This document shows, in pieces, positions 1 to 64,000 of a DNA stretch of 64,000 bases. The translations under genes were made by a program, and so were the position numbers. Position 1 is the stretch's first letter. Every line of letters begins with the position of its first letter. Below the pieces are notes generated by a model that had not been told where the DNA came from, searched no databases, and saw nothing but the letters and a program-made list of their open reading frames with translations. This DNA comes from Tribonema minus (taxonomy: Eukaryota; Sar; Xanthophyceae; Tribonematales; Tribonemataceae). The stretch lies in NCBI GenBank assembly GCA_017506865.1, contig JAFCMP010000268.1:1-64000 (forward strand). The letters are read 5' to 3'.

Positions 1-18
1 CTAACCCTAACCCTAACC

Positions 19-59
<41 letters not shown>

Positions 60-515
60 CCCTAACCCTAACCCTAACCCTAACCCTAACCCTAACCCTA
101 ACCCTAACCCTAACCCTAACCCTAACCCTAACCTAACCCTAACCCTAACCCTAACCCTAACCCTAACCCTAACCCTAACCCTAACCCTAACCCTAACCCT
201 AACCCTAACCCTAACCCTAACCCTAACCCTAACCCTAACCCTAACCCTAACCCTAACCCTAACCCTAACCCTAACCCTAACCCTAACCCTAACCCTAACC
301 CTAACCCCTAACCCTAACCCTAAACCCTAAACCCTAACCCTAACCCTAACCCTAACCCTAACCCTAACCCTAACCCTAACCCTAACCCTAACCCTAACCC
401 TAACCCTAACCCTAACCCTAACCCTAACCCTAACCCTAACCCTAACCCTAACCCTAACCCTAACCCTAACCCTAACCCTAACCCTAACCCTAACCCTAAC
501 CCTAACCCTAACCCT
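1..515. repeat. Telomere, (CCCTAA)n, left chromosome end
   Basis: Continuous C-rich telomeric repeat on the top strand, equal to TTAGGG on the other strand and so oriented as a left chromosome end. Rare variant units are visible near 31-41, 133, 301 and 321-333, where one base is gained or lost. The array ends abruptly at about 515 and passes straight into sequence that is coding on the minus strand, with no subtelomeric spacer. The TTAGGG type is shared by many protists, animals and fungi, so it does not identify the organism. Confidence 0.98.
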
Positions 516-1920
516 GAAATCTGCTACTGACACGCTGTCCTTGGGAGCCACACTGGGCGCTGCGCTGCCAAAGTTGCTGTTTACAGAGTGGAATGATGTC
601 TCGTACGCCGTTGTGGTACGACGCTGCGCATCAAGCATCGCAATTTTAGTGCCCACCTCAAATAGCTGGCGCCGCATGTCCCCCACGCCCTCTGCAGCGT
701 TGTTGTGTCGCCGCAGCAGATCCTCTTGCCGCGCGATCACCTCCTCCATGCGCTTTTGCCCCTGCGCAACCTCCGCTGCCACTCCTGACAGGCGCTCACC
801 CTTGTGGATCAGCCGCAACTCCGCAGTCGCGACCCTCTCACCGACCTCCGCGATGCTCTCCGCGATGGCCGCCATGTCTCCTTGTATGACAGGAATCACA
901 TCCTGTACCAGCGCGTCCATGTTGCGCTGTGATGCTGCACCGCCTGCGATGGTGGGGCCACTCCCCAGCTGCGCCAGTGCACTAGCGTGCTCCGCCAGCT
1001 GTATCTGGTGCCTGCGCAGCGATGTGTCGATACTGGGCAAGTTGTGCGTAATTTGTGCGTAATTACCATGCACAGATCCTGCCCCATGAGAGAGGTGGTG
1101 TTGGCCACCCCTGCGAGCCCCCCTTTGAGGCTGGTTACCTCGGACTGCAGGTACTGCAACTCCATGTTGAGCTGCAAGTCCAAGTCCTCCTCGGCAGTCA
1201 TGTGCCCCACCGTCGCAGCTTCCTTTCGCTGCTCCTCCTGCTCCATTTCACGCTCCCTAGGAGAGGGCACCGCGTCCATTGCAGGCCCAGATCCCATCGG
1301 GCGGATGACCAGGTGCTTCGGGTTGTCGGCGAGGGCGCCAAGAAGTCCTGTGGGTCCAGAAGACTTGCCGCCAGACTCGTGCCCCCAGTCGGCAGCAGCA
1401 CTGTCTGCCCACTCCACCAAAGCGTGGTCAGCGACAGACGCTGGACCTGAAGTGCTGTCGCTGCTCCCGAGGCGCTGCGCGATGCCACCGTCAACAGTGG
1501 TACGACCCCACTCATGGTTGCGGCGTCGCATGGCAACCTGCGCTGCGTCAGGCTCTTTCTGGGCCACGGACAGGCGGCGCAGGCGCAGATTGCCGACGCG
1601 GTGGACAAGTGGTGCGGAGCCGCCGCAGCAGCATCAGTTGCAGGCCCTGGCACAGGCTCTGTTCTCACTGCGCTGCCGCTTGCTAGCTCTTTCGCACTCT
1701 GGGCTGGTACGACTGCTCCACCAGCGGCGCCTCCAGCCTTGATCGCAACAGCATCTGCCAGTGATGCTGCGCGTCCTACGGACAAACTCCGTGACCTCTG
1801 CACACGCCTCGGCTCCGGTTTGTGGCCATAGGGCAGCTTGGTCAACACAACTCCAGAGCTCCGCGTTGCGCGAGAGTTTACTCCTGATGCAGCACGCGCC
1901 GAGTCCTGCTCGTGCGCCAT
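515..1920 (-). pseudogene. Coiled-coil protein gene truncated by the telomere and frameshifted
   Basis: A minus-strand reading frame runs toward the telomere. The stretch 1040-520 encodes a heptad-like, Ala/Glu/Arg/Leu-rich coiled coil, and the frame then enters the telomere as an Arg-Val run without a native stop. The upstream part (about 1567-1060) is in another frame. The break lies at a perfect 11-bp tandem duplication (1042-1052 and 1053-1063). Removing one copy joins the frames smoothly across ...VITHNLPSID..., so the duplication is probably the disabling mutation. A further frame (about 1920-1600, ATG at 1920) may be the N-terminus, needing another frame change near 1600-1650. I do not recognise the family. 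It could be a host gene or the first ORF of a mobile element on the opposite strand to the reverse transcriptase next door. Confidence 0.55.
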
Positions 1921-2137
1921 GGCACCGCTATCGCCTGGTGGATTTGGTCAAAGGTCGTCTTTTCGCACTCGGGAACCAACTGATGAAACAACTAGCGTCC
2001 GTACTACGCTTCAGCAAGTGCAGGGAACAATGCAGAGAAGACACCCACACACAACACAGCTGACCGAACTGTGCTATGTGTATTCTGGGGCTGCTGCTCT
2101 TGTCTGAGCCAAACAACCAACAACGAACAACTCGTAA

Positions 2138-4935
2138 CTGCCAACCGTAACAGTTACAGGTGACACTCCAACATCCAGTGTCACCACACTGGGTTTCGCG
2201 GCGTACTCCACCCCCGCCGCGCTGCCCGCCCCCTTTTGGCGCCTCCACGCAGCCGCGCGCCTCAGCGCTGTGAGCGAGCTTCTGAACGCGCGCCCCATCG
2301 CGTGCGGCGACACCATCCGCCGCCTGTTCGCCCGCAGCTTCTGCACGGACACCCGAGACCGCGTCTCCGCGCTGCTAGAACCAATTGGCCAGTTTGGGGT
2401 CGGCGCGCGGTGGGGTGCAGAGCGGGTGGCGCTCATGGCGCAGCTCACGCATGAGTGCGGCGGCGTGCTCCTTGCCATTGATGGCAGTAATGCCTTCAAT
2501 GCGCTGTCGCGCTCGGCAGTCCTCACTGCTGTGGCCGACCATCTGCCTGGCCCGGTCTGTACGGCTATGTCAAGCACATCTACGGCCCCGGCCGGGCCCC
2601 TTGGCTACAATTTGGCCTAGATGGGCACGCCGACGCCGCCATCATCCTCTCCCGACAGGGCGTGCAGCAGGGCGACCCATTGGGGCCGCTGCTGTTCGCG
2701 CTGGCACTGCGCGGCACCATGGTGGCTGCCCGCGCCAAGTTCCCGCAGCTGGCGCTTCCGGGCTACCTCGATGACCTCACCATCATGACGCCCAGCTGTG
2801 ACGCGCCGGTTCTCGGCCACATTGGCCGCGCGTTCTGCTTCATACAACAGGCGCTGAGCGAGCGAAACATTCAGGTCAACGTCACGAAATGCGCGGCGCT
2901 GGTGCCGGCCTCTGGCGGCGCTCGCGAGCGCGCCGCCGCTGTCTTCGCCGCCGCCAATGTCCCCGTACCAGTATTATGTGACGACGGCATCACGCTGATG
3001 GAGGTGCCGGTCGGCACCGAGGACTTCGTGCGCGCCCACGTAGCGGCGACCCTTTGTGCCCCCGGCACCGATCGCCTGGTGGCGGAGCTGGTGCAGATGG
3101 AGGATGTGTACTACTAGTAGGCTGCCTTCTCCATTCAGCGTCTTGCCGTCCCCGCCCGCGCAGGGCATGTCGCGCGCAACACGGCACCGTCCCTCACGCA
3201 CGAGGAGCTACGGCGCTTCGATGCCATCACGCCAGCGGCCGTGGCCGCGCTGGCGCAGGAGCCATCGGCGAGTCTCACGCCGCCGGCCCACGAGGGCGTG
3301 CCGGCGGCTGGTGACGATCGCCGCGGCCCGCCGGCGGTCGCGGCGGCGGCGGCGCCACCCTCTCTGTGGGCGGCGGCAGTGGCATGGATACGCGGCGCCG
3401 ACTGGGGTGGCGAGGCCCCAGTGACGCTACCAGCACATCAGCAGGTACGCGTGCATCTGCGGCTGGGGAGCGGTGGCTTTTGCGTGCTGGGCGCGGCACG
3501 GCGCGCATCTGCCGCATTTGTTGCACGTACCCTCGAGTGCATGGGGCCGGCACTAAGCCTGGCGGCGTTTCCAGTCGTGGCACGCAGCCGCGTCCTGGAG
3601 CACGCCCGCTACGGCTTCACCTTCACACAGATAGCTACCTGCCTGCAGCAGCTACGCAGCAGCAGCGATGACGCTGCAGCGGCCCTCGCACTGCTCCTGC
3701 CCTCGGTCTGGTACCGGGACTGGCGCCAGGACGGTGGCGCATGGCGGGCGCTGCGTGATCTGCTGCAACGGGCAGGCGGAGCTGCAGGGCTGGGCATGCG
3801 GACTCGAGCCGGCGCGCGCCGCGCTGCACCAGCGGTGGCGTGCGAGCCAGGCTCTGCCCAGGCGCCGCCGGCCGCCGTGCTGCCGCGGCGTCAAGCAGCG
3901 CTATCGCGAGTGCTAGACGCAGCGCTCGCCGCCACGCAGCTGCACCAGCTTGAAGCAGCAAATGCGTTGGAAGCAGTCGCGGCGTGGCGCAGCAGCGCCT
4001 CTAAGGGGGCCATGGGTTTCTTGGCGCAATTGCCGAGCACTGACCCAGCGGAGACCATGTCGCCGCCAGAATTCCGCGAGACGCTGCGGCGCCACCTGGG
4101 CGTAGAGCGCCCCGCCCCCGCTGCGGCGCGGTGCCCCAAGTGCCATAAACCAGTGGACACAGGCGCCCACTGGCACCTGCGCCGCTGCACACAAGGGCTT
4201 AACGTCACGCGACACAACTTGAACCTGCTCGCAGACGCGCTCTTTCAGCTGCTCAAGCAGGTGGCCTACCTTGGAGTCTGCGGTCTCGACCGGGACACCA
4301 TCGCCCGGGGCCCCTTCCGCCGCTATGCGGCGCGCCACGGGTTCAACAAGTTCATGGACATCGTCTTCGGCAGCACCCAGGTTTGCCTTCCGGTCCCTAG
4401 AGTGCAGCCAAGCGCAGACGCGGTAGCGGCAGGCCGATGCACTAGACTCAGGCTGGGCGGTGGCTTTGAAGTAGCTTGTTGCATAGACGTCACCATACGT
4501 GACAGCTCATGCCCCTCCAGCCTCCGTCAGGCTCAGAGGGGCGCGCACGATGTGCAGCGCGTGCTTGAATCGGCTTCGCAGGAAAATATAGACACATACG
4601 TAATCTCAGGGGCCCTGGACCCCACTACACACACTGTGGCACCCTACTTTCCGCAGCCTTTGACCACTTCGGCGCTATCATAATGTCGACACCCAAGCGC
4701 TGCTACACGCACTCGCCGAGCAGAGTTTGCAGGGCAGCTACAATCTTGCGCAGCGCGTTGCCTTCTAGCGCCACCACACCTCCCTCGCGCTACAGCGCGC
4801 GCTCACACGTGTCATGATCGACAACTGGAACGCAGTCATTGCCCCTGATGGCGACGTCAGCGCTTACCGCCGCATCGCACTGTTGCACGTGCCGCGGCCC
4901 CCGCCGGCCAGCGCCGAACCGCCGGCCCCTCCGTA
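2138..4935 (+). mobile_element. Decayed non-LTR retrotransposon: reverse transcriptase with C-terminal zinc knuckle and endonuclease-like domain
   Basis: A plus-strand GC-rich frame opens after a stop near 2137. It carries reverse transcriptase blocks in order: an Ala-Ile-Asp-Gly-Ser-Asn-Ala-Phe block (about 2475-2500), the GVQQGDPLGPLLFALAL block (about 2656-2710) and the YLDDL catalytic box (about 2764-2780). Downstream, 4130-4200 encodes CPKCH...HWHLRRC followed by RHN, a CCHC knuckle like that before the restriction-like endonuclease of R2/CRE-type elements. IDVTIRD near 4480 could be the PD-(D/E)XK core. The copy is dead. A 1-bp loss near 2553 shifts frame, two stops (TAG TAG, 3115-3120) interrupt it, and the frame changes again near 4660-4690, after which coding-like sequence continues with another stop to about 4935. 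The clade assignment is inferred. Confidence 0.85.
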
Positions 4936-5660
4936 GATTTAGTCATTGCAAGCCCGATTTATCCTGTGCTCAGCCCATGCGGTCCAGGACACAATATACA
5001 ACTTCAACATGAAGTGACATTTTTGTTGTTAAAAGCTAGCCTGAGGATGGCTAAACGCTTTGTTGTCAAGCTGTCATGGGTGGCAATTAATGCCCCAGCA
5101 TTGAAGGTGACACAAACAGACACAACATTAGTGTGCTCACGTGTGCGTTGCATGCTCACTGGCAGGCTTCAGACGCACACAGGGTGTCTAAATTGACTGA
5201 AACTGGCAGCCCATAGAATGAGCCCTATATGTTGTGTTTGGTGTCTACGACCTCATTCTGGAGCGTCAATGGGACAACGAACGCAAAGTGCACCGCCATG
5301 GGGTGCACAACCAGCAATGAGCGGGCATACTGCCGTGGAACGTAGATGGTAAGGCGCACATGTGCACGCGGACGGGGCGGTTTTGAGATCCGATCGCGTC
5401 CGCGTGTAGGTTGCGCATAAAAGTGTGGCAGCAATGCAGTGTCATGTTTGCTACCCTGTTTCAAGGGTGCTGATCACTGTTGCTCATTGAACTTTGCTGC
5501 TGCGGTGCCATATTTACCCTCAAAACACCGTTTCAAAGTGAACAGCCTGATAAACTTTTGAAATGAAACAGAGGAAGTACATTACTCGCGCCCTGAGCGA
5601 GAATTAGTAAAAAGTACATTTAAAAAACGCCCCCCCCCCGGGCCAGCTCGCCAACATCGA
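4936..5660. other. Intergenic stretch without recognisable gene
   Basis: Lower-GC sequence after the retroelement. Short ORFs on both strands show no domain or repeat pattern. It ends in a run of about ten C at 5630-5639. No RNA gene or inverted repeat was recognised. Confidence 0.5.
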
Positions 5661-7050
5661 AAGGTGTGGCAGCGCCATGAAATGGAGGGTGGGGGCTGCT
5701 TGTCTGGCGCGCCTAGCATGTTTCACCAGCCATGGTGCATCTGGCGCGCCGCAGCAGCACCTGCCACATTTCAGCCGCACATTTGGAGCCCCTTATTACA
5801 CAGCACCAGCAGGCCAGAGGAGCATTGCGTTCGAGCTCGCGGCATCGGCAAGGACATGGAAAGCTTTGCAGTCCGCCTCTCAAGCAGCACGAGCAGCTAC
5901 TTCCCTCCCCTCACCCCACCCAAGGATACTATCTCCGGGCCTTTTGGCACCGTTGATTGTCATACCAATTGCTCTTCGAGCTGATCCATGGCTGAAGCAG
6001 AAGGAGTGGGGCTCATGCAGCTGTGCGCAGCTGCTGCAGACTACGCCTGTTTGGCCGTCGCCAGAACTCGCGCCTTCTCCGCCATGTGCCGACCATTGGC
6101 AACCTGCGCTTGAAGTTTGCCACCAAGGACAATCCCGGGGCTTCACGGCACCCTGGATTGTTGACCCTACTCCTATGGAGTGTTGTTCGTGTGGCGGCAA
6201 ACCGCAGCTTCTGCTGGCACTTCTGGCCCTGCCTGCTGCATCGGCGACTGTGGCCATCGGACCTGCGCTGCCTCCAGCTGGTCCAGCACTTGCCGCCGTA
6301 CACCGCATTTGCTGCCCCTGGGGCAGTGGCAGTGGGCCAGCACCTCACATCTGGACACTATCTTGGGACCTAGCGGTACCCTTGATTGTTGTCACACACA
6401 CTCTTTCAGAGTCTTGTCCGTGGGGAGGGTTAGCGATGCGGCAACGGTGCAGGCAGGTGGCGGCTTCGCCTGCTTGGTGGCCGACGCCAACGCAGCGACC
6501 GAGTGACACGCCTGCTGCATGCTGCGCCAAGATCATGAACGCGAACACCAATACCTGCAACCACACCTTGTTGAACGTTGAAGACCGGAGCCTCTCCGCC
6601 GCCATCCCTCAGGCTGCCGCCGGCGATGGCGCACGCCTTCAAGTGTGCGTCCAGGTGTTGTCGACACATGTGCCATGCACGTCACGGTGTCTCGGTACCT
6701 GTACGATGTCGATGTCGTACAGGTACCGAGACACGTGCATGGCACATGTGTCGACAACACCTGGACGCACACAAGTTCAACCCACAACCGAAACAAGGAC
6801 ACTATCTTGGGGCCTCGCGGCACCCTTGATTGTTAGTCATACAACTCTGCGGAGTGTTTTCCAAGGCATGTGGTTAAAGAGCGGCGCCTGCACATGTGCG
6901 CGGCGACGGGGCAGGCGGCGGCAGCTGCTTGGCGGGAGCGGCGCGGAGGAGCAGGAGCAGGAGCAGCAGGAGGAAGGAGTTCACAGCAGGGGTTCCAGTG
7001 TGCGGCCGGGGACACCGGGGGGGGGCAACACTAGCAAATAGAAGGGCGGG
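5660..7050 (+). repeat. Degenerate repeat block with a 454-codon open frame (5677-7041)
   Basis: Four related stretches occur at about 5927-5985, 6125-6185, 6350-6415 and 6798-6860. They share a core close to CACTATCTTGGGGCC followed by a CACCCTTGATTGTT-like segment. All four are in the same plus-strand frame and give peptides of the form ...(A/V)PLIV..., which is why a 454-codon frame stays open. The frame starts at ATG 5677. Its composition (Ala, Pro, Cys, Trp) is not that of a known domain, and it runs through a long hairpin. I see DNA repeats with a chance or relict ORF, though a repetitive protein is not excluded. Confidence 0.45.
6645..6770. repeat. Long near-perfect inverted repeat (hairpin), arms about 55-60 bp
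   Basis: The left arm (about 6645-6708) and right arm (about 6714-6770) are reverse complements over almost their full length, around the centre GATGTCGATGTC. The only large difference is 6 extra bases in the left arm at 6681-6689 (GTCACGGTG against GTG in the other arm). The arms contain GTCGTACAGGTACCGAGA and TGTCGACAACACCTGGACGC, words that recur as degraded tandem copies at 16275-16525. This suggests a mobile foldback-type element. Confidence 0.9.
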
Positions 7051-7074
7051 TTTTCGTAGATATGCTTGCTTGAG

Positions 7075-7560
7075 TGACAGCATCAGCCTTTGCAGCACCA
7101 GTGCCTGGCACTTAGTGATCCATGACCATTGTCCTCAGTTCTGGGCGCTGCTACCAGTAGCCCAGGCCTGCACAAAGCTGTTAACGGTTGGGACCATTTT
7201 GGCAGAGACACGGGAGGCCTCAAAGTGGGTCTGGTCGTGTAGAGGCAGAAGCTTAAGTTAGGCACTTTGGTGCAGCATGATAGTGGGGACCAATCAGGGT
7301 TTGGGTGGGGTTTGTTGGGGTTGGGTCGGACTCTTCGTAGCAACAGCATTGATACCTTTAGCACCAGTGCCTGGTGCCCAGTGATCATTTTGCCTAGAGG
7401 CGTGATTCAGACGTGTCAGCATGGTCCTCAGTTCTGGGCGCTGTCAAAGGCGAGCCAGGCCTGCATAAATCTTTTCCCAGACGGGACAAGTGTGCCTCGC
7501 GGCTGGGCAACCCTAAGTAGGGTTTGGTTATGGGGTGTTGGTGGTAGTGTGAAGAGGGGG
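7075..7560. repeat. Diverged direct duplication, unit about 265 bp
   Basis: The stretch beginning near 7080 (GCACCAGTGCCTGGCAC... GTCCTCAGTTCTGGGCGCTG) is repeated near 7355 (GCACCAGTGCCTGGTGCC... GTCCTCAGTTCTGGGCGCTG). Shared blocks continue for about 200 bp (CCAGGCCTGCA, GGGAC, GCCTC). No coding pattern is shared by both copies. Confidence 0.7.
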
Positions 7561-8395
7561 AAGCCTGTTTGCATATGAGTCTCTCTTCGGAGAAGAAATG
7601 TTGCATTGAGTGCACATCCAAAGAGAGGGCTTTTCGCGCCCCTTGCGAAGCGAAATCAATACAAGTACATTACTCTGCTATCAAGACAAGGGAAAAGCTC
7701 CGTGCCAGATCACATGGCCCCAGTTGAGTATGCTTTGCGCTGCACCAACATGCAGAAAACAGCAAGTGATGCAGGTATACACACCAGCAGAGGCCAGAGG
7801 CAAGATAAAATGAACATGCATGAATGCATGCCATGCACCACAGGCTATGATGATTTCTGATTTAATCAAAGTTTAGGTGCAGTGCCCGGACTCTTATGGC
7901 AGCTAGGACACTGCTGTTTGCCAGCTGCGTAATACGGTACTCATAGGCTGCATTTGGTACAAGGTCCAGAAATCTGTGTGCAGGCGTAATTCAGGTGGAG
8001 TTTTAAAAACCGAACAGCCACCCTCGCTGGCTTTCGCATGCTGACAAGCTGCCATACGCTGGATCTGGACACAACTCAAAGCCAGTATGAGTGCCAGAAG
8101 GCCCCCATGTCCTCTGTTAAAGTGGACTGGGGGACCGGCGGACCGTCCAGACGCCACGTTTGCAATACCAAAAAACGGAATGGGTTCCGGAAGAATATAC
8201 GCGACGGCGCAACACGCGCGCAGATGCCAACTGCTTGATTCGGTCTGGGCCCGGGCATCGTACCACAACAAGAGCCACCGGCAGATGGGTACTCATTATG
8301 CGGCTTCCGTCCAGGCACCCCTGATAATAGTATGTGCAGATGAAGAAGGTATCTGGCACTGCTCCAGGACCTTCCTCCTCGCACCACACTGACTA
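7561..8395. other. Intergenic, downstream of the sulfatase gene
   Basis: No convincing coding region or structured element. It lies between the repeat block and the stop codon of the minus-strand sulfatase, so it should hold that gene's 3' UTR and polyadenylation site. I could not identify a signal. Confidence 0.4.
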
Positions 8396-11300
8396 CTAGG
8401 CAAGGAAGGGGCCTATGTGGTTTGCAAGATTGTTCTTTGCATTTAGACAGGCAGGTGCTGTGGTTTTGTCGGCTGGTGGCTTTCCGCGGACTGGGGAGAA
8501 GGCGCTCGCTTTGAGTGCCTGCAAGCGCAGTGCCAGCCGCGCCACAATTTCAGGTGACTGCGCTGCGATATTCGTGCGCTCACTGGGATCAGTGAAGACG
8601 TTGAAAAGACACGCATTCGGGTACGGGTAGGTCATGTTCGTAGGTCCGCAGTCCAGCTGCTCAAGCGACAGAGCAAGCAGGAGAGCGGCGCTGAGAGTCA
8701 TGACAGGCCCACACAAGCGGATGCATCATGATGTGTGTGTCTTAGCCATATGCAAAGGACGGCAGAAACTTGCAAGTATACTATAGCTTAAAACCTCACT
8801 GCGTGGTGGTGTGAGAGGGGCTTGAGCAAATTTGTTCAATTGGTACTGAACGCGCAGCAACGATGCACCCATCGTTTGAAACAGTTACTGTCAAGCTTGA
8901 GGGATATCACCCCCCAGCCTTAAGTGTTCGACAGGTCACTAGACCCTGTTCCGTCATCGCAGCAGACAGCTCATTGAGCATTGCAGCAGTGCACGTCAGC
9001 TGAAATCAGTTTGACGTGTCTGAAGACGTATATACAATGAACCGGGCCCTTCACCCTGAGGCTTCAACGCATGTCCATGAACTGTGTTACATAAATTGAA
9101 CATCTATGTAGTACTATTGGCAACATATGTGCAAATGATGACATTGCAATCGATCCTCGTCAATTTGTGCTGAAGTCTACGAACAGCATAGATTGCCGTA
9201 TTTAAACAGCAGCGCTGCCTCACGATTGTTTACACTGCGCATGCTTGAAGCTACCAGTGTTAATCTGTTGAGACTCGGTTGCGTGATCTCAATACCAGTG
9301 GGTGCATGCGGTTGAGTATGTGCTGAAAGGAGCTGCAACGTGCAGAGACCTTCAGGCTGGGTGTCCGCCGGGACATCAAGATACAGGTGTGACGGCCTAA
9401 GCCTAACATAGTATGAGTATACAGCCAGCACTTCCTGTGATGACTGCAGCAAGCTGGCAGTTGTACACCATCATGGCACTGCATGTTGACTGTAGGAAGG
9501 TGCCGCAGCAACTTCAGCAACTTAAAGTACAGTCCATTTGTAGGTATGGCTCCGTATTGACAAAAACTAATCGGTCAGTGCGTGTGTCAGGGCCTGAAGA
9601 ATCTGCTCATGAGTGTTCACTCACCACTGACAGATCCTGCAACTTGAGCGCCGTTAACATCGGACGCACCTGCTCCAAGCAGTGCGAATCCTTGCCACTA
9701 TCATTGCAAGGTGATCTTGCAGCCCTCATTCTTGTTCTACACCCATAGGCATGCCCATACCTAAATTTTTTCAGCAATTTGGCTGATCTGTCACTCACTC
9801 ACCACTGAAAGGCGCTGTACAGGTGGCGTTGTTGCTGTTGGGCCTATCTGCTCCGACCAGTCCGCGCTCTTGGCCTGCCCCACTATGAGCTTGTACCCCT
9901 GCTCATCGATCACCACCTGGGGGGCAGCACTCCCACTGAGCGCTATCCCCGACACAACCTCCGTGCGCGGGGACGTGGCGTTCACGCCGGATATATATGG
10001 CCAGACGTTCAGACCGTCAACAGGCGGCAGTTCGAACGAAGCCGCCTTAGTATCCGTTGGATCCACACCCGCAAGCGCACAAAAAGTAGTGTACCAGTCT
10101 TCTATCCCGACGAACCCGTTGAGGACTTTCCCACGCATGGCTCTGGGGAGAAACCCTCCCGCAACGAACGCATTGCCCCGAATTCCCCCTTCCAGTGTCC
10201 CGTACTTGCCGCCCCGCAGCGGATAATTGTTTGCACCGCCCTGCAATGCACAGTAGGCACAATAGATGTCGATCAGGCATCAAAAGCGCCACCACAGTTG
10301 CTCATGTCTTTGTGTACAAGCTTGGATTAATGTAATTTTGGTGATATCACAAGTTACTATTCTTCTGGGGAACCAGCAATACGTCAATGTGCTGACAGTG
10401 GTAAGGAGCCTCTTTGAACTGTTGGCAATAAAGAAGGCATGCCTGCAGGTCGGCATCATGTCGCACTTATGCCATGCTTAGCCGTGAGGACCGCACCAGC
10501 ATACAAATAAGGCAGTAGTGCCACAGCTGCGTACCCATCACCTTGCATGCAGCACCTATAGGTATACCACCTGCCTGACATCCTGTCAGACAACGCACAA
10601 TGAGCAGTACCGAACGACCTGACCTCCTATATCCCATAGGGGCGCAGCATTTACTTGGGAGAGAGTCGCCTAAGCAGCTGCTATCATAGCGTGTTGTAAG
10701 TGCACACGCACTCTACTACTAGTATTGAGCGCCCTCCTCGAGGGACATTCATGCAATGCCCTTGATATTCTGTCTGGCAGAATCTAAGATAGGGTTAGGG
10801 ACAGCATGTTTGAATTGCTGTGGCTCACAATACAGTGACACACGCCCATGATGGTTCCAGTGGTTCAAACCATCTATTGTGCAGGGTTGGAAAATGCGAA
10901 CATGCTGCATTGTTCTTCTGCTTCGTTTGAATATTGCATTGCTCATGGAAGTAGTATATATACACAGGTGCACATGAGCCACGCCGGCAAGATGCAGTGT
11001 CTGCATGCACATACCACCATGCCCTCACCATTGTGACAGTACACAAAGAAAAGCAAGGAGATATTACACACATAATAGACACACAAACGCGGCAAGAGGC
11101 ACCGCCGCAGTGTTAGAATGTGCCCAGCTATGTTGCTGCAAGAAGTGGCTTTCAAACACATCTAAGTGGGCCGCATTGTAGACACTTCAATCAAGTCACA
11201 AGCGTACAATGTCACCTTGTGCAACTACAAGTGCTCAGAGGGCATCCTAGTCAGATTCTATATTGATTCAGTTTCTGCACCTAAAATGCCCCCAGCTGCA

Positions 11301-14300
11301 TGTGACGGTGCAATATGCAACATGACCGCTGCAACATTCCCGAGGCTGCTGGCAGTCGAGGATGAGAGCCTCTGAGGGGCTTACGAGCTGAGCAGCGCCG
11401 TGCTCTCTTAGGTCTGCTGTTAGTGAGGTCATGCAGAGTCATATGATCATATGACTGGCTACAGTTATGCAGTGCTGCTGGGGTGGGGGAGGACGCGAAG
11501 GTCGAGCACCACACCGGCACCTTGACGTCGTCTTGGGCTTTTGTGCCATTCGTGCAGGAGTTGTATGGACGGCTGGGCAAGCAGACAAGACTCTTTGTCA
11601 AGGAGTTGGCAATGCACTCAGCACTGTGCTCAGGGGGGGGGAAGGCAGATGTGTTGCAGATCCTCATTGAGCGAGCTGACTATGTCGCTGGCGCGGGAGT
11701 TGGCGAAGCGCATCATGGCGTACACACGAGGAGCGCGAATGCGGGGCTGTGTTGCATCGCCGGTATCCAAGCTCCTAGGGCGCAGCGCAGACTAGGCTGC
11801 TGCGTTGACGCAAACTTCTCGATTGCATAGGCAACCCGGCCTCCCTTGGGCCTTTATAGATGCAAGTTTTTACGTGCAGGGTCACAGCATATTCTGCAGA
11901 TAGTTCTGGGCCTCCCCACATTCTCTGGGTCTTTCCATGTTGCTCTCCAGAGCTCATTTCCTTCTCAGGGCATGCTTTGCTTGCCCATGGCATCTACCTT
12001 AATTCACTCCACGCTCTCAGCAGCTCGACTCTCGGCAGCCTTGTCTCTCTGCCATGCCTATGGGGTGTCCCTGACGGTCACTTCCTCACTCCAACACTGT
12101 GTGATACACAACAGACAGTGTGTCTGTCATGGCGCCTTGTCCCGCGGCGAGGGCGCCACGCTGCGTGCGGCACCGCGCGACCCAACTGTTGATCGCTATG
12201 GGGGCTCAGCAGCAATGGAGTGTGTTCGCTGCAGCTACAGGGTGGTGTGTATTGTAGACACAGAAGTGGTGTAGGCGCAGAAGCGGGTTTCTACTTGTAT
12301 GCTTCCTCCTCCAAGGACCGTCAACGCTCCTAACCATTGGTGATTAGAATAAGTGAGGAGACAGCACAACAGCACAAGTCACTTACTTGGGCATTGGTGC
12401 ACATCACACTTCACACTGTTAACAATTGACTGTCAGAAAGGGGGATCAGCAGGCTGGGGCGGAAGGAAGGGGGGGGGGCTGTTAAACTGTCGTAGCCCGT
12501 AGTAGAAGCAGAGCCAACTGCAGCAGCAGAACATGTTCAAAAAAACAAATGGTGTGTCAATCAAGACGCCTTGCCACGGCGAGGCAGACCGCCTGTGTAC
12601 GATACAGCAACACCCTCACCGTTGATCTCTTGGGGGCCCCAGCAAATGGGGATATTTACAGCAGCAACATAATGATTGTGTAGACGCTGCATCGGTCAAC
12701 GCTTCTTTTACCTCCTCGAGTGACACTCAATCAGTATGCCCGTTATAATCAATCGGTGCACCTCAGTACAGTCCAGGTGTTGCTTTTGGTATGTAGAAAA
12801 CAACCAGACACTGCTAGACTACGTCAAAGCCTTCGAAAGCCACTTACCAAGTACGACATTGGGCCGCCGTTGTCAGACACGACGACAATGAGAGTGTTGT
12901 CCCACATCCCTGTGTCCTTGAGGGTCTGGACCAGCCGGCCAACCCTCCTGAGGCGACAACAAGGTAGCAGCGTTGCAAACATGTGCAAACGTCAAAGCAC
13001 GTCAAGGGTTACCAGCAGGGGCAACGACACCATCGTATGCGCAGCGACACAACTGCGGCAACCCTCAACCAGGACTCCGTCAACATTCGACTTCAGTTTC
13101 TTGACAGGGCTACTACCGGCCTATGGCGGACTTCGGAAGTGCCAGGGGCAATGGGAACAAGCTGTATTACTAGCGGCATAAGCATCATGATGTGAGATTT
13201 GATGCACAATCTTGAGCTTTCTAGTCTGCAGCTCACCACACCGCCGCACACCAGCCCCGGACCTCGTTGAAATGCAGCGTCATGCTTGCGTAAATTGCTG
13301 TTGCAGCGGCAAACGCCCATCTAAGCATGCAACTTGACTGGTTGCTGCGCCTGTATACCACTGGCAACAGTGTAACTTCAAGTTGGACCATTTGCTGAAT
13401 GACCTGGCCCTAACCCTATTCCTAACCCTCGTTATCATAACCCTTTGCGGCCGCATTACACTGGTACATAACAGCCTACCATACTAATAAGTTGTCCTGA
13501 TCAAGCCAAGCTCAACCACGGGTGGCCATTCACTTTCGTCAGTGGTGCCCCAGCACTGCCGAGCGGAATCACTGACAGTTTCTACTCCAATATCGCACTT
13601 CACTACTGTAACATACCTCGAACTGCAAAGGTAGTCATCGGCACTCATAGCCAACACCTGTTGCGGCAGCAGCGCTGTACGTAGAGTTCTGGCAATCAAT
13701 CGAGGAAGCGTGTGATCTTAAGACGAGCTCATTCGTCACCAATGTCAACTGTTGTGCGCAGTGTTGCCTGAGCAAAGCCAGTGCATACTTCTACTTCAAT
13801 TAACAATTTTCAAAAAGCAACTCACTGCCTGACGCAATTGAGCCGTCAGCACCCACATGTCAATATCCTTCACTGCAGCGCTGTATTTTTGGCGGCTAGT
13901 GTTGTCCGTGATGAAGCTGAACTCGTCCATCAAGTCGTTCACAGGCGCCAAGGGCGCATGCACAGCGTGCGTCGCCCACACCAAGAACAGCGGCTGGTCC
14001 TGGTCGTGGAATTGTATTGTTTGGGAGATGCGGGCTTCAAAGAGCTCGTCCTCGTACTGGCAGCCATTCTGGGTAGCGGAGGTGCATCGCTTGGGCGGCG
14101 TGTAGTTGACGGCAGGGCCATCGTCTTCCCAGAGGTCTTTCAAGCTGTATTTACTGCCACACATATTGCCACCAGTGTACGTCCACTGGTCGTTTCCAGC
14201 GTCAAGATATGCCAGGGACCTGCTGTATCCACGTGCTGCGTGAAGGAGGGGAGCCGCACGGAAGCAGAAACCTAGCATTAATGTAATCATTTCTTTACAG

Positions 14301-17300
14301 TCTGCACAGTCGACACAATGCCACTGTAATCAATCATGTCTTTGGACCCTAAATCCGCCAAGTGCTGGGTGACTCATTGTGAAGCGACCAACGTCCGGCT
14401 TTTCATTATTTTTGTCTATGCCCAGCTTGAGGCCACTGGCAGCAGCAGCATGGTTTGGCTATAGTACACTTGTAGGCCAGGCAGTTGTGGTAGGGTTAAA
14501 TCAGGGGCACTGGCATGTGCGAGTAAGCTGCGCTTGGCTAGTGCAGCGCACGGAGGAGCAGGGGCAGATGCTTTGCAAGTGCGCGATGACTCGCAGTTAC
14601 TCAACCCAAAAGCTTTGTGCATACATGCAGTGCAAATAAATAGTCCATAGTACTACCAATATCTTTCATAGTTGTTGCTGAGCCTCGTTGAATTGCCGCG
14701 TGTGCCAGAACACAAAATTCAAGCTATAGATTGTCGCCTAGGGTCACCGGTTGAAATCACTGCAAGCTTTCACAGCAACATTCTGTTGTTGTGGGATCAT
14801 GATGTCACGTGATGCTTTGCCAGTGTAGCTCATGCGTCAGTGCACATGAGATTAAGCATTGTGAACGCGGACTGCATGTAAACCACGGCTCTGCGGCAGC
14901 CGCTTTCATAAAAGGGTGGCCTGAACCCTCATTTCAACCTCAACCTCCAGCTTTAAATTAGTAATAGTGTCACCTTCCACAGTGCCCAAAGTGGACAGTC
15001 GGCGGCATCCGTGTTGCGCGACTCAGAGCGCTATGTGTGGGTGCAACATACTTTATCCTCGAACGAAGTTCGCAGCAGGGTCCCTGGCGTTGCCGAGCAA
15101 CGTGCAAATCTAGGCTGCGCGTGCGTGCGTGTTTGTGTCGGTACAGCGAGCCCAACTTTGTTTCAAATTGTTTGCTTGGTTTTGGAAAAAAAAAGTGTCC
15201 CGGGCAACGTCAAGCTTGCAAGAACGGATCTCATTGCGAGGCTGGCGCTGCTACTAGGTCACGGTGGACTTATGGACTTGATTACTTACGAATTCTTGAA
15301 GGCTTTGGCGGCAGTCACTGTGCCAGCAGTTGCACTCCCTCCCTGTCATGTGCCGTACGACCATGTGAAGCGCATCCGAAGCTTTCAGCTTTGGCAAAAA
15401 TGGCGAGGCCTCCTTCAAATTGCCCGGAGCTACTAGGCTGCCCTCAGGGCTACTGCCCCTAGTAGTACCTCACTTGATCTGCTGGTGACCGCGTCTAAAG
15501 TTACTGTAACAGTTACGGCCAGTGTGGTCGACCGCACGGTGGCGCACCTGACGGCGGGTCCGACGGTCTACCGCAGCATTGAGCCATGAACGTACACAGT
15601 GTCAGCTAGTGAGCCAACTCTGGAAGCATAAAGGGCTCAGGTAAGGCTGCTGAGCAAATGTTCGTGGCACTGCTCAAGGACGCCGAGAGCTTGCGCAAGG
15701 CCAAGCGGGTGCGTGCTGATGTTAAGTGTATTGAGCTGAGAGGCAACAGCGGGACCAATTCTTTGTGGTGGGGCAAGATTGTGAGAAAACCAAGTCCACG
15801 CCAAGTGCCACTGCTGCAGCAAGCACAACTCGGCCGTCAGTCCGGCCAAATTGATCACAGAGCACCCCCAAGTAATCAACGCGCTGCCAGTGCAAGTGCA
15901 TGACAGACGATGCTGCCCTATCCGATGTCCAGCTTGAATAAGTGTGTCTTTGACCTTGCGCTCAGTCTGCTTCACTACTGTGTAACAGCAGCAGAGTCTG
16001 ACGTTCATCATCCGATTTGAAGCGCTTGGCAATGCTCTCTTCTTTCTTACCAACTGCAGCTCACTGACACTGTGGCACTGTCAGGCTGCTGCTGGACATG
16101 TAGTATCATCGTTCAGGTACTTGGGATTGTGAAATAGCCCCAACCCCGGTGCCTGAGTGCATGTGCACGATATTTACGGCATTTGCTTTTGATGATTACG
16201 GTGTACTTACATTACAAATACAACTAACGTCCTAAATTGGGGATGCCAAGGATTGACTTACAGTATGACTCTAATGTCGTAAAGGTACCGAGATGTCATG
16301 TCGTACAGCCTGAGGTACCGAGATGCGTTATGTCAACAACAACTGGGACGCTATAGCCTTCAAGGTAACAATATTGTACAAGTACCGAGATGTGTTGTAT
16401 TGACAACAGTAGTGTCGTACACATACAACACTAGTGTCGTACAGGTACCAAGATGCATTGTATCAACAAGTTGAACTTTCATTGAACTCCTGGGTTGTAC
16501 AGGTACCGAGATGCGTAGTATCGACAACACTGTGGTACTTGCTTGGGAGTACAAGTGCACCATGGAATATCTGCAAGCAGCTTAAGGTTGCCCTGAGCTG
16601 CAGCAGCTGTATCATCATCTGCATGTCAATGACCTGCCTCCAATATTTGTTCAATTATTTTCATCTGAAGATGTCACAGGTTGCACGCATATTCGTCACC
16701 TGCATGGACACACGCAGACTGATCAGTGCTGCAACGATGTTTGCAAGCTGCTGATTGTACTTGTGCATCAACACTCTGACTTGATACATCTGACTTGATA
16801 CATCTACAGTATTGTGTGCAATGCATTGCAGTGTTTATCACGCACATATGTGCGCAGGAGGATCGTCGCGCTGCAACAGTTGTTCTATTGGCAGCGTGAC
16901 AATCATTCACATGACCTAATGTGACAGTGAGCTGAAGGGGCGTAATCTGGGGTATGAACAGCAGACTGAGCCTGAGCTAAAGTGTGAATGACTCAGAGGC
17001 ACGACTGTCACAGCGCTGGAGTACCTACTCTAATAGTTGTCATGGTGTGCATGTCTGTCACCATAGCACGCATGAGGAGCACACATCATGATGCAGGATG
17101 ACATGTACTGCTGACAGCTGACAGCGCGTGCGATCATTTACACTCCAGTGATCACTAGTGACCAGCAATTTGAAACTAATAGTGCTACTACTAGTAGCAC
17201 AGCTAGTAGTAGCCTACTAATAGGCCTACAAGTAGCACTACTAGTAGTAGGCCAAACTTAAAGTTACTAATAGGCTACGTTCTTGTCTATAATCAAGGAC

Positions 17301-20300
17301 ACTGGACGGCTTTTTTGTTTCTGTGCAAAAAGGGGGGGGTGGATGTCCTTTTTGCGCAGCTAATTAAAAGGGGTGGACGCATTTTAAGAAGAGCACAAAG
17401 ATTGACATCAATGCACTGCGTTCTGCTTCAGGGATGAATCTCTCTCGAGAGCGCCGCAAAAAAGTGTTTCGCCCCTCGCCAGTTTTGTCAGGGTCCGCGC
17501 TTCAAAGTGCCAAAGTGCCGCTACTAGGTATCCACAGAACAGAGGTTAAAGCTGGTAAACAGCGCCTATTAGGCTTCAAGCCAGTCACGCAGCAAAGTAC
17601 AGCAGCCGCCTGGCCCAGCTCCAGCGCCACGAGCAAGTTCAGCTTTGCTCTGAACACGGCGTGAACATAGTAATTGGACTGTGTGGCACTGCGGCACATA
17701 AAGAGGGGTGAACATCTTATTGTTGAAGCAATTAAATACGGGGTGGACATCTTTTTTTATGCAGCAATCAAAAGGGTGTCCTATGTTTTGATTCTGGCGT
17801 TAAAACCAACAACAAAAACGTCCAGACTGAGTGTCCTTCATTATAGACAAGACGGTACTAGTACTACTAGTAGTAGTCCTTGGGACAATGTCATCTGATT
17901 TAGAACTTGTGTATTGCACGCTACTGCATGTTCTATGCGTCCATGTGCGCTTGTATGACTGCACGGTAGCCGCATGTGAGCAGTGAAGATACCACACTCA
18001 GTCTGCACGGTTGAACGGATTTTCAATTGCGGCGCCAACTTGAAGTGCTGCAGCACTGACTGGTCACTCAGTCTGCACCGTCCACATGCCACTGCATGTA
18101 CCAAAGCTGCGTGCTTGCAGATTCTGAACCAAATTGGGTATGCCGCCCAATGCCATGTCAACGATCAATTAGTGACATTTTAATTGAGCCCCTGGGCCAG
18201 CCTACTGTTACAGTAGTGTTAGTAGCCTAAGGCTGTCATTTGACTGTAGTGAGGCAACGCTAGACATGATGGAGCAGTAAATGAAGTAGGATTTGCATTG
18301 CGAATGCCTTCTTGTGTGCTACAATCAGACACGACTTTAACCTGACATGGCACAGCTTCGTCTACTTCTATCTGTTTAGCCATGCTTGCATATCAGGGTG
18401 ATATTGCACTTGGGGAGCGTGCTCCGGTCCACCTCCCACAGTACATCGCAGTGGGCATTACCCGGCTTTGCATCAAGTCAAGGTTGAGACCTCACACGCT
18501 TTTACCCTCTGTGGTAGGCACACCACCACAACACAGAATCTGATCTGCATTTCACTGTTTCCGTCGGCACCTCTGCTGCACGCAACCTGAGGTGGCTGGG
18601 GCTGATTAACCTTCTGCACCACTAGCTGTGCCATCTACTGCCAGTGGCATCCTCAAGGGGCCACTTACAGCACTCGTTGGGTCCAGGGGCTTCCAAACTA
18701 GCCACTGTGACACACGGAGTTCCGGGTGGTCAGCAGCTGTGAACAGCAACTGTTACAGCAGAGTTTTTGGGATTTCAGCAGCTGGGGCGCGCTTCCGTAA
18801 GGCGCCCTTCGGCTCTCAACTAGCAGCGGCAGCAGCAGCTGCTCCAGCATACTGCCTCGTTCCTGGCGGCACGTGCTCATTGACAACTACTGTTCAGCGC
18901 ACCCATGGCGAGCTCGTACCTGACAGGCACACAATTGCCTGGAACACGGATGGCTGTGCTGCTGGGCTGGGCTGAGCGGCTGCTGGCCCAGGGGTGCCAC
19001 CGGTGGGGGAGGACGCGAAGGTCAAGCACCACACAGGCACCTTGACGTCATCTCAGGCCTCTGTGCCATTCGTGCAGGAGTTGTATAGACGGCTGGGCAA
19101 GTGGACAAGACTTTTTGTCAAAACATCGGCAATGCACTCAGCACTGTGCTCAGGCTGGAGGAAGGCAAATGTATTGCGCAAGGCCGGACTTGTCAAGCCG
19201 CTTCTGAGATCCTCATTGAGCTGAGTATACTATAATCTACTTCAAGAAGTATTATAACGTGTCATTGGCGCGGGAGTTGACGGAGCTCATCATGGCGTAC
19301 ACACGCGGAGCGCAAATGCTGGGTTGTGTTGCAACGCCGGTATCCAAGCTCCTAGGGCGCAGTGCACACTTAGTCTAGCCTAAGGCTGCTGCGTTGACGC
19401 AAACTTTTCGATTGCATAGGCAACACGGCATTCCCTGGGCCTTTATGAATACAAGCCCATAGGTACTAGTAGGCTCATTCAATCAATTACAATTTTGCAT
19501 TCAATCGTTTACAATTCCGCAAGGCACAATGATTGTTATCCCTGACCCTAACCCTATAATACGTTAGTAAGTATTACCTTTCGGAATCTGGCCCTTGGAG
19601 GAAGCGCCAGCATGCCACTTGCCTACAAAGTGAGTCTTGTACCCAGCTGTCGCCAGTTTTTCTGAAGGGCCAGGGCACATTGAACAACAACAGCAGCAGC
19701 GTTGTCTTGAATTGAGTCTGAGGCTGTCAGTGAGTTTAAATGTTGGAAACTACTAGCAGCAAAGTGCAAAGTAAATGCTTGTTGTGGCATTGCTTGCAGG
19801 CCGAGGTTGCCACAGCACCGTGACCCTCAGGCTGTCCCGCCGGCGGACTCCCGCCGGCCTGCAGATTCATGAACCTCATCCAGCCTGAGCAGCTGCAGCA
19901 GCAGCTGCAGGTTTCAAACAAAATGATATTTATGAAACAGGCTGAGCCTCAGGCTCTAAGACTTGCACTGAGTGTCACTGCGGTCAGGACCTCAGAGTCT
20001 GTCGCTGAGTCAGGCTGACACTGCCACTGGCACTACCACGCTAACTCAATGAGAGTCTGAATCAAAGCACTGCCAGCTTCAGGGGCGGTGAGCATGTCAT
20101 TGGTACTACTAGTAGGCCGGCGATACACGGTGATCACGATCAGCAGTCACTGTGGCGAGTCCATCATGGCCGTCGACTGCAGCTGTTGTCAATTATAATA
20201 ATTATAGTAACCTCAGTCTGAGCTGAGCCTGCTGGACAACCTGTCAGTGACCCTGTCAGCATCAAGGTTTCCGTCAGCGTGAAGGGTCAAAGTTTGAACT

Positions 20301-23300
20301 GCGAACAACGGACCTATATCCAAGTTGGGAACCACAGCCTGCCGGTGACTCTGAGGCAGAGGATCTCAGACTGCAGTGTGAATCCTTTAAGACTTACTAA
20401 TAGTCTTAGATTTATGGACTACAGAATCAGATTCTGCTCAGTGTGATGTATCAGATGCATCCATGGTATGCTGTTGGGTAGAATATTCATGGCGTTGCCT
20501 AAGAGTATCTAGAAATCTTATTTATTAATAAATATGCTCAGTGTGATGATGCATCCATGGTATGCCATTGGGTAGAATATCCATGGTTGCCTAATAGCAT
20601 CTGGAAATCTTTATTAAGAAACTCCGAATTCAAATTTAAAATGCGCCCAGTGCATCCGATGAGTCACGGAATCCTGACCGTTAGTGTCCAACTTCAACAC
20701 CTGGACCAGGTCCAGCACCTTCACCTGACAATGTTAACATCACGTTGACTCAGTGCAAAAGCGAACGCTGGCAGCCTGAGCCTCGGTCTAGACAGACTTA
20801 AAGTTGGCCCACTTCAAAAGTTGTTTTTTTTCAAGTGGTTTGATGCTTGGGCTCATAGAAAAGTTCCCAAATTGAATGCAAGTCCCAAATTTGCGATTTA
20901 AATCTCTGAGTGTAATTTCAAAGCAGCATGACAGTCTGCTGCGGCGGTTACTAATTTATTAAAATAGATGTTGGTTCCGATCATCACAGGGACAACTGAT
21001 ACACTCAGTCTGGCAGCCTGCGGTACATCCTGCGAGACTTAAGCTCTCGTTAATAGGTGCTAAGTGTTCACAACCGTGATGATGTTTTACTAATAGTTTA
21101 GAGTCTGCCAGCCTGCCTGGTAACGCCAGGGTCACCACGGTGACCGTCACGGTGACCGTCACAGTGGCACTTTGATAGCAGGCTCTGAACACTGGCAGAT
21201 TATCATATGCCAGTCGAGCCTCTCAGAGCTGGAACTTTAAGGTGGTGGTAGAGCATCTGATGATTCAGATTCTCCACCGGTGCCTTTTTCCTGACTGTTA
21301 CAGTAGTCATGACCCAGTGACACTTGTTGATTTCAAGTGGTAACAGTAACTGACAGTTCAAAATTTTCACCCACTGCAGCTGTTACAGTAGCAGTCGAAA
21401 GGCTAACCACTCCGTAAGGCTGATTCAATGTGACAACACGGTGTCCAGTCAAAATTTCGCTGTCAAAATTTCGCTGGCCAACTTGTCAATGATATATCAG
21501 CAAACTAAGTCTCAGACTGCCAGACTGGTTACTAGTAGTTGCAGGCCGTTTTGCAGCTGCTGCTGTTCATTGTGGACGCACTGCGGCATGCAGCTGCTTT
21601 GAGCCTTAGGCTACCTTTTGCTCGCAGAGCCCGCTCCATGAACTCTATGAACCCCACGTTCAACTTGCTACTAGCGTGAACTTTGAAAACAGGTACTACT
21701 GGCAGGCACCATCCGATGAGTCATCTTCCCAGCTACAGCAACTGCGGCTGCCAACACAAGCGAGCGAAGAGTGCTGTCACACAGTAGTAAACATATGTTG
21801 TTGAATTAAATGATTGCGCTGGCGTGTGATTTGTATGGCCGCCTGACGGTCACCGTGTCCACGTAAGTTGTGCGCGCTTGCTAGGCTGGGTTGTAATTCG
21901 TTGTGCAGTGCGTGGCAGTGATACCAAACAAGGCGTCATAGTGCTGCCAAGGTCCGACAGAGTCGAAGACTGCCGCATCCCATGAGTCATATGTAACATA
22001 CTAGTAGTCGCCTCCCATCTCATCTCCTGATGGTCACGACCGACAATTTGAAGATTGGTGGGTAGGCATGACATCACCTGAACTAGTCTAAGACTAATAC
22101 ATAGTATAATTATTGTCGCCTACTAGTAGATTTCAAATTGTTACCGCATGCGGGGCGAATTATATGCCCACCAACAGCGACATTCCGAATTGAACTTCAA
22201 GTTCAACTGGTCAATTTGAAATTGGCAATTGTGTTTTCAAGCATCTGACAGCCTCCGAGCGAGTTGCCACATAAAAATTGTGCCGGTGGAGACGTTCTTA
22301 GTATTGATTACTTGCTAGTCGCCTTGATAAATACTACTTGAAGTTCCTAGTGGTATACCTTGAAGGCTGCCAGTGACCCCAGGGCCTGCAATGACTCTGT
22401 GCCACGGTGACTGTCGCAGTGGCCCACTGGCACATTATTTGCCAAAAAGCTCACAAGCAAACATTCAATTTGGTTAAACAAAAAGGTCACAAGCAAACAT
22501 TGTTGGCAACGATATAAAAAAATTCAGGTGCAACTTGAACTTTGGAATGGCACTGGCAGCGGTTGCCAGTGGACGCTTAATGAAGCATCCATGACTGTCA
22601 CATTCAATTTGTCCAGTCTGGCATACTGGGTCAGACGGCGGGTCTGAATGTCACTCAATCTCAGGCTGTCAGCATGACAGTAAGCTAAAATACTAATACT
22701 ACTAGTACTTATGGACTTGTATTTATATAGGCCTAAGGGGTGCCGGATTGCCTATGCAATCGAAAATGTTGCGTCAACGCAGCTGCTGCTGCAGTCTACT
22801 TAGTCTGCATACAAGTAGTGCTACTAGTAACAAAAAAAGTCACCGGCAGGTCAGCCTGAGTGACTCTGAGTCAGTGAGTGACACCCCTGGGATCATCATG
22901 ATGTCATCATGTCACGATGATAATTGTGGACAAATCACTGTGACTGTCACAGTACAATGTCAGGGATCGCTGCCAGCATCGGAGTCAGAGTCTGACTCAC
23001 CGTGACTGACAGGGTCTAAACCAGCGGCCCCGGGCCCGGCCGGCTCAGCAGTTGCCCTTCGAGGTACTATTAGTAATACTTCATCTTAGACTAGTAGTGC
23101 TACTAGTAGCGTTGCGGTACCTGCAATGCCAGTCATGGGGACAGGGATGCCGAAGAATCCGCTGATGGGATCGTTTGGGTTGTATGCTGCCATGTCTCCA
23201 TTGTCCACTGTAACGTGCAGGGGATTTCTCCCTGTTTGAAACGCGCACCGCGTTGGTGTGCATATACACGCAACGTAATGGCGGTCCAACACCACGCCGC

Positions 23301-25635
23301 GGCTTGCCAATTTCTGGCAGGTGGCACCATTGTGATATCCGATTTGGTCAGAAGTGCAGCAGCAGCAGCAGCAGCAGCATGTCATTGATGTCAGGCCAGC
23401 GGCACATCTGATGCAAAGATGACGTCAAGTAGTACGACCTGCAAGTTCAAGTTGGCGGCAAATCAATTGGACAATCGACAAGGTTTGAATCGCGCAACAC
23501 ACCGTCGGGACCTGAATCCAAATTGGGAATGCCACGTGTAAACCCGAAGGCTTTAATCGAATTTATGCTCAGTTGTGATGATCTGGGCGTAGGTATATTA
23601 ATAGTCAACGCCGAGAAGTGAATTACCGTCATGTCGCTATTCAATAAGTTCAAGCCGGCCGGTCACCTATTAGTAATTAAAACAGGCGTTTGTTTGTAAA
23701 CGTCGGACAAGCAAATTGAATCAAGCCTTGAAATGATGTATCCCCACTGGCAGGCTTATATGGCAGGTTTATAGCAAGTTGACCCCTATGAGCCACCCTT
23801 ACACACTGTGGCACCACACAATAAGCCCACATTCTGGCTGTTTGCGGCGCGTACAGAACGGCTTTTTGTAGTTCAAGCCAATGTTGAGTTTTGCTTGTTT
23901 TCGGCCGCACGTGCTCCAGGACTTGAAGGAACTGTGCATGCGTACAAAGTCGAAACAGGCTCAGAAGTGGGCTGCAGATGTTGGAAGGCAGCGTTGCATC
24001 ACAGATGCCTTCAAGAGGGCACCCTAAGCCACTCGTGCATGCAACAACAGCAACTTCACTTCAACGAGCAGCACTACGCACATCAACACGAATCGGGGGT
24101 CGGCATGAATACAGCAAATGTATTACCCAGGCTTAAATGGTTTTGGAGCCAAATATCACTCTAACTACATATCCGGCCGGTTTAAATAGCGACATGACGG
24201 TATGTAGCAATTTCAAAACAATTTTTTCTGCACTGAGGATCTTGAGATATCCTGAGGGTCAGGGTTAAAGTTAGGGTTGAGAATTAGGTTTAGGGCTGAG
24301 TTGAACTTTGAACATCAGTTTCAACTGTGAAGTTGAACCTAACGTAGCAAATTTCAGCTTGAACTAGAAATTTGAAATGTGCATGTGCTCAGTTAGTGTT
24401 AGTGTTCATCGTGTTCATCATGGCATCCCAACCAACTTCAACATTGTTCACTTCAACTAATCATCTAAACATCATGAACATCATGATCACGCTGAAATGC
24501 AGCACTGAAAGCTGGCGGGGTTCAATTAGACTGTCAGTGAGTCTGAGACTTCGCCAAAGTGGTTTGATGCTGGTCCATGGCTGCAGCCTGTCAGTGACTC
24601 AGACTCGGAGGGTCCCGTATTCCCAAAAATCCAGGTCCCGTTCTTTGCGATTCAAATCTGACAGCACATCATTGGCAAGGCTTAGCACCGCTATGCATTC
24701 ATAAATAATTCTTTTTGCCAAATCAAAATTACATTAAAGTCAACACCAAAAACATAACTCTATGACACAGCCAACAATGTTGGCAATTAGAAGGTCGCCA
24801 GGGCAATCGCTCATTGACAATTCAGTCGCTAAGCCTAAGGCTTGCCCATGCTGAGAGTGTGTCCACCAGCACCAAACTCATTCGGGTCGCGGTGCCTGTT
24901 GGCATGTCGGACCAGTGACTGACTGTCGTTCACTAATTGAATACACGGCACGCTTCTCCGAGCGCTCCGTCCACTGGCACGCAACATGATTTCAAAGCTG
25001 CACATATTGCACATATTATGCAGCAGCCGCGACACGATGAGTTCTATAGAATTTAATATCATGTCATCGACACGTTGCGAATGCTGCCTTCGCGTTGCTG
25101 CAGCTTTCGCGTGCAGAATTGCAAGCACCATGAGCGACAGCGCCATCTGCCGCAGTGGCTGAACCTCTTGGAGCGCTACAGGTGTTGCTACCGGTGGCTG
25201 AGTATTTGACAGCTAGCGCCTAGCCGAGTATTATATAATAATACTACAGTAGTAGCGGACTCGTCAATGCTCGGGCGTCGAAGATAGAATGACTAATGAT
25301 GGCGATCACTAAGTAAAAAACTGGTTAACTGTTTGACATCAACATGGCATGATGGCATGATGCAGCTGCCGTCACGGTGGCGGCAGCAGCTGCGCTGAAC
25401 AACGTGCTGAACATCGACAACGCACCTCTAAATTGGGTGTTTTCACTTCTGCTCTGTTGGCATTCTTCCTGGCGTGGTAGGAGAAGTTATTCCAACCCCA
25501 GTCGTCGATGAGGATCGTGATGATGTGCGGTTTGGCGAGTGTGCTTGCGGCGGTGACGGCGTCGGCGTACAAACCCAGCGCAAACAAGCATGCGGCGGCT
25601 GTCCCAAGCAACTTGAAGCCTGCCATGATCATCAT
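8396..25635 (-). CDS. Secreted sulfatase (arylsulfatase type), 554 aa, 7 exons
   Basis: Hydrolyses sulfate esters with a formylglycine made from cysteine; probably secreted. Exons in transcription order: 25635-25426, 23313-23121, 19661-19578, 14235-13857, 12947-12848, 10240-9803, 8656-8396. They sum to 1665 nt, all introns are GT-AG, and phases agree (0,1,1,2,0,0). The start was chosen because a signal peptide follows at once (residues 1-30, hydrophobic core 9-29). Family marks: metal-binding Asp44-Asp45 in ILIDDWGW; formylglycine motif C88-T-P-T-R92 and QTGRNP; GKWHAG with Lys149 and His151; THAVHAP with His252; SDNGG with Asp314-Asn315; LRGGK with Lys334; a C-terminal LFNV..DPSE block. All expected catalytic residues are present. 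Introns are 2112, 3459, 5342, 909, 2607 and 1146 nt. The last junction (LSV to LDCG) is least certain; an extra small exon near 9600-9650 is possible. Confidence 0.93.
11470..11870 (+). mobile_element. Retroelement 3'-end fragment, copy A (in sulfatase intron 5)
   Basis: Encodes a degraded peptide with VPFVQELYGRLGK and, after a frame change, ELAKRIMAYTRGAR. This pattern resembles the extreme C-terminus of reverse transcriptase proteins that carry a restriction-like endonuclease. It is followed by a non-coding tail with GCTGCTGCGTTGACGCAAAC, TTCTCGATTGCATAGGCAAC and CTCCCTTGGGCCTTTATA. Copy B at 18.6-19.45 kb is clearly homologous. It lies antisense inside the sulfatase gene. Domain assignment is by pattern only. 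Confidence 0.7.
16275..16530. repeat. Degraded tandem copies of the GTCGTACAGGTACCGAGATG motif
   Basis: At least five copies of a roughly 45-60 bp unit, starting near 16278, 16303, 16372, 16433 and 16493. Each has GTCGTACAGGTACCGAGATG followed by GTATCGACAACA with substitutions. The same words form the arms of the hairpin at 6645-6770. The second copy carries a 6-bp insertion (16307-16315, AGCCTGAGG where its siblings have AGG). It lies inside sulfatase intron 3. Confidence 0.85.
17180..17260. repeat. Cluster of TACTAGTAG-type short palindromes
   Basis: About 80 bp made almost entirely of overlapping CTACTAGTAG, TACTAATAG and GGCCTAC words on both strands. It sits immediately before the short transposon at 17282. 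The same words are scattered through the introns and intergenic DNA but are densest here. Confidence 0.8.
17282..17851. mobile_element. Short non-autonomous DNA transposon (MITE-like) with ~38-bp terminal inverted repeats
   Basis: The left end (17282-17319) begins CTTGTCTATAATCAAGGACA. The right end (17811-17851), read on the minus strand, begins CTTGTCTATAATGAAGGACA. Both continue through GGACG to a T-rich segment and GTT. The right arm has 6 extra bp (17824-17832). Inside, the sequence near both ends repeats a GGGGTGGACATC word next to T-rich and AATTAAAA segments (17329-17390, 17700-17780). No transposase frame is present. No clear target-site duplication was found. It lies in sulfatase intron 3. 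Confidence 0.8.
18628..19455 (+). mobile_element. Retroelement 3'-end fragment, copy B (in sulfatase intron 3)
   Basis: One plus-strand frame runs 18628-19224 with a single stop at 18973-18975. Its C-terminal half (VPFVQELYRRLGK, then AMHSALCS) matches copy A at 11.5 kb. The non-coding tail after it (19380-19450) is also the same, except for 12 extra bp at 19368-19385 made of two nested 6-bp insertions. The upstream part is Ala-rich and I cannot place it in a domain. Confidence 0.7.
20290..20905. mobile_element. Short element with TTTGAATTGCGAAAAACGGG-type inverted ends, copy 1
   Basis: Left end AGTTTGAACTGCGAACAACG at 20290. The right end at 20879-20905 reads on the minus strand as AGATTTAAATCGCAAATTTG. 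The interior has two tandem copies of an approximately 95-bp unit (20435-20530 and 20535-20625, TGCTCAGTGTGATG... CATCCATGGTATGC). No coding capacity. It lies in sulfatase intron 2. Confidence 0.6.
22710..22800 (-). repeat. Retroelement 3' tail, minus-strand copy
   Basis: The reverse complement contains GCTGCGTTGACGCAACATTT, CGATTGCATAGGCAAT and TAAATACAAGTCCATA, matching the tails of copies A and B. Only the tail is present, as expected for a strongly 5'-truncated retrotransposon insertion. Confidence 0.75.
23481..24659. mobile_element. Short element with TTTGAATTGCGAAAAACGGG-type inverted ends, copy 2
   Basis: Left end AGGTTTGAATCGCGCAACAC at 23481. The right end, read on the minus strand from 24659, is AGATTTGAATCGCAAAGAAC followed by GGGACCTG. 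The copy is about twice the length of the others, so a nested insertion is likely. The interior shares GTGCTCAG...TTCATC...ATGGTATCC-like blocks with copies near 29.4 and 30.0 kb. It lies in sulfatase intron 1. Confidence 0.55.
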
Positions 25636-28600
25636 GTTGGGTTCTGAACAGGTTGAAGCGTAGGGGGGGAAGTCGACGCCAGGACTCTCTCTGGAAACCA
25701 ATCTCCGAGCAGCAGCAGCTGAGTGCTGCCGTACCGCCTTGTACTCGCGAAAACCTTTGGCGGCGGCGGCAGGCGGCGGTTTGGGTTTTGGGGCCCCGTG
25801 GTGCGTCATGTCATCGTGTCGCGCCAAGATTCGATATCATTGCTGGCTGTGCTCTGGAACGCATTATGATCATGTTGGCTGCCTGCCTGACTGACTGACT
25901 GGCTGGCTGCCGGGCTGATCCGAGTCGCCTTGGACCTTGAAAAGTGTCGACAACGGGCAGCGGCAGCGGCGCCCTGAAACTTCGACTGCGACCTCTCGGC
26001 ATCACCGTGACTCAAATCAAAAGAGGCTGCGCGCACGACGTGAGCACGACACGCAGCAGATGCACGCGCCTGTTGAGCACAGGTGTTAGGCGCTACCTAC
26101 GAGTCTGATTGGCACGCTAGCGTCGGCCTGCAAGCTAGCGTGCACACAATCGTCTGTTGAGCACACAATTTTCGATTGAGCACAATTGAGCACAAAATCG
26201 TCGATTGAGCAGAAGGCGTCGATTGAGCATACAAGCGTCTGAGTACACAAAGTGTCTGTGTTTGCCGTCTGTATCGCAGCTGCATACCACCATGACGTGC
26301 TCTCACACGCAAGCTAGCTAACATACTGGCATTTCAACAGGCAAGCTCAAAACAGCTCACTGAGGAACACTACGAGCCGAGAGGTCACAGTCGAAGTTTC
26401 GGGGCGCTGCCGCCGCGACGCAGCAGTCGTATATCGCCCGCCCGCTGTGCACTTTGAGGCAAAGCGGGGGCAGCCGCTGCTGTACTTGGAGGCGGCGCAC
26501 TGGAGGGCGCACTCAGTCTGGAAGCCAGGCCTTCGCGCAGATTGAATTTCCAGTTTCCAGGTGAATCAACATCCATTGGACGTACGTTCGTTCATTGACA
26601 ACTCCCTAACGGCTCTAATACTAACATGAACATGTTGCGGCATGGTATTACAAGCCTTTAAGTAAGTGAGCATGGTCACCTTGCCGAGCAGCATTTACAG
26701 CCTGCCAGCCAGCGCAGCTTCAAGTTTTATGAATGTATACTTTTTTGACTTTTTGTTTTTTGTGTGATTTATTACTGTACTGTGTTGATCTGACCACCAC
26801 TATTGGCGATATATATTATCCCCAAGAACTATACTATCCCAAGAAATACTGTACTTTACTCTACTGCATGTTGATCTGACAACCACTCTTGGCGATATAT
26901 ATTATCCCAAGAACCCCAACCCCAAGAACCACAACTACTGGCACGCATGACTGCAGTATGCTGGTGCGCACATTTGATTCTTCCAGCAATGTAGCGCAGC
27001 GCGCACAGAGATTGCCAGCTGTTTGAATCAGTATTATATGTAGCTGGCAAGAGCTGCTCGGAGACTCAGTGTTCAAAAAAAAATCCACAATGCAGCGGCC
27101 CTCCGCGCAGCCCTGCGGCGGGGCCAGAGTCAGGCCATGCAATCGGCAATGCCAATACTGCGCCACTCAGTCTGACTGGCAACGGCAAATGCAGATAGCA
27201 CGCGCCGTGGACCTTTAAGTTAGCTTCTCGCCATGACATGCAGTGAATAAAAGAATGACAATAGAAAAAACAATACTAATACTATTTGGCCGGGGAAGTT
27301 CAACTTCCCCTAAGTTCAGTTGCAACTGGGATGAACTTAGGGCTACTGGAAACTAAATACACGAAATCACTCCTGGGTGCTCATGGACAAGTTGAACATT
27401 TGCACAATCCGCGCAATGTCATTCAACATAATTCATAGTCACTTGGTGTTTCAATTGGGATTCATTTTGTTGAGCTTCTCAAGTGTTGCTGAATAAACAA
27501 CTGTTACATTCAATCACTCACCCAGTCTGGCTACTCCAGTTGACATTCCATTAGCACATTTAGCACATGCAATAACTGCAGACTCAGAGGACAGCTGCCA
27601 GCTGGTGAGCCCAATATTCATACTGCAAACTGTCAGTGAATCAGCTGCCAATTGCTAACACTACTAGTTGAATAACCCTATAGGATATATTAGTAGGCTG
27701 TAGACTGTCAGTGAATCAAATCCTAACCCTCACCCTCAGGCTAACTCATCTACCGTAAATCAGGTCATGGGGGACTCTGAAGTTGGATTTTGGCATCTAC
27801 TCAAACCTTCGCATTAAGCTCAGTCACGGTGACATCAGGCCCGGGCTTCAAGTCACTGTCACATAATTTAATAAGTTAAGGTTCATTCATTCAATGAATG
27901 AACCTTAGGGTTAGGGTTAGAGTGAGATTTTTCTTTTCGAAACTTACTAAGTTATAATTATAGTAAGTTTTGAACATGAACTATCTGATATTATGTGTCA
28001 CATGGGCATGAAACAAGGGGTGACTTCCAGTTGTCAAAACTTTTCAAAGTTGAAGCCCAGCCTAATTGATTTGCTCACCTGTAATTGGTGCTCCAGTGGT
28101 ATCCACAAGATACTGGGATAGTATACTATTAGCCTAACAGTCAGGCGGGCAGACCGAATTAACTCATTATGATACGTTGGCTGCGGCAGCCCGCTGGAGC
28201 AGGCCGACCGAGTGCATTGTCACCGACTGCAAGCACCCGGTCCGATGGAGTGCCTGGGAGTAGGACCTCGAGAAGTAGTACTCCATCGAGTAGACTACAG
28301 TCACTGTGATACTCGGCCCCATGATGCCGTCTTGAAGGTAAAAAAAAAATAGGCGATGCCTGGCTGGATTTGGGATCTTCAACTCGAGCGATTATTTCAA
28401 TTTGCGGAGGCCTCGGGTTACATTCAATTTTTTTTAGATGCAATTAAGTATTACTAACTGTTGTTGAACCCAGCTTGCATTATGCCAGATATTGTTAAAA
28501 TTTCCTTGCCTTTTTTCACATTAAATTTTGCTGCCTGCCAGCGAAAATGAGACAGCGACACGTATATTATATGCTCTTGAAATATTAAGTAGACTGAGTT

Positions 28601-30623
28601 TCAGTAACCTGAATCAGACAGTCACAGTGACTGACAGATGCCTACTAGGCTGGCAAATCGAACCAGCCTGAGTAAGCAGCATCAAGTTTTAACCCTGGGG
28701 CCCGACAGCCTGAGGTTTGACTTGCACTGGCAGCATAACATATTGGAGCACAGGCAATAGGTTTGAATTGCAAAAAGCGGGACCCGCTTCAAAACGGGAC
28801 CCCCACAGGTGTAAACTCTTCCATTGGCAATGGCATGACTTCGTCTCAAGTGTGATAATATATGGGTATAACAGTCACAGACGCTCGTGCAATGAAATGA
28901 ATAAAATTCAAAAATGTAGCAAAACGATTCTTTTTCTATGCTCAGACACTAGAGATATCCCATGTTTTGACTTGAACATGAACTGTGACTGTGAACTTTA
29001 AAATTTATTGCCGATAAAGTGCGACAACTACTGCTATCATAGTCAACAAGTTAATTATTTGGTATTATTGCTCCGACCATTTGTTCATCATTCATTAGGC
29101 GGTCTTCTTAATTCAAAGTTATATGCGTTATTCTGTTGCTGTTGGGTTAGCAACCCTTATTCTTCTACCAGTAATACCTACCATCCTGAAATGAGGTAGC
29201 GTTCGAGAGGAGCTACGTTCCCCTCAGGCTCTCAGACTCGCAGACATCGCAAGGTTTGAATTGCGAAAAACGGGACCTGATTCCAAAACGGGACCCACAG
29301 GGGTGAACTCTGCAAATGGACTTCTCTCAATTGTGATGACGTGCCACTGGGTGTAATAGTCATGCCTAGAAATAACCAATTACAAAACAGATTTTTAATT
29401 CTACGCTCAGGATCTTGAAATATACCATGTTGAACTTACACTTGAACATTAACCTAAATTCAACTACAAATTGAAGTTTGAAAGGTGCTCAGTGCTCTTC
29501 ATGGTATCCTAGTTAGCTTCAGCACTGGTCCCTTCACCTAATAACTTCAACATCATGTTGAAAATCAGCAGCGAACGCTGGCAAGGTTTAACCAGACTTC
29601 GCCAAAATGCTGCCCATGGGTCCCGTTTTTACCAATTAAGGTTCAGAATCCGTTTTGCGCAATTTAATCCTCGCAGTCGCGTTGATACAAATTGCTACGG
29701 CTCTAAAGCAGCTGCTGCATATATACAGACTGAGTGACACTGCTAAGCTTTGCGTATATCATACCCAGGAGACCTCATACTGGCTAGCGTACACACACTG
29801 AGTGACACTGTTAAGCTTTGCATAAATCATAGTATTACCCAGGAGACCTTTAAGCTTTGCGTAAAGCACAGAATTACCCAGGAGACCTCTTACTGGCTAG
29901 CTCACACTGTGGCACATGAAGCTTGATGTTGAACTTCAACCGGAACTTGAACGCAAGTAGCAGATTTCAACTCCAAATTGAACTTCTTGAAGGTTAGTAA
30001 ATGTGCTCGGTGCTCATCACGGAATCCAAGCCAACTTCACCACTGATGCTTTCACTTTGTAACCTCAACTTATGTTCCAAATATTATTGCAATGAACGCT
30101 GCCATGGCAGGATTCATTGACAACTAGAGCTTTGGCCAATTTGCAAGTGATTTGATGCTGCCAGTGGGTCCCGTTTTCCCAACAATTCACTTACAGGTCC
30201 CGTTCTTGCTGTTCAGACCTTGCGATCGACTTTGATACAGCAACTAATAAATGATATTATTTGAATTACACAGTATACTATAGTAACTATGATAATCATA
30301 CATCAACACGTACAACGCGGCATCATGCTTATCATCATGGTCAGTTGCACTCATGATTGCAATCTGGCAGCAGCAGCCGTTAACAGATTGAATTGAATTT
30401 TTTGTTTTTGCTTCTGCAGACTGAGTGCTGTACCGTGTGAAATAGACTGGATTCTCCCGTCACGGTACGGGATACCATATGCGGCCAATCGGCTGCGGCA
30501 GCATGAACCTGAAGGGGTTACTAACCCTACTCCTCATTCAACTTGACGTTGCAAGAATCAACGCTGTCCTGGTTGCGGATCATCATGGTAATGAGTCCAG
30601 AAAGACCAATACTACTACTAGTC
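25636..30623. other. Repeat-rich intergenic region between divergent genes
   Basis: Separates the minus-strand sulfatase start from the plus-strand Pro/Thr-repeat gene start, so both promoters should lie here. Contents: a CTGACTGACTGACTGG stretch near 25886-25910; a direct duplication of about 75 bp (26785-26850 and 26870-26925, TTGGCGATATATATTATCCC); and several short inverted-repeat elements between 28.7 and 30.3 kb. A 63-codon minus-strand ORF (26576-26385, ATG start, Ala/Pro/Ser-rich, locally GC-rich) could be a small gene or an exon. Its support is weak. The sulfatase frame is open upstream of the chosen start, with an in-frame ATG near 25809. Confidence 0.5.
28759..29670. mobile_element. 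Two adjacent copies of the TTTGAATTGCGAAAAACGGG element
   Basis: A first left end at 28759 (AGGTTTGAATTGCAAAAAGC) is followed by homologous interior but no clear right end. A second, complete-looking copy spans 29252-29670: left end AGGTTTGAATTGCGAAAAAC, right end on the minus strand GGATTAAATTGCGCAAAACG. Both interiors share GGTGTAAACTC/GGTGAACTC, GTGTGAT/TTGTGAT and a downstream CTCAG...GATAT block. A related right end without a visible left end lies at 30194-30220. Confidence 0.6.
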
Positions 30624-33600
30624 ATGGAGCGCAAGGCAATGGGCAGCCTGGTGCCACTGCGGCATCTGCTTCTGTTGCTGGCGATCATCCTGGCTACTGG
30701 TCCAGGAGTGCGGACCCGCACGCATTTCCAAGACGCCTTGCTGCTACGCAAGAGCCCACTGCAGGAGCAGCGGTAGGTAAGGTCAGTCTAGTAGTTCTGA
30801 GAACATCACGCGTGCAGGGCTAGCACACCACACTGTACCAATGCAGCCTGAGAGCGCAGGCTCTTGGAGGCAAACGGAGGCAGCCAAAATTGACACACAC
30901 ACTTTGTGGTGACTCAACCGGATATTATGAAGAAACTTTAAGATGGTCACCTGCCGTGGCAGCCGTACCGGTTGTGAAACCAGTGGCTGTTGGACTCATG
31001 AATTCGCGAATGCCTTACTAATTAACGTTATAGCTATAATAGTTGTGTGTGCACGCATGATCATCATGGCGAGGAGATACTATTAGAGCGCATGACGGGA
31101 GACCCTCGGAACTTGAAGTTTGTGATGCTCATGTGCTCCGGCACACCACATTTAATTTCAATTTATATACTTCTACCTTCAACTTTATGGTGCTCCTGCC
31201 AGCCTGAGGGCTTGCTGTACCACTGTGACAGTGACTGTCACAGTGACTGAGCTTAAAAGCTTGTGCACTGCGGCACGCTTAGCAGCCTGAGGGTATACTA
31301 TACTTAGTCTAGTAGCCGTATCCTTCTGGCCTTAGGCTACTAGGGGTGCCAGGACACCGGGCCCACACTCATCACATACTTGAGTCACTCGGTCTTCATA
31401 TACTGCAGTAACTACAGTAACTATGAGCCGTGTTTCAAAGTTAACAAAACGGTTCAAATTAGTTGCTCCGGGCCACTGGCATGTACCTCACATTCCGTGT
31501 CTAGAACTCCATTGGCAAGCCCATTGACAAGTTCAGTAACTGCACAGTGCCACTGATGACTGACTGCGCAACAAATTGTACTACTTGCTAATAGTCTAGT
31601 AGCTGCAGCTACAGTAACTGTCACAGTCACTGTGTTAGCAAAGCAGAGAGAGTTGGCTATTAATGATATTTGGAACATAATGATTCTGTGCTGCAGCACA
31701 GTTTCTTGATGATCATCGTGATGCAAGTTGGTATCAGCAACATCATGATGCGCTCCCTCGGCGAGTCGCCATGAATTCGGGTCATCGATGATCATGTTGG
31801 GCCCCAAACCTTCCAAATTGAATTTGAAACCGCTGGCAGCCCCACTGGCATCAGATGATCTGCTGTTAGCAGCAGCGGGGAAGTTGAGAATTCATTTGTG
31901 GGGCGAGAGGTAGCTCAGAGGGACTGGGAGGCTATGAGTCAGCCGCCAGACTTGACGTTAATTTTTTCGCCAACGGGCTCAAGCCTTACAAGTAGGCTTG
32001 ATGGGCGACAACTTTGTGCCGCCTGTCCAACTCACACAGCTCACCCTTGGTCGAAGGGAATAACACTGCAGCCAACTGTCACACCCAGTCTGAGAGCCAC
32101 GCCTTCAAAAATGCCAAGTTGAACACGCATTGCCAAGCCCACAGGCAACTTGCTTGAAGCCAGTGTCGGACAACCAGAACACCAAGTACAGTCAGGCTGA
32201 CCAGAAGGCCAACGACTCGGAGTATGTGTTGCCGCACCACCATGCCAATCGCTACTAGTAGTCCCGGGGCCCACTGCTCAGGCATTTCGGTGACCCCACT
32301 GTAACCATCCGATTCGTCATTACTGTCCCAAAGTGCCTGGCTCTGAGCCAGTGCCATGCAGCAAACGGATCAGCAATATGTTCAGCTGTTACAGCAATGA
32401 TTGTATTATGATTAACATCAACATGACATTGTCATTGAGTCTGAGATTCATTCGAAGTTACTGCTAGTCAGTAGCTGTTACAGTAACAGTTTCAAACTGG
32501 CTCCCAAGCCTTCTCTTACTATTAGTAAGTAGACTCAGTCTGGCTGCCAAAGCTGAGCTGGTGCACTGTCACAGGGGCAACACTGTCAGTTGCAGTAACC
32601 TAAAGCAAACTCTTACAGTTATTGTAGCTGCTTGTGCCACAGTGGTGGTGGTCACGGTCACCGTGACGGTGCTGCAGCAGCTGCAGTGCTACTGGCGCGG
32701 TGCTGCCGCCGCCGCCGCCGCTGCTGATCATCACTGATGGCATGATCATGATGCCGTGTTCCAAGTCAGCCTGAGGCTGGTAATCATGCCATTGTGCGCA
32801 TGAATGTCATGATGGAGAAACTTTGAATGCGCTCTTGTATATTATATGTAAAATATATGTGTATTTATGATATTATACATATGTGCTAGCAGCTGGAATG
32901 TACAGTTTGCAACGAGTCGGCCATCTTGCCATTCTGAATCATGTACTTCAAAAAACGTACTATTCGAATCATGAGGCCACGGTGACCATCTGATAAACGC
33001 CGTGAAGTCTAATGCGTGGTGCCACAGTCACACGGTGTCACAGTGACTCTGAGAGTTGCTTGTCAATGTTGTTCTGTAGCCTGAGTATGGCGATTGGGAT
33101 GTCGGTGAGGGCCCAATTCATTGTCAACTTGAAATTGAACACACAGCTGCCAGCAAATCTGCTAGGGTTACTTAGTCTAGTAGCTTCAACTTCGACTAGT
33201 CTAAGAAAGGCAAGTTGCAAGAGCCGACCAATAAAATAGACCTGGAGATTGACGGGCGGAAAGTGTCCAGCCTGAGACGCAGATGAGATGGCGGCGTAAA
33301 ATTTCTGTGTCACGCATCGAGGTACGTATGGACTTGTATTCTACAAAGGCCCAAGGGAGGCCGGGTTGCCTATGCAAATCGAAAAGCTTGCGTCAACGCA
33401 GCAGCCTAGGCTGCGCTGTGCCCTAGGAGCTTGAATATCGCAACGAGGTACTACTAGTAGTACATAGTGTGCAATTAATTTTGGGCTCCGGGTGATCCGT
33501 CACCCAGACTGTCCTGTTACTGGCAGTGACTCGGAGTGCGTACTCATGCCACATTGGTGACCACAGTGACTGGCAGCGCTTAGCCTACTAGGTTATGTCG

Positions 33601-36600
33601 TTCAATTGATGCTTCTGAATTATTATGGAGTCACTGCCAGTGTGGTCGAACTTATCAAGCGATGATCACTACCAACATCAGCCACTTCAAGGTGAAGGTC
33701 AAGTTCAACTTGGTCAAAGCTCGCTGCTCAATTGAGTAGTAGCTTGAGGCTAGGACTTGTAAGGTATACCTGTTGCGGTCTACTGGCAGAGCAAACGATG
33801 CACATAGTATGACGTTATGTCGAACTTTTCATGCCGTGCAAGCGCCGACGCTCAAAATCGAAGTGTGCCCGGGCCTGATTACAGAGTCTGCATCTGCCAG
33901 ACTGAGTGCCGCAGTGCACCACTTGACCGCCGTTTCTAAGTTGACAACTTGCGACTGCAGTAGGCCTGTGCCAGTTGGTACGTTAACGGCAGGCATGCTG
34001 CTCAGAGTCCGACTGCCCCTGTTACGATGCACGGTGACCCCGGCGCAGCTGTCTCAAATAATATGCAGCCATGGCACTTTAACTCATGAGCATCTTAATG
34101 TTTATGCCGACTCGCATCCATCATCGCTGCCCTAGTCAGTCTGCAGCCAAGGCGTCGGTGACCGCATGGAGCCTTACACCTTGAAGTTCAAGTTGATAGT
34201 GCATGTTTGCATGTCTGCATGGAATAAACTGTTGCGAAGCAGGCCAACTGGCATGCCACATCGCCTATACCTTTAACTTAGCCATTCTGCCTGATCAGGC
34301 CTTGCTCACTGACAGTCAGGCTGAACGCCTGAACGCAGAGCAGCGCGTGTACGACTCAGTCCACATTGCAACACACACCACACTGCGCATGCAAGGGCAA
34401 ACAGATACAAGTACTCAAAGCAAAAACGCCTTGTTGGATGCGCTGTACGACGCATCGCAGCCCACACAGACTCCCACAGCTAAACCTACAACACCAAGGC
34501 CGACCAGGAAGCCCACTCGAACACCGACGGCCACCCGTACTGGACAGCCGACTTCAACCCCCCCAGCCAAGCCGAGCGCGCAGCCAACTTCTGAGGTCAG
34601 TGACCGCCTACTGACACAAAGCTGCCTACTACTAGAGTCTGCATCACTGGCAGTGACGCCCTACTGACAGAGGCTGCATCTGCACCACTGATGCCTTCAC
34701 ACCATTTGCCAAGCAACTTGGACTTCATTGAATTTGAAACTGCTGTCCAATGCCACTGGCAGTTGATGCATGAACTTAACCTCGGGCATGGTTCTCCGCC
34801 CCTGTAACCATCATGCATGAAGCCCTGCGCAGCTGTCTCAAATTCTGGCACAGTGACACGAGCGTCTTCATGTTCATGCCGACTCGCATCCATCATCGCT
34901 GCCCTAGGCAGTCTGCTGCAGCTTCGCCAACTTGAAGGTGTTGGTGCCTCACAACTTGGTAGTGCATGCCATCAGTGACCAGCAGTGCATGCCGTTGGCA
35001 AAAACCGTTGCGGAGCAGGCCGACTGGCATGCCATCGCCTATACCCGTAGGTTAGCAATGATTCTGCCTTCAGGCTTTGCTCAGTCAGGCTGAGCGCCGG
35101 AACGCAGAGCAGCGCGTGTCCACCTTGTAACTTATAACACACACCACACTGCGCACTGCACGCAAGCGGTAAACAGATACACATGTACTCAACTTGAAGC
35201 GAAATACACCTTGTTGGATGCGCTCTATGACGCATCGCAGCCCACACAGACTCCCACAGTAAAGCCTACAACACCAAGGCCGACCAGGAAGCCCACTCGA
35301 ACACCCACGGCCACTTCTACTGGACAGCCGACTTCATTTCCCACAGCCAAGCCAAGCGCGCAGCCAACTTCTGAGGTCAGTGACAGCCTACTGACACTAA
35401 GCTGTATATAGTCAATGACATGTTAATGCTGACTTGCATCCATCATTGCCGCCCTAGTCAGTCTGCTGCAGCTTCGCCAAGGTGTTGGTGCCTCACAACT
35501 TGGTTGTGCATGACTGCATGCCATTGGCAAAAACCGTTGCGGAGCAGACCAACTGGCATGCCATCACCCATACCTTCAAATTAGCTACACCTTCAAGTTG
35601 GTGATTCTGACTCCGGGCTTTGGTCAGTCAGTCTGGGCTGAACGCCGGAACGCAGAGCAGCGCGTGTCCACCTTGCAACACACACCACACTGCGCACGCA
35701 AACTGTAAACAGATACACATGTACTCAAACTTGAAGCGAAATACACCTTGTCGGATGCGCTGTACGACGCATCGCAGCCCACACAGACTCCCACAGTAAA
35801 GCCTACAACACCAAGGCCGACCAGGAAGCCCACTCGAAAACCCACGGCCACTTCTACTGGACAGCCGACTTCATTTCCCACAGCCAAGCCGAGCGCGCAG
35901 CCAACTTCTGAGGTCAGTGACAGCCTACTGACACCAAGCTGTATATAGTCAATGACATGTTCATGCTGACTTGCATCCATCATTGCCGCCCTAGTCAGTC
36001 TGCTGCAGCTTCGCCAAGGCGTTGGTGCCTCACAACTTGGTTGTGCATGACTGCATGCCATTGGCAAAAACCGTTGCGGAGCAGACCAACTGGCATGCCA
36101 TCACCCATACCTTCAAATTAGCTACACCTTCAAGTTGGTGATTCTGACTCTGGGCTTTGGTCAGTCAGTCTGGGCTGAACGCCGGAACGCAGAGCAGCGC
36201 GTGTCCACCTTGCAACACACACCATACTGCGCACGCAAACTGTAAACAGATACACATGTACTCAAACTTGAAGCGAAATACACCTTGTCGGATGCGCTGT
36301 ACGACGCATCGCAGCCCACACAGACTCCCACAGTAAAGCCTACAACACCAAGGCCGACCAGGAAGCCCACTCGAAAACCCACGGCCACTTCTACTGGACA
36401 GCCGACTTCATTTCCCACAGCCAAGCCGAGCGCGCAGCCAACTTCTGAGGTCAGTGACAGCCTACTGACACCAAGCTGTATATAGTCAATGACATGTTCA
36501 TGCTGACTTGCATCCATCATTGCCGCCCTAGTCAGTCTGCTGCAGCTTCGCCAAGGCGTTGGTGCCTCACAACTTGGTTGTGCATGACTGCATGCCATTG

Positions 36601-39600
36601 GCAAAAACCGTTGCGGAGCAGACCAACTGGCATGCCATCACCCATACCTTCAAATTAGCTACACCTTCAAGTTGGTGATTCTGACTCCGGGCTTTGGTCA
36701 GTCAGTCTGGGCTGAACGCCGGAACGCAGAGCAGCGCGTGTCCACCTTGCAACACACACCACACTGCGCACGCAAACTGTAAACAGATACACATGTACTC
36801 AAACTTGAAGTGAAATACACCTTGTCGGATGCGCTGTACGACGCATCGCAGCCCACACAGACTCCCACAGTAAAGCCTACAACACCAAGGCCGACCAGGA
36901 AGCCCACTCGAAAACCCACGGCCACTTCTACTGGACAGCCGACTTCATTTCCCACAGCCAAGCCGAGCGCGCAGCCAACTTCTGAGGTCAGTGACAGCCT
37001 ACTGACACCAAGCTGTATATAGTTAATGACATGTTCATGCTGACTTGCATCCATCATTGCCGCCCTAGTCAGTCTGCTGCAGCTTCGCCAAGGCGTTGGT
37101 GCCTCACAACTTGGTTGTGCATGACTGCATGCCATTGGCAAAAACCGTTGCGGAGCAGACCAACTGGCATGCCATCACCCATACCTTCAAATTAGCTACA
37201 CCTTCAAGTTGGTGATTCTGACTCTGGGCTTTGGTCAGTCAGTCTGGGCTGAACGCCGGAACGCAGAGCAGCGCGTGTCCACCTTGCAACACACACCACA
37301 CTGCGCATGCAAACTGTAAACAGATACACATGTACTCAAACTTGAAGCGAAATACACCTTGTCGGATGCGCTGTACGACGCATCGCAGCCCACACAGACT
37401 CCCACAGTAAAGCCTACAACACCAAGGCCGACCAGGAAGCCCACTCGAAAACCTACGGCCACTTCTACTGGACAGCCGACTTCATTTCCCACAGCCAAGC
37501 CGAGCGCGCAGCCAACTTCTGAGGTCAGTGACAGCCTACTGACACCAAGCTGTATATAGTTAATGACATGTTCATGCTGACTTGCATCCATCATTGCCGC
37601 CCTAGTCAGTCTGCTGCAGCTTCGCCAAGGCGTTGGTGCCTCACAACTTGGTTGTGCATGACTGCATGCCATTGGCAAAAACCGTTGCGGAGCAGACCAA
37701 CTGGCATGCCATCACCCATACCTTCAAATTAGCTACACCTTCAAGTTGGTGATTCTGACTCTGGGCTTTGGTCAGTCAGTCTGGGCTGAACGCCGGAACG
37801 CAGAGCAGCGCGTGTCCACCTTGCAACACACACCACACTGCGCATGCAAACTGTAAACAGATACACATGTACTCAAACTTGAAGCGAAATACACCTTGTC
37901 GGATGCGCTGTACGACGCATCGCAGCCCACACAGACTCCCACAGTAAAGCCTACAACACCAAGGCCGACCAGGAAGCCCACTCGAAAACCTACGGCCACT
38001 TCTACTGGACAGCCGACTTCATTTCCCACAGCCAAGCCGAGCGCGCAGCCAACTTCTGAGGTCAGTGACAGCCTACTGACACCAAGCTGTATATAGTCAA
38101 TGACATGTTCATGCTGACTTGCATCCATCATTGCCGCCCTAGTCAGTCTGCTGCAGCTTTGCCAAGGCGTTGGTTCTTCACAACTTGGTTGTGCATGATT
38201 GCATGCCATTGGCAAAAACCGTTGCGGAGCAGGCCAACTGGCATGCCATCACCCATACCTCTAAATTAGCCATTCTGCCTTGAAGTTCAGGCTTTGCTCA
38301 GTCAGGCTGAACGCCTGAACGTAGTCTAAGAGTAGCGCGTGTCCACCTGGCAAAACACACTACACTGTGCATGCAAGAGGTAAACAGATATTCAACGATT
38401 ATCTTGGCAGTCTGGCACAAATAGAGTCAAAACCAGGGACCAGCCAAGGGCCACTGAGAAGGGGAGCGAGTTCCACGTGTCAGGTCCACCACTCAGGTAG
38501 CATGACAACAAGACTTAGGCAGTCTCCTGCTGATAAGGGAAGCAGTCACTGTGGTAGCTGACGACACTTGGGCATTGCAAGTCTGCTGCCACGTTAACAT
38601 CCTCCCACCCACCCGTACCTGGGCATTTTGTGCGGCAATTCATTGCGCAGTTGCTGCCATGCATTCCCCGTGAAGATGATGTTCCCCCACTGCGCATGCC
38701 ATGTGAATTCAGCTGCCCTGTTATTTTGTGTGCTCCACTAAGATGACATGATGATGTCCCACAATGCATGCATGCATGTACAGCATCGACTCTGTGTGCC
38801 AGCCTGGCACACAACTGAGACATGGCATCCTGTCGATCAGCCCAGTAGGCTAGGTACATGTAGTATTTAAAGTGGAGTGCACCTCGTCGCATGCGCATTG
38901 CAGCCAACACAAACTCCTACGACCAAGCCTGCGACAGCAAGGCACTCATCCTGTCAGCAATTGTTAACCCAATCAATATAAAATAACATGCATGGTCAAG
39001 TTAACGCTGATTTCGACAGTGCACAGTGACTGTAATAATGCAGCAGCCACTGCAGAAAGCAATTGCTACAACTAGTATCTCTCGCAGGGTTCAGCTGCTG
39101 AAGCTGGCTGCTTCACTAGAGATGACTCATAGCGTCCACTCAGTCTGGCAGTATTGCTTGCAGCGCCTGCTTCTCAACAACTTCTGAATCACTTGTACCT
39201 GCATCAATAATGCCCTGGCACTGAACATGTGCACTTACTGAGGACCAGAGCTGGCGCCTAAATTCAGACCTTGGCGCTGACTCAGAGTTTATGTTTCGAG
39301 CCCTGGCTAAACTAGTTTAGCCATGGCGCAACTGGCGCAACTCTCATCAAGGCTTCTATGTACATATATGTACTCCTAGTGCTTCTACAGGCACTTTCAA
39401 GGCCCATACAGCTTACACAAGAGCTAGGGTTAGGGTTTTGGTCATGACTAACCCTACTTGAAATACTAACCCTACTAGTAGGCAAGACTCGCGAGTAAGC
39501 GCGAGTAATGAGCAATACTTTTTGTGAGTAAACTTGTGAGTATCGCCAGTTCAACGGTTGCGTCACGAGTCACATGAGCCGGCAGCTGGTGCAACTAACG

Positions 39601-42246
39601 CAACTCGCTGGCTCAACCTGTTTGGCGCAAGAGTTTGGTTTAGGCGCTAGCCCTCAGGCTGCTGAGGACTTGCGTTTGAAAAGAAAGGCCCCAAGGGAGG
39701 GCGCGTGCTCTATTCATTCCTACTTCAGAATCTATGTAACAGTAACTGTTCTCTGCTGCACCCCAAGAGCTCAAACACCGGCTTTGCCACACAGCCCAGC
39801 ATGGTGCATCTGCGCTCCACGTGGGTAGGACGCCACGGTGCGCTCCGCCAGCTTCCGCGCCCACGACATCACGATACTCCGAGTCAGCTCAGTGAGGCTC
39901 TGCCGCTTAGCGAGCCCAGCCTTGTGCAACACGTCGGCCTGCCCCCCGCTTGAGCACTCTCAAGATGCGATGGAGGCATCGCTTCTGGGCAGCATGCATC
40001 GCATGGTGCCCCCGTATGTGCTGGCTGGCCCTGGGGGCATTCGATTGCATGTGTGGACTCCGAGGTGGGGCACATGTCTCTGCACCGCCATAGGCACACC
40101 TTCAAGTTGCCATGTATGCCCCACCCGTCCGAGTTGATGGCAACGACTCGGAGGATCAATGTGGCTGCTGCCACGGTGGACGTGGGCGCCGCACCCGGGC
40201 CATCGCTGGGTGGCACATTCATCCACGCCATGGCCCCGGGCACCCGCCAACTGCGTAGCTGTGCCATGACCTGTGCGCTAGCCAGCTGGCGGCAAACACC
40301 TATTATATGGCATGTATAACCTGCAGATGAAACTCCAATGTTGTGTAAGCGAATATACTAGTAGCAGTATCTTTTGCGTTTGCAGTGCAGGTTCATGTTC
40401 ATGATGGAAATCACGTGTCACGGAAGCATTTCTGCGTGCCGAGCTTTTGCATGAGCTGCCATTGATAGGAAACGCCTATGTGTTCATAATGACTGTGTCC
40501 TGCTTAATGTGTCCTGCTTAATTACCGGATTGAGCTGATGTTCCTTTGTTTGTACCAACCCTGCATGCCCTGCCCGAACGCACTGGCAGACGGCTAAGCC
40601 CACTAGCACACCTACAGCAATGCCTACTGCCCCATCCGTCACGGGCGTCCCAACTGCACGCCCAACACTCACACCATCAAGTGAGACCTCGCTGAACACT
40701 AAACATCCTGAGCGGTTTGCCACGCTTGTAGTCCTGCTTGCAAGCTTGTACTTCGAAGTACATCAATCGTTACCGTAGTGACTGCTTGGTGCCACTGGGA
40801 TCCGGGTGAATGGCCAATGTCGTCACTTTTTCATCGTGCAGGCTTGAATGTTGGGGAGTCACTGAGTCAAAGCATTGCAAGGATATCATACTCATGGTGG
40901 GGTTTTGACAGACAGTTTCAGCACGTGGAAGGCACATACGCAGCTCTTGTTGTACTGTTATCTGCTGTATATCGCACATTCAGTAACGGTTTTGAGAGTA
41001 TACACATGGTGACACCAAGCGGAGCTGCCATGGCATCTGCAGATGGCACATGCTGCCTAAACAATATCTTCAGCGGTGTCTGTACTATAGTAGGGTGATG
41101 ATCAGTGTGAGGAGCAAGCAGGTGACGATGCCACCTTTGAGAAGCGTCCTGGTCCAGCAGCGCATCATGAACCTGACACTGTGTGCGCTGCGTACAGCTC
41201 ACCATGTAGGCAACTTGTGGCTATGGTATACTGGTAACCGACAGCCTGCTGCTGCAAGTAATCTTGCTGTGTACTAGTGGCAGAGTAACTCTCTCAGGAC
41301 CTCTATATTTGCTCTCTGAACCACCTTGAAGTTCAGCTCAGTTAGCACTGAACGGATGTCACCCTGAGCGCTTTGTGCAGAGCTTGCACTTCCGTATAGC
41401 TGAGTAGCTAGCTGATAACATGCTGCTGCAAGAAATCTTACTGTGCAGAGGGGGCAGCTGCCCCCATGTGCACTGATAGTATGCTGCTGCAGGTTTCATG
41501 ACTCTGTTGGACAGCAGAGACTGTGGGGTGCCAGCCTGTCATGACTGCAGTGAGGCGGGCGGGGGTGGGAGTTCTGTTGTTTGAGGGTTTCCAGCCTGCT
41601 GAGCATCACTCACCACAACCGCGCCATACGTTCGCTTGCCCGCGACCTTTGAACAGGTACTGCCATCAGGACGGGCACTATCGAAGTCGTCAATGCTGAC
41701 ACCCAGGTCTCGTTGGGCTTCATCAGCAACAGTTTCGATCTTGGCAATGCGGTCATCACGATAGACATTACTGAGCAACTCATCGTGGAGATGCCCACAA
41801 CGGCCGGGTCGGATGGTGAGGCCTTTGCACTCAAGATGCTGAACGGTCGGGACAACGTGACTCGCAAAATTACCTACCTGGGCGCCATTGCGGGCGGCAG
41901 CGGCAAGAACTACTGGCTGTTTGACAAGAGCAACTATTGCTTCCTGGGCGGTACTGTGCTGACGGACCCCGGTGATCCACCTGACCTGCTTCCTAACACG
42001 TACACCCCAACAATAAATCTGGACAGGGCCGTAGAAGCAGCAATCTGGATGCTGCCAGCCGCGGGTTCTGCAGAGTTGAGTGTGCGGTGGGTGAATCCAG
42101 GGGCTAACGGCATCTTGAACAACATTGTCACCAGCGCCGATGGAACTTTGCTCCTGCCCCTTTCAAAGACGACAGTAGCATATGACGCCCAGTACACCGA
42201 AGCTGCCACCCCCGTTCGTTACATGTTCAGGGATGCTGCGCTATGA
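30624..42246 (+). CDS. Secreted Pro/Thr-repeat protein with amplified repeat exons (model partly incomplete)
   Basis: First exon 30624-30772: signal-peptide-like N-terminus (hydrophobic core LLLLLAIILA at residues 18-27), donor CG|GTAGGT, phase 2. Then seven near-identical 135-nt exons, 34461-34595, 35241-35375, 35778-35912, 36315-36449, 36852-36986, 37389-37523 and 37926-38060, each encoding 45 residues rich in PT and KPT. They are phase 0 at both ends, with acceptor ATCGCAG and donor GAG|GTCAGT. Next come 40590-40680 (TAKPTSTPTAMPTAP..., phase 1 donor) and the last exon 41657-42246, a 195-residue non-repetitive domain of unknown family. The protein is probably extracellular or cell-surface. 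Exons linking 30772 to 34461 are not resolved; a candidate is around 31920-32115, whose frame ends in a PT-like segment. That the first exon belongs to this gene is inferred from signal peptide, strand and position. Confidence 0.6.
33325..33430 (-). repeat. Retroelement 3' tail, minus-strand copy
   Basis: The reverse complement contains TCAAGCTCCTAGGGC, GCTGCTGCGTTGACGCAAGC, GATTTGCATAGGCAACCCGG and CTCCCTTGGGCC, ending in AATACAAGTCCATACGT. It matches the tails of copies A (11.8 kb) and B (19.4 kb). Only the tail is present. Confidence 0.8.
34050..38400 (+). repeat. Tandem array of 537-bp exon+intron units
   Basis: Five successive spacings of exactly 537 bp separate the exons starting at 35241, 35778, 36315, 36852, 37389 and 37926. 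Each unit is one 135-bp Pro/Thr exon and 402 bp of intron. The units from 35.7 to 38.1 kb are nearly identical in introns as well as exons, so amplification is recent or the units are being homogenised. The first exon copy (34461, 780 bp upstream) and flanking intron pieces near 34050-34250 and 38250-38400 are more diverged. A decayed PTQTPTTKP-like copy lies at 38904. Confidence 0.95.
39790..40270 (-). mobile_element. Reverse-transcriptase-element remnant (in an intron of the Pro/Thr gene)
   Basis: The minus-strand frame read from 40267 has VPGAMAWMNVPPS, then a Cys/His-containing stretch (MCPTSESTHAIECPQG), then HTGAPCDACCPEAM. The order resembles the region around the CCHC knuckle and RHN motif of non-LTR reverse transcriptase proteins, as in the 4.1-4.25 kb part of the telomere-proximal element. 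There is no reverse transcriptase domain. It is antisense to the host gene. The assignment rests on pattern only. Confidence 0.45.
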
Positions 42247-44152
42247 GTCCATGATGCAGGCAGCTGCCAGTGCCTAGGCGGCGAGCTTTCTGCGATGCGG
42301 CCCTCTTTGTGCCCTCCTGTATGTGCACTAGACTAAGTGCACAGCTGTTCAGAAGCGGCGCTGCCGGTTCCTCTTCTATTTTGCTTGCAATACTATTGTA
42401 GACATTGTGTGTTTATGGCATTAGCCTGCCTAAGGCACTTTGCAGTTCACAAGTACTACAGTTGAAGAAGTTGGCCCAGTTGCATGAGCTTTGCGCTCGG
42501 TCGCGGCAACATCATGATGCTCGCCATGGCTCAGTCACTTTTTTATGAGTTTACCAAGATCAAGATGCTTGCCATGAAGGCCCAGTTCACCAAAGTGCTG
42601 TTTCTTTCATCTGCCACATGTCCAGTGTGTCTTGAGTGCGTCTCAGCTCTGTTGTTGTGATGCCTGTGCTTTATTACATGCGCAGCTTCATGTCCGTGCA
42701 TTCTTGCAGTTGAGAAGTCTAATGAAGTGCCCATCGAGAAGTTACATTGCCACTCTGTGCTCATATTCGCCATGGCAAGCTGTGGACTCGCGAGGTGCTG
42801 CTCTTGCTGTCAGTGGTTCTCCGAGAGTCAGTAAGGGTGGTGTGTGATCATGATGCCAACCCACACTACAGGGACCCAGAGTCCGAAGCGGATGTGACGA
42901 GTGACTCGTTGAGGTGTGTATGTGTAGGGGCCGGACGGTCTTTGCTCAAAAGTTTTCGATGCCCTTCATGGTGGAATGAAATTGCACGATTGTCATTGTT
43001 GCTCGGTCGGCATTTCGCACAGTGCACCTATGCTGGATGATTCATTGAAAAGGATATGGAGACATTGATTATTCTCTTGCAAGTTGTCACAATGCAAGCA
43101 TGCATGCGTGCTCATTAGAACCTCGGCATCAACGCGGCAAAGCCATACGCCTCGAGGCACGGCGCACAAGTGCCCAAACCTACAGTACGGCTGCATACTT
43201 CTAGCACTGACTCGGAATTGGATTAAAGTTAGGGTTAGGGTAAGGTTCTAGCATGCTTCGAGGCAACATGAAATACGTGCAGATACATTGCTCTCGGTAG
43301 CATTCCCTGCACCGATGCGTTTTAATGCAATTGTCAAATTTTGCCAGTGGCTCTGCACCCTTAACATGCAGGCTGGAGTCTCTGACGAGCGTACCGAAAG
43401 TCCCTGCAAACTCTTGATTTTACATGGTGGAAGCAGGTTCAACTGAGCTATGGTGCACTTCAGATGGCAGAGGCAATGCGTAGGGTTGCGCAGCACCATT
43501 TTTGTGTGACCAAATACGCCGTATTTCAGGTACGTATTTGACATATTTGGTCATATTTGGCAAATGGCACACACAACTGGCAGCAGCAATGCTCAGCATG
43601 CAGCTGCAGCAACAGCAGCACGTCACCAGCAGCAGCAGCAGGCACTGCTAGCAGCAGCACAAGACCGTGCCTCAAAACACTGGTTCAGGTTTTTATAAAT
43701 GTTACCCACACTTCTCAGTATTAAAATCTGTCCAATCCTCCTGTGTATATTTGCCAGCTGTCTTTTGCTTTCATGCCACAACATCATGCCCATGCCAGCT
43801 CATACTTTGTAATGTGCCTCCTCTAGGAGACGCTCAGGGGTTAGGTTTAGGTTTAGAATTAGGGTTAGGGTCAAGGTCAGGAGCAGCCTCTCTTTGGAGC
43901 TTGGTGAGTGCAATCCATGCCTGCGTTGCGCCTCGGCGTGCGTATCAACATAAACGGGCATTGATGTAGTATAGCACCTGTTGCTATGATTTTCACAGGT
44001 TACAATTCATGAGAAGCACAACAATGGCAACTAGCCCTCACATGGCGAGATGCATAGAGTACAAGGTCACGCCTCAGCCCTGACCATGCCAGCAGCCTCA
44101 GATTCGGCATGGTGGTTGATCCAGCTCTCGCTGATTCATCACAGTGGTCATC
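42247..44152. other. Intergenic between two convergent gene ends
   Basis: Short TTAGGG-type stretches at about 43226-43240 and 43838-43875. CAG/GCA-rich sequence at 43590-43655. A locally repeated ATTTGG(T/C)CATATTTGG word near 43535-43562. No convincing gene. The 3' UTRs of both flanking genes should lie here. Confidence 0.45.
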
Positions 44153-45463
44153 TCAGGCTGTTGCTATGTGGTGCATCAGGCTGCGCGAGGCCTGCTTTGA
44201 GGTTGGACACCGCTCAAAGCTTGAATAGCAAACATTGCAGTTCACCCTGGCACGCACACGCGCTGTCAAGAACTGATGTTGAATTTGCATACACAATTGA
44301 AGGATATTGCTATTGAAACATGCGTGCGCTGATGCTCGCGTCAAATAAACGATTCCCATCACATCGCCAGACGCTTGCACCGAGACCTCGTGTACTTGGT
44401 GCACGAAACCCCTGTCTTTGGCCAATGACAGAAATGTGTGTGTACTGCATGTGCGCGGTTGTGTGCAAGCCACATCACAGCTCATGCCCCCACCACATGC
44501 ATCTACTATAAATATGACCAACGTCTTGTCACTACATAGTGTCTGCAGTGTGTCCAGCAGAGCCATGTGCCCCCCTTTCATGGGGATAATCTCACTGCCA
44601 ATTATGTAGTCAAAAACACTACCACCAGCCAAAAATGTGCTCACACAAGGCCCCGCTGCACTGCCCCATGTCAGCCCCTCCGCCACTAGCTCCCCTGCGC
44701 TGCAATGATTATCATCCGGTGCACGCATGTCAAGGAAGCTCGCCACGTTCTTCAGCAGCAGATCTGGAAACTCGTCTGTCACGACGACAAGCTTGGCTCC
44801 CAAAGCAGCAGCGACTAGGGAGCACAGGCCTGTGCCACCGCCCACTTCCAGCACACGTGTGCCTTGCAGCTTCCCCTCGTGACTCAGCTGCTCCAGATGC
44901 TTACACAAGTAGCGAGCGCCCTCCCATACTTCGCCGCCCAGACCGTCCGCCATGTGAACGCTTTCCATGACCTGTGTAGATAGTCACCACAACCATTGGA
45001 ACATCATTAGGTCATGCATGCAGGTGAAGTAGCAGTGCGTCGGGACCGTCAGGCCCAAGTCTAAGCCTAAGGCTACGGTTACTGCAGGTTGCGCTGGCCT
45101 CTTTCACCTCTCTACTGCAGAAGACGTCGGCGAATTGCATGTGACATACTCTAAAGCAGTAGTAGTTCGCATTTGACTAAGCAAGCTCATGGTTGTTGAG
45201 TTGCCGAAAAAGAACGTGGATGTTCGAGGAAGAGCAGATCCGCGACGCAAGCTCGAAGAGGTTCTACTTTGTCGATGTGCTGGTGCTTGCAACGCAGAAC
45301 GGCCAGGTGCACGCGTTGTAGAAGGCTATCAATGGCAATAGGTTGTCACAGCGGCTGCTAGTGCTTCATGGGTGCTTCGATTGCTAAAAGCCTCCTTACG
45401 CATCCACGCCTGGGAAGCGTCTCTTACCTCTAGACATCGCCCGTCTGGCAGCGTGTATCGCAT
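44153..45463 (-). CDS. METTL21-like protein methyltransferase (seven-beta-strand class), 2 exons
   Basis: Transfers methyl groups from S-adenosylmethionine, in this family usually to protein lysines. Exon 1 ends at 45428 (GAG|GTAAGA) and exon 2 runs 44971-44153 after the acceptor CTACACAG, phase 0. The join gives GRCLEVMESVHMADGLGGEV, the usual lead-in (G..VWE) before the cofactor site. Motif I is VLEVGGGTGL, then VVVTDEFPDLLLKNV (acidic ribose-binding end) and VFDYIIGSEII, equivalent to the family D/E-x-x-(Y/F) motif. The start at 45463 is the first in-frame ATG of exon 1 (MRYTLPDG). The frame is open further upstream, so the true start may be earlier. The last 60 codons look non-conserved, and a 3' intron could remove them. 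The flavocytochrome gene starts divergently 140 bp away. Confidence 0.8.
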
Positions 45464-45603
45464 GGCCCGCCACTGGTCCGCCAGGTACAGGCGCAAGGAG
45501 AACAAGGCAAGGTCCGTACAGAACTTCAAGTGAGAGTTGCAGTTCCGTGAAACGAAGTATCTATATTTGCATTGGCAGCACACGCTGTGTGTAGCGGTGT
45601 GAT
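45464..45603. promoter_or_regulatory. Probable bidirectional promoter (140 bp)
   Basis: The only space between the divergent methyltransferase (start 45463) and flavocytochrome (start 45604) models. No TATA box or other element was recognised. The call is by position only, and the methyltransferase start could lie within it. Confidence 0.35.
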
Positions 45604-48600
45604 ATGGCGGGCCCGAGCTTTTCGCGCTACCGGAATGTGCAGGCAGGCGATGAGGCTACTGCCACGGCAGTGGAGCTGGCTGGTCTGTCCAGGAGCACGC
45701 CTGCCAGTCCTGGCAGCCCAGCTAGTCCTTGCAGCCCAAGGAGCGTAGTGGGAGACTTCGGTGATGCGACGGAGAGAGGTGAACATCCTTCTCGTGTCAA
45801 GTCACTGGCACCCTATGCGGCTACTAGCAGCACCTTCAGGTCGTCGAAATGGGGCAGGGCCCGCAACCAAGTCACAGGTGAGGCGACGGTTCAGCGATGC
45901 AGAGTTTTCGCGACTGGCAGCTGCGCTTCAAAGCTGTCGCACTTTGATAGTGACACCTCATGCATTATTCCAACTATTGAAGGCAAATGTATCCGAAGAA
46001 CTCTGTGAAGTGGCGCAGCTTCGTCGGGCGCAACTTCCGTTACCGTTGACTGTGCTCGCAACCCCCATCGCCCCTATGGTGCTTCTCACTACCTTTTTGC
46101 TGATGCAGGATGGTTGAGGGACATACCCTTTGTGCACCAACCGCTGGGCGTACATGGCTGGTTCACTGTGACATTGGCGGAGCTGCTGGTATTTGGAGCT
46201 GTGCTGTACACGGTCTCGCTGGACAATGGCGAGGAGTTTGCCGATAGCACAAGAAACATGTGGATGCTGGTGTTTCTGGTGGTGCCACATACAAGGTGCG
46301 TTGTGCGTGGCAGCTTGTAGTGGTGGTGATGTTCAGCTGCCAGAGGTGCCAAAGGTACATGAGTAACTGTATCATGTTCTGCTCTCAGTTGGGCATTGAT
46401 TGCTCGAGTCAAAGCGCCGTGCTGATGGCCTTGTGGTTGTCGTTGAGGTTGAAGTATAAATGGCAGCGAGGGCTCTGCCCCAGCTACAAAGACACACCTA
46501 CTCAAGTGTGTCAGTTATTGCGTGCTCTCATTCTCACGTTTGGCTGAATGCGACCAGCAGTTCAAGCCAACCGTTAGGCATGCTGCATGAGAAGTGGCTG
46601 TTTCAAGATCATGCATGTAACGCATTCAGTGGCTGTTCCAAGATCATGTAAGAATTGTCGCGCAAATGGCAGCTTTCACACACACTGAGTGCGCATCTTA
46701 CTTTGTGAAGGGGCATACGTATTCGCTCTATCGGCTACGTCTGTTGCTGACTTTGACTATAACGTCACGGCCACCACAATTTACCATGCCAAACGTCTTG
46801 GCGTGCGCATCACAGCATATTGCCCAGATTTCCAATTACACCCTGAAGTGTTGACAGGAACAGATTGTACTTAGCTGCGTGTGCTTGCAGATCTCCCTTG
46901 CATGCGTGACGGTTACATACGGAAGTGTGGCCAGGGTCAGGGTGGAACCCCTTCACCTAAACCTCAAGGCACAAGGCAGCACACGGCTGTTCCGCGCTTC
47001 TAGCCAATGCAAAGACTCCTTGAGTTACTTGATCACGTCACTGCGTGACACACTCGCGCACTGCTGCTGTGCTATCCGCAGCCTGGTGACCCTGGTGTCT
47101 GGCATCAGCTTTGAGCGCCTCATCAAGTACCACACGTGGCTGGCCTACGCTCTGGCGGTGCCCATGACCCTGCACGGCATCGCCCACAACGTCTTCACCG
47201 ACTGGAGCGACATCTCACACATCACTGGCAACGTCATGTTTGCCATCTACATGACCATGGTGGTCACGTCACTGCCCATCTTCCGCCGCCGCTTCTTTGA
47301 GTTCTTCTACTTCATACATGTGCCACTGGCTATTGCGTTCGCTGGGCTGGCGCTGGTTCACCATGACTGCGTGTGGGAAGGCATCTGGTATGTGCTGGTG
47401 CTGTACGCAGCGGACTGTGCCATCAGGGCCAGGAGGGCGTGCAAGGTGAGAGTCGCACATCACTTCTGCATTGACGACAGCTCTTTGTTGATGTGTCCGC
47501 GGCAGTATATTTCCGTATTGGTTCCAAAGCTGCTGATGCGTCGCCTCATCACTTGGTGCTGGCTCTGGTAAATGCGTGTTGTGTCCTTGGATACATACAT
47601 ACTACGGATGTTGAAGGTTGCCGCCGCCATATCACACAAGGTGTTCTATTTTTGGCGGACGCATGTGTGCAGCTTCTATGTCAGATTGTAGCACTGTATA
47701 GTGGGTGAAGGTCAGGATCTCAATTTCGTAGCACGACACCTGCTGCAACATCATCACCTTCACCTTTGCGCACTGGCGTTCATGCTTTGAAGTTTATGCA
47801 AACAAGACTGTTTTTGGCACCCGCTAAAGCAGACGCTCATTATGTGCCTGACCTGACCTGCTCTGTTAACTTTTTAAACATCAACAGAGCGCGCAGGTAG
47901 TGGGCATGCGGCGCATCACGGGCATTCGCGTGACGGAGCTGCGCGTGGCATTCAGCAACTTGAAGACTAAGGAGAAATGGACTCACCACGGCGGACAGTT
48001 TGCATGGGTCAACGTGCCCAAGGCCCTCGGCAGGGGGGGGGAGTGGCACCCTGTCAGCATATCGTCCTCGGCTGCGCAGACGTGAGAAAAAGCAGACTGT
48101 ACATTTCTGTGCAAACATGTGACTTCAAGAAGTATCTTACTTGCAGGGGCAGTGCTATAGTCTCTCAACATGGTGAGTGAATGTTTCATTTTCCTTTGTA
48201 GTCAGCACGGCAACTGTGCTTTCTTAGGGTTAGGGTTAGGGTTAGGGTTAGGGTTAGGCGTAAAATCTTCGTCGCACCTCAGAGTACATACTTTGAAGGA
48301 CTTCATTTGAGTGCGCATATGCTATTTCGGCTGCACATTCGCTTCCATGAATACTTTGATACAGGTAGAGGGCCAGGGTTAGGGCAAGCACCAGCTGTGA
48401 CTCACGTGCTTATGTACCACAAAATGCTCACTCACGTTCTTCCATTGTTTGCCATTGTGCGCCTGTGCCAGTGCTGAGACAGGGGAGCTGACCTTCCACA
48501 TTAGGTCCATGGGCCCCAACACGTGGTCAAATGACATCATCAACGGCAAGGTAGCAGTCGGCGATGCCATAAGGTAAGCACCAATCTAGGTATTGTATTT

Positions 48601-50787
48601 GCAATTGCATTTTGATGACGGTATTTGGGGGCAGAACAAGTTGCCGATGGCAATCATGGTGTTCCTGTGCAGGCCATGCCTACTCACGCATTGCTAAGTG
48701 TGTCAGAGCGATTCCCAGCATCTTACATTGCGTTGTAGAATCGCGGTGTGAATTGATGCAGCATAGTCAACGTCTTTCGTGCTGCATGGACCAACGCGAA
48801 GCGTTTCTTACGTACACTGAGGTCTGTGCATCAGGCTGTCCTACGCTTGTTGCAGATGTTCTGATCACAAGCTCATGTGGCCAGTCACAAGTTAACCCAT
48901 TAACCCATTTGCCAGCGGTTTTCTTTCTCCAACAGCAAGGGTTAGGGTTAGGGTAATTCAGTCCACGCACTGTCCTTTCGGTCTTCCATGTCGTATGCTG
49001 AGCACTGTGCTGCGCGCTGTGCTGCCTGCTTTCAATGCACAGGCTCGATGGTCCGTGTGGCGTGTGCAGCATACCCTATGAGCTCGCAGAGCAAGTGGTG
49101 CTAGTTGGTGGCGGCATTGGCATCACGCCCATGATCAGCCTGCTTGGTGATCTGGTGGCCATGGCAGAGGCCACTGGCGATGGCACCTGGGGCAACACCA
49201 GGGTAAGTAGCATGTGCTTGCAGGGACATAGTTGAAGTGCACATGTACTTCCTTTTGTAATATGTCAGGTGGGGACGCTTTAGAATACTCGATGTGTGTG
49301 GTACTGGCACCTTCAGGGGGGGCTGTGAATTTGCGATGCACATGGTTGCCGTCGATCATGCACACCGATGCGAACATGTTACATTCAAGTAGCTGACAAG
49401 TGAGCTGTGAAGGGCATGCAGACTCGGTTGGTTGGCTGCACATGGTCGCCCAAGTCGAGTATAGGGCATCAATCGCCTACTTGCGGAACTGGGAGCAGAC
49501 AGGCATTGCTCTCTTGTATAGCACGCATAGGCAGGTTCAAGGGCATGAAGTTCAACTTATAATGTGTTGCAATGGCTCTCTCCAGCAATCGTGCGTGTGT
49601 TGCTCAATCTCTTTGCTGCTTCTTGCATGTGCAGATTCAAGGGGTGCACCTCAATTGGACGCTGCGTGAGACTGCTCTCATTCTGTACTTCCAAGACCTG
49701 CTTGTACGCGCTCTGGCTTTGAGGAAGGGCAATGCCAACGGCACCGGGGGCTGCAACTTCACCTTGTCACTTCACTTCACTGCGCCGCTGGGGGAGGTGT
49801 CTGAGGACCTGAAGTTGGAGCTTGCCTCACACATCATCAGGGTGAGTGGTATTCCGGTAGATCACATTGGTATAAACCCTATTTCATGTATAGTACCCCC
49901 CCCCCCCCTTTGGATAAACCGTAGTAAAAGACCCCCCATGCTCTTGTGTGTTGTGTCTATGCATACAGGACCAGGGTATGCGTCATAACAAAGTGGTTTG
50001 GAGGTGTGCGCATCAGCTGTGTCAGGTTGGGGCTGCAGAAATGTCTCTATAGTGCATGCTGGAGCAGTCGGCACCAGGGTTAGGATTAGGGTTAGGCCTA
50101 ACCCTGACCCCAACCTCAACCCCCTTTAGGGCGCGCATGTGATGCTATGCGTATGCGAGCACAGCCAGCTGACCCTAGTCCTACCCCCAACCCTAAGCTC
50201 ATGCAAGACAGGATATATAGTTTGCACACAACATCGTGAACTTGGAATTGTATGGTTCACTCGTCAATTCTTGGCATGTAGCATAGCGTATGCTGCATAG
50301 GTGTTGCGTATGAGTACATGCCTGCCTCTCTGTGCTGCTCATGACTCTACTTGCGATGCTGCTGCAGCCGATGGGATCCCATCAAGTCAAGCTTGCCTAC
50401 TGGCCGAAGTACACTGCTTGACTCACAACTGCGATGCTCTAGCCACAACTGCAGGTGCCCGGGCCAGGATGCCAGCATGCACCACAGCTCACCATATTTC
50501 AAGTAGAATTAGCTGGCTGATGCTCTTTCGTCAAACACACTCCATGACTCCCCATTTTGCCGCGTCTTCATCCCAATTCTGATGTGCTTGTCCTGTCTCC
50601 CCTCCAGGGCCGGCCCGAGTGGAAAGAGATCATGGCAACACAGGCAGCTGCTGCGGAGGGCAAGCGCGTGGCCGTCCTTGTGTGTGGCCCCGCACCACTG
50701 ATGAGCGATGTCACACGCGCTGCACACAGCGCCAACTGCTGCGGCAGCGCCACGTTCCAGGTCCACCAGGAGACATTTGAGCTGTAG
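45604..50787 (+). CDS. Ferric reductase / NADPH oxidase-type flavocytochrome b, 555 aa, 8 exons
   Basis: A membrane protein predicted to pass electrons from NADPH through FAD and two haems across a membrane, reducing ferric iron or oxygen. Exons: 45604-45877, 46109-46295, 47082-47445, 47888-48081, 48472-48573, 49043-49202, 49635-49841, 50608-50787. They total 1668 nt with phases 1,2,0,2,2,0,0, all consistent. The N-terminus is Ser/Pro-rich and cytosolic-like. Membrane helices begin near residue 105. Haem ligand candidates are His171/His185 and His233/His247, spaced as in the family. FAD site HPVSISS 329-335; NADPH sites GGGIGITP 396-403 and CGPAPLM 522-528. No EF-hand is seen, which separates it from Ca2+-regulated plant RBOH. 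Exon 4 could start at 47897 instead. Substrate (iron or oxygen) cannot be decided. Most introns carry TTAGGG-like runs. Confidence 0.92.
48225..48260 (+). repeat. Interstitial telomeric repeat (about 5-6 TTAGGG units)
   Basis: Perfect TTAGGG units in sense orientation inside the intron between flavocytochrome exons 4 and 5. It is the longest uninterrupted interstitial telomeric tract in the window. Shorter runs lie in the same gene near 48372, 48945 and 50075-50100. Confidence 0.95.
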
Positions 50788-51813
50788 CTCCGCACGCAGC
50801 TACACGTCGTGTTGTTGCGGATGTGTGTGCTACATGCTACATGTGGTTGCCTGAAGCGAGGCCAGTGCGCGCTTTGGCGCATCACTTGGCACGAGCTCGC
50901 TGGGCGTTGGCCTGACACATGCTAGGTGTGGGGCCCACTGGTGCTTGTCTGGTCGTCTTTGGCTTCAAGTTACTGCTGCTCTGCACCATGATCTGCACGC
51001 TGGGCCCAGCATTGCTCAGCAAGCAACACTTCCGCATTGGTCTCCTGCACACGGTGTTGAAACAGTGTTTCTTCTCGGCTCGTAGTTTAAGAAGTAGTTG
51101 AACGATTATTCTGCTGTGCAGCGTGTGCTGCGTGACAGCACTTGCACGGGCGCACCTAGCCCTTCCCCACTTCCACATCAGCTCGTATTGCCATCGCGTC
51201 ATGTTAGTAGTAGCCTGTCCTTATCATGAGTCCTTGTGTCTTGCCTGTGCATCCATCCACCAACTTCAACGCCTCAACAGCACTTCCATGGTTGTGCGGT
51301 GGCTGCTGCCGCCCCTCTGCTTGTCCTACTTGTAACCACAAAGTCTATGTCCATCATTGTACGCTCTTTGTTTTTGTGTGCCTTCCCTTGCACTGTTGCC
51401 TGCATGTGTGCAGTGTCCAAAACTCATAGGTGCAATGTGTGTCACAATACTTTCTGGAATGATGCTCTCTTCTACTGCTACAAACCATCTATCTGCCTGA
51501 AACCATGGTGCGTTTACTTGTTCACTCGCAATTCTGCTTTGCGGACCATTCAAACCATCGCATGGTTTGTGCATCAAGGGCATCACAGAAGAAATCAATC
51601 ATTGTGGTTGTACATGCGTGGCGAAAAGATCACTGATTGAGACCAGGCTGTAACCTTTGCGTGCACAGTCTGTCATATGGGCACTTTGATGAGGTTAATT
51701 TTGGTGAGTCAACTTCAAGTTAAACTTCGGTGAAACGGTTTTTTTGTTGTGCAATTTACATGGTTGCGCCTACACCGCTGCTATCGTAGAGGTGGATGTG
51801 ACGTACTGCAAGC
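50788..51813. other. Intergenic, flavocytochrome 3' end to kinesin start
   Basis: About 1 kb with no supported gene. The two genes are head-to-tail, so it should hold the 3' UTR of one and the promoter of the other. Several short ORFs on both strands have no recognisable features. Confidence 0.5.
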
Positions 51814-54800
51814 ATGCAGCACCAGGTGGTCACCGACTACTCCAACGTCAACACAGAGAACAGCGCAGTCAAGGCAAGCAATCGGAAAAATGACAGTTGT
51901 GGAAGAATCTCTCTAGGTGCACAGTGCGTGTGTTGCTGCCTGAAGATCGCATCGGTACATTCACCAACTGAAAGTGACACACTTGAGATGAAGCAGGTTT
52001 TATGCTCGCTGCAGCAAAGTTCCTAACTTGACAGATCACGTCAGTTGTTCGCTGCCGGCTGCGCCTGAGGTTTGTCCCGCTGATTATGTCGCACTGCCTT
52101 GATTGCTCAGGTTTACGTGAGGGCTAGGCCTCCAGATTTCTCCTGGAAGCAGGATGAGGACGAATCGTCCACACTGGAGGACAGGCCCTACCAGGCAGCT
52201 GTGAAGGCGGCAAGCCAGCTGGCGGGGCTGACGCCATCGAACAGTACAGCGAATTTGGGAGTCACTGATCCAGCCAACTTCATAGAGCCTTCAGGCGGTG
52301 ATGCCAAGAAGATCAACATCAAGGACCCCACAAGCTCCAATAAGGCAAGTGCTTCTAATGATAGTGCATGAGTGTTCAGGTGCTAACAAGAAGAATCCGT
52401 GTGCCAGCGTGTTGGCACTTTTGCGTGCTGTGCGATCACGTTACCGTTAGTGCTTACTGATTACATAGTCTAATCATGTTGCTTCGCCAGATACACAAAC
52501 GCGATCATTTCACCTCATTGTACCAGAAGTTCATACCAGCTCCTGAACATGACAGTACCCTGCATTTGATTTGCCACGATGGTGTGAACTGGTCGCATTG
52601 TTGCTGCTGTCACTTGTGATGTCAGTCAGTCTGGGGTGCTTTCTTGTTTGGTATGCAACTGCTGTGTGGCCTTGGAGGCTGCCCGTATGGGTTCAGTTGC
52701 ATTGTGTCATCAAGCGCCTTACACATCGACGGTGCTGGTGAACAGTGTCAAATGTGAACTTGTGTGACTGACGCCTTGGTTTGGTGGCACTGGTGCTGTT
52801 GCTGTCGCAGAGCTATGGCGAGCACGTGTTCAGCTTTGACAGGGTATTCTGGACAGACTGCACACAAGCGGACATCTTTCAGCAAATGTGCAAGGCTCAG
52901 GTTGACAAGGTACGTCTGAAAATCAGAAAGAGGTATCAGAAACACTGCTGCATGATGTAGCTCATGGCGAAGCAGAGCTTTTGGTGCTGGTGGTGCTGAG
53001 CTGTGTATCGTGCTTGCATGAAGCTGCAGCCGCAGCATGATAATGGTGCTCGACTTTCCGCCAGACTGTTGTCCAGGAGTTCCCGGCTGCAGTACCATCA
53101 GCCACACTCTTTGCAATGTTGAAGGTGGTCATGAGCAGGCAATGCAGCCAAATGCGCAGTGTGCCACGTGCGTGCCAATGCTGGACACTCGCGACAAACC
53201 CCCTCGGTGCATGCCAGCAGACTTTACAGTGATGATCACGACAACTCTCTTTTGTTCTACATCACATAGGTCTTTACTGTTCCACATCACATGAAGTGTG
53301 ATAAACCATACAACCAGCGATGTCCGCTGCTACGCAACAGGTCATGGCGGGCTTCAACTGCTGCTCATTTGCCTATGGCCAGACGGGCTCAGGCAAAACG
53401 CACTCCATGTTTGGATACGGTACTGGCAATGAGAGGGGCATCATACCGCGCACTATGGAGGAGCTCTTCTCTCAGGTGGAGAGGAGAGCTCAGGACAAGG
53501 AGGTGGCAGTGGTGGTCAGCTTTCTGGAGATCTACTGTGATCAGATAAGGTGGGCGAGACTGCAGCAGCAGCGTCACTGCTTGTTTCTATGCCCGCTGCG
53601 GGTATGTGTGCACTGCCGCAGCATGGCGGTATGTCCCATTATGTACCCAGTTTCAGTGTCTGACCTTGTGCTAGTACGACCCTTTGTGTAGTTGCAGTGC
53701 TTTGCTACTGCTATGAAGAGGAGACGCAGGCATGCTACAGGCCTTGCTGTACTACTAAGCGAGACTTGTGTTCTCTGTACATACAGACAGCAGGACTGGA
53801 GATCATCAAACGCTGTCATTTATTGCATAGGAGCCGGTTGTCGGTATAACATATAGGAACTGGTTGATCTTAGGCGGTGCTGGTCGCTTTTGAGAACACT
53901 GTTTCGACAAACTCCAAGTGAAACCCACCGTACACACTATACACAAATGCTACGTAGCGCAACGACCATTATGTCATGCAAATTTTGATCAACAAGGACT
54001 ATTTTGTGAGTGACCACCCAGACATGTGAGCAAATTGGGGGTGCTGCCGTGCTTGTCGATGTCACTGTGTCTACAAAGAGTTCTGGCATGCGCTTGTTGA
54101 AAGTACCATGCCTTCCATCTTTTGAGGTCATTGCGGGTTTGTCATTTGTTTGAAGTGCGTTCGCCATTCAACCAGGTGGCCCACTGTGAATTGTGGTAGT
54201 ATTAGGCAGCAGCAATAGTAAAGTCAGGTCCCCTCTCTCGTTAGTTCAACAAACGCTACAGGTGCGTCAGCTGCCACATCATAATGCTGTGTTTGCTGCT
54301 GCATTGCATGCAGCACGAGAGACATCAGCCACCATGCAACATCTGCTGGTCCACACATTGACAGGACCCAAACGCTAATGACACGTGATGTCATTTCCTA
54401 TGCCATGATGCAGTAGTTCGAGCCGCTTTGCACTGATGCAGGCCGAGCACCTGCATGTATATTGCTTGACCTGTGTGTATCGAGTAGGCGCTCATGCATG
54501 AGATGGTACGTTTTAACCCATACCCCAACCCTTTCGAGTGATGAATGAGCAATACGGCTACGGGGTTAGCTCAGAAAAGTTGCCAAAGTACCGTACGGGT
54601 AGACAACCCATCAAAGTCACACAAACATGTCGCGCCTGATAATTATCGTGTGTGTTGGCGCCGTTTGTGCAGGGATTTGGGTGAAGCATACATGAGCTTA
54701 CTGGGCGAGCGAGCAGGCTCCAACACCAAGACCAGTGACATTTACACACAGGTATGCAGGCGGTGCGAAAGTCACAGCTGTACACCTCACCACACAGCAC

Positions 54801-57800
54801 AGCTTCGTGTGCTCTGATCAGAAGAGGTGAGGGTTTATGTTCAGTCTTATTGATGGTTGTGCAATCTACTTGGGGTTAGATTTACAGTGCACACGGCTCA
54901 GCAGTTTGCTGGGTACCTCAAAAGGTAGATACTGCTGTGATTACCTGAATGCTTGTGGCCTGTCAATTCTCCTCACTATGCACTGTCATGCTTCATCAGC
55001 ACTTCAACATTTGTGTGCACATGCCCCTGGCAGGTGGGCATTTGGCGCAAGGAGAGCTTCATGCCGCGCCAGAGAAGTGCCAACTTCAATGTATGGGAGG
55101 CCTACCCATCCATGGACCTCAAGATCCACGAGGATGCTGATGGCAACGTGTTTGTCAAGGATCTGTCTGTCATACCTGTCACCACCTGCGCCGAAGTCAC
55201 GGAGATCATCACACAGGTAAGCCGCCTATGTTCTGCTGCGGAATTATATGTTTGTCTGTTGTAAGGCCCTCAGACAAGCCAGTATGGCAGCTCACTTCAA
55301 GTATGTTCACACGTAGCGTCTGCAAAGTAGGGTTAGGGTTTGTGTTAAGGTCAGTTCACGAGTTTTCCGTAAATAGCAGTGCACAAAAGTGGTGCACAGC
55401 GCAAGCTTGCGGTCCCTGACGACCAGGCAACATCGGCAGCTGTACTTGCGTTGTAGACAAGTCGCTCAACATGCTCAAAACGGTTTGGCGGCAAACCTGC
55501 TGTATGTGTTCTGCCGAACATACATGTCACACACGACTATGTATTGACATACATACAATCTTGAAGTACATTACCTACTGCTCTTAATCTACTGCCTATT
55601 CGCTTAGTGCGCTGCATCACCCATGTCTCTGCCAATGCAGGGACTCAAGCTGCGGGCAACACATGGCACCAAGATGAACGAGGTCTCAAGCAGAAGCCAC
55701 ACGGTGTTCACAGCAACAGTCGTCCAACGTGACAGACAGACAGACGAAGCAACCACTGGGTAGGTATATGTGTTATCCATTACCTTTGCCCTGCCCTTGT
55801 GATACGACCAGCCTAGGGTCAGGGTAGGGTTAGGGCTAACCCAAACCTTTGCCAGCGTGCAGATGAGCTGCAGCAAGACCTACATGTCCATGATAGTCTT
55901 GAAAAAAACCTGACAAGTTTCGCGCTTGTATGTACCCTGTATAAACACAAGGAGTCCATCTCACCGTGACGTCAGCGCTTATGTGACAGGCAACGCCAGC
56001 GCTTGTGTGACAAGAAGCCATCTTGCTAAGGCATACACTAAACCTTAGGTGCAGTCTTCCATAACCCTCAGGCTGCACCGTCCCCATGCTCGCTGAGCGG
56101 AGCTGCTGAAAGCTGCACTGCGAAGCTGCTGCGTTGTGACGTACGATGCTATGTGCACGTCCACAGCGGCCATTCCAGTTAATGTACCATTTCATGACGT
56201 ATGCCCATGCTTGCACATGTCAGCATCCTCCATCTGGTGGATCTTGCGGGAAGCGAACGCCTCAAGAAAAGTGCCAGCGAGGGCCAGAGGCGTAAAGAGG
56301 CCCTTCACATCAACGCCTCCCTGACAGTATTGGGCAAAGTGGTCATGGCACTGGATCCTGCATCGGGGGCTGTACATGTGCCCTACCGGGATTCTAAGCT
56401 CACGCGCCTGCTACAGAACTCTCTGGGAGGCAACAGGTGCAGCTTTGCGAAGCGTTGTATTGGTTGCATATCAGGGCTAGGGTTAGGGTTAGGGTCAGCT
56501 GTCGCAATTTGCAGCCTGCGCTGTCAGTAATGTGCGCAAGGTAACTACTGAGGCAATTGTGGGCATGCAATGCAGACGGCATTGCTGAGTGGTGTTTTTT
56601 GCGTCACCAACAAGTGCGATCTGGTGGTCGTATTTTCAATTGCTGCTAGTACAAAGAACATGTGACCTGGCGTAGTCGGTTACAGCTAATTAGGATTAGG
56701 CAAGATGCTGCTGTGCTGCGAACTGAACATGCGTGGATTCACTGGCACGTGAACTACATTTGCTTTTGCTATACGTGCCTGCTCTCAATTGCCTCTTGAC
56801 CTAACCTGCGAGTCATTGTAGACATTGATGCCGTGCATCTGTATATAAGCATGATCTGCTGTAGCTGCACAACACATACCAGTAGTACGCACCTACACCA
56901 GTCATAGCAAGGGTGTCGCTTCGAGTGACTGTTTCATTGCACAACTCATGTGCTGTGTCTCCCTTGTCTGCTGTGCGCAGCTTTACGACAGTCTTGGCAA
57001 CCATCCACCCTGTGGCCCACTTCTACGAGGAGTGCCTGAGCACATTACAATTTGCCAACCGGTGAGTACAAACCCAATCTGAGCATCACCAGTGTACCAA
57101 CTGGTGAATTGTGATCCGCACATCACAATACCCTCTTTATGTATATTGCGAGTGACAAGGCGCCCATTGCAGTGGGTTTTGATGGTCAGGCTTCAAATGT
57201 CATGCAGCTTTTCAGTACTCTACAGACACTTCCATGTTGTTTATGACCTGTCTCAGTTTACAAGATCTTTCTGCATGGCACTGTTGTTCCCCAATGCGGC
57301 CAGGTCATCATTGGCGTTCACGCACCTGCTGGTGTTAATCGTGAATGTTGAAATATGGACCTGCCTCCTATTCTAGGCGTTATCAGCACTCATCGGTTGC
57401 ACGTGATGAACTTTTGCTCGTTGATATCAGGTGTCGGAGTGTGCGCAACCAGCCACGCGTCAACTACCTAGCCTCCAGTGCAGAGTCTGACAAGAAGGTT
57501 AAGAAGCTCACAGAGGAGCTGAATACCTTGCGGCAGAGGCTGCATGCGCACACTAGGAGTCGCGGCGGCAGCGGCAGCATTGGCGGTGCTGGCAGTGATG
57601 GCGGTGCCCAGGTGCTGGCTGTACTGGAGCAAATCGGCATCAAAGGTGATTACAAACGGCACCTAAGGCGGCTTGAAGAGCAGGCTCAACAGTACACAAC
57701 TTGTTGCATAACCTTGATGTGCTGAACACTGGCTCCTTCCACTGTGCGCAATGTCCTGCAATTGTATAGCATACACCGTGCTCCTAAACGTGGGGGATGC

Positions 57801-60800
57801 TGGCAGGGGGCATTCATACAGGAGCAATCGGGTACATCAAGGTTTGTGTTAACATGGACATGGCGTAGGCTAGTATTTGGTAATGGTGTGCCGTTGAGTG
57901 CTGCTGCATTGTAATGCATTGTAATGCGACAAAGCCATTCATTTATGCATCTGTCGAGCGAGACCTGGTGCGGACTGCTTTGCCGCCAACAGGATTAGAG
58001 GTGAGGCACTGCAGCACTCTGATTTTCCCTTTCCAAACAAGACCGGAAACGCGGAACGTGACAACTAAAGACTCACTTGCTCACTTACTTGACATCAGTT
58101 GAGCCTGACTCACTGCCATGCTGATCTTAACGATACGGTAGCCCATGTTGAGTGCCCTTCCGCACCAACGAGTGAATGTACCCTGTATCAGGAATGTCAC
58201 ACATCGTTTCATGAACTTGAAGTGCCGTGCACTCGAACAATAACCTGCCCAGAAGCATGAAGGTCAGCTTGCAAGACGAAAACATGTGATGACTCCTCAC
58301 GGCACTAACCATGTAAAACTAACGCCTAGCTTACAGGTGTAGAAGTGCTAGAGGAAGGCGGCTTCAAGCTGCCAGATGGGAGGGTGGTCGGCCAGCCAGC
58401 GCCGGGTGTCGGGGGCCTGACTGGGGGGGCTGCAGTGACGCGTGCACAGATGCGTGCAGCCGCACTAGAGGCGGAGGCAGCAGCGCTCAAGGCAAAGCTC
58501 AGCGAACGCAAGAAGGTACGTAGGTACATGCAGGATTTAGAGTTGATAGCATGGCTCACAAAATATCATGTGGGGTTCATTCATTGCAAGCATTTCCGGG
58601 TGACCAACTCTCGTGTGTTGCAGCTTTGGAAGACTGAATTACACACTGTCAAAACCAGTGAATAATCCCCTGTAAATGCCAACATTCCTGGTCTGACATG
58701 GTCTGGTCAGTTCTGAGCATGCCAGAGCATGCATGTCCTTGAAAAGTTATGTCGGCAGTCTGCACAACAACAAGTCTGGCACACATGTACGTATGGACTT
58801 GTATTTACTCTTGAAGTCTTTAACGGCTACTCACAGTCTGAAATGTGTTGTGATGTACATACGTACCTGCCTGAGCACCATTTTAATGATGCGCATGAGT
58901 ATCCAACTAAGCATCACCGATCACCGATGGCCGGGTGCACGTCTGCACTTGTTCACGTCAAAAACTCATAGAAGTACGTAAGATGCCATACCATATGTAT
59001 TATTGTGATCCAGGCCACACAAGCATCCATCAGTGAATGCGGTTCTGCCTTGTCATACACATACAGGCATCATGCTTGCTTGCTGAATGCTGAACACACC
59101 GCGCCGAGGCATTGGAGCTGTTGTTCAAGGATACCAGATCACGACGTTTATCGATGCACTGGGTCTAATACATCATTGCTACTTCAACTCTGGTGATGCT
59201 ACAGGCGCTCGAGGATGCGGAATTGCTGCTCAAAGAGCAACGAAACGCCTACACGCAACTGGACAGCAAGGCCAGGACTAGGGAGGCCGCACTGTTGCTA
59301 GACGTGTCAGCGGCCCAAGCGCGGGCTGTGGCGGCAGCTGAGGCCTGCAGCAGACAGGTGCGGATGCTCAGCTGAAGCGCAACTTGAAGTTCATGGGTGC
59401 AGAGTAGAAAAGTGCAGTAGTCCTCACATGTGGATTGCACACCATGTTGCCTGTTGCTATCGCTGATGTATCCGCTGCTGAAAACAGTGAGCCAATGCCG
59501 TGCGCCGCAGAGTGTCATGGCATTGCCGCGCTTGGCGTTTGGGTTACGCCAGTCAATGATAGAGTCAGGTTCATAGCATCGCAGGTCATGGTACTATTTC
59601 TGTGTGTTTCTTGGTTATGACATTGATGATTTGAGCAAGGATAAGCTATTGCAAGGGTGCAATCTTGCATTGGCAACAGCAGCTGGTGTCAGCTTGCAGA
59701 TACAGATCAACGCTGCACCTGTGCGTACCCCTACAATGACTGCTGTTACATAGATGCATACTGGTCATGGCCAATCGGCAATGTTGACAAAGACACTGCT
59801 TGTGAGGAGGAGAAGACTCAGGAGCAGCATGGGCTGATGTCTCTTGCGTATGCATACCATGAGCTCTCAAATGATGCTGTGACTGCCTTGAGCATTCTGC
59901 TAGTGAGTCACGCGACCACAACGCGCATTAGCTTGCCCTTCAATGTGCATGATCCCCAATGAAGCACCTGTTGTCTGTTGGCACCGAACCGTTTTCTGTC
60001 AGCAGATTGCCAAGCACGCGGCTGCTATGGCTGCCCATTCAGAGGACATGCTCAGGGAGCAGCGAGCCAGACTTGAAGGCCAGAAAGTTGCAGTTGGCAA
60101 GGCTGGCACCTCCGCCCTGGCAAGAGAGCAACAGTAAGAACGCGCTGCATGTACAGATGGTATGCCCTCTGAATCGACTTGGGTTATTGCGCGTTCTGGG
60201 GTTCACTTGTGACGCATCATGCAGTGATTAGAACTAGAGCTAGGATTAGGGGTAGGATAGGGTCAGGGCTAACCCTAACACATCGCAGGGGTAGACTACC
60301 GGATATGGAACACTGGTCATGGTTGAGCCGTGCCAGGGTGGTCGTCCCTTTTCACACACACATTTTACGAACAATTTGTGTCTCATGGTCATGTGAGTCA
60401 CTACATTTGCATGCATGCTTGTTGGAAATGTCCAAGTAAGTCATACATGACAATGCAGCAGGGGTAGATTCAGAATGGCACTGCTGAAGGTACATTTGGT
60501 GCCAGATGCTTGCATGTGACGAGCGAAATACTACTGCACTGTCCATTTGTGTCTGATGGCTGCTGCCTCAACGCCACATCAGCCAAGCAGAAGACTTCAG
60601 TATCGGTGCTTAAGCTGGCCATGTCAGCATTGGCAACAGCGACAATCCCACCTGCAACAGCAGCTCACACCCCCTATTGCATCATGCTTGAACGGCGCAG
60701 GTTTCGAGCTGAGGAGCTTGACAGGCACGCCCAACAACTGCGAGAGATGCAGAGAGGGTTTGAAGTGGCGGTGGAGAATGTGCGGCAGCAGTATGAGCAC

Positions 60801-62211
60801 TGCCTCAGGGAGCAGGGGGAGGAGCTGGTCAGGCTGAGACAGAGCTTCGCAGAGTATAGGGGGACACAGCGGGAACGGATGCAGGTACATGCCTGATCAT
60901 CACCACCACAATAATCACGTCGCTGCTGCGATTACCTTTTGGACGGGGCTGCTAGGGATGCGGCACTACAGCTTGTGTGCTTCTCATGGGACTGTGCGAA
61001 ACGGCACTTCCTTCATGTTGCGCTGGTTTTGATTGATGTAAACACCAGCATGTTGCCTCCATTGCACTGCGTTGTGTGCTGTCCAACATTGGCTCTTTTA
61101 CTGGACAACTTGCCCCACACTTTGCCCACCGCCGCGACTTCTTTCTATGCAGGCCTTGGAGGCCGAAGCCCTGCGCCTGTGGTATCTGGTGATACAGCCA
61201 CCACACCACAGTCAAACCAATGGTGGTGTCAACCTCAACTCTCCAATCGATTACAACTTCAACTGTGACGCCGTCAGCAGCGGCAGCGCACCGCTGGTCA
61301 ATCCCAGGGAGTTCCCCGCATGCCAGCGACTAGCAGCGAGCGCTGCGGAATTTGGTGGCTATGGTGATGCTCAGTTGCGCAGCGCTCAGCACAGCTGCTC
61401 TCCACTGCGTCACAACCACGCGCGCGAGCGGCAGGCTGCGTCGCCGCCGCCGCAGCTGCACAAGGCGCGGCCCACGTCGGCAGGCCCCCTGCGCACGCTG
61501 CCCGGCAGAACCGCCGCCAGTAGTGACGCTTTTGGCGTACACAGGCAGCAGCAGCAGCAGCAGCAGCAGCAGTCGCTGTTGCCCAAGCAGCGCGGGTCGC
61601 ACCCGTGCATGAGCAATGCGGGCAGGATCCGGCCGTCGACTGCGCCGCCGCGCCGCCACACTGTCAGCCCCACACCCGGTGACAACGATCCCCATAGCAG
61701 CACAGGTCTAGTAGGCAGGCCCAGCACCAGTGGCGCCCACGCATTTGACCTTGAGCTATCAGCACAGGGCAGTGGTGAAGCTGCAGCGCCACCAAGCCCC
61801 TCTTTTGCCTTCTATGGCCCTGCCAGTCCCTGTTCACCAGCACCTCAGCAGCAGCGCTCAGCACCCGATGGGAGAGTCACTTCCACCCTAGAAGAGGGGA
61901 GCGAGGATGCACGGTTGCTGTCGCAGTCAGAGCTGGTGATGCTTGTAGCACGGCTCAAATTTGAGCTGCGCTGCGGCCGCGACGAGCGCAGCAAAGAGTA
62001 CTGGCAGCACCGCTCAACTGCGGACGGCGCCGTGGCACAGCTGGAGGCGGCGGTGGACGAAGAGAGGGAGAGGGGCAGGCGAGACGTACTTGAAGTTAGC
62101 CAGCGGTACAATGATCTGAGGGTCGCGCATGGGAGCCTGCAGCGGCGGCTGGACAAGGCGTTGCGGGCGCGGAAACTGCGCACGTCTAAGAGCACGCCGA
62201 CGCTGCACTAG
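51814..62211 (+). CDS. Kinesin motor protein, N-terminal motor, 1064 aa, 15 exons
   Basis: An ATP-driven microtubule motor. Exons: 51814-51873, 52111-52344, 52811-52909, 53341-53549, 54673-54751, 55034-55216, 55641-55759, 56224-56436, 56981-57061, 57431-57645, 58337-58515, 59205-59357, 60006-60133, 60701-60884, 61153-62211. They total 3195 nt and all phases agree. The motor starts [10 protein letters not shown]-loop GQTGSGKT 144-151; switch I NEVSSRSH 301-308; switch II DLAGSE 334-339; then [17 protein letters not shown]; neck near 430. Residues 500-700 are Ala/Glu/Arg-rich coiled coil. The last exon holds a Ser/Pro-rich linker with a polyglutamine run ((CAG)n, 61544-61572) and a final coiled coil. 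The first two introns begin with GC (GCAAGC, GCAAGT), not GT; the joined VKVYVRARP motif supports them. Residues about 201-265 form an unusually long insertion before LKIHED. The subfamily is not assigned. Confidence 0.95.
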
Positions 62212-63383
62212 CCTGGGCGTTGACACATATATCAAGTCGAATGCTGCTGACACACACACAGAGTCTCATGGCTGCACGGGCGCTGAGAACGGTGGCCGTG
62301 AGTATTGCTGTCAGCGTTCGGCTGCTGAGCATTGAATGGAAGTGCTATTCACGTACCCTCCCTGTTGTGCGCGACAACTACTTCAAAGTACTGTACAGCT
62401 TGCCTGCCTTTGAAGTCTGAACGCATCCGCTGCATCCTAGTGAGCACGTTGACGTGCATACTTGCTTCAAGCCACCTCGCAAGGAGTGACATGAGGTAGA
62501 CCTTGCCTAAACTTCAACCTGCATGCATCCGTTCAGCACATGTCCCACATGAATTCAGCAAGAAACCAGCCGAGGTGTGATGCACAACAATAAAGCAACT
62601 TTCCCAAATCATTCCTGCCTACTCAGCTGGTCAAATTGAACGCAATGATTATTATTCATGCGCCAGATGGCCGCGTATGAATGTACATACCCCCCTATGG
62701 CCACTTCACAGTGGGGCTATCTGGGCATGTGCGTGCACATACATAGGTACGCTCCCGTTTCAAAGAGTATGTCTGTGTTGCTGTTTTTAAAGCAGCAATG
62801 AAGTGGCGTGCAAGACCAGCTGCAAACAGACACAGGCTGCTATGACATGGTCTCTGCCAGTACACGTTGCAATTGTATGCACTGCATCATGTGCTTAGAA
62901 CAAACACAAGACAGGTTGATGACATTATCAAGAAAATGCGATGCCAGCAACGAGATACAGTAGTGGGAGTACAAAAACACCCCAGCCTTACACACAGGCT
63001 TGCTGCTAGCAACGACCACAGGGATGCCATGCATGGATGCTACTGTAGTTAATGCACGCATGCGCAGTACACAACAAGGCGTGTGACCTCAGATGCTGAT
63101 GATCATCACCAATCAGCAGACAGTGTCCACGGAGATGCAGCATCCTTGTAGTACGCGCATTCATGAAGGTGAACCCCCGGCTGATGGGAGGTGATGCCTC
63201 AAGTGGAATGCGCCAATGATGCAAAAAAGCGCACACATACACGAAGCAGTCAATCACACCACAGTCAGATCCTCCATGTGAACCACTCATGTCGTCGAAG
63301 TGAACCAGCCAAAAGCAAGGAAAATCAAGCAAGATGTCCATGATGCGAACCAGTCAATGAGCACACACTGTGAATTGATACAA
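62212..63383. other. Intergenic between convergent gene ends
   Basis: No supported coding region. It should contain the 3' UTRs of the kinesin (+) and of the minus-strand gene that ends at 63384. No interstitial telomeric run or long inverted repeat was noticed here. Confidence 0.5.
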
Positions 63384-64000
63384 TCACCGCTTGACCGCCA
63401 GAAATGTGACGCCGTCAAGCGCAGCCTTAGCAGCGCTCACCATCTCCTCCTCCTCACCAGGCGGCCACGGACGCGGAGGACCGCTGCCCGCCACCGCACT
63501 ATTCTCCTCCGCCGCCTTCGCCGCCCACTTACACTTCAACTTGATGGACTGAAGCGACCTCATTACATCAAGCGTGCCCTGACACACCACAACCACCAGC
63601 GTGCCGGGCGGCGCGGCATCGTAGAGGCGCCGTGCCGCCGCATCCACGTCACCTATTGAAGTCCAGTGTTTGGGAGCTTCGCCCTCGTCGCCGTCGCTGC
63701 CGCCGCTGTCAGCGACGTTCCTGGCATTGGCGGAGCCGCCGTGAGCTTTGGGGTGCTGCGTTGGCGAACACGGCAGGTCCACCCACAGCAGGTGCGGCGG
63801 TGCATGCGCTGCTGCTGCTGCCGCCGCCTCCGCCCCCCCCGCCGCTGCTGCTGCTGCTGCTGCGCCAGCCAGCCTCTCCTCCGCGGCAGCCACAATCCCC
63901 TCCGCGCTGGCGCAGTTCCCCGCCACATCGATCAGCAGCCCCCCCTTGTCCCCCTGCCCCCCGTAGCGGTGCCTCACGCGGAACGGCGCATCGCCCATGT
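63384..64000 (-). CDS. Possible RNA exonuclease, C-terminal part (REXO5/SDN-like), partial
   Basis: The minus-strand frame enters from beyond the window and ends at the stop at 63384, giving at least 204 codons. An ATG lies at 63998 but is probably internal. The first half is low complexity, with alanine runs encoded by GCN repeats and an acidic Ser/Gly stretch. The second half (DVDAAARRLYDAAPPGTLVV..., then an acidic and lysine-rich end finishing FLAVKR) resembles the conserved C-terminal segment after the exonuclease domain of REX/SDN-type RNA exonucleases, whose usual form is LY..LP..(T/A)L(L/V)(V/I)V. The catalytic domain would lie outside the window. Family assignment is tentative. Confidence 0.4.
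   Translation of the reverse strand, partial: MGDAPFRVRHRYGGQGDKGGLLIDVAGNCASAEGIVAAAEERLAGAAAAAAAAGGAEAAAAAAAHAPPHLLWVDLPCSPTQHPKAHGGSANARNVADSGGSDGDEGEAPKHWTSIGDVDAAARRLYDAAPPGTLVVVVCQGTLDVMRSLQSIKLKCKWAAKAAEENSAVAGSGPPRPWPPGEEEEMVSAAKAALDGVTFLAVKR

Follow-up and report, generated by a model that had tools for sequence, protein, structure and literature searches.

In V(D)J recombination (RAG/Transib), the flanks are closed as hairpins and opened off-centre, which leaves palindromic P-nucleotides in the coding joints. The footprints of CACTA-type elements, e.g. Jordan of Volvox, consist of short extra bases between the duplicated target bases after excision, with target duplications of 3 bp. 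The target duplications of hAT elements are normally 8 bp long. For Ac/Ds, excerpts of PMC5873905 describe palindromic footprints whose centre is the complement of the base adjoining the transposon ends, many of the joints showing microhomology, and 28 forms of them in 128 revertants in Candida; the hairpin model of Coen for these footprints is cited there. The excision of piggyBac, according to excerpts of PMC7351741, is characterized by a 4-bp duplication, hairpin intermediates and complementary 4-nt donor ends.

The stretch analyzed here (the window) comprises 64,000 nt of contig JAFCMP010000268.1 from Tribonema minus. For this window, the initial annotation had described 6-bp insertions in repeat copies, by which a triplet XYZ becomes XY, its reverse complement, a purine and XYZ again. 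The nine 9-mers named as cases were all found at their positions and fit this form; for 19368-19376 the fit is on the - strand, for the other eight on the + strand. In 40% of the 9-mers, the base three places upstream of the 3-1-3 palindrome was the complement of the middle base, which points to a fuller, strand-symmetric 10-mer rule with a 4-base unit. According to this rule, the target pXYZ becomes pXY + revcomp(pXYZ) + XYZ, i.e. Z'Y'X'p' is inserted between pXY and XYZ, with a net gain of 6 bp. The rule as first written holds for the 9-mer, and eight of the nine are also 10-mers, but it was incomplete, since the unit is the 4-base target. Sequences matching the exact 10-mer are referred to as scars in the following.

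The first inserted base complements Z for all four Z (173 of 303, 114 of 268, 271 of 400 and 139 of 267), which rules out a fixed element-derived base at the junction. Both apex bases are tied to Z and p, and all inserted bases can be derived from the target, so that a very short inserting element, one of the causes considered earlier, is not needed. The middle base, previously described as always A or G, shows a bias only: it was a purine in 157 of the 249 10-mers between 14 and 42 kb as read on the + strand, and in 221 of 249 when the more favourable of both equivalent readings is used. This bias results from a preference for C or T at the base p before XY. The target preference of the scars was determined to be RC-CNNG-GY, symmetric about its centre, and the preferred base at the second flank position was found in 73% of the window scars.

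A total of 981 9-mers was counted on both strands of positions 601-64000 (575 with a purine and 406 with a pyrimidine in the middle, overlapping matches included). The comparison with dinucleotide-shuffled sequence proposed in the initial annotation resulted in means of 76.4 + 76.4 (100 shuffles), so that the excess is about 6-fold (981 vs about 153). It is concentrated in 14-42 kb, and no stop-to-stop frame of 200 codons was found between 7,042 and 41,538. For the exact 10-mer, 249 matches were identified in 14-42 kb compared to 6.84 expected from base counting (36x), whereas Markov models of order 1, 3 and 5 yielded means of 8.7, 10.6 and 31.0 with maxima of 15, 16 and 42 (60 runs each). The excess was moderate in 0.6-14 kb (22 exact 10-mers vs 4.5-8.1 expected) and weak in 42-64 kb (16 vs 7.4-9.4). 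By collapsing the scars in 14-42 kb, 238 inserts corresponding to 1,428 of 28,000 bases were removed, compared to 6 in the shuffled control. The hot stretch of 28 kb belongs to a chromosome end; a TTAGGG telomere is present.

In a scan of related grammars, units of 2 to 8 bases (n) with 0 to 3 bases lost at each junction were covered. The main form was n = 4 with the loss of a single base at either junction, and of the other forms counted more than 20 times none exceeded 17x. The forms (5,1,3) and (5,3,1), with counts of 113 and 103 (15-17x), have seven consecutive positions in common with the main form. The minor forms reached 2.3x for (3,1,1), 4 vs 0.43 for both (4,0,0) and (5,1,1), and 1.1x for (4,2,2). 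A 3-bp unit is ruled out by the n = 3 forms, which were found at only 1.2-2.5x, and the n = 8 version of the rule was found 0 times in the 28 kb. Some longer-unit grammars showed high ratios with counts of 1-7 only and similar values in the remainder of the window. In the spacer grid, the 1-nt/1-nt combination alone stands out (619, compared to 99-271 in the other 35 cells).

For the comparison of paralogues, the window and the loci L001-L046 were aligned all against all; nine redundant or masked loci were dropped, while near-identical ones such as L040-L043 were kept. Among the 540 indel places, which are not all independent, 48 had a length of 6 bp, compared to 19 of 4 bp, 33 of 5 bp and 12 of 7 bp, which bears out the insertion size given before. 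The rule accounts for a part of these 6-bp indels: 21 of the 48 are exact fits and 8 more fit the 9-mer only, while the remaining 19 fit neither. In alignments of at least 90% identity, 9 of 10 six-base indels fit, 6 of those 9 being the same two events counted three times, and some rule indels separate copies that are 95-98% identical (L016/L020, L008/L033 and the window at 34.9 kb). The scars are real indels. At the transposon arms near 17824, the arm without CAGTCT is locally the same as its partner (AAGGACACT-GGACG in both), as had been reported. For the nested pair at 19368-19385, said to reduce exactly to the sibling sequence, collapsing restored the length and phase of the sibling, but substitutions remain. 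The 9-mer of 35728-35736 recurs in five neighbouring 537-bp units. The positions of the individual features are listed in the table.

Table. Scars, repeat features and the region of highest scar density in the window.
Feature	Position	Strand	Remarks
Left 4-bp target duplication CAAG	6640..6643	+	
Fold-back MITE, 128 bp, ends TGTGCGTCC...GGACGCACA	6644..6771	no strand	only copy in window
Scar CGTCACGGTG	6680..6689	+	exact; within one MITE arm; related MITE copies without the 6 bp
Right 4-bp target duplication CAAG	6772..6775	+	
Hot region	14000..42000	no strand	249 exact 10-mers; 238 removable in three rounds of collapsing
Scar CAGCCTGAGG	16306..16315	+	exact; in tandem motif
Scar CAGACTGAGT	17823..17832	+	exact; right arm of repeat, left arm without scar
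Scars ACTTAGTCTA, TAGCCTAAGG	19368..19385	+	exact, adjacent; relative to sibling repeat near 33.3 kb
Scar TCACTGACAG	34306..34315	+	exact; in diverged 537-bp unit
Array of 537-bp units	34411..38390	+	basis of indel comparison
Scar CAACTTGAAG	34928..34937	+	exact; unbroken target CAAG kept here by related units
9-mer match	35728..35736	+	9-mer form only, not 10-mer
Scar TAGTCTAAGA	38322..38331	+	exact

Nineteen readable 10-kb samples of the genome contained 1 to 29 exact 10-mers each, compared to 2.4 expected by base counting. A clearly rule-specific excess was found in some of them only (L004 with 29, L020 with 28 and L007 with 16). In several GC-rich samples the control grammars were enriched like the rule, e.g. 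in L002 with 14 vs 2.4 for the rule and 36 vs 4.9 for a control, so that simple repeats account for the excess there. In L031 and L034, low-GC stretches devoid of long open frames had 13 and 14 scars per 2 kb, near the mean of 17 in the hot region. However, 5-12 scars were also counted in some stretches of L020, L008, L033 and L016 that carry open frames of about 590-670 codons; thus, the scars are not limited to non-coding-looking DNA.

Two chosen 14-mers with the preferred flanks occurred 47 and 37 times genome-wide, whereas their backward controls were found once and not at all. These ratios are overstated, as the same frames with a free inner 4-mer are also biased (860 vs 75 and 1390 vs 125). 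Measured more fairly, the rule's own 4-mer fills 47 of the 860 and 37 of the 1390 frames, which is 14- and 7-fold above the unbiased 1 in 256. Among the 100 places listed for each frame and counted by hand, it was the commonest inner 4-mer in neither: CTTG was found 3 times in the first frame (GGCC 6, GTTC 5, GTTA 5, GGGC 5) and TTGA 5 times in the second (AGTG 7, ACTT 6, GCTC 5). The other common inner 4-mers probably come from coding repeats and multi-copy elements.

Compared to the known systems, the scars are most readily set beside the Ac/hAT footprints. If the 4-base target is taken as the duplication, their palindromes are likewise centred on the complement of the element-adjacent base, the hairpins would be opened near the apex, and the joint, with its 2-base overlap Y'X', fits microhomology of opened hairpins, although its origin by annealing is inferred. 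The hairpin and P-nucleotide idea of the initial annotation thus holds up, each half-palindrome being of the standard Ac/hAT type in the excerpted text of PMC5873905. The statement that no standard footprint follows this rule may apply to the fused pair on a 4-bp target, but not to its halves; among the matches listed in the literature search on the rule and its mechanism, none described both halves fused on a 4-bp target. In contrast to Ac/hAT, the unit is 4 bp instead of an 8-bp duplication (the n = 8 grammar being absent from the 28 kb), and both half-palindromes are fused via the 2-base overlap, with hundreds of scars in 28 kb. Moreover, one product dominates here, whereas many are reported for Ac/Ds in the excerpts of PMC5873905. 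The flush hairpins of RAG/Transib keep both apex bases, which corresponds to the form (4,0,0), found here 4 times vs 0.43 compared to 249 vs 6.84 for the rule. The 3-bp unit of the CACTA type is not that of the scars either, the n = 3 forms remaining at the low ratios given above. The 4-bp unit, the proposed hairpins and the complementary ends are shared with piggyBac, whose hairpins, however, are on the element, whose repair is seamless and whose target is TTAA (excerpts of PMC7351741).

The scars can be explained best by the repair of flank hairpins at a 4-bp staggered cut, likeliest made when cut-and-paste elements that duplicate 4 bp of their target were excised; judged from the sequence, a probability of about 0.6 is assigned to this reading. 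An element with a copy of pXYZ at either side would be cut with a 1-nt offset. As in Ac/hAT excision, both flanks would close into hairpins, the left one reading pXY-Z'-Y'X'p' and the right one, on the bottom strand, Z'Y'X'-p-XYZ; each apex base would complement the base next to the cut. Nicking of the hairpins 2-3 nt from the apex would set free two 3' ends (Y'X' and XY), which would anneal and would always be complementary, because both derive from the same duplication. Fill-in and ligation of the annealed ends would result in exactly the 10-mer. Since nicks at both distances, 2 nt and 3 nt, would lead to the same product, the dominance of one form would be explained, and as Ac/Ds footprints in Candida are heterogeneous, this dominance would require the annealing step. 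The scars would show how this organism opens hairpin ends and would bring to light a type of +6 insertion that keeps the frame and would otherwise look like any ordinary indel. Because of their exact spelling the scars are countable even if their parent element is not known, so that past cut-and-repair events could be mapped base by base.

In favour of excision, the genome contains a MITE family whose target duplications are 4 bp long, as well as at least 131 matches to the hAT dimer domain. Of these matches, 32 have identical scores (42.5 bits), and 24 of the 32 lie in 412-codon open frames. Against it, the one hAT family end seen here, TAGGGTTGGC, is of the ordinary hAT type, and hAT duplications normally measure 8 bp. 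In the portion of the genome searched, a small part of the whole, neither an element with the target preference of the scars nor a parent element at scar sites was found. Hundreds of scars in the hot 28 kb with no parent element found for them are odd, and this ratio was counted against an excision origin. For CACTA (PF02992) and KDZ, the profiles gave no match here, but the control genomes were equally silent, so that they are uninformative on absence.

The TGTGCGTCC MITE family was the only clear 4-bp case among the inverted repeats with target duplications in the genome portion searched, and the large-insertion polymorphisms revealed no other clear family of this kind. Among the terminal 6-mers that showed an excess of 4-bp duplications, four others (GACTTG, GCGATG, AGCAGT and CTAGTA) were discarded as tandem arrays or short chance arms, in which 8-12 of 20 bases matched. 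Of 16 TGTGCGTCC elements with both ends seen, 13 have an exact direct 4-bp duplication, comprising 12 4-mers (CAAG, GCTG, CAGA, ATAC, TTAA, GAAG, GGAC, ACGC, GATG, CATC, CCGC and CGGT), of which GGAC is duplicated by the MITEs at both L031 and L034. The exceptions are the elements at L033 (inverted flank) and L066 (none) and the first element at L036 (near match). No transposase profile was obtained from the interior of longer elements that have the 61-bp ends in common with this family. The window copy is found as CTT-CAAG-element-CAAG-TTC against the empty site CTTC in L014; relative to L014, it occupies precisely the inner 4-mer of an insertion of 6 bp, which is of the 'same' variant (CTT-CAAG-TTC).

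It is quite improbable that this MITE family itself, together with a partner enzyme, made the scars. Its 4-bp duplications and the location of the window copy on the inner 4-mer would fit, but its target preference is unlike that of the scars (10 of 24 half-sites from 12 sites by hand tally, vs 73%), no exact scar was found at the empty copy in the two pairs of MITE and empty site compared, and the three exceptions listed above lack an exact direct duplication. The cut could also have been made independently of any element. A domesticated transposase or another nuclease would cut with a 4-nt stagger at RC-CNNG-GY, and the ends would be partly filled, folded, opened and rejoined. The very high density of 249 scars in 28 kb, the symmetric target preference, the possible derivation of all inserted bases from the target with no remnant of element ends, and the missing parent element in the genome portion searched argue for such a cut; nevertheless it appears unlikely, as the enzyme is a candidate only and the 1-nt apex offset is what hAT transposases leave. 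Simple breaks, in contrast, are not known to close into hairpins. Likewise unlikely is a standing mutational process in this genome, in which a transposase-like enzyme would repeatedly cut ordinary DNA 4 bp apart at RC-CNNG-GY, leaving no element behind, and hairpin repair would add exactly 6 bp each time. If this were true, non-coding DNA would be expanded by repeated 6-bp insertions.

Another origin would be template switching during replication or snap-back synthesis, the latter already considered in the initial annotation, where short inverted sequences occur. It would produce short inverted copies as seen here, and is described for yeast and great apes. However, no fixed length or target preference is expected from it, and neither the fixed 4-base unit in place of inverted copies of variable length, nor the loss of exactly one base per junction, nor the symmetric target preference is predicted; with n = 4 alone strongly enriched at many counts, this origin is disfavoured as very unlikely. 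An artefact of chance or composition in low-complexity DNA has a negligible probability. Simple repeats and codon bias do inflate related patterns in the gene-rich samples and in the genome-wide frames, but for 14-42 kb such an artefact is rejected by the shuffles, the order-5 Markov model and the paralogue indels.

The balance of gain and decay was estimated from the hot region. In its 23.6 kb outside the 537-bp array, 219 exact 10-mers were found. With these masked, 10-mers with a single deviation exceeded the base-count expectation by about 243 (369 counted; 8 classes of 15.8 expected), a generous value, as the true background is somewhat higher than base counting suggests. The near-equal numbers of intact and once-mutated scars roughly fit a steady gain and decay, which would mean about 9 insertions per 100 substitutions. 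The direct alignments do not agree with this value; a standing process may run at roughly 1 to 9 insertions per 100 substitutions. In those involving the hot region, which are non-independent comparisons, 24 rule insertions were found per 2202 substitutions (about 1 per 100).

The 61-bp ends of the fold-back MITE in the window are also found on longer elements, the interiors of which are unrelated, and both ends are visible in 16 relatives of this MITE. The copy in the locus L033 is flanked by the inverted sequences GGTGC/GCACC with no direct duplication, and the DNA around it is more than 98% identical to the empty copy in L020 (see table).

Among the matches to the hAT dimer domain listed for the searched genome (G000), 32 have an identical score and 24 of these 32 are located in open frames of 412 codons, which suggests that hAT has spread recently in this genome. 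One hAT dimer-domain match lies approximately 2.5 kb from the MITE copy with the CCGC duplication, on the same contig (L039; L040 is identical).

Coordinates of repeats and elements in the window and in other sampled loci
Feature	Location	Remarks
CCCTAA telomere repeat	window, 1-515	start of window
Fold-back MITE	window, 6644-6771	4-bp duplications
Inverted-repeat element, arms of GTCTATAAT type	window, 17276-17857	provisional boundaries; hot region
Short interstitial TTAGGG array	window, 48224-48258	
MITE copy	L033, 1501-1644	empty counterpart: L020, about 5285
MITE copy	L039 (contig C301), 1501-1592	duplication CCGC; identical copy in L040 (C284)

The loci L020, L008, L033 and L016, which are mutually related and have open frames of about 590 to 670 codons, contain 5 to 12 exact scars (10-mers with a net gain of 6 bp) per 2 kb. 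An insertion of this length keeps the reading frame.

The loci L041 and L042 are one sequence present in both orientations within a single 12.6-kb contig (C476), representing either a large palindrome or an assembly artefact.
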